Positions 1-64,000 of a stretch of DNA of 64,000 nucleotides are shown in pieces. Position numbers and translations under genes: made by a program. The notes under the pieces are model-generated. The model saw only the letters and a program-made list of their open reading frames with translations. It searched no databases and had not been told where the DNA came from. Location of the stretch: positions 186,001 through 250,000 of the forward strand of contig JABSSW010000044.1 in assembly GCA_018902385.1 (NCBI GenBank), in the 5' to 3' direction. The stretch's first letter is position 1. Every line of letters begins with the position of its first letter. Origin of the DNA: Physcia stellaris (Eukaryota; Ascomycota; Lecanoromycetes; Caliciales; Physciaceae).

Positions 1-763
1 TGTCGCTTCCGACGTAATCTAGCCATATCAATCCCCCTGAATGATTATGAAATTCCTCACCGGCTCTGATTATATTGGGTCTTGTCATCCTGACCTATGC
101 GCACTATCGTGGGGGACGGGTTGGCTGGAAAAGTCTAAGCGGAGGAGGAAACTGCGACCGTCAGCTGAAGTCTTCCGCTATCGACCACAGGCATATCGTA
201 AGTAGAGCTCTCGAAATTGGGACTTTCGAATTCTCTGTAGGTGGGGTACTGCGATCCTACCTTTCCGGTCCACTTTTGGAAATCAATTGCTGAACGGTCA
301 CAAACTTGGAAGTGCTGCACCTTGGCTGCTCGAGCATGTGAGACATACAAATTTCTTCTGAGATAGGCGGAACAGTCAAGAAACCTCCAATGCTATTCTT
401 TCTCAAAAGGTGCTTTGCAGAACTTGAAGATGGGGGGGTTCAAAGGTCTCAGGAACGCCGATGTTTCGCCAGCTAACGGAATTTAGTCGCAGACGGGATC
501 ACGAAACCCCCAGAATGGGCTTAGGTCATGCTTAAGCGAATTTCCGTTTTAGAATCACCTCCACTCCCAACTGGGTTAAAGGCATACCTGACAAGCTGTG
601 TACAGACAGACTATTCACTTCTGAAGAGGTTGTCATAGGCTGACATTCTTCGATGAATTAAATACATCTGTATGGATGGCTGTATGTACATGGTATCTGA
701 GCGCAATGTCACGAGACCGAAATCGTCCCATTTATCCAAAACACCACTTTACTTTACATGGAA
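1..763. other. Intergenic, no gene seen
   Basis: Host-composition sequence downstream of the GT90 gene. The open frames here are short (about 60-70 codons), show no recognisable domain, and I could not extend them with convincing splice sites. It probably holds the 3' untranslated region of the GT90 gene and spacer. Confidence 0.5.
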
Positions 764-2768
764 TCAATGAGGAACATCACTGTTAGTGACCCCATCGTAT
801 TTATCGAGCTCGCTGCCGTCCCCAGAATATCCGATACGATCTCGGTTGTCATCTACAACGCGAGCATATTCAATGAGAAGTCGGAACATGTACACCTGAA
901 GTAAGGAATTAGCCCGAGGTAGCAGTCCGCACCAGCAGACTCTAACTCACTTCAATGTCTTCCCTTCGCAGCACTTTCTTCGCCCATTCCGATCCTTGAT
1001 CCGCGATCCGCTTTCCTTCCGTGTCATGTCTCGCAACGTATGCCTTCTCAGCCCCTGGACCGATGGAGCCATGGGATTGTTGTCCAGGAGGAGTTCCAAC
1101 TCCAAGGAAATAAGTAAGTAAAGTGTACAGGTCGTCGTATCGGTTGTCCATCGGAACGAAATGCCGCCACGCGAAAAGCCTGGAGTCGTGCCATTCTCGA
1201 AATATCGTTGCCTTAATGCCTAGTGATTTGCTCTCCAAAAAAGCGCGCCATCGACCCGAGAAGGAATGCCCATCGACATCGACCAGGAACTTGTATTTGA
1301 ATTGATCAGGTAGATCAATCATCTCCTTGAGTGTCCAGACATCTTTGTAAAACGGACAATCACCAGGAACGCATCCCCAGGTCTCAGTAAATCCTATGTC
1401 GGTATGATCATTTGCAAACGTCGACGGATGAAATTGTCGGTAATTCTCGTACTCGCCTCTCTTTTCTGGCTGTTCCGTGAGAATCCTGACTTCCTTACCC
1501 TCCATCTCCGTACCGTTGGCGAGCATCACCAATCGTTGACGATGCATCCGTCGCCAATTGTCTTCAGTCTGCGTTCCCCCAGAAGTAACGCCTCGCCATA
1601 CCATTTTGTCTTGCTTCTTTTCCCATTTGTCGTCATGCTTCGGACTGTAATCGTATCTTTCGTCGTGTTTCCAGTACATGTTCGCCGGGAAAAGTATGTC
1701 ACTGTTGACATTGACCTTACACTCTCCAAATATTGGAACCAGACGCTTTGTAGCAGTCAGTGACGAGCTAGAGTAGAGGAAGCCGTGCTTGTCTTGAATC
1801 TCAGGGCCAACAGTACATAAATCAGAGGAAAGATTGAAATTTGTAATGATACCACCCATGCGATTCTTGTATTTGCTCTCAATGTCTGCCGTATCTGACT
1901 CGTTCCTCCGGGCGTGCGAATCAGGAGGACATGCTGTCCGTGCGATCTCCATGTATTGCTTCCCAGGAGCCCCATACCATCCTGGGTCTTCTTTGGGGGG
2001 TTGTTCGCGCTCATCATCAGTCACGTTGAGAAGATTCGACATATCCGAAGTGAATTTGTCAATAGCTTCGGGTGGGGTTTGCCGAGTATCTAGTTCCTTT
2101 TGCAGCATTTCTTGCATATCGTCCCATTCTACAACGACACGAGGTTGATCTAGTCGGTTCATGGCGATATCCATATCTGGTAAATACTTGACGATCTTTT
2201 TGACCAAGGTTATCATCGTCTCAAGGCGCCAATTCTCATTGATTGTCTTGACGACCTTATGGTTACGAATGTGCATCGATGACACCCCTTGATCCTTTGC
2301 TTTGGCCATCGTCGCAGCAAGGCTTCGCAGAACGCTCGGCTCGACTGCCCAAAAAGGACGCAAGTCATCCATAATCTGCTCAAAGTCGTCGATGTTGTGG
2401 ACGTTCTTCTTTCGAGCAAACCGATACCAGTCACTGAAGCCTGGCGGTGGATGCCTTCCATACTTGTTTCTGTACTTGCTTACGGTCTGTCTATAGGTAG
2501 TAGACCTGCTATCCTCGTAGGCGCGCCATGCTTGGTCGGCATCTCTCATCAAGAGAGATATGGGATGGGCATCGGTGGGCTCTGGCGAGTCCTCGAACTT
2601 GTCGCCAGAATGCCATGGCTTCTTTTTCAACCCTGGTAGATGCACGTCCTCAATCCGGGACGCAAGATCAGTATCAGACAGCGCAAGAAGGTTGAAAATC
2701 ACCAGGAAGAATGAGAATGCGACAATAAGTAGGAATAAACGCCGCTTCGTGAAGCCAACGGAGATCAT
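764..2768 (-). CDS. GT90 (CAP10-like) glycosyltransferase, type II membrane protein
   Basis: Two exons are read: 2768-951 and 895-764, with an intron at 896-950 (GTGAGT donor, CAG acceptor), giving 649 residues. One transmembrane segment lies at residues about 10-31, followed by a charged lumenal stem. The C-terminal half carries GT90 hallmarks: MVWRGVTSGG near 389-398 and VDVDGHSFSGRWRAFL near 496-511, then the FREWHDSRLFAW region. The family includes Cryptococcus CAP10 (capsule xylosylation) and animal POGLUT enzymes. These are Golgi/ER transferases adding xylose or glucose to glycans or proteins. The substrate here cannot be told from sequence. Without the second exon the protein would end at a stop just after EDIEV; the exon adds a 43-residue tail beginning VYMFRLLIEYA, which looks natural for the family. 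The gene is divergent from the uL15m gene, about 290 bp apart. Confidence 0.92.
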
Positions 2769-3061
2769 CTTTGTATTCGATTCAAGGAAAACATCTGGTG
2801 CTCCGAGCGAGGCTTTTTGCGGCGGATTCGTTCGTAAAGGCTGATATGGGTTAAAGCCATTTCGGCGTCGTCGCAGACCGCATATTTCAATCCTTTCTCA
2901 AAGCTCTACTTGGAAAACGCATAGGGGAATCCATAGGAAGCTCGGAAAAACGATAAACCGAAAGGGTAAACAGCACCATTTGGGTCTAGCGCTGGATCTT
3001 CCAGTGTTCTACTGTGCACACTGTCATTATTACCTGTCTCCCTAGGTAAAGAAATCTTGTC

Positions 3062-3987
3062 ATGCCGCCTGTGTTAATATCACCTTCGAGAAGAGTCCCA
3101 TCTGGAGGACTATCTCCCCATTTGATTGCCCCATTCCTCCTCCCGTTCCTGCAGACTCAGCGGCGTGCTGCTTCCATACTTTCGAACCTGTCCGACAACC
3201 AAGGCGCTTACAAGAAGAGAATTAGGCGAGGACGTGGACCTGCTTCGGGAAAGGGGAAGACCGCTGGAAGAGGGTACAATGGCCAGAAGCAAAAAGGCAC
3301 AGTACCACGGGGGTTTAATGGAGGCCAGACACCTCTAGAAGTCTCGCATGGCCTCAGAGGCTTTACAAACGTGTAAGCCCATCATAAGGACGCCATTGCC
3401 CGAATAATTACATTAAGTTCATTAGGTTCTCTGTAGACATGATCCCTCTTAACCTCAACCGACTTCAAGCTTGGGTCGATCAGGGCCGAATAGATCCTTC
3501 GAAGCCAATTACTATCAAAGAGCTTGGGGAGTCCCGAATCGTCAACAATGTCAAAGACGGAGTAAAACTGCTTGCTAGAGGCTCAGAAGAAATACGAAGT
3601 CCACTCAATATTATTGTGTCGCGAGCATCTGCAACGGCTATACAAGCTGTCGAGAAAGCGGGGGGGACTGTGACCACTCGGTTCTATACGCCATCTTCTA
3701 TAAAGAGATTGTTAAGAGGGAAGACGGATCCTATCAGCTCGCTCAAATCTCAGCCAACTGAAGGTCAGGAGCTTGCGAGGTCCCCATTCATGCTACGTCT
3801 GCCCGATCCTACAAGTCGCAAGGACCTAGAGTATTACCGGGATCCAGCACATCGAGGTTATCTCAGTTATCAGGTCGCAGACGGCCAGAGCCCAAGTTTG
3901 TTCTGGAAAGCGCCGGGAGCATTGAGCGACATCAAGCGGAGGACTGGAGGCAAAGGCAAAGCTGCAGCGGATAATAGGATCTGGTAG
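3062..3987 (+). CDS. MRPL10: Mitochondrial large-subunit ribosomal protein uL15m
   Basis: Exons are 3062-3372 and 3426-3987. The 53-bp intron at 3373-3425 (GTAAGC...TTAG) gives a 290-residue protein. The L15 signature is at residues about 56-80 (RGRGPASGKGKTAGRG), after an N-terminal stretch of about 40 residues rich in R, S and P that fits a mitochondrial presequence. After the splice the reading GFTN-VFSVDM-IPLNLNRLQ matches how bacterial L15 runs on through a VNLDRL-type stretch. A nearer acceptor at GTAG would put the frame wrong, so I chose TTAG at 3425. The family binds 23S-type rRNA in the mitochondrial 60S-like subunit. Fungal proteins have a C-terminal extension as seen here (YYRDPAHRGYLSYQV and beyond). 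Confidence 0.94.
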
Positions 3988-4140
3988 TCGTCCTCACAAC
4001 AGTGCCCGCTTCAAAACTTGGAAACCATGCAAAGTGTCGTATATCCGAAACAAATTCAAATGGATCATCATCTCGTGCAGCCACGATAATGAATTCGTCT
4101 CTTGCCTGTCTCTCAATCAGACTTCTCACAAGCTAGAACT

Positions 4141-4578
4141 ATGCAGCTTACTTGGTTCAAACGCCGGTGAGTCGCTCAAATCCCCTTATTGTTACATTTT
4201 ACTTGTGTGTCCTATCTATCTGTACCGTCTTGCAGTCTCTTGGGTTTAGCTACCGTCTGCCTGCTCTGTTTTGCCCTGTTCCTTGTACCCGTCCTCGTCC
4301 TTTCCCTCCTGAATTTGGGCTACCTCCGGCCTCTCCGGGCAATAGGTGCTGTACTCGTGCATCTGCGAATCATGTCTAGGTTAAGCATCGAAGGCCTTTT
4401 TTTGTTGCAAATTTATGATCCCATCCAAGATGACTACCTCGTGATCTTACCATATGCTTGTCCACGTAAATCGACGACAGTAGAGATGTCCGCTTCTCAA
4501 ATTGTTCCAGAACTCAAGCAAAGGACAAAGGCACCAGAGGCTAGCTGTTTAAAGTCTCAAGCACATGCCCTGTCTTAG
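4141..4578 (+). CDS. Possible small membrane-anchored protein, two exons
   Basis: ATG at 4141 opens MQLTWFKRR, followed by a donor GTGAGT at 4167 and an acceptor TTGCAG ending at 4235 with a pyrimidine-rich lead. Splicing joins a 26-nt exon to an open frame ending at 4578 and gives 122 residues. The joined protein has one or two strongly hydrophobic stretches (LLGLATVCLLCFALFLVPVL, then VLSLLNLGYL) and a polar tail with no family I recognise. Support comes only from good splice signals, matching phase and hydrophobic character. It could be a chance frame. It lies 150 bp downstream of the uL15m gene on the same strand. Confidence 0.35.
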
Positions 4579-6090
4579 CTGAAGCAAATATGATCTCCTC
4601 CGTGTCCTACATGAGTCAAGATGATTGCTTGCCCGACGAATAAGGGAGGAGAGGTCGAGGTTCAGCCTCGTCCAGGATGGTAACAATTTCGCACACAGGC
4701 GTGGAATACATACCTATGCTTGAACTATCTACCAGCCCCGTCTTCCCCCTAGCTGTCGAAAGTCGCCACTCTCGCCAAGTCGTCTTTTACGCCACAACTC
4801 AAATTCGAACTCTCGGTCTCAACCCTTGCTTCCGGCCATTGTTTTGCAATGAATTACAACAGTTGCAGAGACGGTTGTCATAGGAAATGGCTTCCTGAGT
4901 AAGCTTCTTTTCTCTCGTTTGGTTACTTGTCCCCTTGCGTGCCATGATCAGTCGTGTAACGGATGAAAGAGCGTATCCATGACGTCTTACGTTGTTACGT
5001 CAGTTGCCCAACAATTTTGCGTCAGATCTCCTTTTGCTTTCTTTGATTCCTCTTTCGCAGTCTGCGATCCATCCTTTTTCTTCTTGTTGTGTTTCGGGCC
5101 TCATCTGATCCATCTTCACTGAAGCAAAAGCTGCATCTTATTTGCTTAGGACAAGGACCTTGTATCCTCGAGAAGTCAAGAATCAATGGCGAAGTACTAA
5201 TGTCGAGACGAAGATCGGATTGCTCTCTATTCTTTTAGGATAACATCATGTTGAGTTCCCGGTAGTAACATCGAAATAAGCGACACGAAGGACATACTGG
5301 CACAAAGAAAAAAAATTACACATTTAAGGCCCTGAGTTTTAGTGAAGTCCTGACCCACGATTAGTTGCGCGGTAGGCGTGGGTACTAAAAGGTGATGGAT
5401 GGGACACTTGTCGAAGACAGTAACACTTCAAGGTAGGGGTGTGGGGTGACGTGCAGAACATTAACACGAGACTGATCATCATGATGTCGACGATGAGGTC
5501 AGCGCAATTTGACGTTTGCAAAAAATGATAAACCTTGGATCCTCGGTTCCCTTCAACTTCACCAAATTCACATATCGAATCGACATCACCATGAGAAGGT
5601 TGCACATCATCGCCGCCATTGTTGCGTGCGAACGCTAAGCAGTATGTATCGATAGATCACAACTTTTAAAAGCAAGGCTACTGGGTATCTACCAACCATC
5701 TCATAAACGCAGAAATCCCATCTCCCGTCTCGCTACTACCACAACACATCAAATGCGGCGCACCAATTCGGGCCACGGTCGCCTTGCAAAAGCCCAATAA
5801 TTATGTACGGGTTTCCCATAGTCTGCAAAAGACACCAAAAGCGAGCTTCTGAGATATGAAAAGCCTCAAAGCCATATCTGAAACAAGAGGAAATGGAGTT
5901 TCCGGTACTGGTGCATGCTTGGCGATTTGTCCTCGTCCGAAGACTTCCGAAGCCGAAACGGCTCAAGCTCGTAAGATTCGTTTCGTCATTCATAAGTCCC
6001 AGCGCATCCACAACAACACAACTTAAGAGAGAGCACAATCCTCAACGAGGATCAGCCCAACGGAAGCTGAAGAGAAGGAACACAAAGTTG
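4579..6090. other. Intergenic, no gene seen
   Basis: Host-composition spacer. It contains a pyrimidine-rich stretch around 5020-5120 and a pair of near TGACGTCTTACG / TTACGTCA sequences at about 4979-5002 that resemble CRE/ATF sites. No frame longer than about 100 codons with recognisable content was found. The part nearest 6091 is probably the 3' untranslated region of the bZIP gene. Confidence 0.4.
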
Positions 6091-7262
6091 TTATTGATTC
6101 AGCCGTTGCGCGATACCCTTCTCGCTCGTGTCATGAACGAACTGGCTTGTCAACAGCCTCTCCAGTGTTTCTTCGCTCACAGAGGAGCGCCTTAATGGCT
6201 CTTCGGAAAATGCGCGAGTAATGTTCGAAGAGTACTTCGTAGGATTGGATCGATCCACGTGCAGAGGAGATGAAGTTGGGCTGTTGGGTGCAGTGCACAT
6301 GGGGCTTGGTTCTTGCTTGATGTTACCATCGAATGACCCTTGGAACGATTGGTTGCCTCGCTGCAGATAATCTTGGATCTCCGTACTACGGCAGGAGCTG
6401 TGCCTGAGCATCTCGCCCTTCAGGAAGATGATCTCCTCCTTGCAGGAATCAACCATTTGACGCAGCGAAGCATTGTCTCTCTGAAGCTGTCGTGCTCGAT
6501 TCTCCATGTTGTTCGTCCACTCCTTCTTTTTCTGCCGGCACTTGGAAGCCGCAACACGGTTGCGTTCCAAAATTTCGATCGCCTAAAGTCTTCTGGATCA
6601 TTTGGATCCAACGAAGCCTTCTTTGAGGAACGACCACCATTCTTGCGTACGCGCTTGGTTGGTCGACTACTCGGTTCATGGGCACCATGGGATTGCTTGT
6701 TCTTCTTCTCGGCGGCGTTTGAAGGATCTTCAAGGTAGAATGGGTTCCCTTGCCGTTCGTGTATCAAGAGCTCGGAGTCGAGGCTAGTAGACTGCTCGTC
6801 ATCTGGTGGAGTAGTCTGGCCATATTGAGAGCGAGCCCTCGAAGGATCAATGTGAGTGAGGATGTTAAGAGGGGCATGCTGATGCTGATCGAAAGGCCGC
6901 CAGTTGCTAGCAGGATACACATCCGAATCCGGTGGTGACAGGGGCTGCAGAGCCAAAGGATCCCATCCGTCACTCAGCCCGAAGGATAGCTCCTTGGACA
7001 GTGAAGGTCTTGCTGTGGCAGTAACAGTCAAAGGGGAGTCGAAGTCGAAGAGAGTGGACAAATCCTCAGATGCACCACCACGGAAGTAGTCGTCGTTACC
7101 CGACGACAATACAGGTTGGGGCTTGATATACAGATGTTTGTTTCGATTTCGATTGAGGCCGCCACTGGATCCGCCACCCTTGGCTTCAACATTCGGTTCA
7201 GAAGACTGAATTGCGGGCGATTGCATATCTTCAGGGTGTATGTCCTTAGCTCGAACCAGCAT
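6091..7262 (-). CDS. ATF/CREB-type bZIP transcription factor (frame broken once)
   Basis: The basic region NRVAASKCRQKKKEW is followed by a heptad zipper (MENRARQLQRDNASLRQMV... to KGEMLRH), typical of ATF/CREB proteins that bind TGACGT(CA) as dimers. The upstream part (7262 down to about 6576) is a low-complexity acidic/Ser/Pro activation region. These two parts lie in different frames. The upstream frame reads ...DPEDFRRSKF just where the downstream frame reads LERNRVAA, so one extra base in the A4T3 run at 6569-6575 would give RRSKFLERNRVAASKCR, exactly as in relatives, and a protein of about 390 residues. The alternative is a 68-nt intron, 6583-6650 (GTACGC...TTTAG), which is in phase and gives PTKR-AIEILERNRV but discards a basic stretch. 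I favour a single-base gap in the sequence. Start is uncertain: Met at 7262, 7226 or 7373. Confidence 0.82.
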
Positions 7263-9734
7263 GGAGATTGTCCCGAAGCCGACGAAGAAAGCAGGTGGCA
7301 GTTCAAGACAATAAGTGAATTGTTGTCGCTGACAGGAAAGTGTGGCGCAACTGATGTGATGAATCTGGATCAATGCTCAACCTTGGGTGGCGGAGAGGGG
7401 TCCTTCAAGGTTTTAATAAGTTACTGGCACTACTGGGTCAGTGAGGTGAAGTAGAATTATGCGACCGGAGATGGCTACGGTGCTCCATTTTGCATCCCCA
7501 GAACGCGTGGAGCTAAACAGTCGGTAATAAGGTAAGGTAAGTACAGGTAACCCCACCTTGGTTGCGGAGCACAGATCTGCCGATTCACACTGGAGCCAAT
7601 CAGACCCTGGCAATTTCTAGACCCTATCCGCAGTGGTCGGAACGTGTTCCGGTCTTGCTCCGATGCCATTTTCACGAATTGCGCGTCTTTTCCCCGGAAG
7701 TGGGCTCTCCACTACCTTACTGTACTACTTACATGTAAGGTAGTACAGCACCAGCTGCCAGCCACTACCAGCGATCCAGGCCACTGTCCAAGTCTCTTTC
7801 AACACTTAAATGCCGGACTTCACAGCAATGTGCGCGAGGAGACATGGCGAGATAGTCTCCCGTTTGACTCCTCAGGTCGCCTCTATTCGTTTCTGCCCAC
7901 GCCTCATTGATGACGACTTGCGAGTCGCTGGGTGGGTGAAGACTCTGGGGCTTGCGGATCAGAAATCTAGGAGTACTTATCCAGCTAAACTCAAGCTTTT
8001 GCAGTATGCTTCAACGCTAAACATTGTCTTTTCCTAGGGCAACATACCCGCTGTCGACTGTGGAGCGTGCACCGGAACCCCGGAAGCCAAGCAAGTGTCG
8101 ACCAAACCTACAGCACTAGTAGTGCTTGCTTGGTGGGAATCCCTCGTTAATGTTCTTGCACTGATAATTGGCTGGAACCTTTCCAACAGCAATCAGCATC
8201 TCCACGGCTCGCACGACTCGTCAAGCCACAGAGATCGCCGGTGGTGGTCAGTTCCTGAATAGCCGCGGCCTGCGTTGATCGAATGCATCTGGTGGCTTCA
8301 GTATCACGATCTACTGCAAGTTTTCGTCATCCTTGAAGTTATTTCATGCCCTGGCTCTCCTCGCAGTCGCCACCTTAGTAAGTGGACTTCATTAAGAGAT
8401 GGCGAATAATAACAACGCGGATGACCTGGTGGTTTTACAGCTTCCCAATCGAGCCGACGGCTTTCATAGTTTGCCTCTTACTCATAACATTTTCCTACTC
8501 ACAACCGGGATAAGGCTAGCACTTCCGTATGTACGTAATACTTGGTAGCTAATTGCTTTTGAAGGTTAATTCACAGCGGTGTCCCACGCCTAATCAGCTT
8601 TAGATGAAATTCTATTGCATCCTGCTCTATTGCTATCAGGTATACTTAGCTTCGCCGCCAGAGTATTCTAAATAGCGGGCAGATTACAAAGAACTTTGTA
8701 CTTAGTTTTCTCGGGCTTCCTATAATCGTAGAGGCTTATAGAGGGACCGGTACCGCAAGAGCGTAAATGGATTTCTAATGCAAATGACTTCTAGCTGTGT
8801 AGCTAGCTATGACGGTAAAATCGGAATGCACATCGCCACGGTGCGTTCATCCGCACTTGGACTGCTATCTGTCCCTTTCTCGGACAATCTCGCCAATTGT
8901 GTCTCTGGAAGAGAGATAAACATCTCTATGTTTGATTTATCACGGATTCCTTCTTCATCGTTTCTTCATTGAATGACCCAGCTATCACCGCATCGCGGAA
9001 CAGTGTTATGGTTTGTCCCCCTCTTTGCCCTTGAGATCAACTCCCTTTCCTTCAAGGCCACCGGGTCCCTCGCCACCAAGCTCGTTTGACGCAGCCCCGG
9101 AATGCCCTAGATCTCGTCAGCTACCTTTGTGATAGCAGCTTTCCCATCCACTGGATCCCAGTTCCTTATAGTCAATCGATGGGTGCAACTGCTACCCCTA
9201 TCTTGCTGCTCCTTTGTTCAGGTCGATTTCCTACTTGTGCGAGGGCAGTGCACTGCTTGCTGTGCCACTCAAAACCCAGGGAGAATTCGGAAAAGCTCAC
9301 CGGCAGCATTTCCCTTATCAAAGGGCTCAGCAGTCGTGCCCTTTCCTGTCTCTCCAGACAAGGGCTCGGTGCCCTCCTGAGTATCCTTAGCGGCGAGCCC
9401 AAGGCCAGACTTGATTGTTTCCATTTTGCCGAGTCGCCTGAATGGTGATATGGTGTAAATCTCTGATACCTTGAAAGACACAAAAGAGCGGAGCTGGAGA
9501 GGAAGCCGTCAAGTCTTTCGAGGTGGGTGTTGATGCGGTGACTTAGTGGAGCAGCTCTTGAGCCAACGTGACAGCCAGACAGATGACGCAATCTCACTAT
9601 GATTTGTAGGAGACCTTTCTCGTGGCTGATGCGGTAACGGCGGAGTGCACAGCTTGATGAAGAGAGCTGAAGCTCACCACTTCACTGCAACGTTCCCACA
9701 ACCCTATGTCAAACCCTAAATACTGAGTGGAAGC
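7263..9734. other. Long intergenic spacer, no gene seen
   Basis: About 2.5 kb between the bZIP gene and the transposon nest. The longest frames (about 120-140 codons around 9086-9600, on both strands) overlap each other, show no domain and no convincing start or splice context. A palindromic cluster lies at 7711-7748 and related GGTAAGGTAAGTAC-like sequence near 7530. The first few hundred bases are the likely promoter of the bZIP gene. Confidence 0.5.
7711..7748. repeat. Overlapping inverted repeats
   Basis: ACTACCTTAC at 7711-7720 is the exact reverse complement of GTAAGGTAGT at 7735-7744. Overlapping it, CTGTACTAC (7720-7728) pairs with GTAGTACAG (7740-7748) around ACATGT. A related direct-repeat stretch (GGTAAGGTAAGTACAGGTAA) sits near 7530. 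The function is unknown; it could be a stem-loop or the end of a small inverted-repeat element. Confidence 0.5.
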
Positions 9735-9752
9735 CAATCGATAATCGGCGCC
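9735..9752. repeat. Left copy of 18-bp target-site duplication
   Basis: CAATCGATAATCGGCGCC here is identical to 33961-33978. It sits exactly where normal host composition gives way to the AT-rich block. Long, variable direct repeats of this kind are made when non-LTR retrotransposons insert by target-primed reverse transcription. Confidence 0.85.
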
Positions 9753-10555
9753 GAAAAACACATTTTATGCCACAAATCGAATTTTTGAAATAACTCAACA
9801 ACGAAACGTGATATTGACTCAGTTGACGCGTCATTTGAATCGTCTATCTTTTGCGCATCAATCAATGCGTAATTGAATATAATGAAAAAAACGTCATGAT
9901 CGCAATTGAATCAAAAAAATCAAAATATCAACGAGCAAAACATTTTGTTTTTTGTGAACATTCGAAAATGCATTAAACGCATGAAAAATAAAAAAAAAAT
10001 CGTCACAAAAAATCGTTCAAAAATGATTTCAAACATTCGTAATTTATTTTGAAAATTTACAATTTTCGACAATCAATGAAAAACTCGTTAAACGAATCGA
10101 TTTCATGATCAATCAATTTCATAAAAATCAAATCAAAATGAAAAAAAAACAACGTCGTCATTCGTCGCGACATTACAAAATTGATTATTTCATTCAAATT
10201 TTTTTTTTTCGCGAACAAAATAAATTTTCGCAATTGAACAATCGTCGTCGTTGCGTCGTCAACATCACGAATTACGATCAACAAAAATACGAAAATCATT
10301 GTTCGTTTCAACGACGCGAACAAAAAACAACAATTAAACAAATACGAAACGAAACGCATAATCAAAAACATCAACGTTTGCATTGAAAAAAAAAACATAC
10401 AAATTAAACATATTCGTGCGATCAAGAAATTTTTCAACGAAAATTTTGCGATACACGCGATAAACGCAAAAAAAATTGAAAAATTGAAAAACAACAATGC
10501 GTGAACGACGATTTTCGACAAAAAAACAAAAACGATCGTTCAAATTCACGCGATT

Positions 10556-11523
10556 ATGATGAACGAAATGAAAATTAAAAAATTCAATTTAACGACGATC
10601 GAAAAAAGAAAAACGACGATACGTAAAATTCAAAAAAAAAAACGAAAACGTGAAAAAATTGAAAAAAATGAAAATTTTGTACGTGTTTTGAAAAAACAAA
10701 TTCACGACAAAACAATTGTATCATATTATGATTATCGAAATCATCATTTCGAAAATGAAAAACGCGATGTTAAATAACAACATTATGATTGACGAAAAAT
10801 TGAAAATTTGCTCGATGTTTAACAAAATTTGCAAAACGATTCAATGTTATAAATGTTATCAACACGAATATATTACAATTCAATGCACGAAAAAAAAATG
10901 CGATTATTGCGCAAAAACGCATGTTACAAAAAAAAATGTGTACAAAATTACAAAATCAAATGTTGTGTGTGCGAAAAAACACACAATTCATGAAAAAAAA
11001 ATGCAAGAAAAAACAAAAAAAAATTGAACGTATCAAATATCAATTTTCGATCACGTCGACGAAATTTTCGAAACAAAAACAACAATACATCGTCGTCAAC
11101 AAAACGATAACGAAATCAATGAACACGTTCGATAACAATTCAAAATCGATAATAAAAACAAAAAAATTCAATCAATTGAAAAATATACAACGACGAAAAA
11201 TCGAAAAAATTCAAACGAAAAAAACATTATTCGACGAAATCAACAAACGCAAAAAAACAAACATTTATGCATCGACAATATCAATAATTCAATCGATTGA
11301 AACATTGATATTTTCACAAATTTCATCGAATTCGCAAAAATTTCGAAATAAACAAAACGACAAATCGACGTTATCGATTAAAAACAAAAAATCGTCAACG
11401 ATCAAAAAAAAATCAAAAAATCAAAAAAAAAAAAAAAACAATTTTTTCATCACGATTAGTCGAACATTTTTAAAAAACGTTACGAACAAACATACGAAAT
11501 TCAATTCATCGAAAAAATGTTAA
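10556..11523 (+). pseudogene. LINE ORF1 (gag-like) remnant with zinc knuckles
   Basis: Two overlapping open stretches (10556-11027 in part, 10921-11523) carry a CYKCYQHEYITIQC knuckle followed by CDYCAKTH and a later C...H arrangement. This spacing is typical of ORF1 in fungal Tad/I-type LINEs. The product would bind the element's RNA. Composition is extremely A-rich, with K, N, I and T residues dominating, as expected after C-to-T mutation on both strands. It is followed within a few bases by the ORF2 endonuclease start. Confidence 0.7.
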
Positions 11524-11526
11524 AAA

Positions 11527-11973
11527 ACGATACATTGTCGATATTACAATACAACGTCAACAATTCGAAAATTCAAATCATGATATCGTTGTTCGAAACG
11601 AAAAACATCGCAAAATACGACGTTTTGATCATTCAAAAATTTTGAAAAAATTCATTTCAATTCACGACAAATAACAAATTTTCGCAACATTTTGAATTTT
11701 TGTACATGTCAAACGCGATTACGAAAATGTGTTTGTTCGTCAATAAAAAAATAACGAAAACGATTTACATTTACACGTTTCACAACAAAAATTTAATTTC
11801 GTTGAAAATGCAAACGACGAACAACAAAATTATCAATATTCACAACATGTACAATTCATGCAAAAAAACGAAAACAACAATACGTTATTCAATTTCAAAA
11901 AAACGTTGCAAAAAAATTAAAAAAAAAAAAAACACATCGTCGCAAAAAATTTCAATTTACATTATTTCAATTG
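11527..11973 (+). pseudogene. LINE ORF2 endonuclease, N-terminal part
   Basis: Translation reads close to the family pattern LRILQYNVNKSK...YDILAIQEPW...FFVNKRI...HNVYNP: here LSILQYNVNNSK, YDVLIIQK, LFVNKKI and IHNMYNS are visible across frames. This is the APE-type endonuclease that nicks target DNA. The segment is cut off at 11973 by the insertion of element A; the 5 bases AATTG at 11969-11973 are repeated at 29399-29403, after which the endonuclease resumes. Confidence 0.7.
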
Positions 11974-12272
11974 TGTAAAAAATTCAAAATTCAAAATTTG
12001 CAAAAAGTGCGAATCGAATTTCGACTGTCAAGAATTCAAATCAAACAAATTCGAAACATCAATTCACGAAACGATCAATTTTATCATATTAATCATTCGA
12101 CATTCATATCGCATATCGATTAAATATTCATGCGCAAAAATTCAAAAATTCGTACAATTGAACAAACAAAACGAATATATATTGCGAAATTTGCAAAACA
12201 ATTAGTTCAACAATTATTAATTTAATCATATTATTGTTTTTGTTATACATTTTTGATGCAATGTTTTTTACA
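11974..12272 (+). repeat. Left LTR of fossil A
   Basis: 299 bp, TGTAAAAAA...TTTTTTACA ends that are mutual inverted repeats. I aligned it by eye with 29100-29398 and counted ten differences, all transitions. Confidence 0.9.
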
Positions 12273-12371
12273 TTTTAATAATTACAATAATCATCAAATT
12301 AACATCATTCGTGTATAATTTACAATCAAACGATTGAATGTTTTCAATGATTGAACGCGTGTTACGTTTTC

Positions 12372-12622
12372 TGTTACGAGCATGTTTGACAGATAAATCA
12401 GATAAATGTCTAGCAAATAAATTTGACAAATAAATAATTGATATGATATGATCGAACAACGAGTTATGTTTTAATTTTACGTCGAAACTAACGTGATTTG
12501 AGACTTGACGTCGCACATTGCTTGCAATTTCAACATTTTGTATCTATTTGTTTTTGCAAATTTATTGTTTTCGTCTAGTTAATCAATAATACGTCTATTC
12601 AAACACGATTCATGATATTACA
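12372..12622 (+). repeat. Left LTR of fossil B
   Basis: Begins TGTTACGAGCATG. About 247 bases align with 16841-17088; the end is placed at ...TATTACA but is uncertain by a few bases. Confidence 0.85.
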
Positions 12623-15600
12623 ATAAGTTTTCAATTTTTATCGTTCGTCGTGATACGCGAACGTTCAAAAATAAAATTTCAAATCGATCAAATTTTTCGT
12701 GAAAAACAAACGACGAAAAGTTTTTGACGAAACAAACGACGAAAATCGTGTAATTACAAATCGAATTTACACGCAAACGACGAAATTTTCGACGATAAAA
12801 AACGACGAAACGACGACGATTTTTTATTTTTTTTTTTATTTTTTCGAAATGATTCGCAATCATCATGAAACAATTTCATTCAATTTATTTCGTCAAAATT
12901 TGAATATCGACGAAATACAAAAAAACGTTGAACAAATGCTGAACGAAATTCACGAAATCGATAAAAAATTCACGATTCGTTACAAATTTCGTCAATTCTT
13001 TTTTATATCAGACGTTGTGTCGAATCAAAATGACGATGTCACGCATTTTTTGAACATAAAAATCGTTCGTCAATTGAAATATTGAATTCAACATCATTTC
13101 GATAATTTTTTGAACGTGTTCAATGATTTACGCATCGATCGAAACAAATATTTGATCGTTTTAAAAAATTTTCACGAATTCGTCAAATTGTTCAAAATTC
13201 AAAAAAAAAATCTGTTCGATATCGATAATATTCTCGAACAAATACGCGACAAACTTAAAACGTTCGAAAAAAAAAAAAAACGAATGATGAATCAATTCAT
13301 TGACAAACGTATTGAATATGACGATTTGATCAAATTGAATGAAATTCGTCGTTTCGAACGTGTTTTCAATTTCGATTCAAATGAAAATTCAAACAATATC
13401 GATAATGACGAAAAAAAATTTGTTGTTGACGATTCGATCGTTACAAATTTTGTCAAATTTTCGAAAAAAAAACGCACGAACAAACATTCGAATTTCGATA
13501 AATTTACGAACGATACGAATTTTGATTGATTTACGTGAAAAATCAACGTTCACGATAAATTCACGATCAACAATGATTGATACGAAATTGTTCGATTCAT
13601 AATCACGACAATAATCGATTGAATTGAAAAAAAAACAGTCAAACATATTCAGTTTCGTCGATACGACAATTTGAATTATTTCGAAAATGAAATAATGATG
13701 ATCAATTTTTTCGAAAACATTTATGAAAATTCAAATCATCAACGCAACGTACGTCGAAAATATCGAAATTTGATCATGTTCGACATTCAAAATTTTCAAT
13801 TTTTTTATTCGAATTTTTATCGTTTGAATATTCAAATCAATTTCGATCAATTCATTTTGATAAAAAATTTGATTGACAAATTCATCATGTCGTTGAAACA
13901 AATTTTGAACAATTCGTTTCGTCATCATTTTTTTTTGTTCGCGTGAAAAAATGACATTCAACAAATATATAACGATTTGATCAACATTCGAAAAAAAAAA
14001 TTCGAATTCGAATTCAAAAATCAATTTTCGTGATTTTCAAATCGACGTTTGTTGTTTCGATTGCAATATCGTTCGTCAAATCAATCACATCGACGTTTTT
14101 TGTCAAATTCAAAAACGATTATAAACATGATTCGATTATCGATCAATTGATTGTCACGAACAAATGTTTCACGTGTGAAAAATTCGATCACATTTGAAAA
14201 TTTTGTTTCAACGTCAATAAATTTCAAAAACGTCAATGACATAAATTACAAATGTATCAATTGAATTTCGATATTGATTCGAGCGAATTTGATTCGAAAA
14301 ATTGACGATTCACGTCAAAAACGCGATTGATGAATGTTTAAAAATTTTTTATTCACGATAATAATATGTTTGATTTTTTCATCAAACGATTTTTAGTTAT
14401 CATTTGTACGTTATCATTCAACGATAATAAACATAAATTAAAAACTTTAATAAACATTGATGCAATTGATTATGCGTTCATTGATAAAAAAATCGCGCAA
14501 TTTGTATGCAACATGCTGAACATGAAATTTGTATTTTTATTGAAATCGAAATCATTGATTGAATTCGACGATCGTCATGTTTTTTTTATAATTCACGCGA
14601 TATATTTTAAATTGACGATAAAATTACATTTCGAATTGATCGTTTTTTTGTTAATTATTGATTTCGATAATCATTCGATAATTTTAAAAAAATCGTGAAT
14701 AAACAAACATGAAATTATGTTGAACATGATTTACAATAAATTGATTTTTAAATCGTTCAAATGCAATCATCACGACAACATATTCAGTCAAGCGATGCAA
14801 ATTCGTCGTTTAAAAATTTTCAAATCAAATCGTCGATGAAATATATCTAATTGACGTCGCGATGCAAAATTATCGCAAAAAAATAATACAAAACACATAA
14901 CGACGATGAAATTTCGATATATCATTTTGTTTCGTTTCAAAATCAAATTTTTATTTTTTATTGTTGAAAACGAATCAAATATAATCGATTCGAAATGTTT
15001 CGAATGTTCAATTCATTCAAAAATCGATATCGACGACGAGTCGTCAACAATCGAATCAAATAATTCAAAAATTGATATTACGATTGTTACGAAAACGACA
15101 TTCGTCAAAAAAAAAAAAACTGAAAAATCAACGTAATAAACGATGAAAAACGAAAAAACAACAATCAAAATTTTCGTTATTTTCAAAATTGAATTTTGAC
15201 GATTCGATGAATATCGCAATGATTGATGCAATTTTTTTTTGTTTGTTGATCGATGTCAAAAATCGAAAACAAAACGTTCAATGTTTTTTCATTACGATAA
15301 ATCAAATCGATTTCGCGTTCAAAACATTACAAACGAATTTTGAATCGTTAAAAATCGTCGTTATAATCAAGAAATTTTTAAAACACGAACAAATCAAATC
15401 GATATTCGAACGCATAATGAAAAAAATGTCGAAATATTTTCGTCATTTATTCGAAATATTCGATTTTCAAAAAATCATCAAATTGTTTTCGCATAAATTA
15501 TACGATCATAAAATCGAATTGTTAAACGATAACAATTTTTTATTTCGCAATCGAATGTATTTTCTATTCGAATTCAAATTTAAAAAATTCAAAAAGTATT

Positions 15601-16840
15601 TGAAAAAAAATTTGCAAAAAAAATTTATCGTATTTAATCAAACGACATATGTTTCATCAATTTTATTTGCGATTAAATTTAACGATCAATTACGTTTGTG
15701 TGTGAATTATCGTCGATTCAATCACATCACGAAACGCAATCGATATTTTATTTTTTTGATCGAAAAAACTTTGATCAAAATTCAAAATTGCAAATATTTG
15801 ATCAAACTGAATATCATATCGATTTTCAATAAATTTCGAATGAATGAAAAAATGAAAAATTCATCACGTTCGTCATTTTTATGAAATCGTATAAATATCG
15901 AATATTATTTTTGAATTGATCAATGATTTTGCAAATTGACAACATTACATGAATGATTTTTTGTTCAATTTTTGAACGAATTTTGTCAAATTTACTTGAA
16001 TGACATATTCATTTACAGCAAATTCAAGAAGAAACATATCGTGCACGTTCGAACAAGATTGAAAAAATTCAAAAAAATCGATTTACAGATGAATATCGAA
16101 AAATGCGAATTTTTCAAAAAAGAAATGACTTTTCTAAACGTTATATTCTCGATGAATGATTTTCGCATGAATTCAAAGAAAATACAAATCATAATCAACG
16201 AAAACTTCGAATGAAAAATGAACGATATTTTAAAATTTCGATATCATTACGATCGATTTCAATATCGCGTCAAATGATCGAATTGATCGCATGATCGAAT
16301 TTGATATTACGTCGACAACGATGAATTCGATAATGTTCGTGACGTAATGAATAATTATCATCGAAATCATTTTATCGTTTCAGATTCGAAATCATTCAAA
16401 ATTACATTTTTCGTTTTTCAAATTGACGATCAAGATTCATTTGCGAATCGTCGTCGTTTTCGAAAAAAAATCGTCGTTCTGACACTCATTGAAATTACGT
16501 TTGATTAAAATTTGAAAATTTCAATTGAATTTGAATTCATCTTGATTTCATTCGTTCGTTTCAAAATTTTTTTTTTCAATTTCAAATTTCATTATCATCG
16601 TTTCGACGTTGTTTACAGTCAGAATTTACGTCGCATGAAAAATTGAATCGTGTCAAAAACATTTTCAGAAATTGTTGTTCGATTTTATTGAATTGTGAAT
16701 TGATGCAACATATTGAAAAAATCAAAAAATGATGATCGTGAAAATTTCGAATTTTGAATTCGTTCAAGACAATCGACAACGTTTTCGTCTCGAATCAACG
16801 ACGAATCGTCGAAACGACGTTCGCGAAAAAAAAAAAATAA

Positions 16841-17088
16841 TGTTACGAACATGTTTGACAAATAAATCAGATAAATGTCTAACAAATAAATTTGACAAAT
16901 AAATAATTGATATGATATGATCGAGCAACGAATTATGTTTTAATTTTACGTCGAAATTAACGTGATTTGAAATTTGACGTCGCACATTGCTTGCAATTTC
17001 AACATTTTGTATCTATTTGTTTTTGCAGACTTATTGTTTTCGTTTAATTAATCAATAATACGTTTATTCAAGCACGATTCATGATATT
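16841..17088 (+). repeat. Right LTR of fossil B
   Basis: Begins TGTTACGAACATG and matches 12372-12618 closely. The similarity stops at 17088. Confidence 0.85.
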
Positions 17089-17767
17089 CTTCGAATTTGA
17101 ATTGAGCAAAAAATTCGTTCTTCAAAAATCAAAAGTTGAAACGAACATCAAATCGAAAATGAAAAAATTTACAACATACAATTGAATATCGCAATTCAAA
17201 CTAATTGTATTGACATATTATTACGTATTGTTTAATTTAGAAAGCGAACACGAATTCGAAAAATTACAAAAACAAATTATTTATTTTCATACAATGACAA
17301 ATTTACATACGTGATTTCAATCATTCGATTTTATTGACGTTTTCAACGACAAACGTCAATCGTTTCAAGTTTTCGATTATTCACAGCAATAACGACAAAT
17401 CAAAAACATCAAAACAATTGAAAAAGTTTGCGCATCTTGTCGAAACATTCATGCAAAATGAATTTTCTACATTTCAACATTGAAAAACAACGATTTTGAT
17501 CGTTTTGTTTTTTTTGCGAATCATCAAAAATCAAAATACGATCAATAATTGATCGAACGACGATTTCAACAAAAGCATAACAAGATGTTCTAGTCAGAAA
17601 ATCACATGACGATTTCAATAAAAACACGCGATTGCAAAATATTATGAATACAATATAGATTGAAATCAAAAAAACGATAAAAAATTCACATTCGATAAAA
17701 TTAATAAAAAGTCAATCAAAATACAATTATATCGTCAATGATCAAATCAACAAAATTTACGAATGCA

Positions 17768-17932
17768 TTTATTATGAAATAATTGCAATATACATAATGT
17801 GAAAAATAAAATGATTGAATTGTTACTATCTAGAAAACAAAGTGCGAAATATGAATCACAATGTCAAAACGCTAATTCGTTCTTGTCAAAATATTCAGAT
17901 TTCAGTTCTATGTGAAAATTTATCGTAACAGA
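17768..17932 (-). repeat. LTR of fossil C (3' in element sense)
   Basis: Aligns along its length with 22351-22513 and ends ...TTTATCGTAACA on the plus strand. Confidence 0.75.
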
Positions 17933-18581
17933 TGTAAATCAACGAAAGAAAATCACAACGTTTTCGTTGTGTTTTGCTTTCGCGTGTCGAAAAATCAACG
18001 ATTCATCGTTCGAAAAATCTATTAATAATACAAATAAAGAAACAAGAAAACGATTTGTTTTTTCATCAATTGCTCAACGTCTTCAAGAATCGTTGAAATT
18101 GCGACGACGATTTTTCAAATCAAAACTCATCGTGAAACGCTTGAGACGATTCGAAATACTAAAACGAACACGTCAATTGAAATTCGTTGATTCAACTCGT
18201 TGATGAAAAGATGAAATGAAAATGTCTGCGAAATTGAAAACGAAATTTCGTGCAATTGCAAAAAAGTTTAATTTCGCAATATTCGAATCGTATGTTGATT
18301 TGAAAATTTCGATTTTGCACGATTTGATTTGAAATGAAATGTCTGAAAAACGAATCGATTTGTATGAAAATTTGATCGTTATTTTTGCAAATTTCACTGT
18401 CTTCTTGATTGACTTTTTGTCATCGAACGATTTAAGACATGATTTGAAATCTGTATAATGATTTTTGATATTGATTCGACGAAAAAATCATTGATTGACT
18501 ATTTCGAAATGTGAAATTAATCGTAACGTGACAATTATTCAATTGCATTTTTTTCTGTTTAATCATATGACGACAAATAGA

Positions 18582-19355
18582 TTCGGAAGTTTTTTTAAAA
18601 AAAACTTTGTCGAGAATCTTTAGAGTTAGAATTAAATCTGATAAGATTACGAAATTTTCTCATCGAAATCAAAGTCTTTTGCGATTTCATCGATTTCGCA
18701 TTTTAATTGCTTTTTAATTCAATAAGTAAATCATACATTCGAAAACTTGTTTTGAAATACGAAATGGCATTATTCAAAAAATCAAAATATCGAAAATCGA
18801 ACGAGTGCGCATTGAATTATGATGAATATGACATTGTTGTTTCGCAAACGTTGTTGCGAAATTGTTTTACAAACACATTTTTAACATGATTTTTCAAGTT
18901 TCAAAACTATTGCGATAATGAATCGATTTTTGTTATTTTTGCAGCGTTGAAATGCGCTCATTCTGCTTTACAATTTTGACTAAATAAATGAAAATCATAA
19001 ATGATTGTTGATTGAAATGCAAAATGCGAAACAATTGTACAGACGAGAATGAATTAAGCGAAATTTTTCGCAAGCATCTCAACTGACCGTTTGACACAAA
19101 TCTGACAGCGACGAAATTTTCGAAGACTCAAAACTATTGCGATAATGAGCCAATTTTTGTCATTTTTGCAGCGTTGAAATGCGCTCATTCTGTTTTACAA
19201 TTTTGATTAGATAAGTGAAAATCATATGTGATTGTTGATTGATGTGCAATGTGCGAAGAAGTTGCACTCAAACTTTGATGTTTTTCGCCAAGATTGATCT
19301 AACTCGAAAAAATAATAAACTTTTTGTAAAGAAAACGATAAATATTTTTTATAGA
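18582..19355 (-). repeat. Repeat R, copy 1 (minus)
   Basis: An inverted copy of the sequence at 30777-31695. It contains two tandem units of about 230 bp, each with the block reading (plus strand here) CTATTGCGATAATGA...GCGCTCATTCTG. It lies inside fossil C. No coding content was recognised. Edges are approximate. Confidence 0.65.
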
Positions 19356-22350
19356 TTGTGTTCTATATCGTTTTCGATTTTTTTAATTCATTCATGTCGA
19401 AAATAACGTTCGTTTGAATGTTTTTATTTACGTATGTTTTGATTTTCAGTCGTTTCAATGATTCGTCGATTGTTGTGATATACAAAAATATATTCATTTG
19501 TTTGTCAACAATGCGTTCATCAACGATATTTCGTACGATAATTGAATGACAATTATGCAATCGATTTCAAAAATTATTTTTTGACAACAAGAATTCGTCG
19601 ATGAAATTGACGTTGAAATCAATATCGATGTAAACAAATATTTTCTCGTTGTTTTCATCATACAATCGCGTCTGAATAATGACATATTCACGTTCTGATG
19701 ACGATTCACGAATAATGATTACATGCAAAATTGCATGTTTCATTCAATTGATGTATCGTTTTCTATTCATTGTTTGATTTGACTTGATGTCAATATTATG
19801 AATATTGAACATATGATTATTCAAACGAATTCTGTCATCGTTATTGACGTAATTCTTTTTGCAAATATTGCAAAATAATGATGTCATATCATGACGAATG
19901 TATATTTCATCGTTAAAAATTTCGAGCTCAGATGTTTTCGCATGAAAAAAAATGATAATATCATCGAAATTTGCGTGCTCGAAAGTTTCGTATTTGATAT
20001 TCTCATTGATTAATTGTGTTTGTTTTTCGTCATATTCGCTATTTGCGTTATAGTCGTATTGATCGTAAAAAGTCGATATAAACGCGTTATAATTGACATT
20101 GTTTGTAAAAAGTTTTTGATTTGACGAAAACGAAAAATATTGAATTGAACGCGTAAAATACTGAGAAATACGTTGAGAAAAAAATAAATTTTGAATTGCA
20201 AAAATTTGATTTTGCTGTGAATATTGCGATCGATTTTGCGACGACGCAAAAATGTAAACATTTCGCGAAAATGTTTGTCAATTACGTGACGACTGAACAT
20301 TTTGAAATTTAAAAAAATAATTCGTTGAATAATTTTCAATGTATGATTTTGAATATCGATCAAAACGTTCAAAATTTTGAATTTGTTTCGATTTCATTTT
20401 ACGTTGATATGCGATTTCGATCGCATTTTTTTTGTTGATATCATTCGCATAATATTCGATGACATTTTCGAAATTTCGAATAAAGTTTTCAGTTGTTGTG
20501 CGTTTATCGAGTTTTCGTACATGTTTACGAAATTTTTTATTCAACGAGTTTCAAATTTTCGTGAAAACGATCAATTCGAATGCACGAAGAAAAACGTCAA
20601 AACGCATCAAGATGTTCACATATTCGTCAAATTGACGTCGTTTTTGAACGTCACGAATAATGTATTGTTGAATTTGAAATTTAACAAACGAATTCGCTGA
20701 ATGATTTTCGTAACGAATAATAAAAATGAAACAAAAAATTTTTATCGAAAGCATAAAATCGTCACGTTTTGCAAAATTCAAAACGATGTATCAAATCTGA
20801 ATTGCATTTTTCAAGCAAAAATGTAAATGTTCAAGAATATTTTTGTTCGCAATAAATCGACGTACAATTTCAACAAACATGTGAACGTCGATATAAATGA
20901 TTTTTTTTTCAATCACATAATCAATCGATTTCTGATTCTTAAAATATTCGAAATAGAAAAAATCGATATTTGAAATCTTGAATTGATTCGATTTTGTTGT
21001 TATTATCATTTCGAATATTGAAACATCATGACGATCGCGAAATTGATTTTGATTTTTGATGTAATCACGACGATTATTTGAACGATTTCGACGATTTTCG
21101 TGATCGTTATTTGACATGTCATTGTCGAATAATCGAAATTGTTTATTGAAAATTTCGAACGTGAATTGAAAATACGAAAAAATATTTGAATTTTGATTGA
21201 AATTTGATTCGAATAAAAATATCATTTCAAATTTCTGTTTCATGTGTGAAATTTGATCAAAAATAAATTTGTAATTTTCGTTTCGCACATCTTGTTTGAT
21301 AAATGAATTTTGAACAAAAAACTCGAAATTATCATGAAAAACGTTCGATTTTGAATGTAAAACAAATATATTGATTGAAACATTTTTCGTTATATTCAAA
21401 ATGATTGTTTTTTGAAAAACAAAACTTTTGTTAACGAATTCGATTTTCAATTTTTTTTTGAAATTTTTTTTGAAATCAACAAATTCGATTTTCACGACGA
21501 TCGCAATATTGCGTGTTATTTTATTTTTCAACGTTTGAAATTTGTTGTTTATAATGAAAAAAAAAACGTCGAGTTTGTTGTCGAATTGATTCAAACGATC
21601 ATCGAATTTTTCAAATTTGTTCGTGAAATATTCGAGAAATTCATTGTATAATTCGACGAATTGATTTTGTTTACGACGAATGAAATTGACGATATTTTTT
21701 TGATTAACATTCGTTAAAAATGTTTCACTCAAATAAACATTCAATGATTCGCGAAAATGTTTTCGTGACGATTTATTTGATTGTTTCACGTTTTGCATTT
21801 TTGTTTTTTCGTTTCGACGACGTAAATTGACGTTGAAATTCAAAATAAAAAAATTTGATTGAAAAAAAAAAAAAAAAGACTTGAAATTTCTCGTGCTCGT
21901 TGAAAATCGAATTTTCGTTTTTGTTTTGAATTTGTTAATCAACAACGAATCGATTTATAAATTTAAATAAATTGTTTATATGCGAAAAACGAATCGAATT
22001 AATTTCGAAACATGTTATGTTCAGAAATGATCGATTTTGAAAAATTTGAAAGTAAATAAATAAATAAAAAATTGAAACGTGAAAATTTTCGATTTGCGAA
22101 GACGACAGAAACTGCTAAAAATTTTCGATAATAAATTTTCACGAAATTCAAAACTGTTAACAAATTTGCAGAAATAATGAATTTCAATAATGTTTTAATT
22201 GCATGCGTTGCGAAATATCTCGCGATTGTTTTGTTATGAAACGATAACATTTCGTCGTGCGAATTGATTCGTTGTTGTTTCATTGCTTTTGCAAAAGTTA
22301 ATTTCTGACGATAAAAATCAAGAAATCGTAATTTTGAATGATGTTATCAT

Positions 22351-22513
22351 TTGTTATGAAATAATTGCAATATGCATAATGTGAAAGATAAAATAATTGA
22401 ATTGTTATTATCTAAAAGACAAAATGCGAAATATGAATCAGACTGTCAAGACGCTAATTCGTTTTTGTCAAAATATTCAGATTTCAACTTTATGTGAAAA
22501 TTTATCGTAACAG
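22351..22513 (-). repeat. LTR of fossil C (5' in element sense)
   Basis: Begins TGTTATGAAATAATTG and ends TATCGTAACA on the plus strand, so its ends are inverted repeats (TGTTA/TAACA). Confidence 0.75.
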
Positions 22514-23435
22514 CAACAAACATAAATTGCATCTATGCAATTGTAAAATTTTCGTATTGTTTCAATGAAAGCGATTTAACAAAAATTGATCGTGAAAAAA
22601 ACAACAATTGAATCAATTGATAAATCGTCAATCAAAATTCGCGTCGCACGATGCAAATTTCAATAAATAACAAACAATAACAACAATGAATTCGATACGA
22701 CAAATTTTGTTGACGTTATCATCAAACATTGTCGCAAAAGATTTTGCATGATTAATTGCAATAAAAAAATCAATTCGAAATAATGTTTTTGTTGAATTCG
22801 AACAATTTCGTTTCAAATTTCTAATCACGATGTTGTGATTTTAAACAACAATCGATTTAAATTATTAACGTTTGATTCGTACGAATACAATTTTCGAACA
22901 AAAACAATTACAAACGTTTTTAAAAGAAAAACTTCTGAAAATTGATTTGAATCAATCGATTTCGTGAAATTGTCATGAATGCAATTTGATCAAAATGAAT
23001 ATATGTTCGATCTTGACATTTTTCAATGCAAATTTTTTCATCATAAATCGTTTCGAACACATCGAGTCGAAAAAATCAATCGTTTTTACTTTTCATAACA
23101 CGAAAAAATCTTCGTTATATTCGTACAAATGTTTCATAGCGAAAAAACGATTTCAAACAAAACACAAATCGAACGATAAACACAAATTTTTTGTCTTTAT
23201 CGAAAATCAAAAACATACACAAAAACATCAACAAAAAAATTGCTCAATAAACACGCAACAAATTTGACGAACATGCGATATGTTTGACGAATTCGCAATG
23301 AATCACAACATGCGATAAATATGAAAACGAACATTAGAATTCGAAAACAAACAAAATTCGAAATTGAACAAAAAGTCATTTCTTAATTTTATCTGAATTT
23401 TTATCGAAAAATGACTAATAGTTTTGAGAATCTAT
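22514..23435. other. Interior of element A, unassigned
   Basis: AT-rich sequence between fossil C and the second copy of repeat R. Frames of 60-95 codons at about 22628-22828 and 22986-23267 show no domain. Probably original interior of A. Confidence 0.4.
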
Positions 23436-23695
23436 AGAACACTTTCTATAAAAAAATGTTTTGCGTTTTCTTTTGAAATTCTAAACTAATCGAATAAGAA
23501 ATCACAGAATTTTCAAAATTCAAATCACGAACATCAAAATTGACTTATTGCGTTCATGCAATGTTTCGCAACTTGCACATCAATCAACAATCACTCATGA
23601 TTTTCATTTATTTAGTCAAGATTGTAAAACAGAATGAGCGCAATTCAACGATGCAACAATAACAGAAATCGATTCATTATCGCAATAGTTATCGC
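23436..23695 (+). repeat. Repeat R, copy 2, first part
   Basis: Shares the tip ACACTTTCTATAAAAAAAT with the copy at 30777 and the first internal unit (TTGCACATCAATCAACAATCA... to TTATCGCAATAG). The second internal unit appears only at about 25015, which suggests that about 1.3 kb separates two parts of one copy. Confidence 0.55.
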
Positions 23696-24984
23696 GTGAA
23701 CAAAAAAGTCTGTCAACGAAATTGTTGCAAAATTCGAATTCATTACTCAAAACACGTTCACAAATTCATTTTCAAAACATTATTTCAAGCATTTCACATT
23801 CATCATGCAATTTATTTTGAATTTCGATTTGTTTATCATTGCAAAAACACGTCAAGCGACATTACGAAAACAAAGAAAACGCGAAAAACAGAAAAAACAA
23901 CGACAGTCTGAACAATTGCTCGTTCAGAAACAATTTGCTCAACAATCAAAATTTTTTTTTTTTTGATATCGACGATATCGACGTTTTTCTACTTATTGTC
24001 ATTCATTTCAAGTCAACGAACAATCTTCTGTTGTCAGATTTCGAGAGTCTCAATACATCGTCAACGATCAAAACGATATGAAATGAATTTACGACGAATT
24101 TTATGATTTAAAATCGAGAGCTCGCTGTCAAGATTTCGTCATTTTTTGTCGTTCATTATTCGATGTAACTTTCGATGCTTTTGCGATGAACAAAAATACG
24201 ATATCTCAAATCAAAATCGCTCAACAACAGTTGCAAAAAAAACAAATTGAATAAAAATTCGAGTTTTTTTGTTATTGATGACGCATTGAGCAACACGTTG
24301 TAAAAAGAATAGAAAAGAGATTTTCGAAAACTTTGAAAGATAAACTGAATATCTCGTCACAAGAATACAAATCTTTTTATTTTAAAGAAATATTTTCATT
24401 ATTTGAATTATACAATGCTTATGAAGATATTTGAAATTCTCGAGATAAATGAAAGGACGATTACGTGATTGATCGAATCGTAATAAAACGACTTTATTTT
24501 TCGCTTTGTACGATTATTCGCAACAACGATATCGAAAGAATGCGTATACATATAAGAAAAAAATAGTATATTTCTGTGCGAAAAAAAAGTTCTTGAAACA
24601 ATTTCTTGAACACTATTTGTACGACGAAATTCAAAAACGTTTTTTTTTTATTATTGAAATTCGAACAATTGATTTATCGATGTTAACGTGATGAAAAAGC
24701 AATCAAATGATCGATTTTCATCTGATTCGAAATCAATCGATTCAAATTATTGAATTCGATATCACGTGTCTTATTGTTTTATTCGATATCACGTGTCTTA
24801 TCGTTCTTTCGCACTAGACTCGATCAGAAATCATGATATGTTTCGAAAATGTGATCAAATGACTGCAATTTCTGCAGTTCAAACTTCATGTCTGACGTCG
24901 AGTCGATCATTGAGACTTTTCAAGTTATTTCAGGCTTGCGACATTCTTTCTCGATTTGAATAGCTCAGAATTTTCTTGACGATC
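23696..24984. other. AT-rich stretch between parts of R, unassigned
   Basis: Less mutated than the surrounding elements (more ApG and CpT remain). It includes a 27-bp tandem duplication at 24754-24807 (ATTCGATATCACGTGTCTTA core). No coding domain recognised. It may be an insertion in repeat R. Confidence 0.35.
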
Positions 24985-25492
24985 AATCATCAAAATTGTG
25001 ATTTGTTGTTGCAATTGATTTGCAATTTACACATCAATCAACAACGACATATGATTTTGATATATCTAGTCAAATTTGTAGAGCAGAATGAGCGCATTTT
25101 AACGGTGCAAAAATAACAAAAATCGATTCATTATCGCAATTGTTTTGAAGCTTGAAAAATCATGCTAAAAATGTGTTCGTAAAACAATTTCGCAACAACG
25201 TTTGCGAAACAACAATGTTATATTCATCATAATTCAATGCGCATTGATTCGATTTTCGATATTTTTGATTTTTTGAATAGTGTTCATTTCGTGTTTCAAA
25301 ACAAATCTTCGAATGTATGATTTATTTACTGAGTAAAAAAGCTATTAAAATGCGAAATCGATGAGATCGCAAAGAAATTTTGATTTCGATGTGAAAATTT
25401 CGTAATTTTATCAAATTTGATTTTAACTCTAAGAGTTTTCGACAAAGTTTTTTAAAAAAACTTTCGAATCTATTTGTCTGAATAATAAAAAA
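24985..25492 (+). repeat. Repeat R, second part
   Basis: Matches 31195-31690 and, inverted, 18582-19010. It ends with a TTTTTTAAAAAAACTTTCG block like the other copies. Continues copy 2 or is an independent partial copy. Confidence 0.55.
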
Positions 25493-26919
25493 AACAATTT
25501 TATCGAATTTACAGTCGAACAAAAAATATGCTGTACAAACATTGAAAACGATTTTATCAGATTTTTCAGTTTTGTCATTCGTTCGACGAAAACGTCAATT
25601 TTATCGTTTCGTTTTTAGAAATTATTTGATCATTGTAATTCGACGAAAATCGCAATCTGAATAAATCATAATTTTTTCAACAGACTTCGCGTATACGAAA
25701 CGACGAACACAATCGACATTAGAACGAAATACATCGCTCGACGAAAATTCACAATCTGTACAAAATCGCATGAATGTTATATGCAACAAAACTCGTCTAA
25801 AATCAAATATAAACGCAATGAACGTTAAAACAGATTATAAATCGTTGAATACATCGTTTTATTTTTTGTCTCGTTGATTCGTTTGCACAATAAATTTTTG
25901 ACGAAACGTTTAAAATTACACGTTATAATGTATTCGAATCAAAATCACATATTTCACGAATCATAATACAGATTGTTCAAGTCGTCTTTTCTTAAAATGT
26001 GCAAACGCAAAAACAAAAAATATTTTTCGTTTTTTCGAAATCAAAGAAAAATTCAATTCGTGTCGACGAAACGCATTTTTGAAATGTTTTTGAAAACATT
26101 TATTCTGTAATAATTCAATTCGATTAAATCGTTCGTGTGAAAATCAACGTTTCGAAACAAACAATAAACGAATAGCAAAAATTATAACATTTTATTTTGA
26201 TCATAATATCATCAAAATTTCAACAAACACGACAGACGATTCAATAAAAAAAATCATTGAAAAAAAAACGTGAAAACAATCGTCAATTTGACGTTTTGCG
26301 ACGATTTTTGCAAACGTTTCGATCAATTCGAATTTGTTAAATGCGAAAATCATAAAATCAAATCATAAAAAAATTATAAATTTTTCGAAAAATTTCTATC
26401 AACAAAATAAAAAAAATTATGTATTTTTCGAATGATTTTCAAAAAAAAAATTATAAATTCTTCGAAAAATTTTTGACGAAAAATTAGTTTTGCGAATAAT
26501 TTCGTTTTTGTTTTCGATTGTGCATCAAACGTGATCGTCGATGAATATAATAATATTGATAATGCGCGAATTTTTCAATCTGATCAATGAATGACTGTGA
26601 CAGAAACATATTCACGAATTTGAAATAAAACATTTATGATTTCAAATTCATAAACGATTTGATTAATTCATTGTTACAAGTTTCGTGTGCAATTGTGAAA
26701 CAGAAATTAATTATTTTTGATATGATCACGTTCGCATTGACAACAAGACGAAATTGAAAATTTAACATACAATTGCTTTACGTGTCATCAAGTTTTATAA
26801 GAAAAAACGTCGTCAATACAGACAATTTCTGATCGAACGCGTTGATGAAAACATTTTCGAACATATGTGATCGAATAAAGTAAACAAACGAGATGATTCA
26901 TCGAATATCGAACACGATT
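25493..26919. other. Interior of element A, unassigned
   Basis: AT-rich, no recognisable coding part on either strand. Holds short repeated AAAATTATAAATTTTTCG-like pieces at about 26360-26480. Confidence 0.4.
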
Positions 26920-27425
26920 TCAACATGCAAACACGATCATAAACTGCGAAATAAAAATCGTTGTAAAAACATTTCGTCAAAATTCGAACATGAATGAAAA
27001 CTACGAAATCATAAATTACGAAATATAAAATCGTTGCAAACATCTCGTTAAAATTTGAACATATCAACAAAATCATAAATCGCGAAACATAAATCGCTTG
27101 TCAAGACATTTCGTCAAAATTCAAATATATTTTCATATGTAATAAAATCAATCGAAAGCGAAATATAAATCAATTGCAAACATTTCGTTCGAACTAAAAC
27201 ATACGAATAGAAATCAAAGATAAATTCAACATGTAAACAGATCAAAAATTGCGAAATATATGATCGTCGCAAACATTTCGTCAAAATCTGAACATGTAAA
27301 CAAAAATAAAATACGCAACGAATGTGCGTTGAACGTCTCGTCATGTTTTAACATGCGTAAAATCATACATTGCAAAATATAATGTCGTTGCAAAACATTT
27401 TAACAAAATTCGAGCAAACATGAAT
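26920..27425. repeat. Degenerate tandem repeat, about 60-95-bp units
   Basis: At least six imperfect units share the pattern GCGAAATATAAATCGTTGC, AACATTTCGTCAAAATT and GAACATG with A-rich linkers (cores near 26946, 27018, 27073, 27160, 27253 and 27370). No coding potential. It lies in the non-coding interior of element A. Confidence 0.6.
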
Positions 27426-27894
27426 CAGAAAATTGCGAACAAGCATCTCATGATAACAAACAATCAGAAAATAAAACATAAATTGTGCATTTACAAAAAT
27501 GAAAATCGAAAAAATCTCGCACAAACACAAAGTTTCATGATTTTTTTTTTGTCATATAGAACACAACGTCGATATAATTTCGAACGTCACATAAAACGAC
27601 TGACGATTAATGAGAAATTCGTTTGCAAAATATACATGACTCAATGAAAATATCATCGTTTAAATTTCTTGCGAAATTTTTCAAAAATAAGTCAAACATG
27701 CAAATAATGCGCGAAAAACTCGCGATAATGTTAATAACATAAAAATCAAAATAAAATGTCGTTTTGCTTCTTGACGAAATTATGACTAAAAAAAAAAAAA
27801 TTTCGTTAAAAACAAACATTTAAAATTCATGCATCAATTATAAAACATTGACATTGACAAAAAAACAATTACAAATATAATCAAATCGCGAACA

Positions 27895-28420
27895 AGTCGT
27901 GTCACAGATTTAGATCAAATCGTACAGCGAGAACGTATTTGAAATTCAATAGCACGTTTTGCATTCAGTATCATGACGCGTTCAGAGTTGAACGTGTTCT
28001 GTAAAGCATTCTATTTGATAAAGCAATTGACTTAAATAATTATGTCAATATTGTGACGCGAATCGACGTTCTATAGTTTCGATTAAACGACTAGATCTCG
28101 AACAAATCGTATAGCGAAAAGATATCTGAAAATCAATAACACGACGAATACAATCTTTCGATGATACAATTGACTCGAAAACAATTCAATATCATAACGC
28201 GTTCAGACGTTCAACGTTTTGCAAATATAATCTCTTTGATAAAACAATTGATTCGAATAGTCATGCTAGTTTCGCGACGCGATAAGCGTTTTACAGTCAC
28301 GAATAAATGATCGAATACGATTAAATCGTGCAACAAAAACATATTTGAATATCGAATATCATGACGCATTCAGCGCTTTGTAAATACAATTCGTTGACAG
28401 AACAATTGATTCAATAATTC
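27895..28420. repeat. Degenerate tandem repeat, about 190-220-bp units
   Basis: Three imperfect units each contain AAATCGTACAGCGA-like sequence followed by TATTTGAAATTCAATA and, further on, a CATGACGCGTTCAG-like stretch and GATAAAACAATTGATT (unit cores near 27920, 28105 and 28325). No coding content. Confidence 0.6.
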
Positions 28421-28463
28421 GACAACACGATTTCATGTCATCATTTTGTGCTGTTTATTGTCT

Positions 28464-28535
28464 AGAATTTACGACGCATGAAGAGTTGAATCGTGTCAAA
28501 AACATTTTCAAAAATTGTTGTTCGATTTAATTGAA
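28464..28535 (+). repeat. 72-bp segment shared with fossil B
   Basis: Matches 16621-16692 in 67 of 72 positions by eye (AGAATTTACG...CGCATGAA...TTGAATCGTGTCAAAAAC). In B this lies shortly before the right LTR. It points to common descent of the 3' interiors of A and B or to another fragment of B. Confidence 0.6.
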
Positions 28536-29099
28536 CGTTGAATATAGTGAATGTGAAATGAAAATAAAAAATCGAAAAGATTTTCGAAATTTGATATATC
28601 GAATGCGATCGCGTTTATTCGACGTCTTTCGCGTTTAATCATTTTTTTCTCGTCATTTCATCGATTTTGATATATGAAACAGAAAAATAAAAAGATAAAT
28701 ATTGATTCAAATTCAAATTTCATTGTCATTCAATTAGTTGTCAATCATCATATCGAAATTCGTGAATTGTACGAAATCAAATTTTCGATATTGAAAACAA
28801 CAAACAATTGAATCATCAAATCATACTTTTCTTGAATCATTCACGAAAATAATTTTCAAATTTTTAACGCAAACTGATAGAAATCGAAATGAATGATAAT
28901 TTCGAATGCGAAAATCACGATCACAATACTTTTTCAAATTTTCGAATTTCAACAATATGCGATGCGAAAATCACGATCATAATGATTTTTCAAGTCATAA
29001 AAATGCAACATATTTACAGCAAACGTGCAAATTTCAACAATGATTTTGAGCAAATGATATAATTATTTCAAAAAGTTTCGATGTTTAGAAGAAAACGCG

Positions 29100-29398
29100 T
29101 GTAAAAAATTCAAAATTCAAAATTTGCAAAAAGTGCGAATCGAATTTCGATTGTCAAAAATTCAAATCAAGCAAATTCGAAACATCAATTCACGAAACGA
29201 TCAATTTCATTATATTAATCATTCGACATTCATATCGCATATCGATTAAATATTCATGCGCAAAAATTCAAAAATTCGTACAATTGAACAGACAAAACGA
29301 ATATATATTGCGAAATTTGCAAAACAATTAATTTAACAATTATTAATTTAGTCATATTATTGTTTTTGTTATATATTTTTGATGCAATGTTTTTTACA
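29100..29398 (+). repeat. Right LTR of fossil A
   Basis: Ends TTTTTTACA and is followed by AATTG, which repeats the five bases before the left LTR. Confidence 0.9.
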
Positions 29399-30776
29399 AA
29401 TTGAAACGAACAACATGTGAAAACAAACGTCAACGCATATGAATTCATTGTTACAATGAAAAATACAAATTGAAAAAAATCATATCAATCGAATTGATTA
29501 TTTAAAACAAACACAAAAACGAAAACACAATCGATTTCACATACACGACGTCGTTATTCAAAAACAATATTATCGAAACGAACATCGACAAAAAAATGAA
29601 CAATCATTCGAATCATCGTTCGATCAAAACGATATTGAATTTACGAACGAAAACGATCGAAACAAAACGCACAAAAATTTGAAAAAAAACGAACGTAAAC
29701 GTTTTTCGAAAAAAATTACAAATCAAAATAACGAACAATAAAACGTTTTCGTCATCGAAAAAATATTTAACAATCGAACAAACGAAATCGATAAACAAAT
29801 AAAAAAATTGATGAAAACAATTCAAAAAATCATCGAAATATTCATTTCGTTTAACAAATCGAACGTATATTCGAAATCGAAATTTATTGAAAAATGCAAA
29901 CAAATTTCGAAAACGACAAAAACGATCAAAAAAAAATATCAACGCAAAAACGAAATCGAAAAACTGTGAATATCATACAAAAAAATCAAAAATCATTTGA
30001 ATCGCGTCGTCGTCAAAATCATAAAAATACAATACAAAAAAAAAATCGAAAAAAAATGCGATATATCAAATAATATGTGAAAAATTTGCAAATGAACAAA
30101 AAACAAAATTTCGAAAAAAATTTGCATGTCAATTTTACACGATTATTCATTCATGTTATCAAAAACGAATTCAATCAAAAAAACAATCATATTTTTGAAA
30201 AAAAAATTTCGTCGTCGTCAACGATAATTTTAACGAATATACAAAAAATTACATACAATCAAAATTTGAAATTGAAAAACATACAATTTCACGAAATAAT
30301 CAAAATTATTGCGATACAAATTTTCAACAAAATTTCAAAACACGACGACATCATCAACAAAATACTGAAATGAATCAACGACATCATAACATTTCATTTA
30401 CAACGCATATTTAACGTTAATTTGAACGCAAAATATTGTTTTGAACATTTTCGAAAATCGATTACAATCGCATTGCGCAAATCAAACAAAAAAACGTATT
30501 CATTCGCATTTTCATATCGATCGATAATTTTGTTGAATACAATAAACAAAATCATGAAATTCATATTGATTAAACGTATTAATTATTTGACGAAAACGTA
30601 CAATTTGTTGTCGTGTACGTATTTCGAAATCAGAAAAAACACATTCACAAAACACGTTTTGTATTACATGATGAAACGTATACATTTGATTTGAAATAAA
30701 AAAAAAAATCGTAATTATGTTGTTGAACGTAATGAAAACATTCGACAACATAACACGACAAAAATTATTGCACAAT
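29399..30776 (+). pseudogene. LINE ORF2: endonuclease end and first part of reverse transcriptase
   Basis: The LINE resumes after element A. The frame near 29600-29650 reads SNHRSIKTILNL, like the DHxPI end of APE endonucleases. From about 30420 the reverse transcriptase is clear: CFEHFRKSITIALRKSNKK, then YRSIILLNTINKIMKFILIKRI, matching the fungal LINE pattern of REStxxLRKPGKKDYxxPxSYRPIALLNTLGK, and LLNVMKTFDNITRQKLLHN matches the LLLDVTGAFDNV motif A. A copy of repeat R interrupts it directly after LLHN. Confidence 0.75.
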
Positions 30777-31695
30777 AGTACACTTTCTATAAAAAAATAT
30801 TCAGTAAATTCGCTTGACGCGAATGATCGATCGAGAAAAATTCTGATCAATTTTGCGTTCGTATTGTTTAAAGTCGATAATTTTCATCAATTGAAAATTC
30901 GAATTTTCAATGCGATAAATTATCAAATTCTTTTCGTTCAATCATCAAAACTCATTTTGAGTGCGAAAATTCGTACAGTTGTTTCGTATCTTGCACATCA
31001 ATCAGCAATCACATATGATTTTCACTTATTTAATCAAGATTGTAAATCTGAATAAGCGCATTTCAATGTTGCAAAAATGACAAAAATCGACTCATTATCG
31101 CAATAGTTTTGCGACTTCGAAAACTTCGTCGTCGTCAAATTTGTGTCAGACGATCAGTTGAGATGTTTGCGAAAAAATTTCGTTTAATTCATTTTCGTTT
31201 GTACAATTGCTTCGCATCTTGCATTTCAATCAACAGTCACATATGATTTTCATTTATCTAGTTAGAATTGTAAATCAGAATGAGCGCATTTCAATGCTTC
31301 AGAAATTATTGAAATCGATTCATTATCGCAATAGTTGTGAAACTTTGAAGATTGCGAAATTGCGAAATTTGTGTTCGTTTCTCAACTCTTCGCAATGTTC
31401 GCAACGTTTCAATGCGATCTCGATCATAATTTCATGCGCATTCGATCGATTTTCGATATTATTGATTATTTGAATAGAGTTCACTTCGAGTTTCAAAACG
31501 AATCTTCGTTTGTATATTTTACTGACTGAATGCAAATGTTATTAAGATGCGAAATCGATGAAATCGCAAAACGAATGCGAAATCATTGAGATTCTGCGAA
31601 AATTTAAGCAATTTTATCAAATCTGATTTTAACTCTAAAAGCTTTCGACAAAGTTTTTTTTAAAAAAACTTTCGAGTTTACTTGTTTGAAAATGA
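30777..31695 (+). repeat. Repeat R, most complete copy, inserted in the LINE
   Basis: About 0.92 kb from ACACTTTCTATAAAAAAAT to an A/T-palindromic TTTTTTTTAAAAAAACTTTCG end. Two tandem internal units (about 30975-31110 and 31200-31340) contain CAATCAACAGTCACATATGA...GAATGAGCGCATTTCAATG. The reverse transcriptase frame before and after fits together once this is removed, so R arrived after the LINE. No coding content; it may be a non-autonomous element or a solo terminal repeat. Confidence 0.65.
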
Positions 31696-33608
31696 AACGA
31701 TTCGACGAAAAATTGATACGATTTATTGATTTTTTTTTGAACAACAAAATGACGATATTAAAAACAAACGAATACGATATCGAATAATTGAAAATTTTTA
31801 TAAACATTTCACAAAGTTTATTCATGTCATCGATTTTATTTTATTTTTACAACGCATCATTATTGAAAAAATTAAAACGAAAAAATATTTTTGCGAACGA
31901 TTTCGTCGATGACGTGAAATTGATGAACGAAAATCAAATCATTGAAAAATGTAACGAAAAAATAATTAAAACACACGAAAAAATTTGCGTATCGTGAACA
32001 TTGAAACACGAAATGAAATTCGCATCGTTCAAATATCAATTCATTTATTTCAATCGAAAAAAAAACACAAACGTTATCGAATTTATACGATTGTTCGAAT
32101 TCAATCAAATGATAAAAACGAAAAAAAAAATGAAATATTTAAAAATTATTATGAACACGAAATTCAATTGAAAAACGCACGTGAATCAAAACAAAACGAA
32201 AACATTGAAATCGATAAAAACATTGCGAAATTTCAACGATACAACATAAAATGCAAAATTTTCACGAATGAAACAAATGATGCACGCGATTTTCATTTCA
32301 CAATTCACATACGCATGTTCGATGTGATACACGTCGACAAAAAAAAATTATTTCAAAAAAATAATCAAGAATTTGACGAACGTGCAATATCAAATCGAAA
32401 AAATTATAACAAAAACATACAAAATAACGTCGAAAAAAACGTTCAACATCGAAATCAATTCAATGTCAATGCATTTGCGATTGAACAAATTCATCAACGC
32501 GACGACAATAAAACTGATCACAAATTCGACGTACGAAACGATTATAAAAAATCGTTTCATCAAAAAATCGAAATGCGTTAATTCATTGAAAAAATTAATG
32601 AATAAATTCGAACGCAATACGAACATCAAAACAAAAAATATAAAAAAAATAATTTCATTCGCGACGTCGTCATGATGAACATCGTCGCGCGTACGTATCA
32701 ATAAAAACAAAAAAAAAATCGAAAAAAATCACAAAAAACAATTCGAATTGTATTCAATCAATTACATTTACATCGACGAAAATGACATCAACGATAAAAT
32801 AAAAATCGTAACGATTTCGTCAAAAACGAATTCAACAACGTCAAAAACATATTTGAAATTCATAACGTCATACACAATGTATTCGACGAAATTGTACGAA
32901 ATCATTTTGACAAAAATCATGAAATTACATTCGTTTATCGAAAAAATGAAAAAATCGAAATTTGTCATTTGCATCGATAATCAAACAACGATATTTGCGA
33001 TTTACAATTCGAAAATCAATTCGAATCAATATTTGATGAAATGAATAATATGATTGATTGACGATTTACGACGTCAAAACATCGAAATGAAATTGCATTG
33101 AATATCGATTCACGTTGACATCGAAAACAATAAAAAAACGAACGTTGCGATCAAACAAATCACGAAATGAAAATTGAAAAATCAAAAAAATAAACGAAAA
33201 AAAATGAATACGAATCAAATTGTTTCGCAAACACAATTGATGAAAATGTTGAAAAACGCGATCAAAATCACAATGAACAAAAAAATGCAACATCAATGAA
33301 TTAACGAATGAAAAAATTGCGATAAAAACAAAACGTTATATTCGATAATAACGAAATCGAACAAATCGATATTGAAATTACACGACAAATTCAACAAAAA
33401 ATTCAACGCAATTGCGATACAATTTCGAACGATCAAAATTGATTTGAAAACGTTTTTGTACAATAAAAAAACAATCGAAAATTTTTCGTGTTCGTGCAAA
33501 CGTGACAAACAAACGATTAAACATGTGTTTTTCGAATGCAACAAATTGAAAAAATATCGAAAAATTTTTGAATCGACGAAATTCGAAAAGCAAAATGAAA
33601 AAAATTGA
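31696..33608 (+). pseudogene. LINE ORF2: reverse transcriptase end, RNase H, C-terminal finger
   Basis: RFDEKLIRFIDFFLNN and ISQSLFMSSILFYFYNA match the fungal LINE pattern IPQGSPxSPILYLFYNA, and FANDFVDDVKLM is the catalytic FVDD box. RNase H is seen as YIDENDIND, MYSTKLYEIILT and FVICIDNQTTIFAIYN (about 32748-33044). The end carries CSCKRDKQTIKHVFFEC (about 33485-33540), the usual C-terminal zinc finger of these elements. Many breaks occur throughout. Confidence 0.75.
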
Positions 33609-33960
33609 AATTGACGAACGTGTTGATCAATTCGATCAATTTGAAAAAAACAACAACGTTAATAAAAAAATCAAAATTCATTGATTATTTAAAAATTTCA
33701 TTCGAAAACGACGAAAAATAGCGAATGCGAAAAAAATGCATTGAAATGAAAAATTTTACACGAAAAAAAATTAAAAAAATCATAAAAATAATGATGTTTG
33801 AAATGATTTGCTCGAACAAAAAAACAAAACATCAAAAAAAAAAAAAAATTGTATAAAGTCAAAAATCTTTTAGAAATGATTGGCTCGATTAGTTTTAGTC
33901 GCATAACGAATTTCAGACGAAGTCGATTCGAGTGTTTAATGAACTAATCAATCAATCAAT

Positions 33961-33978
33961 CAATCGATAATCGGCGCC
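33961..33978. repeat. Right copy of 18-bp target-site duplication
   Basis: CAATCGATAATCGGCGCC, identical to 9735-9752, directly after the AATC repeat tail. Confidence 0.85.
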
Positions 33979-34533
33979 AAGCCGCCAACAGGATGTCTTC
34001 AACCTCATCCATGATCCAACATCCTGTCAAAGTTACCTTCTTCCATGGAACTCACCAAGCAATCGAATCAAGCTTCTCGAAGGTCATCTGAAACATTGCT
34101 CGACTGACCATGGCCACGAAAAGTCGCCTAAAGCATTTACACCCGACCCACGGCACGGGCCAGCTCTTCCATGCGCGCCTTGCACTCGCTGAGTTTGGAG
34201 TTTCATGTCTGATGGCGCGACACAAATATTCCGTCACACATCGATATTTACGCCATCGTCTATTATAATTAGTAGCACGATAGACATCGCCTGGGAGTCT
34301 GCAGATCAAGCCGCGAAATGGGCCACTCAGATTATTCGAAAAGAAAAAGTAGGCTTCAACTGCTTGAAGGTAGAAGGCGGCGTCGCGCAATTCATGTGGC
34401 ATGGCTTGCTTTTCGTTTTTGCACGCTTATATCTCTGCTTCGCCCAGTCATTTCTGTCTTCCTGCATCCATTGTGATCTTCGTATCAGCGTACGGTTGGA
34501 CATTACGGCCAAGTACAGTATTCATAGCCTCTC
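33979..34533. other. Intergenic, promoter side of the membrane-protein gene
   Basis: Host composition. The open frames on both strands shadow each other and show no domain. The first 12 bases (AAGCCGCCAACA) continue a 20-base near-match with 41227-41246. Confidence 0.4.
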
Positions 34534-35444
34534 ATGATGTACCCAATAGAGCGCGGTTCGCGCTTGCCCTTCGCCCTTCGCCTGCTGACTGTACCTGTGT
34601 CTGTCCTTTGCATCATCGCCTTTTCATGTGTTACTGCGTGGAATCCCAGGAATGACGCCGATGCGAAGTTGGAGTGGGGAATCAAGTATCTTGAAGAAAG
34701 CGCCTTTCTACCGGTATGCTGTTTATGTTCTTGCGATTCTCTCAATTCACAACCCAGTAATTAGTCAAGAATAATCAAGATATCGTCATAGTAGCGTCTT
34801 GGTCGTTTGATGCTGATATAGGCTTCTTATTGCAGACCATTATCTCATTGATCTACACTGTTACGTGTTTTTCGTACTTCCTATACAGAAAGACACCAAT
34901 GGGTCATGGCGTGGATATCATGCTTGATGCCGTGATCATCATCGTCAACATCGTTCCCATTTCGTATATGATTGGAGTCAATGGACCAATGCAATGGGTT
35001 ATGGACGGATCTAATCCTACCAGTGACCATAACTTTGCCGGGAGATGGGAAATTGTTGGAGTGGTGGGTCTTTGTCTGCTTGAGTAAGTACACTTGTTTA
35101 TTAGCCCGAGAACTTTCCCGATATCCTTCAACATCCAATTCACAGAATGTTAACAATACCGCAGGTTCCTGCATATCCTCCTCATCTTTATCGCTGGCAG
35201 AGCTCTCCACCGTGAACGGACTACGGGAAGAGGCGAAAGCGCAGTCGGCACGAAAGATGGTTGCAGTCTAAAGCCAGCGCCGAGCAAAACTTATCTTGAG
35301 TATGTGGAAGAAATGGAAAGGGCAGGGAGCGCTATGGTAGCTGAGTTGACCGCGAGAGAGATCCAAGCGGAAAGAGCAAGGATAGAGGAGAAAAGTGGGG
35401 TGAAAGGCTACGATTATGGAAATTCTTGGGCCAAGCTTGTATGA
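34534..35444 (+). CDS. Four-TM membrane protein, MARVEL-like, function unknown
   Basis: Three exons (34534-34713, 34836-35083, 35165-35444) with GTATGC/TTGCAG and GTAAGT/CGCAG introns give 235 residues; phases match at both joints. Four hydrophobic segments are seen: residues about 13-34 (LTVPVSVLCIIAFSCV), 61-78 (TIISLIYTVTCFSYFLY), 87-110 (MLDAVIIIVNIVPISYMIGV) and about 128-153 (EIVGVVGLCLLEFLHILLIF). A charged, coiled-coil-prone C-terminus of about 80 residues (YLEYVEEMERAGSAMVAELT...) faces the cytosol. The plan fits the loose group of fungal MARVEL-like four-TM proteins, but no diagnostic motif is present, so the name is tentative. It is the first gene right of the transposon nest and shows normal host composition with no sign of mutation leaking in. 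Confidence 0.75.
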
Positions 35445-35933
35445 CGTTTTCAATAGGAACGATTTATGAATGAAGAACCTTCCTTATAAGCCACCATTCA
35501 TCGATTGACGACTAAAACGCAATCCTCCTTTCCCAAACAATTCCTTGGCTAAGCTGTCTGATCAAGATCTTACCTCTCATAAACGAGGGCAAAGCGCTCC
35601 CATTGTAGCCTACCGACTGTTACCAGTACTGTATTAAAGATCGAGAACTTGGTGAGATGGTGCGACGACCTCCTTGAATAACAAATTGCATTGCATCTGC
35701 TGCTTGTACTCTCTGTGCCCACCTCAGGGCAATAATGGATTTGATGGTACAGGCACCCTTCGGGGCTAGCTCGGCGCGGGAAACTGCCGCGCCTAGTGGC
35801 GCTTCGGCATCAACCATGCAAATTTTTGGTGAAGGGGACGACTAGTCGAGATCTTGCCCCTTCAGTCCTTGACCAACCACGCTCATTCTTGTTCGTCCAT
35901 TCTTTGGTACAGTTTCGGCGGTGTGGCGTTAAG
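35445..35933. other. Intergenic, promoter side of mitochondrial EF-Tu
   Basis: Nothing recognisable apart from the probable 3' untranslated region of the four-TM gene and promoter of the EF-Tu gene. The frame at 35796 that runs into the EF-Tu gene is open upstream of its ATG, but the Met at 35934 gives the better presequence. Confidence 0.45.
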
Positions 35934-37474
35934 ATGACTGTCTTCGCGAGGTCACTGCGACCTTTCTTACGAACTACTGGCCTTGCGATACGGCAACAGA
36001 CATGTAACCATCCTCTACAGCAAGTCTTCGGCAAGGATCCTGCAAGTGCACGCGGACTTGCTACCGTCTTCGAGCGCTCTAAACCCCATGTCAACATTGG
36101 TACGTGTGGCCCTGGACCTATGCCAGGTTCCTAGCTAAGAGCAATAGGTACAATTGGTCACGTTGATCATGGCAAAGTTCGCTCCTAGACCCCTGAAGCT
36201 TGTTGGCACACCCCTAAATATACCTTCAGACTACACTCACTGCTGCGATAACGAAACGGCAAGCGGAGAAAGGGTTCGCGAATTTCCTAGAATACGGAGC
36301 TATAGACAAAGCCCCCGAAGAGCGAAAGCGTGGTATTACCATCTCATCGGCGCATATCGAATACCAAACCGAAGCACGGCATTATTCCCACGTCGACTGT
36401 CCTGGCCATGCAGATTACGTCAAGAATATGATCACAGGAGCTTCGAGTATGGACGGAGGTGTAATTGTAGTGGCAGCTTCAGACGGGCAGATGTGCGCCA
36501 GATCCGGTCTCGTATTAGGGTGCTGGGATAACAGCTGACGTAGTCTAGGCCACAGACTCGTGAACATCTACTTCTTGCTCGTCAAGTCGGTGTCAAACGA
36601 CTTGTTGTCTTTGTGAACAAGGTTGATGCGATTGACGACAAGGAAATGTTGGAACTCGTTGAGATGGAGATGAGAGAATTGCTTAACACCTATGGATTTG
36701 AAGGCGATGAAACTCCTATCATTCTCGGCTCTGCTCTCTGCGCACTGGAGGGAAAACAGCCCGATATCGGTGTTCAGAAGATCGATGAGTTACTAACTGC
36801 CGTGGACACCTGGATACCGACACCCGAGCGAGACGTCGAGAAGCCCTTTCTCATGTCAGTCGAGGATGTCTTCTCCATCCCTGGCCGTGGAACGGTAGCT
36901 TCTGGACGCGTAGAGCGTGGAAGCTTAAAGCGTGATGCGGAAGTGGAACTTGTGGGGATAGTGGCAAATCCTATCAAGACCAAGGTCACAGACATCGAAA
37001 CCTTTAAGAAATCATGCGATGAGTCAAGAGCAGGCGACAACTCCGGGCTGCTCCTCCGCGGCGTAAAACGCGAAGACGTGAAGCGAGGAATGGTCATTGC
37101 TAAGCCTGGTTCTGTCAAACCACACAAGCAGTTCCTGACTTCGATGTATATTCTTACCAAAGAAGAAGGGGGTCGTCACACTGGGTTTCATGACAATTAT
37201 AGACCACAAATCTTCATGCGGACTGCCGGTACGTCGTATTGCGTTCGAATTGCTTTGGGCATATAATTCTAATGTGTTTTTAGACGAGGCCGTCGCCTTC
37301 CATTGGCCCGAAGGGACAGAGGACGCATCAAACAAGATGGCGATGCCTGGAGATAACGTCGAAATGCTGTGCGAAGTCCACAACCCTGTGGCTGTTGACC
37401 AAGGGCAGCGGTTCAACGTCCGAGAGGGTGGCCGCACTGTAGCGACGGGACTAATTACTAGGATTCTGAAGTAA
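35934..37474 (+). CDS. TUF1: Mitochondrial elongation factor Tu
   Basis: Five exons: 35934-36099, 36148-36176, 36230-36492, 36549-37228, 37284-37474; phases match and give 442 residues. A mitochondrial presequence ([16 protein letters not shown]...) precedes the GTPase core: G1 GHVDHGKTTL, G2 RGITIS, G3 [13 protein letters not shown]4 NKVD, followed by the EF-Tu domains 2 and 3 ([12 protein letters not shown], and [18 protein letters not shown]...). Exon 2 is only 29 bp and lies across the G1 loop. EF-Tu delivers aminoacyl-tRNA to mitochondrial ribosomes in the matrix. Ends RILK, as usual for the family. Its neighbour IF-3 works at the step before it. Confidence 0.97.
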
Positions 37475-38463
37475 GAGCCATTCCAAAAGAGACGATTGGG
37501 AAATGAAAGCACGTGTCTTAGAGTCGGCGACGGGAAGGACTACTGTAAGTAGATGAGATGCATGTTGTACAGCGAGCATAGTGGGATCGGGCATTTCCTG
37601 GCAGGTAGGGTTCAGAGCATCTTCCTGTCCTTTTTCCAATATCTCCTGTAGTTTTAGCTGTACATTCGCCACTTCTACCCTCCTACTGGCTCATAAGAAG
37701 ATTTTATTGACCAATCTCCCCCGTTTGCATTTGCTGGATGAATCTCAAACCCGAACCAGTTACAAGCCATTGGCTTCTCAAAAAGGTCTCGATTCTCTCT
37801 CGGAGTAGGAAGATGTGAGTCCGAGATAGCTAAAAAATACTCCCTTCGTGTCAATGCAGAGGAGATATTCCAAGAACGGGTAACATTAAGTCGATGAAAG
37901 ATGCACACTCGGTTCTGTCCGGGGCGAGTCAAGGTAGGAGGTCATAGTTCGGATGGAACTCTACCTCTAGATCTCAGAGATTCAATCTCTCATTGCAAGA
38001 TGGTGTTGTCTAAGATGATGAATCGATGGCTTTTCAAAAAGCAGACTTCATTTGTAGACACTTTGGGCTAATGCTGCATATTGGAAGTCCCTTGAGTGTT
38101 ATATGTTGTGTCTGTGTCAAAATAGCCTTAACCTATGACAGTTTGATCACCGATGTCACACCGAACGTAACACCTCTAATAGAACTCATTGTGGAAACCG
38201 CCCTGGCCAGATACTTCTTACTGGCTCAACACGATCTTCAGTCTCTTACATGTGGGGATTCTCCCCCAGATCAACTTACCTTCCATATTGATTTTCTCCC
38301 TCAAAACGCACAACTATGCACCCACCATAGACCCTGTCAAAATGTGTCAAATGCTGATGATCAATTACATTTGCCCACACTCACGTGTTATGGAGGCTCG
38401 TACGTCCTAGGACCAAATGATTGAGTCAATGACGAATAGTAATTAGCAAGAGAATTGACTTGA
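37475..38463. other. Intergenic, no gene seen
   Basis: About 1 kb of host composition. A 132-codon frame at 38026-38424 has no domain and overlaps a frame in another register; I do not support it as a gene. Confidence 0.4.
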
Positions 38464-39697
38464 ATGGCAGCTGCTATCAACCTATGCGAAACGAAACAAG
38501 AACTTTTGAGAATCGCCAAAAAGTACGCCCACTGTGACAAAGTCGTCTTTTACGAGTTACTCAGTGACGGCGTTTGTCCGAGTTGCTCGCTCGAGATCTT
38601 CAAGTTGGAGAAGAAGTATCAGATCGCGGAAAAGTACGTAGTCTTTCCAGCCTCTGCCATCGATCCCTCCAACATGAACCACATTCAATGGCCTTTGAGA
38701 GATGGATGCACTCTGGGCCATAGTAGCGATCCGCAAGCTGACTTCGGACTAGGCTCAAGAAGGAGGGATTCAGTGATCGCGTGAGTGATAAATACGTAAC
38801 TACTCTCCATTACTGCAATTCCAAAGAGACGCAATCCAGAGGGTGATTCTTGGACGTCGAAGAAGGAGTAACTAGAGAGCAAATCAACGAGACTCAGCCA
38901 CTACCCACAAGTCGTATTCGCAAGAGGGTTTTCTCAACTGACGTGACATCTAGCTCAAGCCTCTCCCAGCAATAACCACTGATGAGTATCGGCTTTGGCG
39001 CGTCTGGCGTGACGATCGTGAAAGATTCCGCAAGCTCGGTGTCTGGGGTGGTGATGTGCGCGGAGAGATTGGTCAAGGTGCGTACCAGCACAACGACCGA
39101 CCCGTTCTGTGAATAGCCTTTTCACACGACACTGGCTATATTTTTCTTCTTGATCTAACCAACTTCACTTCATTAGTCCTCTTTCAGCTAGATGGAAGCA
39201 AATATGTACTCGCCCTTTCCTCGCCTTTGCTATCGCTCACAAAAGTAGGAAATGACAGCAAGACTAATGTGTTCTAATGCCTTATAGGTCCTTGGTCTCT
39301 AAAAGGCTGGGATCCCCAAACCGGCTGGCATCCAACTAGGCCTGGTGGTCGCTCCCTCAGATCAGAAGGTGGCGGATTCGAATGGGCCTTCCATTGGGAC
39401 CCTTTTCTGGGACCACTCAGTGACGTCCGCTATCCGGAAGATGGCAGAGTCAAGTATGGCTTGGAGAAGCTGCTTGAGGAGGGTAGTCTGAATGTTCAAG
39501 ATGACGAGAAGGAGCCCGGCAAGGAAGCGCAAGCACATGTGTCAGACAATGGCAACAAAGGAGGGGCGAGCAGTAGTAAGAGGCAGAGGAGCGAAGGCCA
39601 GGCCTCAGAGGTGGTCAAGTACTTGTACAAGAAGCTAGACATAGAGGAGGGCCAAAAGCAGGAAGTCAGGAGAATTGTTTTCAAGATCTCGAATTAG
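38464..39697 (+). CDS. Uncertain multi-exon gene, unknown function
   Basis: Several coding-like pieces line up on the plus strand. The first (38464-about 38634) reads MAAAINLCETKQELLRIAKK... with a CPSC pair and a possible donor GTACGT. A middle one (about 38955-39064) reads PAITTDEYRLWRVWRDDRERF...VWGGDVRGEIGQ, followed by donor GTGCGT. The last (about 39292-39697, after an acceptor TTATAG) reads PWSLKGWDPQTGWHPTRPGG...EWAFHWDPFLGPLSD, then a charged tail with KRQRSEGQ. The tryptophan-rich, well-kept stretches look coding, but I could not find one set of splice sites that keeps phase through all of them, so exon limits are open and it may be two genes. No family recognised. Confidence 0.35.
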
Positions 39698-40155
39698 TAG
39701 TACTGTGTTTTCGGGATGACTACAGGAGGTCCCCAAGGCGCAACTTAACGGCAATGTCCGGGGCGGTTCGCTCTAGAGCTACGAGTAGATGGCAAAGCTG
39801 CCATGCCAAATGGAAAAGAGGTCCCCAAATTCGTTGAAGAGATCGATGGAGATCTTTGTTGCTTTACAGGCTATATCGAGCAATTGTTAGCAGACAATAA
39901 TAACTGACCTCAGCGAATGATAGAATTTCCCCTAATTCACTAGCCCGTTGGCCGCCAATCAACGAAATGAAATCTACACAGCCACGTGATGTAATCAAAA
40001 GGTCACGTGATAGACCGCGGAGTGGATGGCTGAGTACGGAGTACCTGTCGGGTAGTAGACTGTTGACCACACACTCAAGCAAGATAGTATCAATTACCTG
40101 CAAGGCTGTGAAGCTGATTGCACAACCCCTCGATTTCACTTTCGTACCGCCAGAT
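39698..40155. other. Intergenic, promoter of mitochondrial IF-3
   Basis: Contains the CACGTGAT pair described separately and GTACGGAGTAC at 40034-40044. The IF-3 reading frame is open back to 39967, but that Met lies before the CACGTG boxes and gives no presequence, so I place this stretch in the promoter and leader. Confidence 0.5.
39983..40011. promoter_or_regulatory. Paired CACGTGAT boxes upstream of IF-3
   Basis: CACGTGAT occurs at 39983-39990 and again at 40004-40011, same orientation, starts 21 bp apart, which is about two helical turns. CACGTG is the core bound by Cbf1/USF-type bHLH proteins. Position is about 150 bp before the chosen ATG of a nuclear-encoded mitochondrial gene. Function is inferred. 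Confidence 0.5.
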
Positions 40156-41025
40156 ATGGGGCATTCTCCTTACCTAATAAGTACAGCTGAGGCACTGCAG
40201 CGCGTGTTTGTCCCCTCTGTCCGCCCTTCGCCAAAGCTCTCACTTCGCCCTCGCCGCGTCTCGCTTCATCCCTTTACATACAGTGCGCAGAGGCAAGCAA
40301 GTACTCGCCCGAAACCCGGTGCCTTTAACCTTGCGGGCAAATTCGTCTCATCCGCCAAATCCGGGCCCCAGTCCTCCCCTTCCAACCTCTACCTTCGAGA
40401 TGAAGCCATCAACGGCTCCCGCATCCATCTTGTACAGCCCGATAGCAAGCTTTCCGCTCCGCAGAGCCTCCTTAGTCTTCTCCGTACCATCGACCGTAAG
40501 ACTCACTACGTGGAACAGCACGACGAATTCGAAGGCCTTCCCGTCTGCAAGCTCATCAATAAAGCGGAAGCGCGCGCCGCGGAGAAAGCACGCCGAAAGG
40601 CTAAGGCGAAGAATCCCTCGCAGACGGTGAAATATCTAGAACTGAATTGGGCGATCGATCAGAATGATTTACAGCATCGATTGGGGAAGCTGAAAGAATT
40701 CTTATTGGAGGGAAGGCGAGTGGAGGTCTTTCTTGCAAAGAAGAAAAAGAGGATGCGGGACGCTACAGAGGCGGAAGGAAGGTCGACTTTGGCGAGACTT
40801 CGAGAATTTGTGAGGACCGTGGAAGGGGCGAGGGAAACAAGAGACATGGATGGGAAATTTCTAGAGAGGGCGACATTGTTCTTTGAGGGCAAGAGATCGA
40901 AGCAGCAGGGGGAAGCAGACGAAGCTGCTACGGAGTTGGTCAACCCTGAGGGAAAGACTATGCTTGGACAAGACGCAGGGACTTCTGAAGAGGACCAGCA
41001 ACCACAGCAGGTTGCATATGGATAA
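40156..41025 (+). CDS. AIM23: Mitochondrial translation initiation factor IF-3
   Basis: One exon, 289 residues from Met 40156. The N-terminal about 60 residues are R/S/P-rich (presequence-like). The IF-3 N domain is seen as LRDEAINGSRIHLVQPDSKL...LLSLLRTIDRK, with INxxI..xxVxL pattern, followed by a Lys/Arg/Ala linker helix (KAEARAAEKARRKAKAK) and the C domain (VKYLELNWAIDQNDLQHRLGKLKEFLLEGRRVEVFLAKKKK). IF-3 keeps mitochondrial small subunits apart from large ones and checks start codons. Fungal members (Aim23) are of similar length with an acidic tail, as here. I chose 40156 rather than the upstream Met at 39967 because it starts the presequence and leaves the CACGTG pair in the promoter. 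Confidence 0.88.
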   Translation: MGHSPYLISTAEALQRVFVPSVRPSPKLSLRPRRVSLHPFTYSAQRQASTRPKPGAFNLAGKFVSSAKSGPQSSPSNLYLRDEAINGSRIHLVQPDSKLSAPQSLLSLLRTIDRKTHYVEQHDEFEGLPVCKLINKAEARAAEKARRKAKAKNPSQTVKYLELNWAIDQNDLQHRLGKLKEFLLEGRRVEVFLAKKKKRMRDATEAEGRSTLARLREFVRTVEGARETRDMDGKFLERATLFFEGKRSKQQGEADEAATELVNPEGKTMLGQDAGTSEEDQQPQQVAYG

Positions 41026-41558
41026 AGTGAGTAGCTTCATGGATTACTTTGCCCATCGGCCATATCCGGCCTCCTCCGATGGTTGTACTCGACTGGTCGA
41101 TTGAGTGCTCGGTCGTTTAGCTAATCTTGGGTTAGAACTGTGTGTCAAGAAGAATGCAAACAGGTGCAATCATTTAACTGTTGAGCTGCCCTTTTCACAC
41201 TTGATCCGTCAACAACGTGCCGAGCTTCGGCGTCAAGCCGCCAACACTTGGATGCGTTAACTTGCAGAAAGATCAGATCTATTGCAAAGCCCTTGGTAAG
41301 CTTGTAAGACTGTGCACGCTTTGGGTAAGTGCCTCGGCCTTTCCGATGTCTCATAATCGCGTGATCTACCTTGCACGATATCTCACCTCATATCTTGTCA
41401 TCTTCCAATACCATTTCCTAAATCAAAAGCCGCATACCGCGCTCTAATCTCCAGAGTGCATATTTGTCTTTAGCTTCAGGACTTGAAGTGTATCTCAGCT
41501 CTTGCGGCCTTCTCCATTCAATCCGCTTGCTATCCACCTGTCTCAATACTATTTAGTT
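41026..41558. other. Intergenic, promoter of permease
   Basis: No gene seen. Contains TCGGCGTCAAGCCGCCAACA (41227-41246), a 19/20 match to 33971-33990 just right of the LINE. The pyrimidine-rich stretch before 41559 fits a fungal core promoter. Confidence 0.4.
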
Positions 41559-43341
41559 ATGGGCATATTCAACCGCCGTGGCCGTGAGCCAACGGTACAA
41601 TCTTCTCCAACAGTTCCGCATCAGGACCAAGAGAAGCTGGCTACAGCCAGTAACAATGTCAGCGAATTTGATCCACATTTCTCGGGCGATTCTAGCACAC
41701 ACCTCCATCGTGGACTGCGTGCCCGCCAGGTCACAATGATAGCACTTGGCGGCGCTCTTGGATCAGGTCTTCTAATTGGCACAGGATCTGCACTGGCCAG
41801 AGCAGGTCCTGCATCGATATTCATCTCCTACACTATCCTCGGCTTCATCGTCTGGATCGTACTCTGCGCGCTTGGTGAAATGGCGGCGTGGTTGCCTTTG
41901 GAATCAGGCTTCACTGGATATGCAGCCCGCTTCGTTGATCCAGCACTGGGCTTTTCTCTTGGCTACACATATTGGTTCAAATACATTATCACGACACCGA
42001 ATCAGTTGACTGCTTGTGCCCTTGTTATCCAGTATTGGGTGGACAGGGACAAAGTCAACCCAGGAGTTTTCATCGCTGTTTTTCTGGTTGTCATCATTCT
42101 TATCAACTATCTCGGCATCAAGTTCTTTGGAGAGATCGAGTTTTGGCTCTCGTCTGCCAAAGTACTCACAATGGTCGGGCTCATCATCCTCTCCCTGGTA
42201 TTAATGTTGGGCGGTGGACCAGATCACGACAGGAAAGGATTTAGATTCTGGAAGGACCCGGGGGCTTTCAAACCTCTGTACGCAAGTAAGTTCTATGATC
42301 AACATTCATCCTTGGACTTTCTGACAGTGTATTTCGACAGAGGGCGCCACAGGGAATTTCCTAGGATTGTGGAGCGTTATGGTCACAGCGACCTTCGCCT
42401 ACCTTGGCTCCGAACTGATCGGCGTCACAGTCGGGGAAGCCCAGAACCCGCGGAAAGTCATCCCAAGAGCGATTAAGCTGACCTTCTGGCGCATCCTCTT
42501 CTTCTACGTCCTATCCGTCTTCCTCATCGGCACCCTAGTCCCCTACAATTCCGAAAGGCTCTCCTTCGCAACTAAGCAAAGCACAGGAGCATCGGCCTCA
42601 CCTTTTGTAGTGGCTATTGTCTCAAGCGGAATTGAACGTCTTCCTGGTTTCATCAACGCCTGTATCCTGATCTTCGTTTTCTCAGCTGCGAATTCAGACC
42701 TCTATGTCGCGACGAGAGTGCTCTATTCGCTCGCCAAAGAAGGCAATTCGCACCCTATCTTCGCCCGAACCGACGCTCGTGGAGTGCCAATCTTCGCTCT
42801 AGGTCTGTCGGCATTGATCGCTTGCATAGCTTTTCTCAACGTCGCCAGCGACTCCCGCGTTGTCTTTGGATACTTTGTCAACCTGGTCACGCTGTTTGGC
42901 TTGTTGACCTGGATCTCCATCCTCGTCAGCCACATCTGCTTCGTTCACGCACGGCGTGCCCAGGGTGTAATTCAAGGAAATATGCCCTATGTTGCACCAC
43001 TTGGCTTACCAGGAACATACTTCGCACTAGTATTCTGTATTCTCATAGCCATCTTCTCAAACTTTAGCGTTTTCGTACATGTCCCTACCCGCGAAAACCC
43101 GAATTTCGACTACAAGACTTTCATCACAGGATATCTAGGGATTCCACTGTATTTGATCATGATATTCGGTTACAAGATACTCATGAAGAGCAAGCGTAAG
43201 ACGGCTGTGACCGCTGATATCTACACGGGTAAAGAGTTCATCGATTACGAGGAGCAGGAATTCTTGGCTCAAAAAGCTGCCCATGAGAGCAAGAATCCTA
43301 GAGGCTGGTTCTATAGAAACTTTATTGCTTGGCTCCTCTGA
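41559..43341 (+). CDS. Amino-acid permease, yeast (YAT/AAP) type
   Basis: Exons 41559-42285 and 42341-43341, intron 42286-42340 (GTAAGT...GACAG), giving 575 residues. A cytosolic N-tail of about 55 residues precedes LRARQVTMIALGGALGSGLL, the conserved first membrane segment of the family, and about twelve hydrophobic segments follow. Other family marks are the ALGEMAAWLP motif and the segment-6 stretch FAYLGSELIGVTVGEAQNPRK. The C-tail carries an acidic DYEEQEF stretch. These proton symporters sit in the plasma membrane and take up amino acids; which ones cannot be told. The ATG at 41559 was preferred because the TTG-initiated frame before it lacks an ATG. Confidence 0.93.
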
Positions 43342-44410
43342 GGGTATATGCTATTTTTGCTAGACAATCCTTTATACAGCCAAGGTAAACTCATACGGCC
43401 TAGCATAGTGCAATTTGTCACCAAGATCAGCGACATTCTACTATATTCTCCATAATCGGCTATAGTCAATGGCTCACCCATACGCTCCCCATATCAAATC
43501 CATCACAATCCAAGTCGATGAATGTTTGAAACCTTCAAAAGGCAACGTTCGCGGCTTTCCTAATGACCATGGTGTATTCTTCGGCAGAAACACCACGTTC
43601 AATCTTGAACGTGCATTACGAATTGTTCTGTCCTAGAGCTTTAAATAGTGAGCCACATTAACCATGATAGAGCTTATACAGTAAAATTGATACTCCTGCA
43701 CTTATGGAATCCTTTAACGCACTTAGTAGACTTCATAGCACGGTCTGGCACCAAGTGCTACGATATTTCATGGATACACCTTGATAGACCTGCGATTTCC
43801 CGAGTTGGGACGGAGTCGGAAGACAATGTCTTCTCATCAACTACGTTAGCAATAGTGGTGATATATGAGAGGCAAGATGACACCATATCAAACCATGGGA
43901 TGAACATTTCTAAAGGTGGTAAGACTCGTGACGAGAGATTGAGATCGTGAGTGGGGATGGAGATGAATGGGATTCGTCAGCAAATGTTGTACAACGGGAC
44001 GAGAATACATGTTGAGTAGGCTTGTAGCAGTACTCCGTGCGAAGTACAGGTAGACCAATCTATCCGTATGGCGAATTGCTCTCGAAAGCTAGTGAATGTT
44101 GCAATGGAATCAGACGAACAGAATATGAAAAGGCTAAGTCTAGTATGGTCATATCTATCTACAAGCAGTGATGTATTCAAGGCACAAGGACGCCATAAAA
44201 GGAGAACGAACAATAATAGGGGTCGAAAATATGACATACCCCTTTCTCCTCCCACCCTCTAAAGTAACCCCCTTACTACCCCCCAACCATCCTTCCCACC
44301 ACCCTTTTCCACCTACCACTTCCTCAAAACACCCCATCCTCCATCCACCGCCCTGCGCACACGTCCCTCTTCTCCAAACCTCCTCACAAAGGAAGAATGC
44401 CCCACAACCA
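43342..44410. other. Intergenic, with a C-rich stretch before IMP1
   Basis: No gene supported. From about 44238 the plus strand becomes strongly C-rich and G-poor and stays so into the first exon and intron of IMP1. The IMP1 frame is open back to 44168, but the low-complexity Pro/Ser/His content argues against translation there. An AGTACTCCGTGCG sequence lies at 44028-44040. Confidence 0.45.
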
Positions 44411-45131
44411 ATGCCTCCCTCCCTCCTCCCCGCCGCCCTTCAACCCAGCCCCCAAACCCTCCGCTACACCCTCAACCTCCTCAAAGCCAGCTTCCTCTAC
44501 CATTTCATAACAGAATACGCATTCGACATCCGGGAGACGGCCGGGCCTTCTAGTATGTCCTCTTCTCCCCTCCCACCCCCATATCCCCGCCCTCTCCAGC
44601 CCTCTCCACGAACCAAACCAAACCAACCCAACCAAACCGATCTAATGAATGAATCTACTATAGTGCTCCCCACAATCTCCATCGCAGGCGACAGCGTGCT
44701 AATCTCCAAGCACTACCGGCGCGGGCGCGGCATCGCGGTGGGGGACATGGTCAGCGTCCGGCATCCGATCATGCCCGCCGAGGGCGCGATAAAGCGCGTG
44801 TTGGGGCTGCCGGGGGATTTTGTGGCGAGTTCTGGAGTGCAGGAGGGTGCGGAGGAAGAGGGAAGGGGGCAGCGGATGATGATTCAGGTATGTTGTTGAT
44901 GAGTCGGCGGAGAGGGGGGAGGGAGGGCTAATAAATGGATAGGTACCAGAAGGCCACTGCTGGATCATAGGCGATAACCTGAGCGCGTCGCGGGATTCGA
45001 GGTTCTATGGGCCGCTGCCGCTGGCGATGATCAAGGGGAAGGTGGTTGCTAGGGTGTGGCCGCTGAGGAGGAGGGGGTGGTTTGAGAATACGCTCAAGAG
45101 GCCTGAGGATGGGGGTGGGGATGAGGTGTAA
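44411..45131 (+). CDS. IMP1: Mitochondrial inner-membrane protease subunit 1
   Basis: Three exons: 44411-44552, 44664-44887, 44943-45131; phases match, 184 residues, the usual size. S26 signal-peptidase boxes are complete: GPSMLPT with the catalytic Ser (codon for Met split by the first intron), [10 protein letters not shown], the catalytic Lys in [11 protein letters not shown], and the [16 protein letters not shown] box. An N-terminal hydrophobic helix ([16 protein letters not shown]) anchors it in the inner membrane, facing the intermembrane space, where the yeast enzyme cleaves sorting signals of proteins such as Cox2 and cytochrome b2. The first exon and intron are C-rich, while the later exons are G-rich. 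It is convergent with EFL1, 220 bp away. An upstream Met at 44168 is possible but less likely. Confidence 0.93.
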
Positions 45132-45351
45132 ATATGGGGGCGCGGAGTTGATTGCATAGCGGATGGAGTTGGGGGTAGCGCGCTGTGGATGGATACATGG
45201 GGGAATACTGTCAGGTTGTACATACGATAGTACCAAGGCTGCTAGACCTTACGAACATAAGACTGGGCCTATAGGATATCTATTGTCAAGTTTCGATGAG
45301 GAACGGCATCATAGATCAATCAACTTATGCTATCTCAGCGTTGCCACCTCC

Positions 45352-48300
45352 TCACCTCTTCAACGTCTTCTGCTTCTCCGCATCCCTCCCCCTCCTCCCC
45401 TTCACCTGCAATCCCTTCCTAGCCCTCACCCTATCCATATAGCGCTTAGCCACATTCTCCCTATCCGCCAGCTCTCCCAAATCCTCCAGCTCGTCCTCCG
45501 TAAACGGCACCCAGAAGGGGTCTTCATCCAGCATTTCAAAGCCCTGGAAGACGAGCTGCGGGGACGCGGCGCCGGAAGTCCGTTTCCGTATCTCATCGCT
45601 GAAGCCGAAGGACTCGGCGACAGGGAGCACGGAGAGGATGGTGAAGAAGGGGGTGCCTTCTTTGAGGGACTCAGAGACGATGCGGCCGCGGCGGCGGGTG
45701 ATGACGCCGTAGACGCGCCCCAGGACTTCGGCTGGGAGAGGGGTCAGTGGGTATGCTTCAAGGGGTGGTGGAGAGGGGGCAATTTACTAGAAGCCTGGAT
45801 TTCGCAGCTGTACATGGCTAGAAGGATCCTGGGACTCCAGTCGAGGAAACCTTGCCGGATCGAGTCTCGGACCGTTTTGATGACTTCGCCGGTCAGACGA
45901 CCGAGTTGCTCCCGTGATGTTGATTCTTCGTCCGAGGAGTCTGCGACTGTCACTTCCTCGAGGAAGACTGCGATGCCTTGCACTGGTTCGTGGCATAGCG
46001 GACCTTGACCTGTAGCAAGCTGGAAGGCGTACGTGATTTTGTCGGAGAAGTCCTGGGCAGTCAATGCGTCTTTTATTTCTTGGCCTGCGGTGTCTGTGGA
46101 AGGATGGTGTTTTTCTGATTCTGAGGTTTCTCGGAGGCTAAGGTATATTAGCATCAATTTGATTTATGGCGAGGATATCTTTACAATTTCTGGCAAGTCC
46201 CTGTTTTGGTATTATCAAAGAGGATGTTGGGGCCTACCCTCCGCGGCCCAAATGCAGCTATTGTTTCAATAGCGTTCAACCACATGTTTGACATGGCTTT
46301 ATCCTCCGCGAATGCAGTCTTGAGATTCTCCTTGAAATCAATTAGTGAAAGTAAGCCTCCCGTATTGGTGTCAGGTTCAGCAGCATCGTCTTGCTCAATT
46401 CCACCGTCAGTAGGCTCGTCGTAGGATATCCTGCCTTCTGCTTCTGCTTTCTGCTTGGAGTAGATCTGTCGGACAATGGCAACATTCTTCTCAAGGAAGT
46501 CAACAACTGCAGCAGGTAGCGGCTGGACTTGTAAACGGATAGAGATCTGTTTCGAAGTCGTGGTAGAGACGACGGTCCCTCTTGGGAGACCCTTGTCCTT
46601 TGGCGGTGCCATCTCAGCGGCACTCACTATGCCTTCTCGATAAGGCACGATGGGCTCGCCAGCCTGGATCTCGCATCTGGCGAAACGCTCCCGCAAATCT
46701 TTCAGACAGCGTTCTAAGTGCAACTCTCCAGCCGTAAGGATCACGTGCTCGCCGCTATCCAGAGTTTCATATTGTGCACAAGGATCGCTTTGCTCTAGAA
46801 GTCGCATCCCTGATATCATCTTATCAAGGTCGCCAGGATTGACGGGCTCTAGGGCAACGCGGACAATAGGAGGAGCTCCCATACTCATGCCTGCAAGATT
46901 AACGCTGCCTTCCAGCTGACTGCAAAGAGTGCCTGATTTGAGTATATACCCTTCGAGGCCTGCGATGCCGAAGACGACCCCTGGCGGAACGGATTCTAAA
47001 GCCTCCAGACTACGACCCATCATCAGGTACAAGCCTGTTACGATCACCTTCTGTGGCTCTGGTTTGGAGTGCGGACTCGCAGGAGAGAATTTTGGAGGAA
47101 GCACGTAGACTGAGTCTCCCACCGATAGAACCCCAGAGTAAAGTCGTGCAAAACCAATCAAATGCTCAGGGTCCTCTTGCGGTACTGTCTCGGACTCTCC
47201 CTGTTCTTGGCTATTCTCAAGATTTCCTTCACCCAGTGCTTCTGTTAGGCCATTGAGCCCATCTGTCATACCACCTTCGGCAGCTGCTCTCGCTTTTTCT
47301 ATCTCTGCTCGCTTCTTTCGAGCTAGGTCTCTCGCTTCCTCGCCTGTCATTGTGCTACCACCGGTACGCTTATTCTGCGGCAGCTCGCTGGCTGGGACGG
47401 CCACCATTTTACTGACATATGCCACGATTGGATCTGACCGAGATGCTCCAAAGCCAGTCATAGCATCACGCACGGTCTGCTCGACATGCTTGGCTCCTGG
47501 TGACGCTTCAATAAGAGCTGGCAAGCGAGAAGCCTGTGCCGCTGGCGGAGCTGGGAGGTGTTCGATTACAGATACAAGAACAGCAGTAGAAAGAGGAAGC
47601 CAAGCGGCGAAGAGCGTTGTAAGTATAGCACGTGGATCTCTTGATCGCAGAACATGAGGAGGAATGGTCAACGAGAGTGATTTTGTAATTTTCTCAACCA
47701 TAGCAGGATCACTACACCATGTACGTTGATAAGCGAAAATTCTACAAAGGAAAATGTAGGAGACTCCCACCCTTTGCCCTTGTTGCCACCTGTCGTAGCT
47801 TCATAGATAGCCCATATGTTTTCCAGGACGAGCTGCACGAACATAGGCTTGATTGCTCTGCCCTTCAAGTGCTTCGACCCAAGCACTTTCTTGGTCTTGG
47901 GTTCGAGGTAGTAGTCTCCCCACAGCACTTTCTCAAGGACCGAGCGATTGACTCCAAGCTTCTTCTCCCATAGATGTGCAAATTGACGTACGGTAAACGC
48001 CCAGCCATCCGTCGCACTGCTGAAAATGACATTGTGCTTCTCGGGCGCAAAGTAGAGATCCTCGTCATCTTTCTCCTCAAAGTCACTAGCTGTACCTGTT
48101 GTAGCAATGCTCGCAGAATCCTCTGAGATGGGTACATTAGCTGTCCTCGCAGATCTACGCTCGCTCTTCTCCTGTTCTTTGGCAGCGGCAGCGGCTACAC
48201 GCTCCTCAACTCGCTCTCGCCATTGCAGATCCTCTTCCATTCTCTCGCCCTGGAAAAAGCTTCCAATTACAGCGTTGATCTGCTCAAGCAGCTTTGTTAG

Positions 48301-48930
48301 ATGGCTATAGGCTTCGCTAGGGGACATCTTGAGCTCAGTGATTAGCCTGTCCATCTTGTTGATTACCAAGAGAGGCTTCATATGTTCTATCCAAGTCTGC
48401 CTTAGCACAGTAACAGTTTGGCTACAGACGCCTTCGACAGCATCGACAAGAACCAAAGCACCGTCACATAGCCTAGAGGCTGTAGATACCTCGCTACTAA
48501 AATCTATATGACCTGGGGAGTCAATGAGATTGATCAAGTACTCTTTTTGACTCGGAGAAGTGTCGAGCTCGCTACGTCTCGTCATGGAGAAATAAAGAGA
48601 TATAGCGGAAGACTCCATGGTGATACCACGAAGCTGCTCGTCCGGCCTGGAATCGAGGTATCGAATCTTGCCGGCGAGCTTGGGGGAGATGATGCCATTG
48701 GTGGCAATGAGCCCATCAGTAAGAGAAGTTTTCCCATGATCCTATAATTTCAGATCCAGAACGAAAGTGGGCAATAGACATAGGCCAACTCACCACATGG
48801 GCCAGAATGCAGATCTAGACTACGTGTCAGTACCCTCTATTCACTGCGATTTTCGAAGAAGGCGCACATTTCGAATCTCTTCCGCGTTGCGCTGCAAGCC
48901 GATTAGCTTTTCGGGGCCGATGACAGGCAT
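45352..48930 (-). CDS. EFL1: Ribosome-assembly GTPase EFL1/RIA1
   Basis: Six exons (48930-48868, 48814-48794, 48741-47771, 47711-46185, 46137-45788, 45731-45352); all phases match and give 1103 residues, as in relatives. Exon 2 is only 21 bp and encodes ICILAHV, leading into [11 protein letters not shown] (G1). Further motifs are RGITMESS (G2), DSPGHIDF (G3), NKMDRL (G4), then the EF-2-like domains including [17 protein letters not shown] and the domain IV/V end ([27 protein letters not shown]). A charged insert (about 48060-48220) is typical of EFL1 and separates it from EF-2. The protein acts with Sdo1/SBDS in the cytosol to remove Tif6/eIF6 from new 60S subunits. Divergent from the PH protein gene, 545 bp apart. 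Confidence 0.96.
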
Positions 48931-49475
48931 CTTCTCTACAGATGGAGCTGGAGCATAGTCCTGTTTGGTTTGATGCGTTGGTTGTTAGCAGATGTTGAAG
49001 CGAGTGTGAAATATCTTGAGCGGTTCTTCATTGATAGGACTCTGCGTCATGCTGACACACGGCGAACCGGTGCTGGTGGTGTCGAAAGAGATTTAAACAA
49101 TCATGAAACAGTGACTCTACTAATTTCATAAGGACAATTGGGTAATGAGTGAGCCACGGCAGGGTGCAGTCACAGCCAAGGGCGGTTAGCTGTTTCGTAG
49201 ATCTTCAGGTAGATCACTGCCCCTTCCCGTTGACTGGCTCGCCGGACTCATCGCTAAAGCCCCACCAACAAACGCCTAGAACGCCCATGCGGGGAAAAGA
49301 GGGATCATTCAGCATCAATAATAACCCCCAAAAGCTCAACAGTGAGACTATCGCTGTTTTGCAAATTCTCTTTTAACCCAAACTTCCTTCTCATGGCAAT
49401 TCTTTAGCAATGTAAAAGACTAAGTCGCCACCTCATCTCCTCCTCCAGCTAGTATCTCATTCTACCCCCATAATA
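48931..49475. other. Shared promoter region of EFL1 and the PH protein gene
   Basis: Divergent intergenic region. No motif stands out to me beyond a short pyrimidine-rich stretch just before 49476. Confidence 0.4.
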
Positions 49476-50762
49476 ATGGCTGAAGTCATTTCTCCAACTC
49501 AGCAAGCCTTCCAAGCCGCCCCAGAGCCTCTACAGCTCACTAGCGACACACGACTACCTCCACCTGCCCAGACGATCGTGGTATCCGCGACTAATACCTC
49601 GCAACGCAACGGACATCTAAACCTGGATACTTTCTCTCCAGTCAATCAGAAAGGGCACTTCGAATTCGACCGTGTACTGAAAAGTGGCCTTGTGCAAAAA
49701 CGGAACCGGAAGACAAAAGTAAGCTCTCTCCCACGGGTCATGCCATAAGCTGCTGACAGCCAGCGACCACAGCAATGGAGGAGCTTCTACCTAGTCCTCC
49801 GCCCCAACCTGCTCTCAATCTACAAAAGCCCCTCGGAGGAACGCCTCCATAAGCAAGTAACCCTTTCAGATCTCTCAGCCGTGGCCTACCTCAAAGACCC
49901 AAAGGGCAAACGACAAAACGTCTTCGGCCTATTCTCACCGGCACGGAACTTCCACTTCCAAACCAGCAGCGCAGAAGAAACCCGCGCATGGGTCGAGCTC
50001 ATCAAGCGGGAAGCCCGCATCGACGAAGAAGAGCAAGGAACGCTCTACCACAGCCCCACAGCCCTCGAAACCGGCCCCGAACAAAGCTGGGACCACGACC
50101 GCCACGCCTCCAGCTCCCCCGAACCCTTCGAAACCGCGCCCCGGAAATCGACCACAAGAGACGGCATCCGGATCCCCAGCGCCGGCCGACCCCCAGCCCA
50201 CGAGCTTGACTACTCCGGCACCGAACACGCCTCCTACTCCGACCTCTCCGACGCGCCTCCCGCCCAAAGCCGAAGTAATTTCAGCTCCCCGATCCCCCGC
50301 AAAATCCCACCATATTCCTCCACCCAAGCAACCTCAACCCATCCGGGCTCCGAAGCGCCCCGCAACGCAAGCCAACAGAGCATCCCAACCGAAACCACCG
50401 AAGACCCCGAACGCGTCATCTGGCACGGCTACCTCCTCTGCCTGAAATCGCACCGCGGCGTCCGGCAATGGAAGCGCCTGTGGGCCGTCCTCCGCCTCAA
50501 AAGTCTCGCCTTTTACAAGAACGAGGAGGAGTACTCGGCGCAGCTGATACTGCCCCTGAGTAACATCATCAACGCGGTGGAGATTGATCCTGTTAGTCGG
50601 AGCAAGAGGTTTTGTATGCAGATTATTGCGGAGGAGAAGACGTATCGGTTTTGTGCGCCGAGTGAGGAGGCGTTGGCGAGGTGGTTGGGGGCGGTGAAGA
50701 GTTTGATTGTTAAGCGGCGGGGGAAGGTGGATGGGGTTGGGAGGATGGAGAGGATGGTGTAA
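49476..50762 (+). CDS. Double pleckstrin-homology protein, Opy1-like
   Basis: Exons 49476-49718 and 49773-50762, intron 49719-49772 (GTAAGC...CACAG), 410 residues. A first PH domain lies at residues about 63-145 (VLKSGLVQKRNRKTK-QWRSFYLVLRPNLLSIYK... to SAEETRAWVELI). A second lies at about 300-400 (VIWHGYLLCLKSHRGVRQWKRLWAVLRLKSLAFYKN... to SEEALARWLGAVKSL). A Pro/Ser-rich linker of about 150 residues separates them. The layout matches yeast Opy1, a PI(4,5)P2-binding protein at the plasma membrane that moderates PI4P 5-kinase. Codon use changes sharply at about 50540, from C-ending to G- or T-ending codons. Confidence 0.88.
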
Positions 50763-51169
50763 GGATTGATGATGAGATGGTTGACGATGTAGCATAGGTG
50801 GGATTTTTGAAAGCGTTTGGATGGTAGTTGTCAGTTGGTTGATACCCATTGTCTTTGGTCTCTAGCACTAGGAAAGCATTGCCTTTGATGGAGAAATGCT
50901 AGGGAACAATGGCGTTTGGGACAGCATAGCATTGAAAATGGAGAGATAATGGAGAGATACTTGGTTGAGCAGAGGATTAGTCAAGAGTATAGCCACGAGA
51001 CGGTACAAAAATTATGTACACAAGCCTACTGTATGCTCTGTACATCGTGCCCCTTCTATACGCAGCTCCCAATATGCTCGCTATGCTCTACAAAATGTCT
51101 ATGAGAACTCTGTCATACCTTGATATTGCCGTCCAGCCCTGTAAATCAGCGCGCCTCAGCTGAATGCGA
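50763..51169. other. Convergent intergenic region
   Basis: Between the 3' ends of the PH protein gene and RAD5. No gene seen; probably two 3' untranslated regions and a terminator zone. Confidence 0.4.
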
Positions 51170-54100
51170 TTAGCTCAATAACTCCTTGATATCTTCAATC
51201 CTCTGCATCTTCTTCTCCTCTTCGCTCATCATGCCCAATGAGCTCGCGCTATTTGTCAAGTCAGCGCCCTATCATTCTCATCCTCTCCTGCTCCTTCTCT
51301 CCAATCCAACTGAAAGAGAACCACGTGTGAACCATAAAAGGAAGAGGGGAAGAAAAACTCACATAAACTTCTTCCTCTCCTGAATTCTCAACATCCTCCC
51401 CTCAATGCTCCCCTCCACAATAAACCTTACGACCTTCACCTCACTCTCCTGCCCCATCCGATGCACGCGATCGATCGCCTGCGCCTCCACCGCAAAGCTC
51501 CACCACGGATCCATCATAAACACTCGCTTCGCCGCCGTAAGGTTTAGCCCCACGCCGCCAGCTCTCAAACTCAGCAGCAATACGACGCCCTTTTTATGGG
51601 CCGTGAATTCGGTGATACATGCCGCGCGCGCCTTTTGGGTCATCGCGCCATCGAAGCGTAAGGTCGGGATGTTGGCACGGGCGAGCGCTGGAGAAATAAG
51701 GTCGAGGAAGGAGGTGAACTGGGAGAAGACTACGGATTTAGCGCATGGGTCGTCACGGCGGAGGAGCTTGAGATGGGTTGTCAGTGCGGCGATTTTGGCG
51801 GAGGATGCATTGCCGATGCGCGAGAGGGAGATGCGAGGAGGGCTGGAGGTGCCGTTTGGCTGAGTGGCGGAGTAGAGGTCGTCTTCAGTGCGGGAATGGT
51901 GGACGATTTCAAATACGTCTCGCTGGTTGATAGGTTCACGACAATTGAAGCAGAGGGGGAGGGTGTGTTTGTCTTTCTGGTGATCGATATAGTCGAGAAG
52001 ACACTTCTTGCAGGCGCTGTGCCAACAGCCGGTTACGGCGGGCTCGAGCATGGGTTCTTCGGAGCAGATTGGGCATTCATTGTTGGCTTCGGTTTGTATC
52101 TGCTGCAGAACGTGGGCTCCATATTTGTTCGCGATGTCCTGCTCCCCGGTGTCAGAAGTGAAGCGTTCGATCAGCTCTTGGAGGTCCATGTCATCGGCTA
52201 AGCCATTTGCTATGTCTGAGGCAGCTGCCGCGTCTTCTTCCTCTGCGGCGATGTTCTTATTCCGTGTTAAAACGGGATGACAGCATGACTGACGGAGACG
52301 AAGAATCTGGGCGAAGATTGTGGTGTAAGACTTGAGGAGGGTTCCAGCCTCCATTGTAGCGTTGAACGTTCGTTTTGCACGCGTAAAGATGTAGTCGTAG
52401 ACTTCTCGCTCTTGCTTAGAAAGCTGAAGTTCCTCGACTTCTATCGTGCGAGGAGGCAGCGGAACTAAGGCCTCACCCTCTGGAGTCTTCATATCCTTCG
52501 TACGGCGAAGAACGAGGGGTTCCAAGACCGTTTGCACGACATCCAGTGCTCGAATGAAGTCCTTAGACTCGAAGGGTACTGTGATGAATGTTTTCCAGAA
52601 GGAGAAGTTTGACCACGGCTCCACTCGCAAAAATCGAACGAGACTGAAAAGATCCTCCAGACGGTTTACAATGGGCGTACCTGTTAGGACCCATCTGTGC
52701 TGGGCACTAATCTCATAACAGGCCTTTGCCGTCTTCGACTGCCTATTTTTTATGAAGTGAGCCTCGTCGAGTATTACTCGAAAGAAATCGAGCGAGAATA
52801 GTCCGCCATGCGACCCCCGATCACCTCCACGGCTTGCGACTGCATTGAATTCAGACAGAACGATACCATAGCTAGTGATGATGAGTTGCGGAGCAGACGC
52901 GGCGTTCGCCTCACAGCATAAGTTTTGCAGATTAGCGGCTTTATCACTGCCATAGTAGACCAGTGTTTTCAAAGTACCCGGCTTGGATGCCTTAGATGCC
53001 TCGCTTTCCCATTGAGCGAGTAAAGACATTGGCGCGACGACAAGCGTCGTACAAGGTGCTGATTCGACGGCAGACGAGTTCTTTGGCAATCTCGGCAGAG
53101 TATTCACAGACGTTGGAGCTATATCCGCTGCTTGCATTGCGGTTTCTGATCTGTGAGAATGCATGAGACTGAGCATCTCAATAGTTTTGCCCAAACCCAT
53201 CTCATCGGCCAAAATCCCACCAAGGCAGTGCTGCTCCTGTAATGGAAATTCTAGAGACAGCTCGCCTGAATAGGGATTGACATAGAAACTATCCTGGTCA
53301 GCAACGTTAGGAACCTCCATGTCATCCATGTCCTTGACGGGCCATCGATACTCTTCCCATAGTGGGTGCATGGAGCGTTCTTGCTTCTCTGACTTTTCGT
53401 CCTTCTCCTTGCTCATCATCCAATGCAATGCTTGTTTTTGGTATTTACGCAGGTCCATCACGAAAGTATCAGCTGGCTCTTTCGTAGGTGTATCGAAGTC
53501 GAATGATTGTGCTTTCTTGTAAAGTGTGTCAAGCTGATCTTGTTCTAGTTCTTTACCATCTTCGGCTTCATCTCCTTCAGGTGCTGTTGGGGAGGAACTT
53601 CCATCATTTGTTGTCTTACTTTTCTTATCCTCAGCCTCCTTGTCATATTGTTCAGCGATTTCAGCAGCCTGTAAGATCCCTTCCCGCTTGTGCTTCGCCG
53701 TTGTCTCGTTTACTGTGGCTGGGTGTAGATTTATCTCATCAAATAGCTTGACCAGAGCAACCTGCCTCAAGCGAAGATCTTTTTCCTCTGAGGTCTCCTT
53801 TTCCTCAAAGATACCAGTCGTACGATTATTGTTCTCTGGCTTGACAAAACCACCAGCCTCAAAGGCTCGCCTGAGTAGAGAACATCTGAGTTGTAGGTAT
53901 ATTGTATCGTTGACCCGTACTCTGTCTTCAGCAAAGACACAAGTACCATCAAATCGGCACACCTTTTGGTCCATCAACGTAGATACCCAGGCGGCGGTCT
54001 CCTTGGGTAATCTTCCCACTTCCTCACCCTTTGCATTCGTAAACCGGACGATTATGTCCGCTCGCATCCTTGCAGCACTCATCTTGGAAGATTGTATGGC

Positions 54101-54765
54101 TTTCCCCCGCGACCTACCTTGACTGGCGGTTTAATCTTGGTCCTCTCAATCTTTACGGCTTCTCCATGTCTGAGGAGACTTGGTCCACTTCTTGTTGCCC
54201 AACCTGCAACTCCGAAGGCACCCACATATCGAGCCTCTGGCATGGATGGAAGGGCCACTGGTGCTTTGGGAGAAGACTGAGATCTTTGCTCCTGAGGTGT
54301 CGGCTTTGAGGGCACATGTTTTGGCAATCCTGAGTTGAAAGTGTCCTTGATGGTACTGGATGGGGGTGCTGCAGGCAATGAGCTTTTCCATGAGCCGTCC
54401 AGATATATGTTGATCGCACGCTCCAGATTTCCACCGGCCAGCTCCTGTAATCGTCGGAGGGAGTCGTCCGATATGTGACTATCGATAAAAGATTCGAAAA
54501 GCTGCTTGTCGAAGCCATCCTTGGGATGATCTGTCGGGGGCGTAACCTCTCCAGGAAGTTTCAAGTCGGATTGAGTGGAGCTGTGTTTGAAACCGTCGAC
54601 GGATGCTTCCTTGGTGCCTGCATTGGGCGAAACCTCGGAGAGAGCATCGGTGCTGTTGAGTGGCAAGATGAACGCTTCAGGTCGCTCTTCAGGTGGCGTA
54701 GGAGAGTCTTCGGCGAAAAAGCGCCTTTTCTTCTTCGGTCTCCCTTCGACATCTGCAAAGCTCAT
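51170..54765 (-). CDS. RAD5: DNA repair helicase/ubiquitin ligase RAD5 (frame broken once)
   Basis: The last exon (51248-51170) joins across an intron at 51249-51362 and adds the family tail (GMMSEEEKKMQRIEDIKELL). In order are: an N-terminal region with a UBA-like stretch (DDSLRRLQELAGGNLERAIN), a HIRAN domain from residue about 178 (ARYVGAFGVAGWATRSG), the SNF2 ATPase (ADEMGLGKTIEMLSLM, ILDEAHFIKN), the RING finger (CPICSEEP...CWHSACKKC...CFNC) and helicase C (DRVHRMGQ). RAD5 polyubiquitinates PCNA and remodels stalled forks. The frame changes inside the HIRAN domain. One added G in the run of five at 54104-54108 (C on the plus strand) would read VKVGRGGKAIQSSKMSAARM and give 1160 residues. 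The alternative, a 35-nt intron (GTAGGT...CCAAG), would be unusually short. Confidence 0.93.
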
Positions 54766-55697
54766 GATCGTGTCTATAGTGGCAAATGGTCAAGCCTCGA
54801 GCAAAGTGGGTTTCGAAGCTCGAAGGCGTTACGCGACGTGAACGCGCTAGCCTCATTCGGCTGTCTATGTTGAAGGTGGGCGTGGCTGAAGACCCAATTC
54901 CGCACAATAAGTCTACAGGCGATTGATATTGTGTACCTCCGTACTTTACGGAGTATACTTCCTATCGATTTTGCTTGAAACCGAGGCTAACGAGGTATAC
55001 GGCTATCTCAATTTTTTTTTAATCGAAAATTCATGCCAAGACTTGATGTGTGATCCTTCATAATGATTCATGTATAAAAATATTAATGGCGTCGACATTT
55101 ATGGGCGAACGACAAGAATTTTCTGAATATCAGTATCGCCACCCCCACTTTTAGGAAACCCAACTCCATGCCACCGGCCACCTAGGCTTCCCCGGAGCAG
55201 ACCCAAAAGAACCCCGAGAAAGCCCCCAAGAAGCATCCCAACGACCTCTGTTCAAATTGCCTCCAACGGATTCCCCCAATCTTTTCATTCATAAGCCCAA
55301 GGAAATCTCGAATAAACCCCCTGAAACTTCTTACAGAAACCTTCAAAAGTCTCTACCGAAAGCGTCTCAACCTTTCTTAAAGACGATTCTGTTGTCAAAG
55401 ACGTTAGATGACACGTATTGGAGAATCTTGACAAGGTATGTAGAGAACCCATCCAACATTGGAGTTAGTCTGGGTGGGTCTGGGAGCCTTCTGGAGACAC
55501 GTTCAAAGAGGCTCTGAAGTCTTTGGAAGTATCGAGGTAAGGGGGGTTTTCCCCAATTAGGGGGGTGAGACTGTTCCAAGACGTATGTTTTTGCTTGGCC
55601 TCTTCGACCAATGTGAGTACGGTCCAAGTACTTTTTAATAGCGCAAGTCGCCAGTTTCTGGGATGCTGCGATACTATGGAGGTCATCCTCCAATACT
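54766..55697. other. Intergenic, promoter of RAD5
   Basis: No gene supported. It holds a perfect 7-bp hairpin at 54937-54953 and an AT-rich run near 55010-55080. Frames around 55257-55813 on both strands shadow each other and show no domain. Confidence 0.4.
54937..54953. repeat. CTCCGTA-CTT-TACGGAG hairpin
   Basis: Perfect 7-bp inverted repeat with a 3-base loop. The arm sequence recurs in other intergenic places of the window (about 40034, 44029, 57577, 58611). Confidence 0.6.
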
Positions 55698-56871
55698 TCA
55701 GGTGGCCATACTATCGTCCCACACATCGTCGCTTGCCAACCAGCGCAATATGTCCTCTTTGTTGACCCTCGGCGTTGGCCCCTTATATATGTCTGAACTG
55801 AATTTCTCGTCACAGCCGCACGATGACTGTGGAGTGTTCTTTAGGCGGTTTGATTCCGATGTTGCAGTCCGAAATTCCACAAGCTTCATCACCTGCGAAG
55901 CCTCCAAGCTAGTCTGAGCACTGAGATCTGCCAATTCTCCTTGAATGTTCACTTCTGCTATGAATATCTGCCTCAGGTCTGCCACCTCTTCAACGCTATC
56001 CAGCGAAGCCACCCACGGTGGACTGAGAAGATCACAAGCCGCAGCACAAACAGCGGCGACAAGGAGTGCGGAGGAGTGTTCTTCAGCGCCTGTCATGTAA
56101 TCCCCAATGAAGAATTCCATATTGAACAATGGATACGCCGGGTGGATCCAGGTCCAGTAAAGAGAAAGTAGATGCTTGATCAATAATAAACTCATAGTTG
56201 GGCGGTAGACGATGTGGTCTGGGGCCGGTGATGGTTCCTGTTTTACCCCTGTGACAGTGCCAGGGGATATCCTATCAGAGCTTCCTTGTAATGTATTCTC
56301 AGTTGCTGCCGACGACGGATCATCACAAGACGGTGTTCCTCGACATGATTTGGCGAAATTCGCGACAAGAACAAGGTCTTCTTGGTCTTTCAGCAAGTCA
56401 AGAATCGCGGGAACTTGTCGGTTTGAACGTAGAGCATCAAGAATCTGCGTTGATAAGACGTTCTTTTGCCGCAGCTCGTTAATTTCTCGCTGCATATCTT
56501 GCTTGGCCATTTTTGAACTCATCAGGTATTCGCAGACAGGTGAGTGTTGCGCAACACATTTAGAGCAAGGTTGGGCTCCGTTGCACTAAATAACAATGAT
56601 TCTTGCGGTCAGAAGGCCCAAAACTTGAAAGTTTGATGGATTGAGCAAGGGTTCTTACCTTTGTACGCCTTCTTTGGCAAGCCGTGCATGCATTCGCGAT
56701 AACTGATGAGGAAGGCTTCCGCCGTCTTTTTTTCGCCTGGTCATCTTTGCCGACACACTGATTCTGACCTAGAGCGGAACGATCGTTCGAAGACATGGGA
56801 GCTATCGAAGATAATTGTGAAGTCAACGATTCAGACTCCTTAGACTTGGTATTGGTTCTCAATTCATTCAT
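55698..56871 (-). CDS. Zn2Cys6 fungal transcription factor, short form
   Basis: Exons 56871-56659 and 56585-55698, intron 56586-56658 (GTAAGA...TTTAG), 366 residues. The intron splits the zinc cluster: NACTACQRRRTK joins CNGAQPCSKCVAQHSPVCEY to give the full six-cysteine binuclear cluster. Upstream lies a basic stretch (KKRRRKPSSS), probably a nuclear signal, and downstream a short coiled coil (MAKQDMQREINELRQKN). The middle part (LSLYWTWIHPAYPLFNMEFFIGDYMTG...LLVAAVCAAACDLLSPPW) matches the start of the fungal-specific regulatory domain. The frame stops soon after, about half the usual length of the family, with no clear further exon, so the protein is either naturally short or lacks its end. 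Start could also be Met 56796. The target genes are unknown. Confidence 0.85.
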
Positions 56872-59759
56872 GATATAGTCAACTGGAAAATCAAAGCGCA
56901 CGGAGTGAAAGACCGTTCTGGGCCGCCTCCGAGCTGTAAGTGGGTAAAAGTTAAGCACGTAAGTGACAAGTAGTGGGGCAAATGTACTACTGCTCCATTA
57001 CGTGCATTGAAGAATGTATGCAAGAGTATTATGACCATGTGAAAGGTTCAGAGAAATTAAATCGAGATCGACACGTATTCACTGCTGCAGTATGACCGTT
57101 GTCAAAGCCACTCGTCGCCTTGTACGACTCGTAAGAAAGAAGAGTTATAATCTTGACTTATCATCGTTCTGTACCTCGATAGTCGGAACATGAGGGAAAA
57201 CTTTTGTTTGGGACTCTTGAAATCAATGCACTAGCAGCAAATATCAGGGTCCATTTCAGGGTCTCAGGGTCCATTTCAGGGTCTCAGGGTCCATTTCAGG
57301 GTCTCAGGGTCCATCTCAGGGTCCATCACAGGGTCTGTTTCATGGGTCTCCGGGATCTCGGCATCTTATCAGGGTCTTCAGGGTCTACAGATCGAGCTAA
57401 ATCAGCCATGTTGCCCAGCAGCGATTCAAGAAGATCAAGGAAAAAAAGAAAGTCAAGAGCAGCAATGTACGAAAACTTCCTGATTGGATCTTCTGTATGG
57501 AACGCGGGGAAACGATCGAGATTCACTGACTGCTCGTACGCGATCTGATCGAACATCGAGATCCATCCATGTCTACGCCGTACTCCGCACGGTGGTTCAG
57601 CAGTCTTGCAGGAGCCCGTATTCTCTACAAGGTAGCATTCCAAGGTGCGTATGGAGTTTAGCCGGATCGATTGCCCAGATACCCATTTCAAGAGATATAC
57701 AGACCTTAAGAGGTAATTAGGAAAGAATGGGTGACTGTACACCCAAGAAAGTTTACAAAACGCGCCAAGGTGCAATCTAGGATGCTGACGATGCTCCTAT
57801 GATCACGTCTCCCTAGAAAGGATGCAGCATACATTTCTGGACCAGAAAAAGCGGCAGAAGTACAGGATGGGGGAAAAGCTAGTGAGGGATGACGCTCGAT
57901 AGGAAATCTTAAAGAACCAGAGATGTATATATTGCAAGGAAAGTCGAAGAGTAGAGACAGAGGCGAGAAGCAGTCGCCATACAAATCTAGGAATGGTCAA
58001 GAAACATATACCAATCGCCAGAGATGCGAACTCTATAGAGAAAATACTTCGAAGATGGGGACCGTAGCTCGCTCGCTTCGATTACTGGACTCACCTGACT
58101 TCAAGAGATGAGGCATATGGCTGTCTTTGAAGATGTTCTCTTCGCTCCTCATCGCCACTTCAGCTTTCGTTTGCCGCAAACGGATTCGAACCAGTGTCTA
58201 TCGTGGATCCTCTGGAGGGTTCACGGCGACTTATTCAGCCTGGTATGTCCATGATGAAAAGACCAATTGGTCCAGACCATTGACCATCATGGCCTCAAGG
58301 ACCATAAGATCTTGCATACCGTCCTGATCTGGCGCGCGACGCTTCGATTGAATACAGGCGCTGGCATTGAGATGGGCGAGCCTCGGACCTTTGGCTTCAT
58401 GCCAATAGTTTACCATCTTCGAGTTTGACGTGAGGCGAGGTATTCGACGGGCAGGTCCCTACATACTCGATAATGCTGACAGCTCTCCAACTCTCTGGCC
58501 GCTGAGACCTCAGAAAAATACTCGATAGGGACCGGTAACGATAGCATAACATCTGTAAGCCCGTCTGCTTTACTTCCATTCAAATGTCAACAGCGCCATG
58601 GAAAGCGAAGTACTCCGTACCTTCATGTCCTTGTCTTGAGATGGCGCGTCAGGATCCGGGATATCATGCTGCTCTGTTATTTCGAAAAGCTTAACTATAG
58701 AATTATGCAACGTGATCAAAAGTCACGAGCACGAGGACTAAGTGTTGTCCTGGACGAGTCGAGTACTGGTAGAAAGCGCTTCATCCCCAGTACTTATATT
58801 GTAGCTCGCGTAATAACCTTCTGTTCTCTTGGTGGGACACCGCACATTCGGCTCCGAGCCCCCCAACCATCACGACTACCTTACTCTGAGCAGAGCCAAC
58901 GAAGCATCTCCTGATCCCACGCCCACTCGCCGCCGGGCAGGATCGAGATGCGGATCGCAGCCCTAGAACTATGTGTTAGCCAAGCCCTCACCAAGAGATT
59001 CGCACTCAATTCTGCCCGTGGTGAGTGACCGCTATAGGGCTGCCTTCCCTTGTGACCTACCTCATATATTATTGATACGGAATACCTTCCCGAAACATTG
59101 CGCTGAAAGAATATGCGATGTCGATCCCCGGTGATGACGGGAATAACGGAAAACTCCACAGACCCCAAATCACGTGACCCAATGCATCCCCCACCAGACA
59201 TGGAACAGATTTCTCTGTTCTGAATCGAGTCCTCGCTCCCTCCAAAGCCTTTCAAAGGACCCAAGTAACCAAGTAAAGCAGCAACATCCGCGCATAGTGT
59301 TCCACCCAAATATCCATCACAAGAACCGAAATTATCAGGAACGGAGAAGGGGGTGGGAGAGCAAGGTGGCGAAAAAATCCCGACCACCCAGCATGCCGAG
59401 TATGCAAAACCCCCAAAAAGCGACCCGGAAGGCAACTCCGAGAATCCCATCGACATCCCAACGCCCACGGGCCAGAAACCTAGGATAGGCTTAGGCGGGA
59501 AACGCAGCGATCGAGATTGAAATCCGCGATGATGATTGGAACGGGGCCGTCTCCGGCGAGGGGACACGTGCGGCGGGGGTTGCTCCGCCTGGGGGACGGG
59601 GCTCTGAGAAATGGGCGGGGGAGGGGGAATGCTTAGGATATATGCTTTGTCTTGGAGGGGAAGTTCGGAGGTAGAGCGAGCAGTGTAGGGTAGGGTAGAT
59701 GGGTAACGTGCATCAACGCTGCGAGAGCTTTCTATTTTTCCATGTCTCTAGTATCCTAT
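56872..59759. other. Long intergenic region, no gene supported
   Basis: About 2.9 kb. It contains a minisatellite (57244-57323), TACTCCG motifs at about 57577 and 58611, and a TCACGTGA site near 59172. Frames of 149 codons (57326-57775, minus) and 228 codons (58881-59567, minus) have no domain; the second is compositionally uneven and overlaps a frame on the other strand. Confidence 0.45.
57244..57323. repeat. 20-bp minisatellite, four units
   Basis: TCAGGGTCCATTTCAGGGTC is repeated at 57244, 57264 and 57284 exactly and at 57304 with one change; degenerate TCAGGGTC pieces go on to about 57390. The unit length is not a multiple of three, and I see no gene through it. Confidence 0.85.
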
Positions 59760-61320
59760 TCAGGTACCGAGTTTCGGAATACCCATCCCCGGCCTCCTCT
59801 TGCCCGTCACCCGGCCCGAACGCACTGTATGAGATCCCACCCTTCCCAGCCCCTGCGTTGGGATGCCCGTCTCCGATTGAGTCCGCTCCTGCCCCTGCCC
59901 TTGTTCCTCCAGATCCGTGAACATCGTCGCCGTAGACTCTCGCTCGCCAGATCTCATCCGCTGGTAAATAGACAAGATCCTCGAAATCGGCCGCTCAGCC
60001 CACCCATCGCCGTCGATCCCGTGCGCAGAGTTCAGAGTCGATATCAAGTGGCCATTAGCGTTACTGCTGCTGGCGAGGTCAGAGGACCAGGGCGTCCACC
60101 AGAATGCGAACGGCTTTCTTCGTACGTCCACTGAGCTGGTGGGTTTGCTGGGAACGCCTGGGAATCCTGCGGCTTCGTTGTGGGGGTGCGAGGTGCTGTG
60201 GAAGAGGGAGGTGTAGATCGGACGAAGCACTGGGAGGCAGGCGCTGATGATCCCGGCGGCAAGCTCTGCGGCGGACCATGTGGATATGCCTACTGCGGAC
60301 CCTGAGAGGTGCAATCAGCTCTCGGTCTTTCTCATAATGTTGCCTGTTTGGGGAACATACAGCTTGGATCTATTAAGGATGTGTTGCTCAGCTGGGTCAC
60401 GCGAATGATGCTGATTAGACAGACTCTGACCGATTGCCTTGTTAGCATGGCTCTGAGTTTGTAAGGGCGGGTGCTTACAGGCCGCCAAGTGCGAACAAAC
60501 CAGTCAATTGGATTTTGCGCTGCTTGGATGTCTGCAGAGTCCACAGTATTGGCATTGGCAAGCACAGAATTATGATATCCGTAACGATATTTTGCACCCC
60601 ACCAATAATGATTTCGACCAGCTCATCCCTGCATTTGGCGCGAAGGCTGTGGTCCCAGTACCCACGGACGGGGTTGCAGGCGAAGATGCTATCAAGGGTC
60701 TGGAAGATCTGCCAAATGACGATATACGCTGCCATGTAGTAGATGACTTTGTGCAAGCTAGGCACTGGGAAGATTCGCCGGTAGAGGAGAATGATGGAGA
60801 GCTTAATGGTCGTTAACGCCATTGGATAGGTGAGGCAGTTTACGAAGACAAGCTAGAATAAAGGATGGAAGTCAGCTCTGTAGTTAGGGTAGGTACTATT
60901 AAGGCGAGTCCACGTACTTTAGTAAACAGCGTCGGATCTTTGACAAGGATGAAATGCCTTCCCATTCCAAGGTGGACACCTCAATTCGATAAGCAAAGTA
61001 GAATGTCAGTGGCGTGCGGGTAGGCTTACAGTAAATTTGTCCGACTATGTACGCAACAGTGCAGATCTGAGAATATCAGGGCCCGTATCAAGAGATTGTG
61101 ATCGGAGACGTGGTAGAGGTTTTCATACAAATCCTGTGAATATCATGTAGTCGTCCGCTTGTAAAGATGCTTTCTTGATCCAGCGCGCTATAAGTCGCAG
61201 GACTATTGCTACAGAAGCTGCACACAAGGAGACGATATATGTTACCAGTAATTGCTTTGACTTGTCATCACGCGTGTGTTGAGACTGATATTGAATAACC
61301 GCAGAGGATGGGCTCGACAT
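59760..61320 (-). CDS. Fungal rhodopsin-domain (PTH11-like) integral membrane protein
   Basis: Six exons: 61320-61129, 61066-61030, 60979-60918, 60852-60479, 60425-60361, 60301-59760. All phases match, giving 423 residues. The pattern is that of the fungal rhodopsin-like domain family: TYIVSLCAASVAIVLRLIARWIKKASLQADDYMIF, then GMGRHF, KLSIILLYRRIFPV, GYWD, ADxxILCLPMPILWTLQ, KIQLTGLFALGGLVCLISIIRV and WSAVGISTWSAAELAAGIISACLPVLRPI. Seven membrane segments are followed by a Ser/Pro-rich cytosolic tail of about 140 residues. Related proteins include the Magnaporthe surface sensor PTH11, but this copy shows no N-terminal CFEM cysteine domain. A receptor-like role is likely but unproven. Met 61362 is an alternative start adding 14 residues. 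Confidence 0.92.
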
Positions 61321-62751
61321 AGCGCACGCGGCAGCTGTAGCTTGATGATCACTCACAGACACAAGTCAGAAGAATGACAGAAGAACAAGCTGCTGCTAAA
61401 GACTACAGCTATAGGACACTCAGGTCCTGTTATGTGATGGGAGGAGCAAGAAAAGAGAGAAAGACGAAGACGAAGACAGAGACGGATAGCGACATCTTCA
61501 CCAGCGGCGCGAAACTTGACATTTGTCACCACGACCTTTCGATCTGATGGAAATCAGGCACAGCATTCACTTTGAAAGCTTGCATGTTTGAGGTTCTATG
61601 CAGGAGACAATTTTCGACGTTGTCGGCATATACGAAGCACTCCCTTATGTACGAGCATGACCTCTTGTTTGATGCGGTTCAATCAAACGTCATGTGGTGG
61701 TTCCACAGCATGGAGGCTAGACGTGAGTCCTCCACGTGGATCCATTGGGTTCCGGAGGAGGAGCGAGAACAAGGAGTTATGGTAATCGCAAGATGAAGCT
61801 GCATCTGGGCATGCTTACCGAGAACGAAACGTCATTGAGAATTGATCCGTGTAACTCAACACTGGAAGACGTAGATTATAAAGTTGGATGGAAGAGGACA
61901 GGTTGGTAAGGAAAAGAGTCGTGCCGCACCGCTGCAGTTGAGATGCATATATATCATCGACGCTGCCTCCTAGACCTAAGCCTCGGTAACAGGGCGAACT
62001 GTGTCGGATTGTTTCTAACAATGTCGACATGTTGCAGGAAATTCTAGGCCAGGAACATCGTCTCAAACTCGGGTCGAGTGATGGAATGCACGGTCTGGGA
62101 AAGATAACCGGGCCTAGGCCAAAGCAATGAATGTACGTTCTCAGTCATCTACAAGATGGCCTGCTTCGATAGTAACATGGAGCTCACCACTCGGGAATGC
62201 TGTGCGTCGGGGGCGACAAATGATGAGAAACGAGACTCATAGCTTAAATAGGTCAAATTTTCCGCGTAGCTGGTGCAACGCGTTTCGAGATTTTCCCAAG
62301 GTAGAAAACACAGCTCAAGTAGTGCAGTCGCAACTCGAGTCAGCCACCGTGTAGGCGCAGAAAGTCCTTTTGACTATGAACTTGTCCCTCACCGCCCACT
62401 TCTGGATTGCAGCGAGCATCGTTCCATGCGTGAACGAGCAGCCTGATCCAGAACTGTTGAAATGCCGGTGTGACTTGTGGGGAAGATCTGCGGATTTCAT
62501 ACATGCCCCGGAAAGAATGTCAACGTAGACAAGTTTGGGGGTTGTAACAAGCGACTCTTTCAGCAGCCAATTCTCCCCTAGCTGGAAGACAAAGCAAACA
62601 TCCATCTCCACGTAAACATCTGTCAACGGCAGTGAGGCAGCAAGTACAGCTCATCTCCGTCTGGCGTCTCTACCCTGTTTACCTTTGCGTATTCATAATC
62701 CCTACGATATGCGACATCATTATGTCCACATCACACTTTTGTGATCAAGCA
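61321..62751. other. Intergenic, no gene seen
   Basis: Host composition. Frames of 60-100 codons on both strands have no recognisable content. The part next to 61320 is the likely promoter of the rhodopsin-domain gene, and the part before 62752 the 3' untranslated region of DCP2. Confidence 0.4.
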
Positions 62752-64000
62752 TTACCTGCCACTCTGAGCGACCGAATCCAGATAACCCAATAAGAAACTC
62801 TTCGTCTCTTTCGGCGTCTGTCTTCCGCTGGACGGTGTCTCTACACTCTTTCCTGTGCCTGTCCGACTCAAGTTCCCGAAATCCACTTGTACAGCAGGGG
62901 GACTGACCAATGCGCTAGCCGTAGTATCGACTCTGCTCGGCGGCAACGGCGGAGGACCCATCACTATAGTCCCATTGTCCCTTTTGACTTCCTTCTCGGC
63001 TACTGGAGAACCAGTGGCAATAGGTGAGGGCGTTGGTGATTTAGGGTTATTGAACATCGATAGTAGTGATTTCTTTTGCTCTTTCGTCTGCTGGACGCGG
63101 CGGTCAAAGGGGAGACTATGTTGTGGAGAAGGAAGGGGGCTTATGGGCGAGAGGATTGAGTCGTGGGCCTGGGGTCGGATGTGCAGGGGGCGACGAATGG
63201 TTTGGGGTGTTGGCATTGAAGGCTGGGTAGACTTTGATGTTGTCGTCAATGGTGGCACCGTGGAAGGGGGTAAGGCAGAGTATGGTGGAGGCGCCACGTG
63301 GCGTCGGCCTTCTATTTGTGTAGGTACGGAGCTTTGCTTCGACGGTAAAGCTGTTGGAGTTGAGACTGGAGGGCTAGACGCGATACTGTTTTGCTGGCTT
63401 GTAGTGGGGCCAGCTTGGATCTGGGCATTAACAGCCGTGTAGCTTTTCGAAGGTCGAGCTAAGATGGTGATAGGTGATTTGCGCGAGGCTTCTACCTTTA
63501 GATTCTCCCTCACTGCCTCTCTGTCGGGCTGATGCTTCTGAGTAAGCATATCGAATTGTGGAACATTCAATGGCCCATCGACAGTAGCCGAGACAGGCGA
63601 TTTTCTCGGTGCTAGGGTCGCTTTCTGGCGTTTTACAATCGGCTGCGACATTGGTAGGATATGCGAAAGATCTCCAATTGGTTGAACACCTAGAGGTCCT
63701 GCTAATCTAGATGTTTCTCTCGAGTGCCCTGGGCTGGGCATAGCCGACAGCTCAAACGAAGGGGTTGGCGCTTCGAGAGCCGACTTTGCGACTTGAGAAG
63801 AGCCATTCGGTACGGCAGGAGGTGCTTTGAAGAGGTTGAGTAATGTATCTTGATGCTCAGATCTTCTAGGCTGTAGCGTGGGTGGTGAGGGCGTAACAAC
63901 AGCGGGGATCGTAGCTGTTTGAGTCTTGACAGCTGGCTCTTTTGACTCTGCTTCAAATAAGCCATGCGCGGCTTGTTTTTGACGAGCTTTATCAGGAGCT
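62752..64000 (-). CDS. DCP2: mRNA-decapping enzyme DCP2, C-terminal part (cut by window edge)
   Basis: The frame is open from the window edge to a stop at 62752, about 415 residues of low-complexity Pro/Ser/Thr-rich sequence. Two short leucine-rich helical motifs, HQDTLLNLFKAP (near 63830) and KKSLLSMFNNP (near 63050), and the end SFLLGYLDSVAQ match the disordered tail of fungal Dcp2, where such motifs bind Edc3 and related enhancers. The Nudix catalytic domain would lie beyond the window. Dcp2 removes the m7G cap in cytosolic P-bodies. The name rests on the tail motifs alone, as the catalytic part cannot be seen. Confidence 0.72.
   Translation of the reverse strand, partial: APDKARQKQAAHGLFEAESKEPAVKTQTATIPAVVTPSPPTLQPRRSEHQDTLLNLFKAPPAVPNGSSQVAKSALEAPTPSFELSAMPSPGHSRETSRLAGPLGVQPIGDLSHILPMSQPIVKRQKATLAPRKSPVSATVDGPLNVPQFDMLTQKHQPDREAVRENLKVEASRKSPITILARPSKSYTAVNAQIQAGPTTSQQNSIASSPPVSTPTALPSKQSSVPTQIEGRRHVAPPPYSALPPSTVPPLTTTSKSTQPSMPTPQTIRRPLHIRPQAHDSILSPISPLPSPQHSLPFDRRVQQTKEQKKSLLSMFNNPKSPTPSPIATGSPVAEKEVKRDNGTIVMGPPPLPPSRVDTTASALVSPPAVQVDFGNLSRTGTGKSVETPSSGRQTPKETKSFLLGYLDSVAQSGR

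Follow-up and report, generated by a model that had tools for sequence, protein, structure and literature searches.

The window, a stretch of 64,000 nucleotides from Physcia stellaris (Physciaceae), contains at 9753-33960 a nest of retroelements in which CpC and CpT have undergone C-to-T change, seen as G-to-A on the other strand; it is delimited by dinucleotide counts and by the edges of the repeat family. The nest lies within one LINE insertion and includes at least one nested Ty3/gypsy element. The 5' part of the outer LINE, a member of a dispersed family, covers 9753-11500 (+ strand; placed by the start points of its relatives and by reading the sequence by eye), while the 3' part, ending in a TCAA-type tail, covers 32200-33960 (+ strand; placed by its relatives' end points and its sequence). 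Zinc-knuckle-like and endonuclease-like stretches belonging to the 5' part were noticed by eye near 10830-10900 and 11540-11640. Inside the LINE, a Ty3/gypsy-type LTR element is found at 12372-17088 (+ strand), recognised by a repeat pair and LTR comparison and assigned to its family through L039, a relative bearing a reverse transcriptase. Its LTRs, 12372-12619 and 16841-17088, are 94% identical, and all 14 differences between them are CpT/ApG transitions. The protein-coding part of this element, 14210-16199 (+ strand), has 65% DNA identity to L039, which is an unmutated copy. A second, LTR-like pair with the DNA between occupies 17766-22513; its repeats, 17766-17931 and 22348-22513, are 91% identical and differ at 15 sites, three of them at TpG (CpA) and two by transversion. 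Dispersed relatives of a 3-kb probe overlapping this region bear the mutation signature as well. An Rfam scan of the 64-kb window gave no match.

The insertion is bordered by an 18-bp target-site duplication, CAATCGATAATCGGCGCC, whose left copy at 9735-9752 (+ strand) contains both CC and GG and matches the right copy at 33961-33978 (+ strand) exactly. On the left, 31 of 43 non-self matches begin at 9750-9764 (21 at 9753-9754 alone), with no start beyond this to the left; on the right, 31 of 39 finish at 33956-33968, and none extends further. The original prediction had set the limits of the block at 9753-33855. Its left end stands, but the right end is moved to 33960 because both the repeat family and the target-site duplication end there. 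The LINE edge zone at 33857-33958 (+ strand) retains one CC or GG and ten CT or AG dinucleotides, so that CpC/GpG is gone and CpT/ApG kept, as if this zone were lightly mutated. The limits of mutation coincide with the edges of the element, and the flanks as well as both target-site copies are unmutated, host DNA here meaning this window and a few loci. A genuine low-GC coding region or an organelle insert is ruled out by the transposable-element nest with its target-site duplication, and by unmutated relatives with a GC fraction of 0.52.

All 16 dinucleotides were counted in 9753-33855 (24,103 nt, GC 27.5%) and in the flanks, 9,752 nt to the left and 30,145 nt to the right (GC 49-50%), the right flank as counted including the last 105 nt of the LINE. 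With expectations derived from both flanks together, CC occurs four times against 1446 and GG five times against 1447 (ratio 0.003 for each), while CT is found 296 times against 1677 (0.18) and AG 318 times against 1619 (0.20). CA (1734 against 1611; 1.08), TG (1359 against 1609; 0.84) and CG (1453 against 1307; 1.11) stay close to the flank rate. The full counts thus agree with the original prediction that C is rarely followed by T or C and G rarely preceded by A or G, with CpA, TpG and CpG still common; CpA and TpG are not depleted as CpT and ApG are. Nor is the bias a property of host DNA, as the observed/expected values of CC, GG, CT and AG in the flanks are 0.94-1.11. The suggested preference for C before a pyrimidine (CpY) holds in that both CpC and CpT are targeted, but has to be refined, since the loss of CpC is stronger than that of CpT. 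The loss of CT and AG is also patchy within the block, with 71 left in 24001-25000 vs 2 in 11001-12000. When eight saturated rules were simulated on host DNA, CpY to TpY came closest to the block (L1 distance 0.167), followed by a CpT-only rule (0.301).

Eight fetched mutated Ty3/gypsy copies were aligned to the unmutated L039. In these, 77-97% of CC, 44-88% of CT, 3-11% of CA and 2-8% of CG sites are changed, while a second unmutated copy, L040, is 95% identical to L039 and shows 2-4% change in every context. In L068, the least mutated of the eight, C has become T at 361 of 467 CpC (77%), 190 of 429 CpT, 15 of 453 CpA and 10 of 447 CpG sites, and the last two values equal the divergence between unmutated copies (CpA 14/453 in L039/L040). 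The same comparison for the coding part at 14210-16199 gave CC 234/261, CT 207/245, CA 56/266 and CG 37/235. This is the most diverged comparison, and since C-to-T changes at CpA (21%) and CpG (16%) are more frequent in it than reverse transitions, of which 48 were counted over 1,987 aligned sites, a weak or late loss at CpA and CpG may have occurred. The context order in this genome is CpC > CpT >> CpA ~ CpG. CpC and CpT are raised together in each of the eight copies, at a rate ratio of 1.6-2.9. The base before the target has little weight, the fractions changed in L068 being.83 for ACC,.80 for CCC, and.74 for both GCC and TCC. All eight copies are mutated on both strands. Positions 2-600 of L068 carry a strand-coherent patch with 68 of 91 targets changed on one strand vs 4 of 70 on the other (p 3e-20). 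Strand bias at p<1e-4 was seen in 3 of 11 windows of L068, and in none of 77 windows at p<1e-3 in the other seven copies, where both strands are heavily mutated.

Dispersed repeat copies on many contigs carry the same CC/CT signature. In 30 such loci CC+GG does not exceed 8.0 per kb, nor 28.8 in another set of 24 mutated loci, while CT+AG across these loci ranges from 0.3 to 87 per kb. Copies of the Ty3/gypsy family span from unmutated to saturated, and as L039 and L040 are unmutated, the process is either incomplete or not active now. An rDNA pseudogene is mutated as well, with C-to-T changes at 21 of 23 CC, 15 of 30 CT, 0 of 24 CA and 0 of 22 CG sites. The 5.8S pseudogene sequence, ATTTCGTG, could derive through the CpY rule from ATTCCGTG, a form known from Eurotiomycetes.

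A CpY rule creates stop codons chiefly from TGG. The eight Ty3/gypsy copies contain 107 in-frame stops, of which 93 are TGA, 92 of these from TGG, and eight are the reading frame's own TAA. Of 527 candidate RVT_1 matches, 150 were scored, and these contain 250 TGA, 33 TAA and 3 TAG. With stops coming mainly from TGG, inactivation of the repeats should act largely by missense.

The genome encodes one DIM-2-type methyltransferase (on C3) and two of RID type (on C5 and C6), genes of the kinds that the original prediction had pointed to. We take L037 and L035 to be RID-type from their EQT and EET motifs, an assignment by motif and not by tree; across 174 aa of their catalytic portions they share 40% identity. 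The short RID-type paralogue on C6 carries the EET motif. In both RID-type genes the target-recognition part sits beyond an intron. A MAT alpha-box gene with a 345-aa open frame is also present.

Several processes other than repeat-directed mutation can be considered for such a pattern. UV-type damage, or some other mutation bias general to AT-rich DNA, comes to mind as CC and CT are dipyrimidines; yet TpC before A or G is unmutated, the host flanks on the same contig are normal with a sharp edge, and copies of one family run from unmutated to saturated, which makes this explanation extremely improbable. Editing of repeat DNA or retroelement cDNA by a cytidine deaminase of the AID/APOBEC type is also very unlikely. 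It would account for the predominance of C-to-T and G-to-A changes and for the prominence of retroelements among the targets, and APOBEC-type editing also yields strand bias. These enzymes read the 5' neighbour (TC, CC or WRC), though, while here the 3' neighbour decides: in L068 only 5 of 141 TCA (.04) and 4 of 142 TCG (.03) are changed, in contrast to the ACC and GCC values above. Since both strands are mutated in all eight copies and an rDNA copy is affected too, the changes are not the outcome of a cDNA-only event. A search of the genome with APOBEC_N, run without a positive control, gave no match. Somewhat less remote, but still improbable, is slow decay of 5-methylcytosine, where repeats would be methylated at CpC and CpT, as by a DIM-2-type enzyme, and deaminated over a long time without any burst. 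A DIM-2-type gene is present, CpT loss is graded across copies, and Neurospora DIM-2 methylates non-CG sites with a CpT preference according to the part of a 2026 review cited here. Against this, CpC mutates faster than CpT in this genome, and slow decay would not predict a strand-coherent patch like that of L068. Moreover, L068 has lost 77% of its CpC, with 576 C-to-T or G-to-A changes, but shows only 30 reverse transitions and 26 transversions in 3,456 sites (the other seven copies are similar), and these transversions are fewer than the 42 in 3,474 sites between the unmutated L039 and L040. The few transversions and the strand-coherent patch argue for mutation bursts and not slow decay. UV damage, deaminase editing and slow decay were all rejected.

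The rule might also be the sum of two superposed mutators, one CpC-specific and one CpT-specific, such as the products of the two RID-type genes or a RID-type together with the DIM-2-type enzyme. CC+GG is low throughout the dispersed loci while CT+AG varies widely, and three methyltransferase genes are available; the joint rise of CpC and CpT in all eight copies is, however, explained by a single enzyme with two affinities, and we regard two mutators as rather unlikely.

The original proposal of a RIP-like process that follows a CpY rule is borne out by the unmutated-copy alignments and the repeat-edge comparison, and likewise by the LTR pairs and the rDNA pseudogene. The repeats have very probably been inactivated by a repeat-directed C-to-T process resembling repeat-induced point mutation (RIP), in which the target C stands before a pyrimidine. 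CpC is mutated fastest, CpT 1.6-2.9 times slower, and CpA and CpG hardly. The process would work as RIP does, in the premeiotic phase, with a RID-type cytosine methyltransferase homologue probably reading the +1 base and taking C or T in place of A. Either RID-type gene is a candidate for the mutator, as is the DIM-2-type gene. The context rule itself is shown, and a different enzyme, one of the options originally suggested, may lie behind it. RID has been linked to CpA or CpT in the literature cited here, and a CpC-preferring enzyme of this type would therefore be unusual. A bolder version, which we find conceivable but on balance doubtful, is that the target rule has been fully exchanged, so that the mutator reads a 3' pyrimidine and excludes A and G, probably through a diverged RID-type paralogue (the short one on C6 with the EET motif) turned CpY-specific. 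If so, the target-recognition part of RID would set a RIP context that can evolve and be swapped, and CpY-rule repeats of other fungi would have been scored as RIP-negative.

By the standard RIP indices the block reads as RIP-free (TpA/ApT 0.42; (CpA+TpG)/(ApC+GpT) 1.38), and none of 47 one-kb windows was positive, at thresholds near those of PMC7882544. Genomes with a CpY rule may therefore escape index screens, while a CC/GG test would detect them. The target rule serves as the signature of RIP, and as it is inverted and nearly complete here, the preference for CpA is not fixed. Two RID-type genes together with an inverted +1 rule offer a natural contrast for locating the RID residues that read the adjacent base. 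Repeat-directed C-to-T mutation is known as RIP; what appears to be new is a variant with CpC and CpT instead of CpA sites. The open-licence papers searched contained no description of repeats under RIP led by CpC, but an earlier one may exist, for example in the survey of filamentous ascomycetes by Clutterbuck (2011).

Neurospora RIP resembles the process described here in being a repeat-directed change of C:G to T:A on both strands in the presence of RID-type and DIM-2-type genes. It leaves strand-coherent tracts and spares most single-copy DNA. The stops differ, as TGA arises from TGG here, while CpA-directed RIP would be expected to give TAA or TAG from CAA or CAG. The published systems are compared in what follows as given in the cited parts of the sources. 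In Neurospora crassa rDNA copies are also mutated (PMC5555474), but the order is CpA>CpT>CpG>CpC (PMC5496416), with CpA first and CpC last. The order in Trichoderma reesei, a species-specific one measured in crosses, has CpA~CpG first and CpC last (PMC5496416) and is the reverse of that in this genome. With RIPCAL, CpC and GpG were among the dinucleotides depleted in S. nodorum repeats, CpA being dominant. From 1,239 fungal genomes, a survey published in 2025 concludes that RIP-like defences have CpA preference in common (PMC12543289). Magnaporthe oryzae, Botrytis cinerea and Sclerotinia sclerotiorum display CpT-biased RIP, and a motif in RID was suggested as possibly involved in this bias (Amselem et al. 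2015, PMC4352252). CpT is thus targeted there as well, but CpA co-leads and CpC is unlisted in the part cited (PMC4352252), while here CpC leads and CpA is at baseline. Mutation in non-CpA contexts is further known from Microbotryum and Aspergillus, whose repeats are mutated with a CpG bias, and from Rhizoctonia solani AG8, for which a CpG bias is described by its authors and where heterozygous C<->T sites occur in genes and repeats alike. By raw spacing the AG8 SNPs are densest at CpC, one per 214 bp, followed by CpG (370), CpA (422) and CpT (491). Unlike in these systems, CpG is kept in the block and mutation halts at the repeat edge. MIP in Ascobolus is likewise repeat-directed and involves an enzyme of the RID/Masc1 type (Masc1), but it methylates without mutating (PMC4352252), whereas in this genome the bases themselves are changed.

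A full dinucleotide count of the block at 9753-33855 (the window is G000:C44:186001-250000 in an assembly of 43,974,083 bases and 147 contigs) gives CC 4, GG 5, CT 296, AG 318, CA 1734, TG 1359 and CG 1453, while 1446, 1447, 1677, 1619, 1611, 1609 and 1307, respectively, are expected at the flank rate. The original prediction, of mutation like repeat-induced point mutation (RIP) aimed at CpT and CpC rather than CpA, pointed to a scarcity of CC and CT (GG and AG) with CA, TG and CG kept, and this scarcity is borne out by the counts. Relative to the host rate in the flanks, every NCC trinucleotide is found at 0-0.7% and NCT at 0.2-32%, while ACA, TCA, ACG and TCG are commoner in the block. GCA (0.63 of the host rate), GCG (0.52), CCA and CCG (both 0.5%) are reduced, as expected with RpG and CpC among the targets. 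A script applied eight saturated mutation rules to the host flanks, and the composition that each produced was compared with the block by L1 distance. CpY>TpY (C to T before C or T, on both strands) comes closest at 0.167; the distance is 0.301 for CpT alone, 0.473 for CpC alone, 0.612 for the unchanged flanks and 0.761 for CpA alone. At 57244-57348 the window also holds a short tandem array, four copies of the 20-bp unit TCAGGGTCCATTTCAGGGTC.

Repeats within the block and genome searches show that it is a nest of elements, the outer of which appears by eye to be a LINE. Among the non-self matches listed (for each end the best 40 candidates scored), 31 of 43 for the LINE 5' part begin at 9750-9764 (at 9753-9754 in 21 cases), with no start left of 9750; for the 3' part 31 of 39 end at 33956-33968 and none right of 33968. 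An 18-bp target-site duplication, CAATCGATAATCGGCGCC, is found as two exactly matching copies at 9735-9752 and 33961-33978, both of which still contain CC and GG. Together with the LINE edges, these intact copies indicate that mutation starts and stops with the inserted DNA. Within the LINE, 33857-33958 is lightly mutated (CC+GG 1, CT+AG 10). Some copies of LINE 9753-11500 (G000:C56, C4, C71) retain 94-95% identity with the saturated copy in the window, as against 70-80% for most others. A nearly deterministic rule would push copies to the same end state, and identity among mutated copies may thus not gauge age.

Inside the LINE lies a Ty3/gypsy-type element with LTRs at 12372-12619 and 16841-17088 and a coding part at 14210-16199 that aligns with L039, an unmutated family member. 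The repeat search within the block also gave a second LTR-like pair, 17766-17931 and 22348-22513. Because an element inserts with identical LTRs, differences between the two record later events. All 14 differences in the first pair are CpT/ApG transitions; in the second pair these make up 10 of 15, with 3 at TpG and 2 transversions.

L039 (G000:C5:1165021-1168497) and a second unmutated copy, L040 (G000:C12), have long open frames and are 95.0% identical, and 130 of their 176 differences fall at one codon position. C>T between them is low and alike across contexts (CA 14/453, CG 9/448, CT 17/439, CC 18/474). Both are unmutated despite many heavily mutated relatives. The L039 search listed 44 matches from the best 40 of 254 candidates, two of them being L039 itself and L040; eight of the others (L068-L075), including the two least diverged, were aligned singly to L039. 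With both strands pooled, the C>T changes per total sites at CA, CG, CT and CC, in that order, are 15/453, 10/447, 190/429 and 361/467 in L068; 17/450, 12/446, 218/433 and 407/469 in L069; 21/453, 14/447, 326/438 and 444/473 in L070; 33/450, 18/444, 323/434 and 430/467 in L071; 31/453, 14/447, 319/431 and 431/471 in L072; 29/449, 16/444, 355/433 and 449/466 in L073; 47/454, 34/448, 325/438 and 424/473 in L074; and 49/445, 20/442, 380/431 and 444/459 in L075. In these copies, with no baseline subtracted, CpC exceeds CpT 1.6-2.9-fold and CpA 21-59-fold in per-site rate. Reverse transitions number 22-49 and transversions 20-81 per copy. The window copy is more diverged from L039, with C>T at CA 56/266 and CG 37/235, and weak or late CpA/CpG loss may therefore occur.

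In L068 the identity of the preceding base makes little difference at CpC (ACC.83, CCC.80, GCC.74, TCC.74) and matters somewhat at CpT (CCT.50, GCT.36), and TCA and TCG are changed at.04 and.03. When the two following bases are considered, the first C of CCC is less mutated (.64) than that of CCA or CCG (.84). The middle C might become T first, leaving the first as a slower CpT target, and the lower CCC rate is consistent with such sequential change. At L068 positions 2-600, 68 of 91 CpY cytosines are changed on one strand versus 4 of 70 on the other. A strand difference is seen at p<1e-4 in 3 of 11 300-bp windows of L068, and at p<1e-3 in none of 77 such windows in the seven other aligned copies. 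L069 shares 532 of the 551 mutated sites of L068 (377 expected if independent), and at positions 1-600 it has extra changes on the strand spared in L068. These alignments suggest a strand-coherent round in a common ancestor of the two, with a later second round in L069. The pattern resembles a once-mutated copy that was duplicated and then mutated again.

The same spectrum is found in rDNA. The sole 5.8S match reported for the assembly (best 39 of 2,644 candidates), C41:45899-46052, belongs to a mutated rDNA copy that also includes stretches of LSU and SSU; this search showed no intact rDNA. With the positions that Rfam prints as conserved taken as ancestor (LSU 1-453, SSU 1491-1672, all of 5.8S), C>T is 21/23 at CC, 15/30 at CT, 0/24 at CA and 0/22 at CG, with three other changes. 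The 5.8S match is a CpY-mutated pseudogene.

When a 3-kb stretch of the block was used to probe the genome, the best 40 of 105 candidates yielded 44 matches. Thirty loci were cut out, one being the window itself and four pairs overlapping. Per kb, all 30 have CC+GG 0-8.0 (host 120.0), CT+AG 4.8-87.4 (136.8), CA+TG 117-137 (133.6) and CG 50-65 (54.2). A search with RVT_1 scored 150 matches, the best 150 of 527 candidates, and composition was taken for the best 30. Twenty-four are mutated and five are of normal composition (L038-L041, L066), while L052 (GC 0.471) is slightly low in part. The mutated loci have GC 0.235-0.367, with CC+GG 28.8 in L043, 10.1 in L054 and no more than 4.3 in any of the remaining 22. 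L043 (G000:C30, ~441242) is patchy, with some 300-bp windows free of CC and GG and one at a normal 113 per kb. Over the 150 scored matches the in-frame stops are 250 TGA, 33 TAA and 3 TAG, and 10 matches have none. The CpY rule can create stops mainly by turning TGG into TGA, so that a long open frame within a block of this kind is no evidence of a gene; a 384-aa frame persists at 20791-21945 (minus strand) within the mutated block.

Most likely the repeats would be recognised and mutated as in RIP, by a mutator whose choice of target depends on the base 3' of the cytosine, a pyrimidine being accepted there. APOBEC-kind deaminases read the 5' base, and the +1 rule thus fits better with an enzyme of the C5-methyltransferase type. 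A PF00145 search of the genome found three methyltransferase genes, whose motifs and subfamilies we take to be as follows: a DIM-2-type gene on C3 (1,118-aa open frame, ENV), a RID-type gene on C5 (L037; an 816-aa open exon plus a 135-aa exon, EQT) and a shorter RID-type gene on C6 (L035; a much shorter open exon, EET, two TGA in intron-like gaps). Between the two RID-type proteins identity is 40% in the catalytic part (174 aa compared) and 34% upstream of it (149 aa). Among PDB entries, bacterial C5 methyltransferases, DNMT1 and DNMT2 are related to the C5 exon. One genome thus carries two diverged RID-type genes. A MAT alpha-box gene is found on C4.

For RIP targets, RIPCAL gives CpA as the usual one, CpG in two cases and raised CpT in some, with CpC/GpG among the depleted dinucleotides, not dominant. 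CpA, CpT and CpG types are listed by Amselem et al. (PMC4352252). CpA is described for M. graminicola, CpA and CpT for Anisogramma, and CpA, in Neurospora also CpT, in the rDNA pseudogene paper (PMC5555474); CpT is dominant in the alignments of Van Wyk et al. (PMC7882544). CpA indices give a positive result for Endocarpon, a lichen fungus, and a 2025 survey (PMC12543289) concludes that a CpA preference is common to RIP-like defences. Rhizoctonia AG8 is termed CpG-biased, yet CpC is the densest class in its table. In the accessible portions of the open literature on RIP target contexts no report of CpC-led RIP of repeats was found. CpC is ranked last in both Neurospora and Trichoderma (PMC5496416), whereas in the P. 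stellaris repeats it is the most mutated context.
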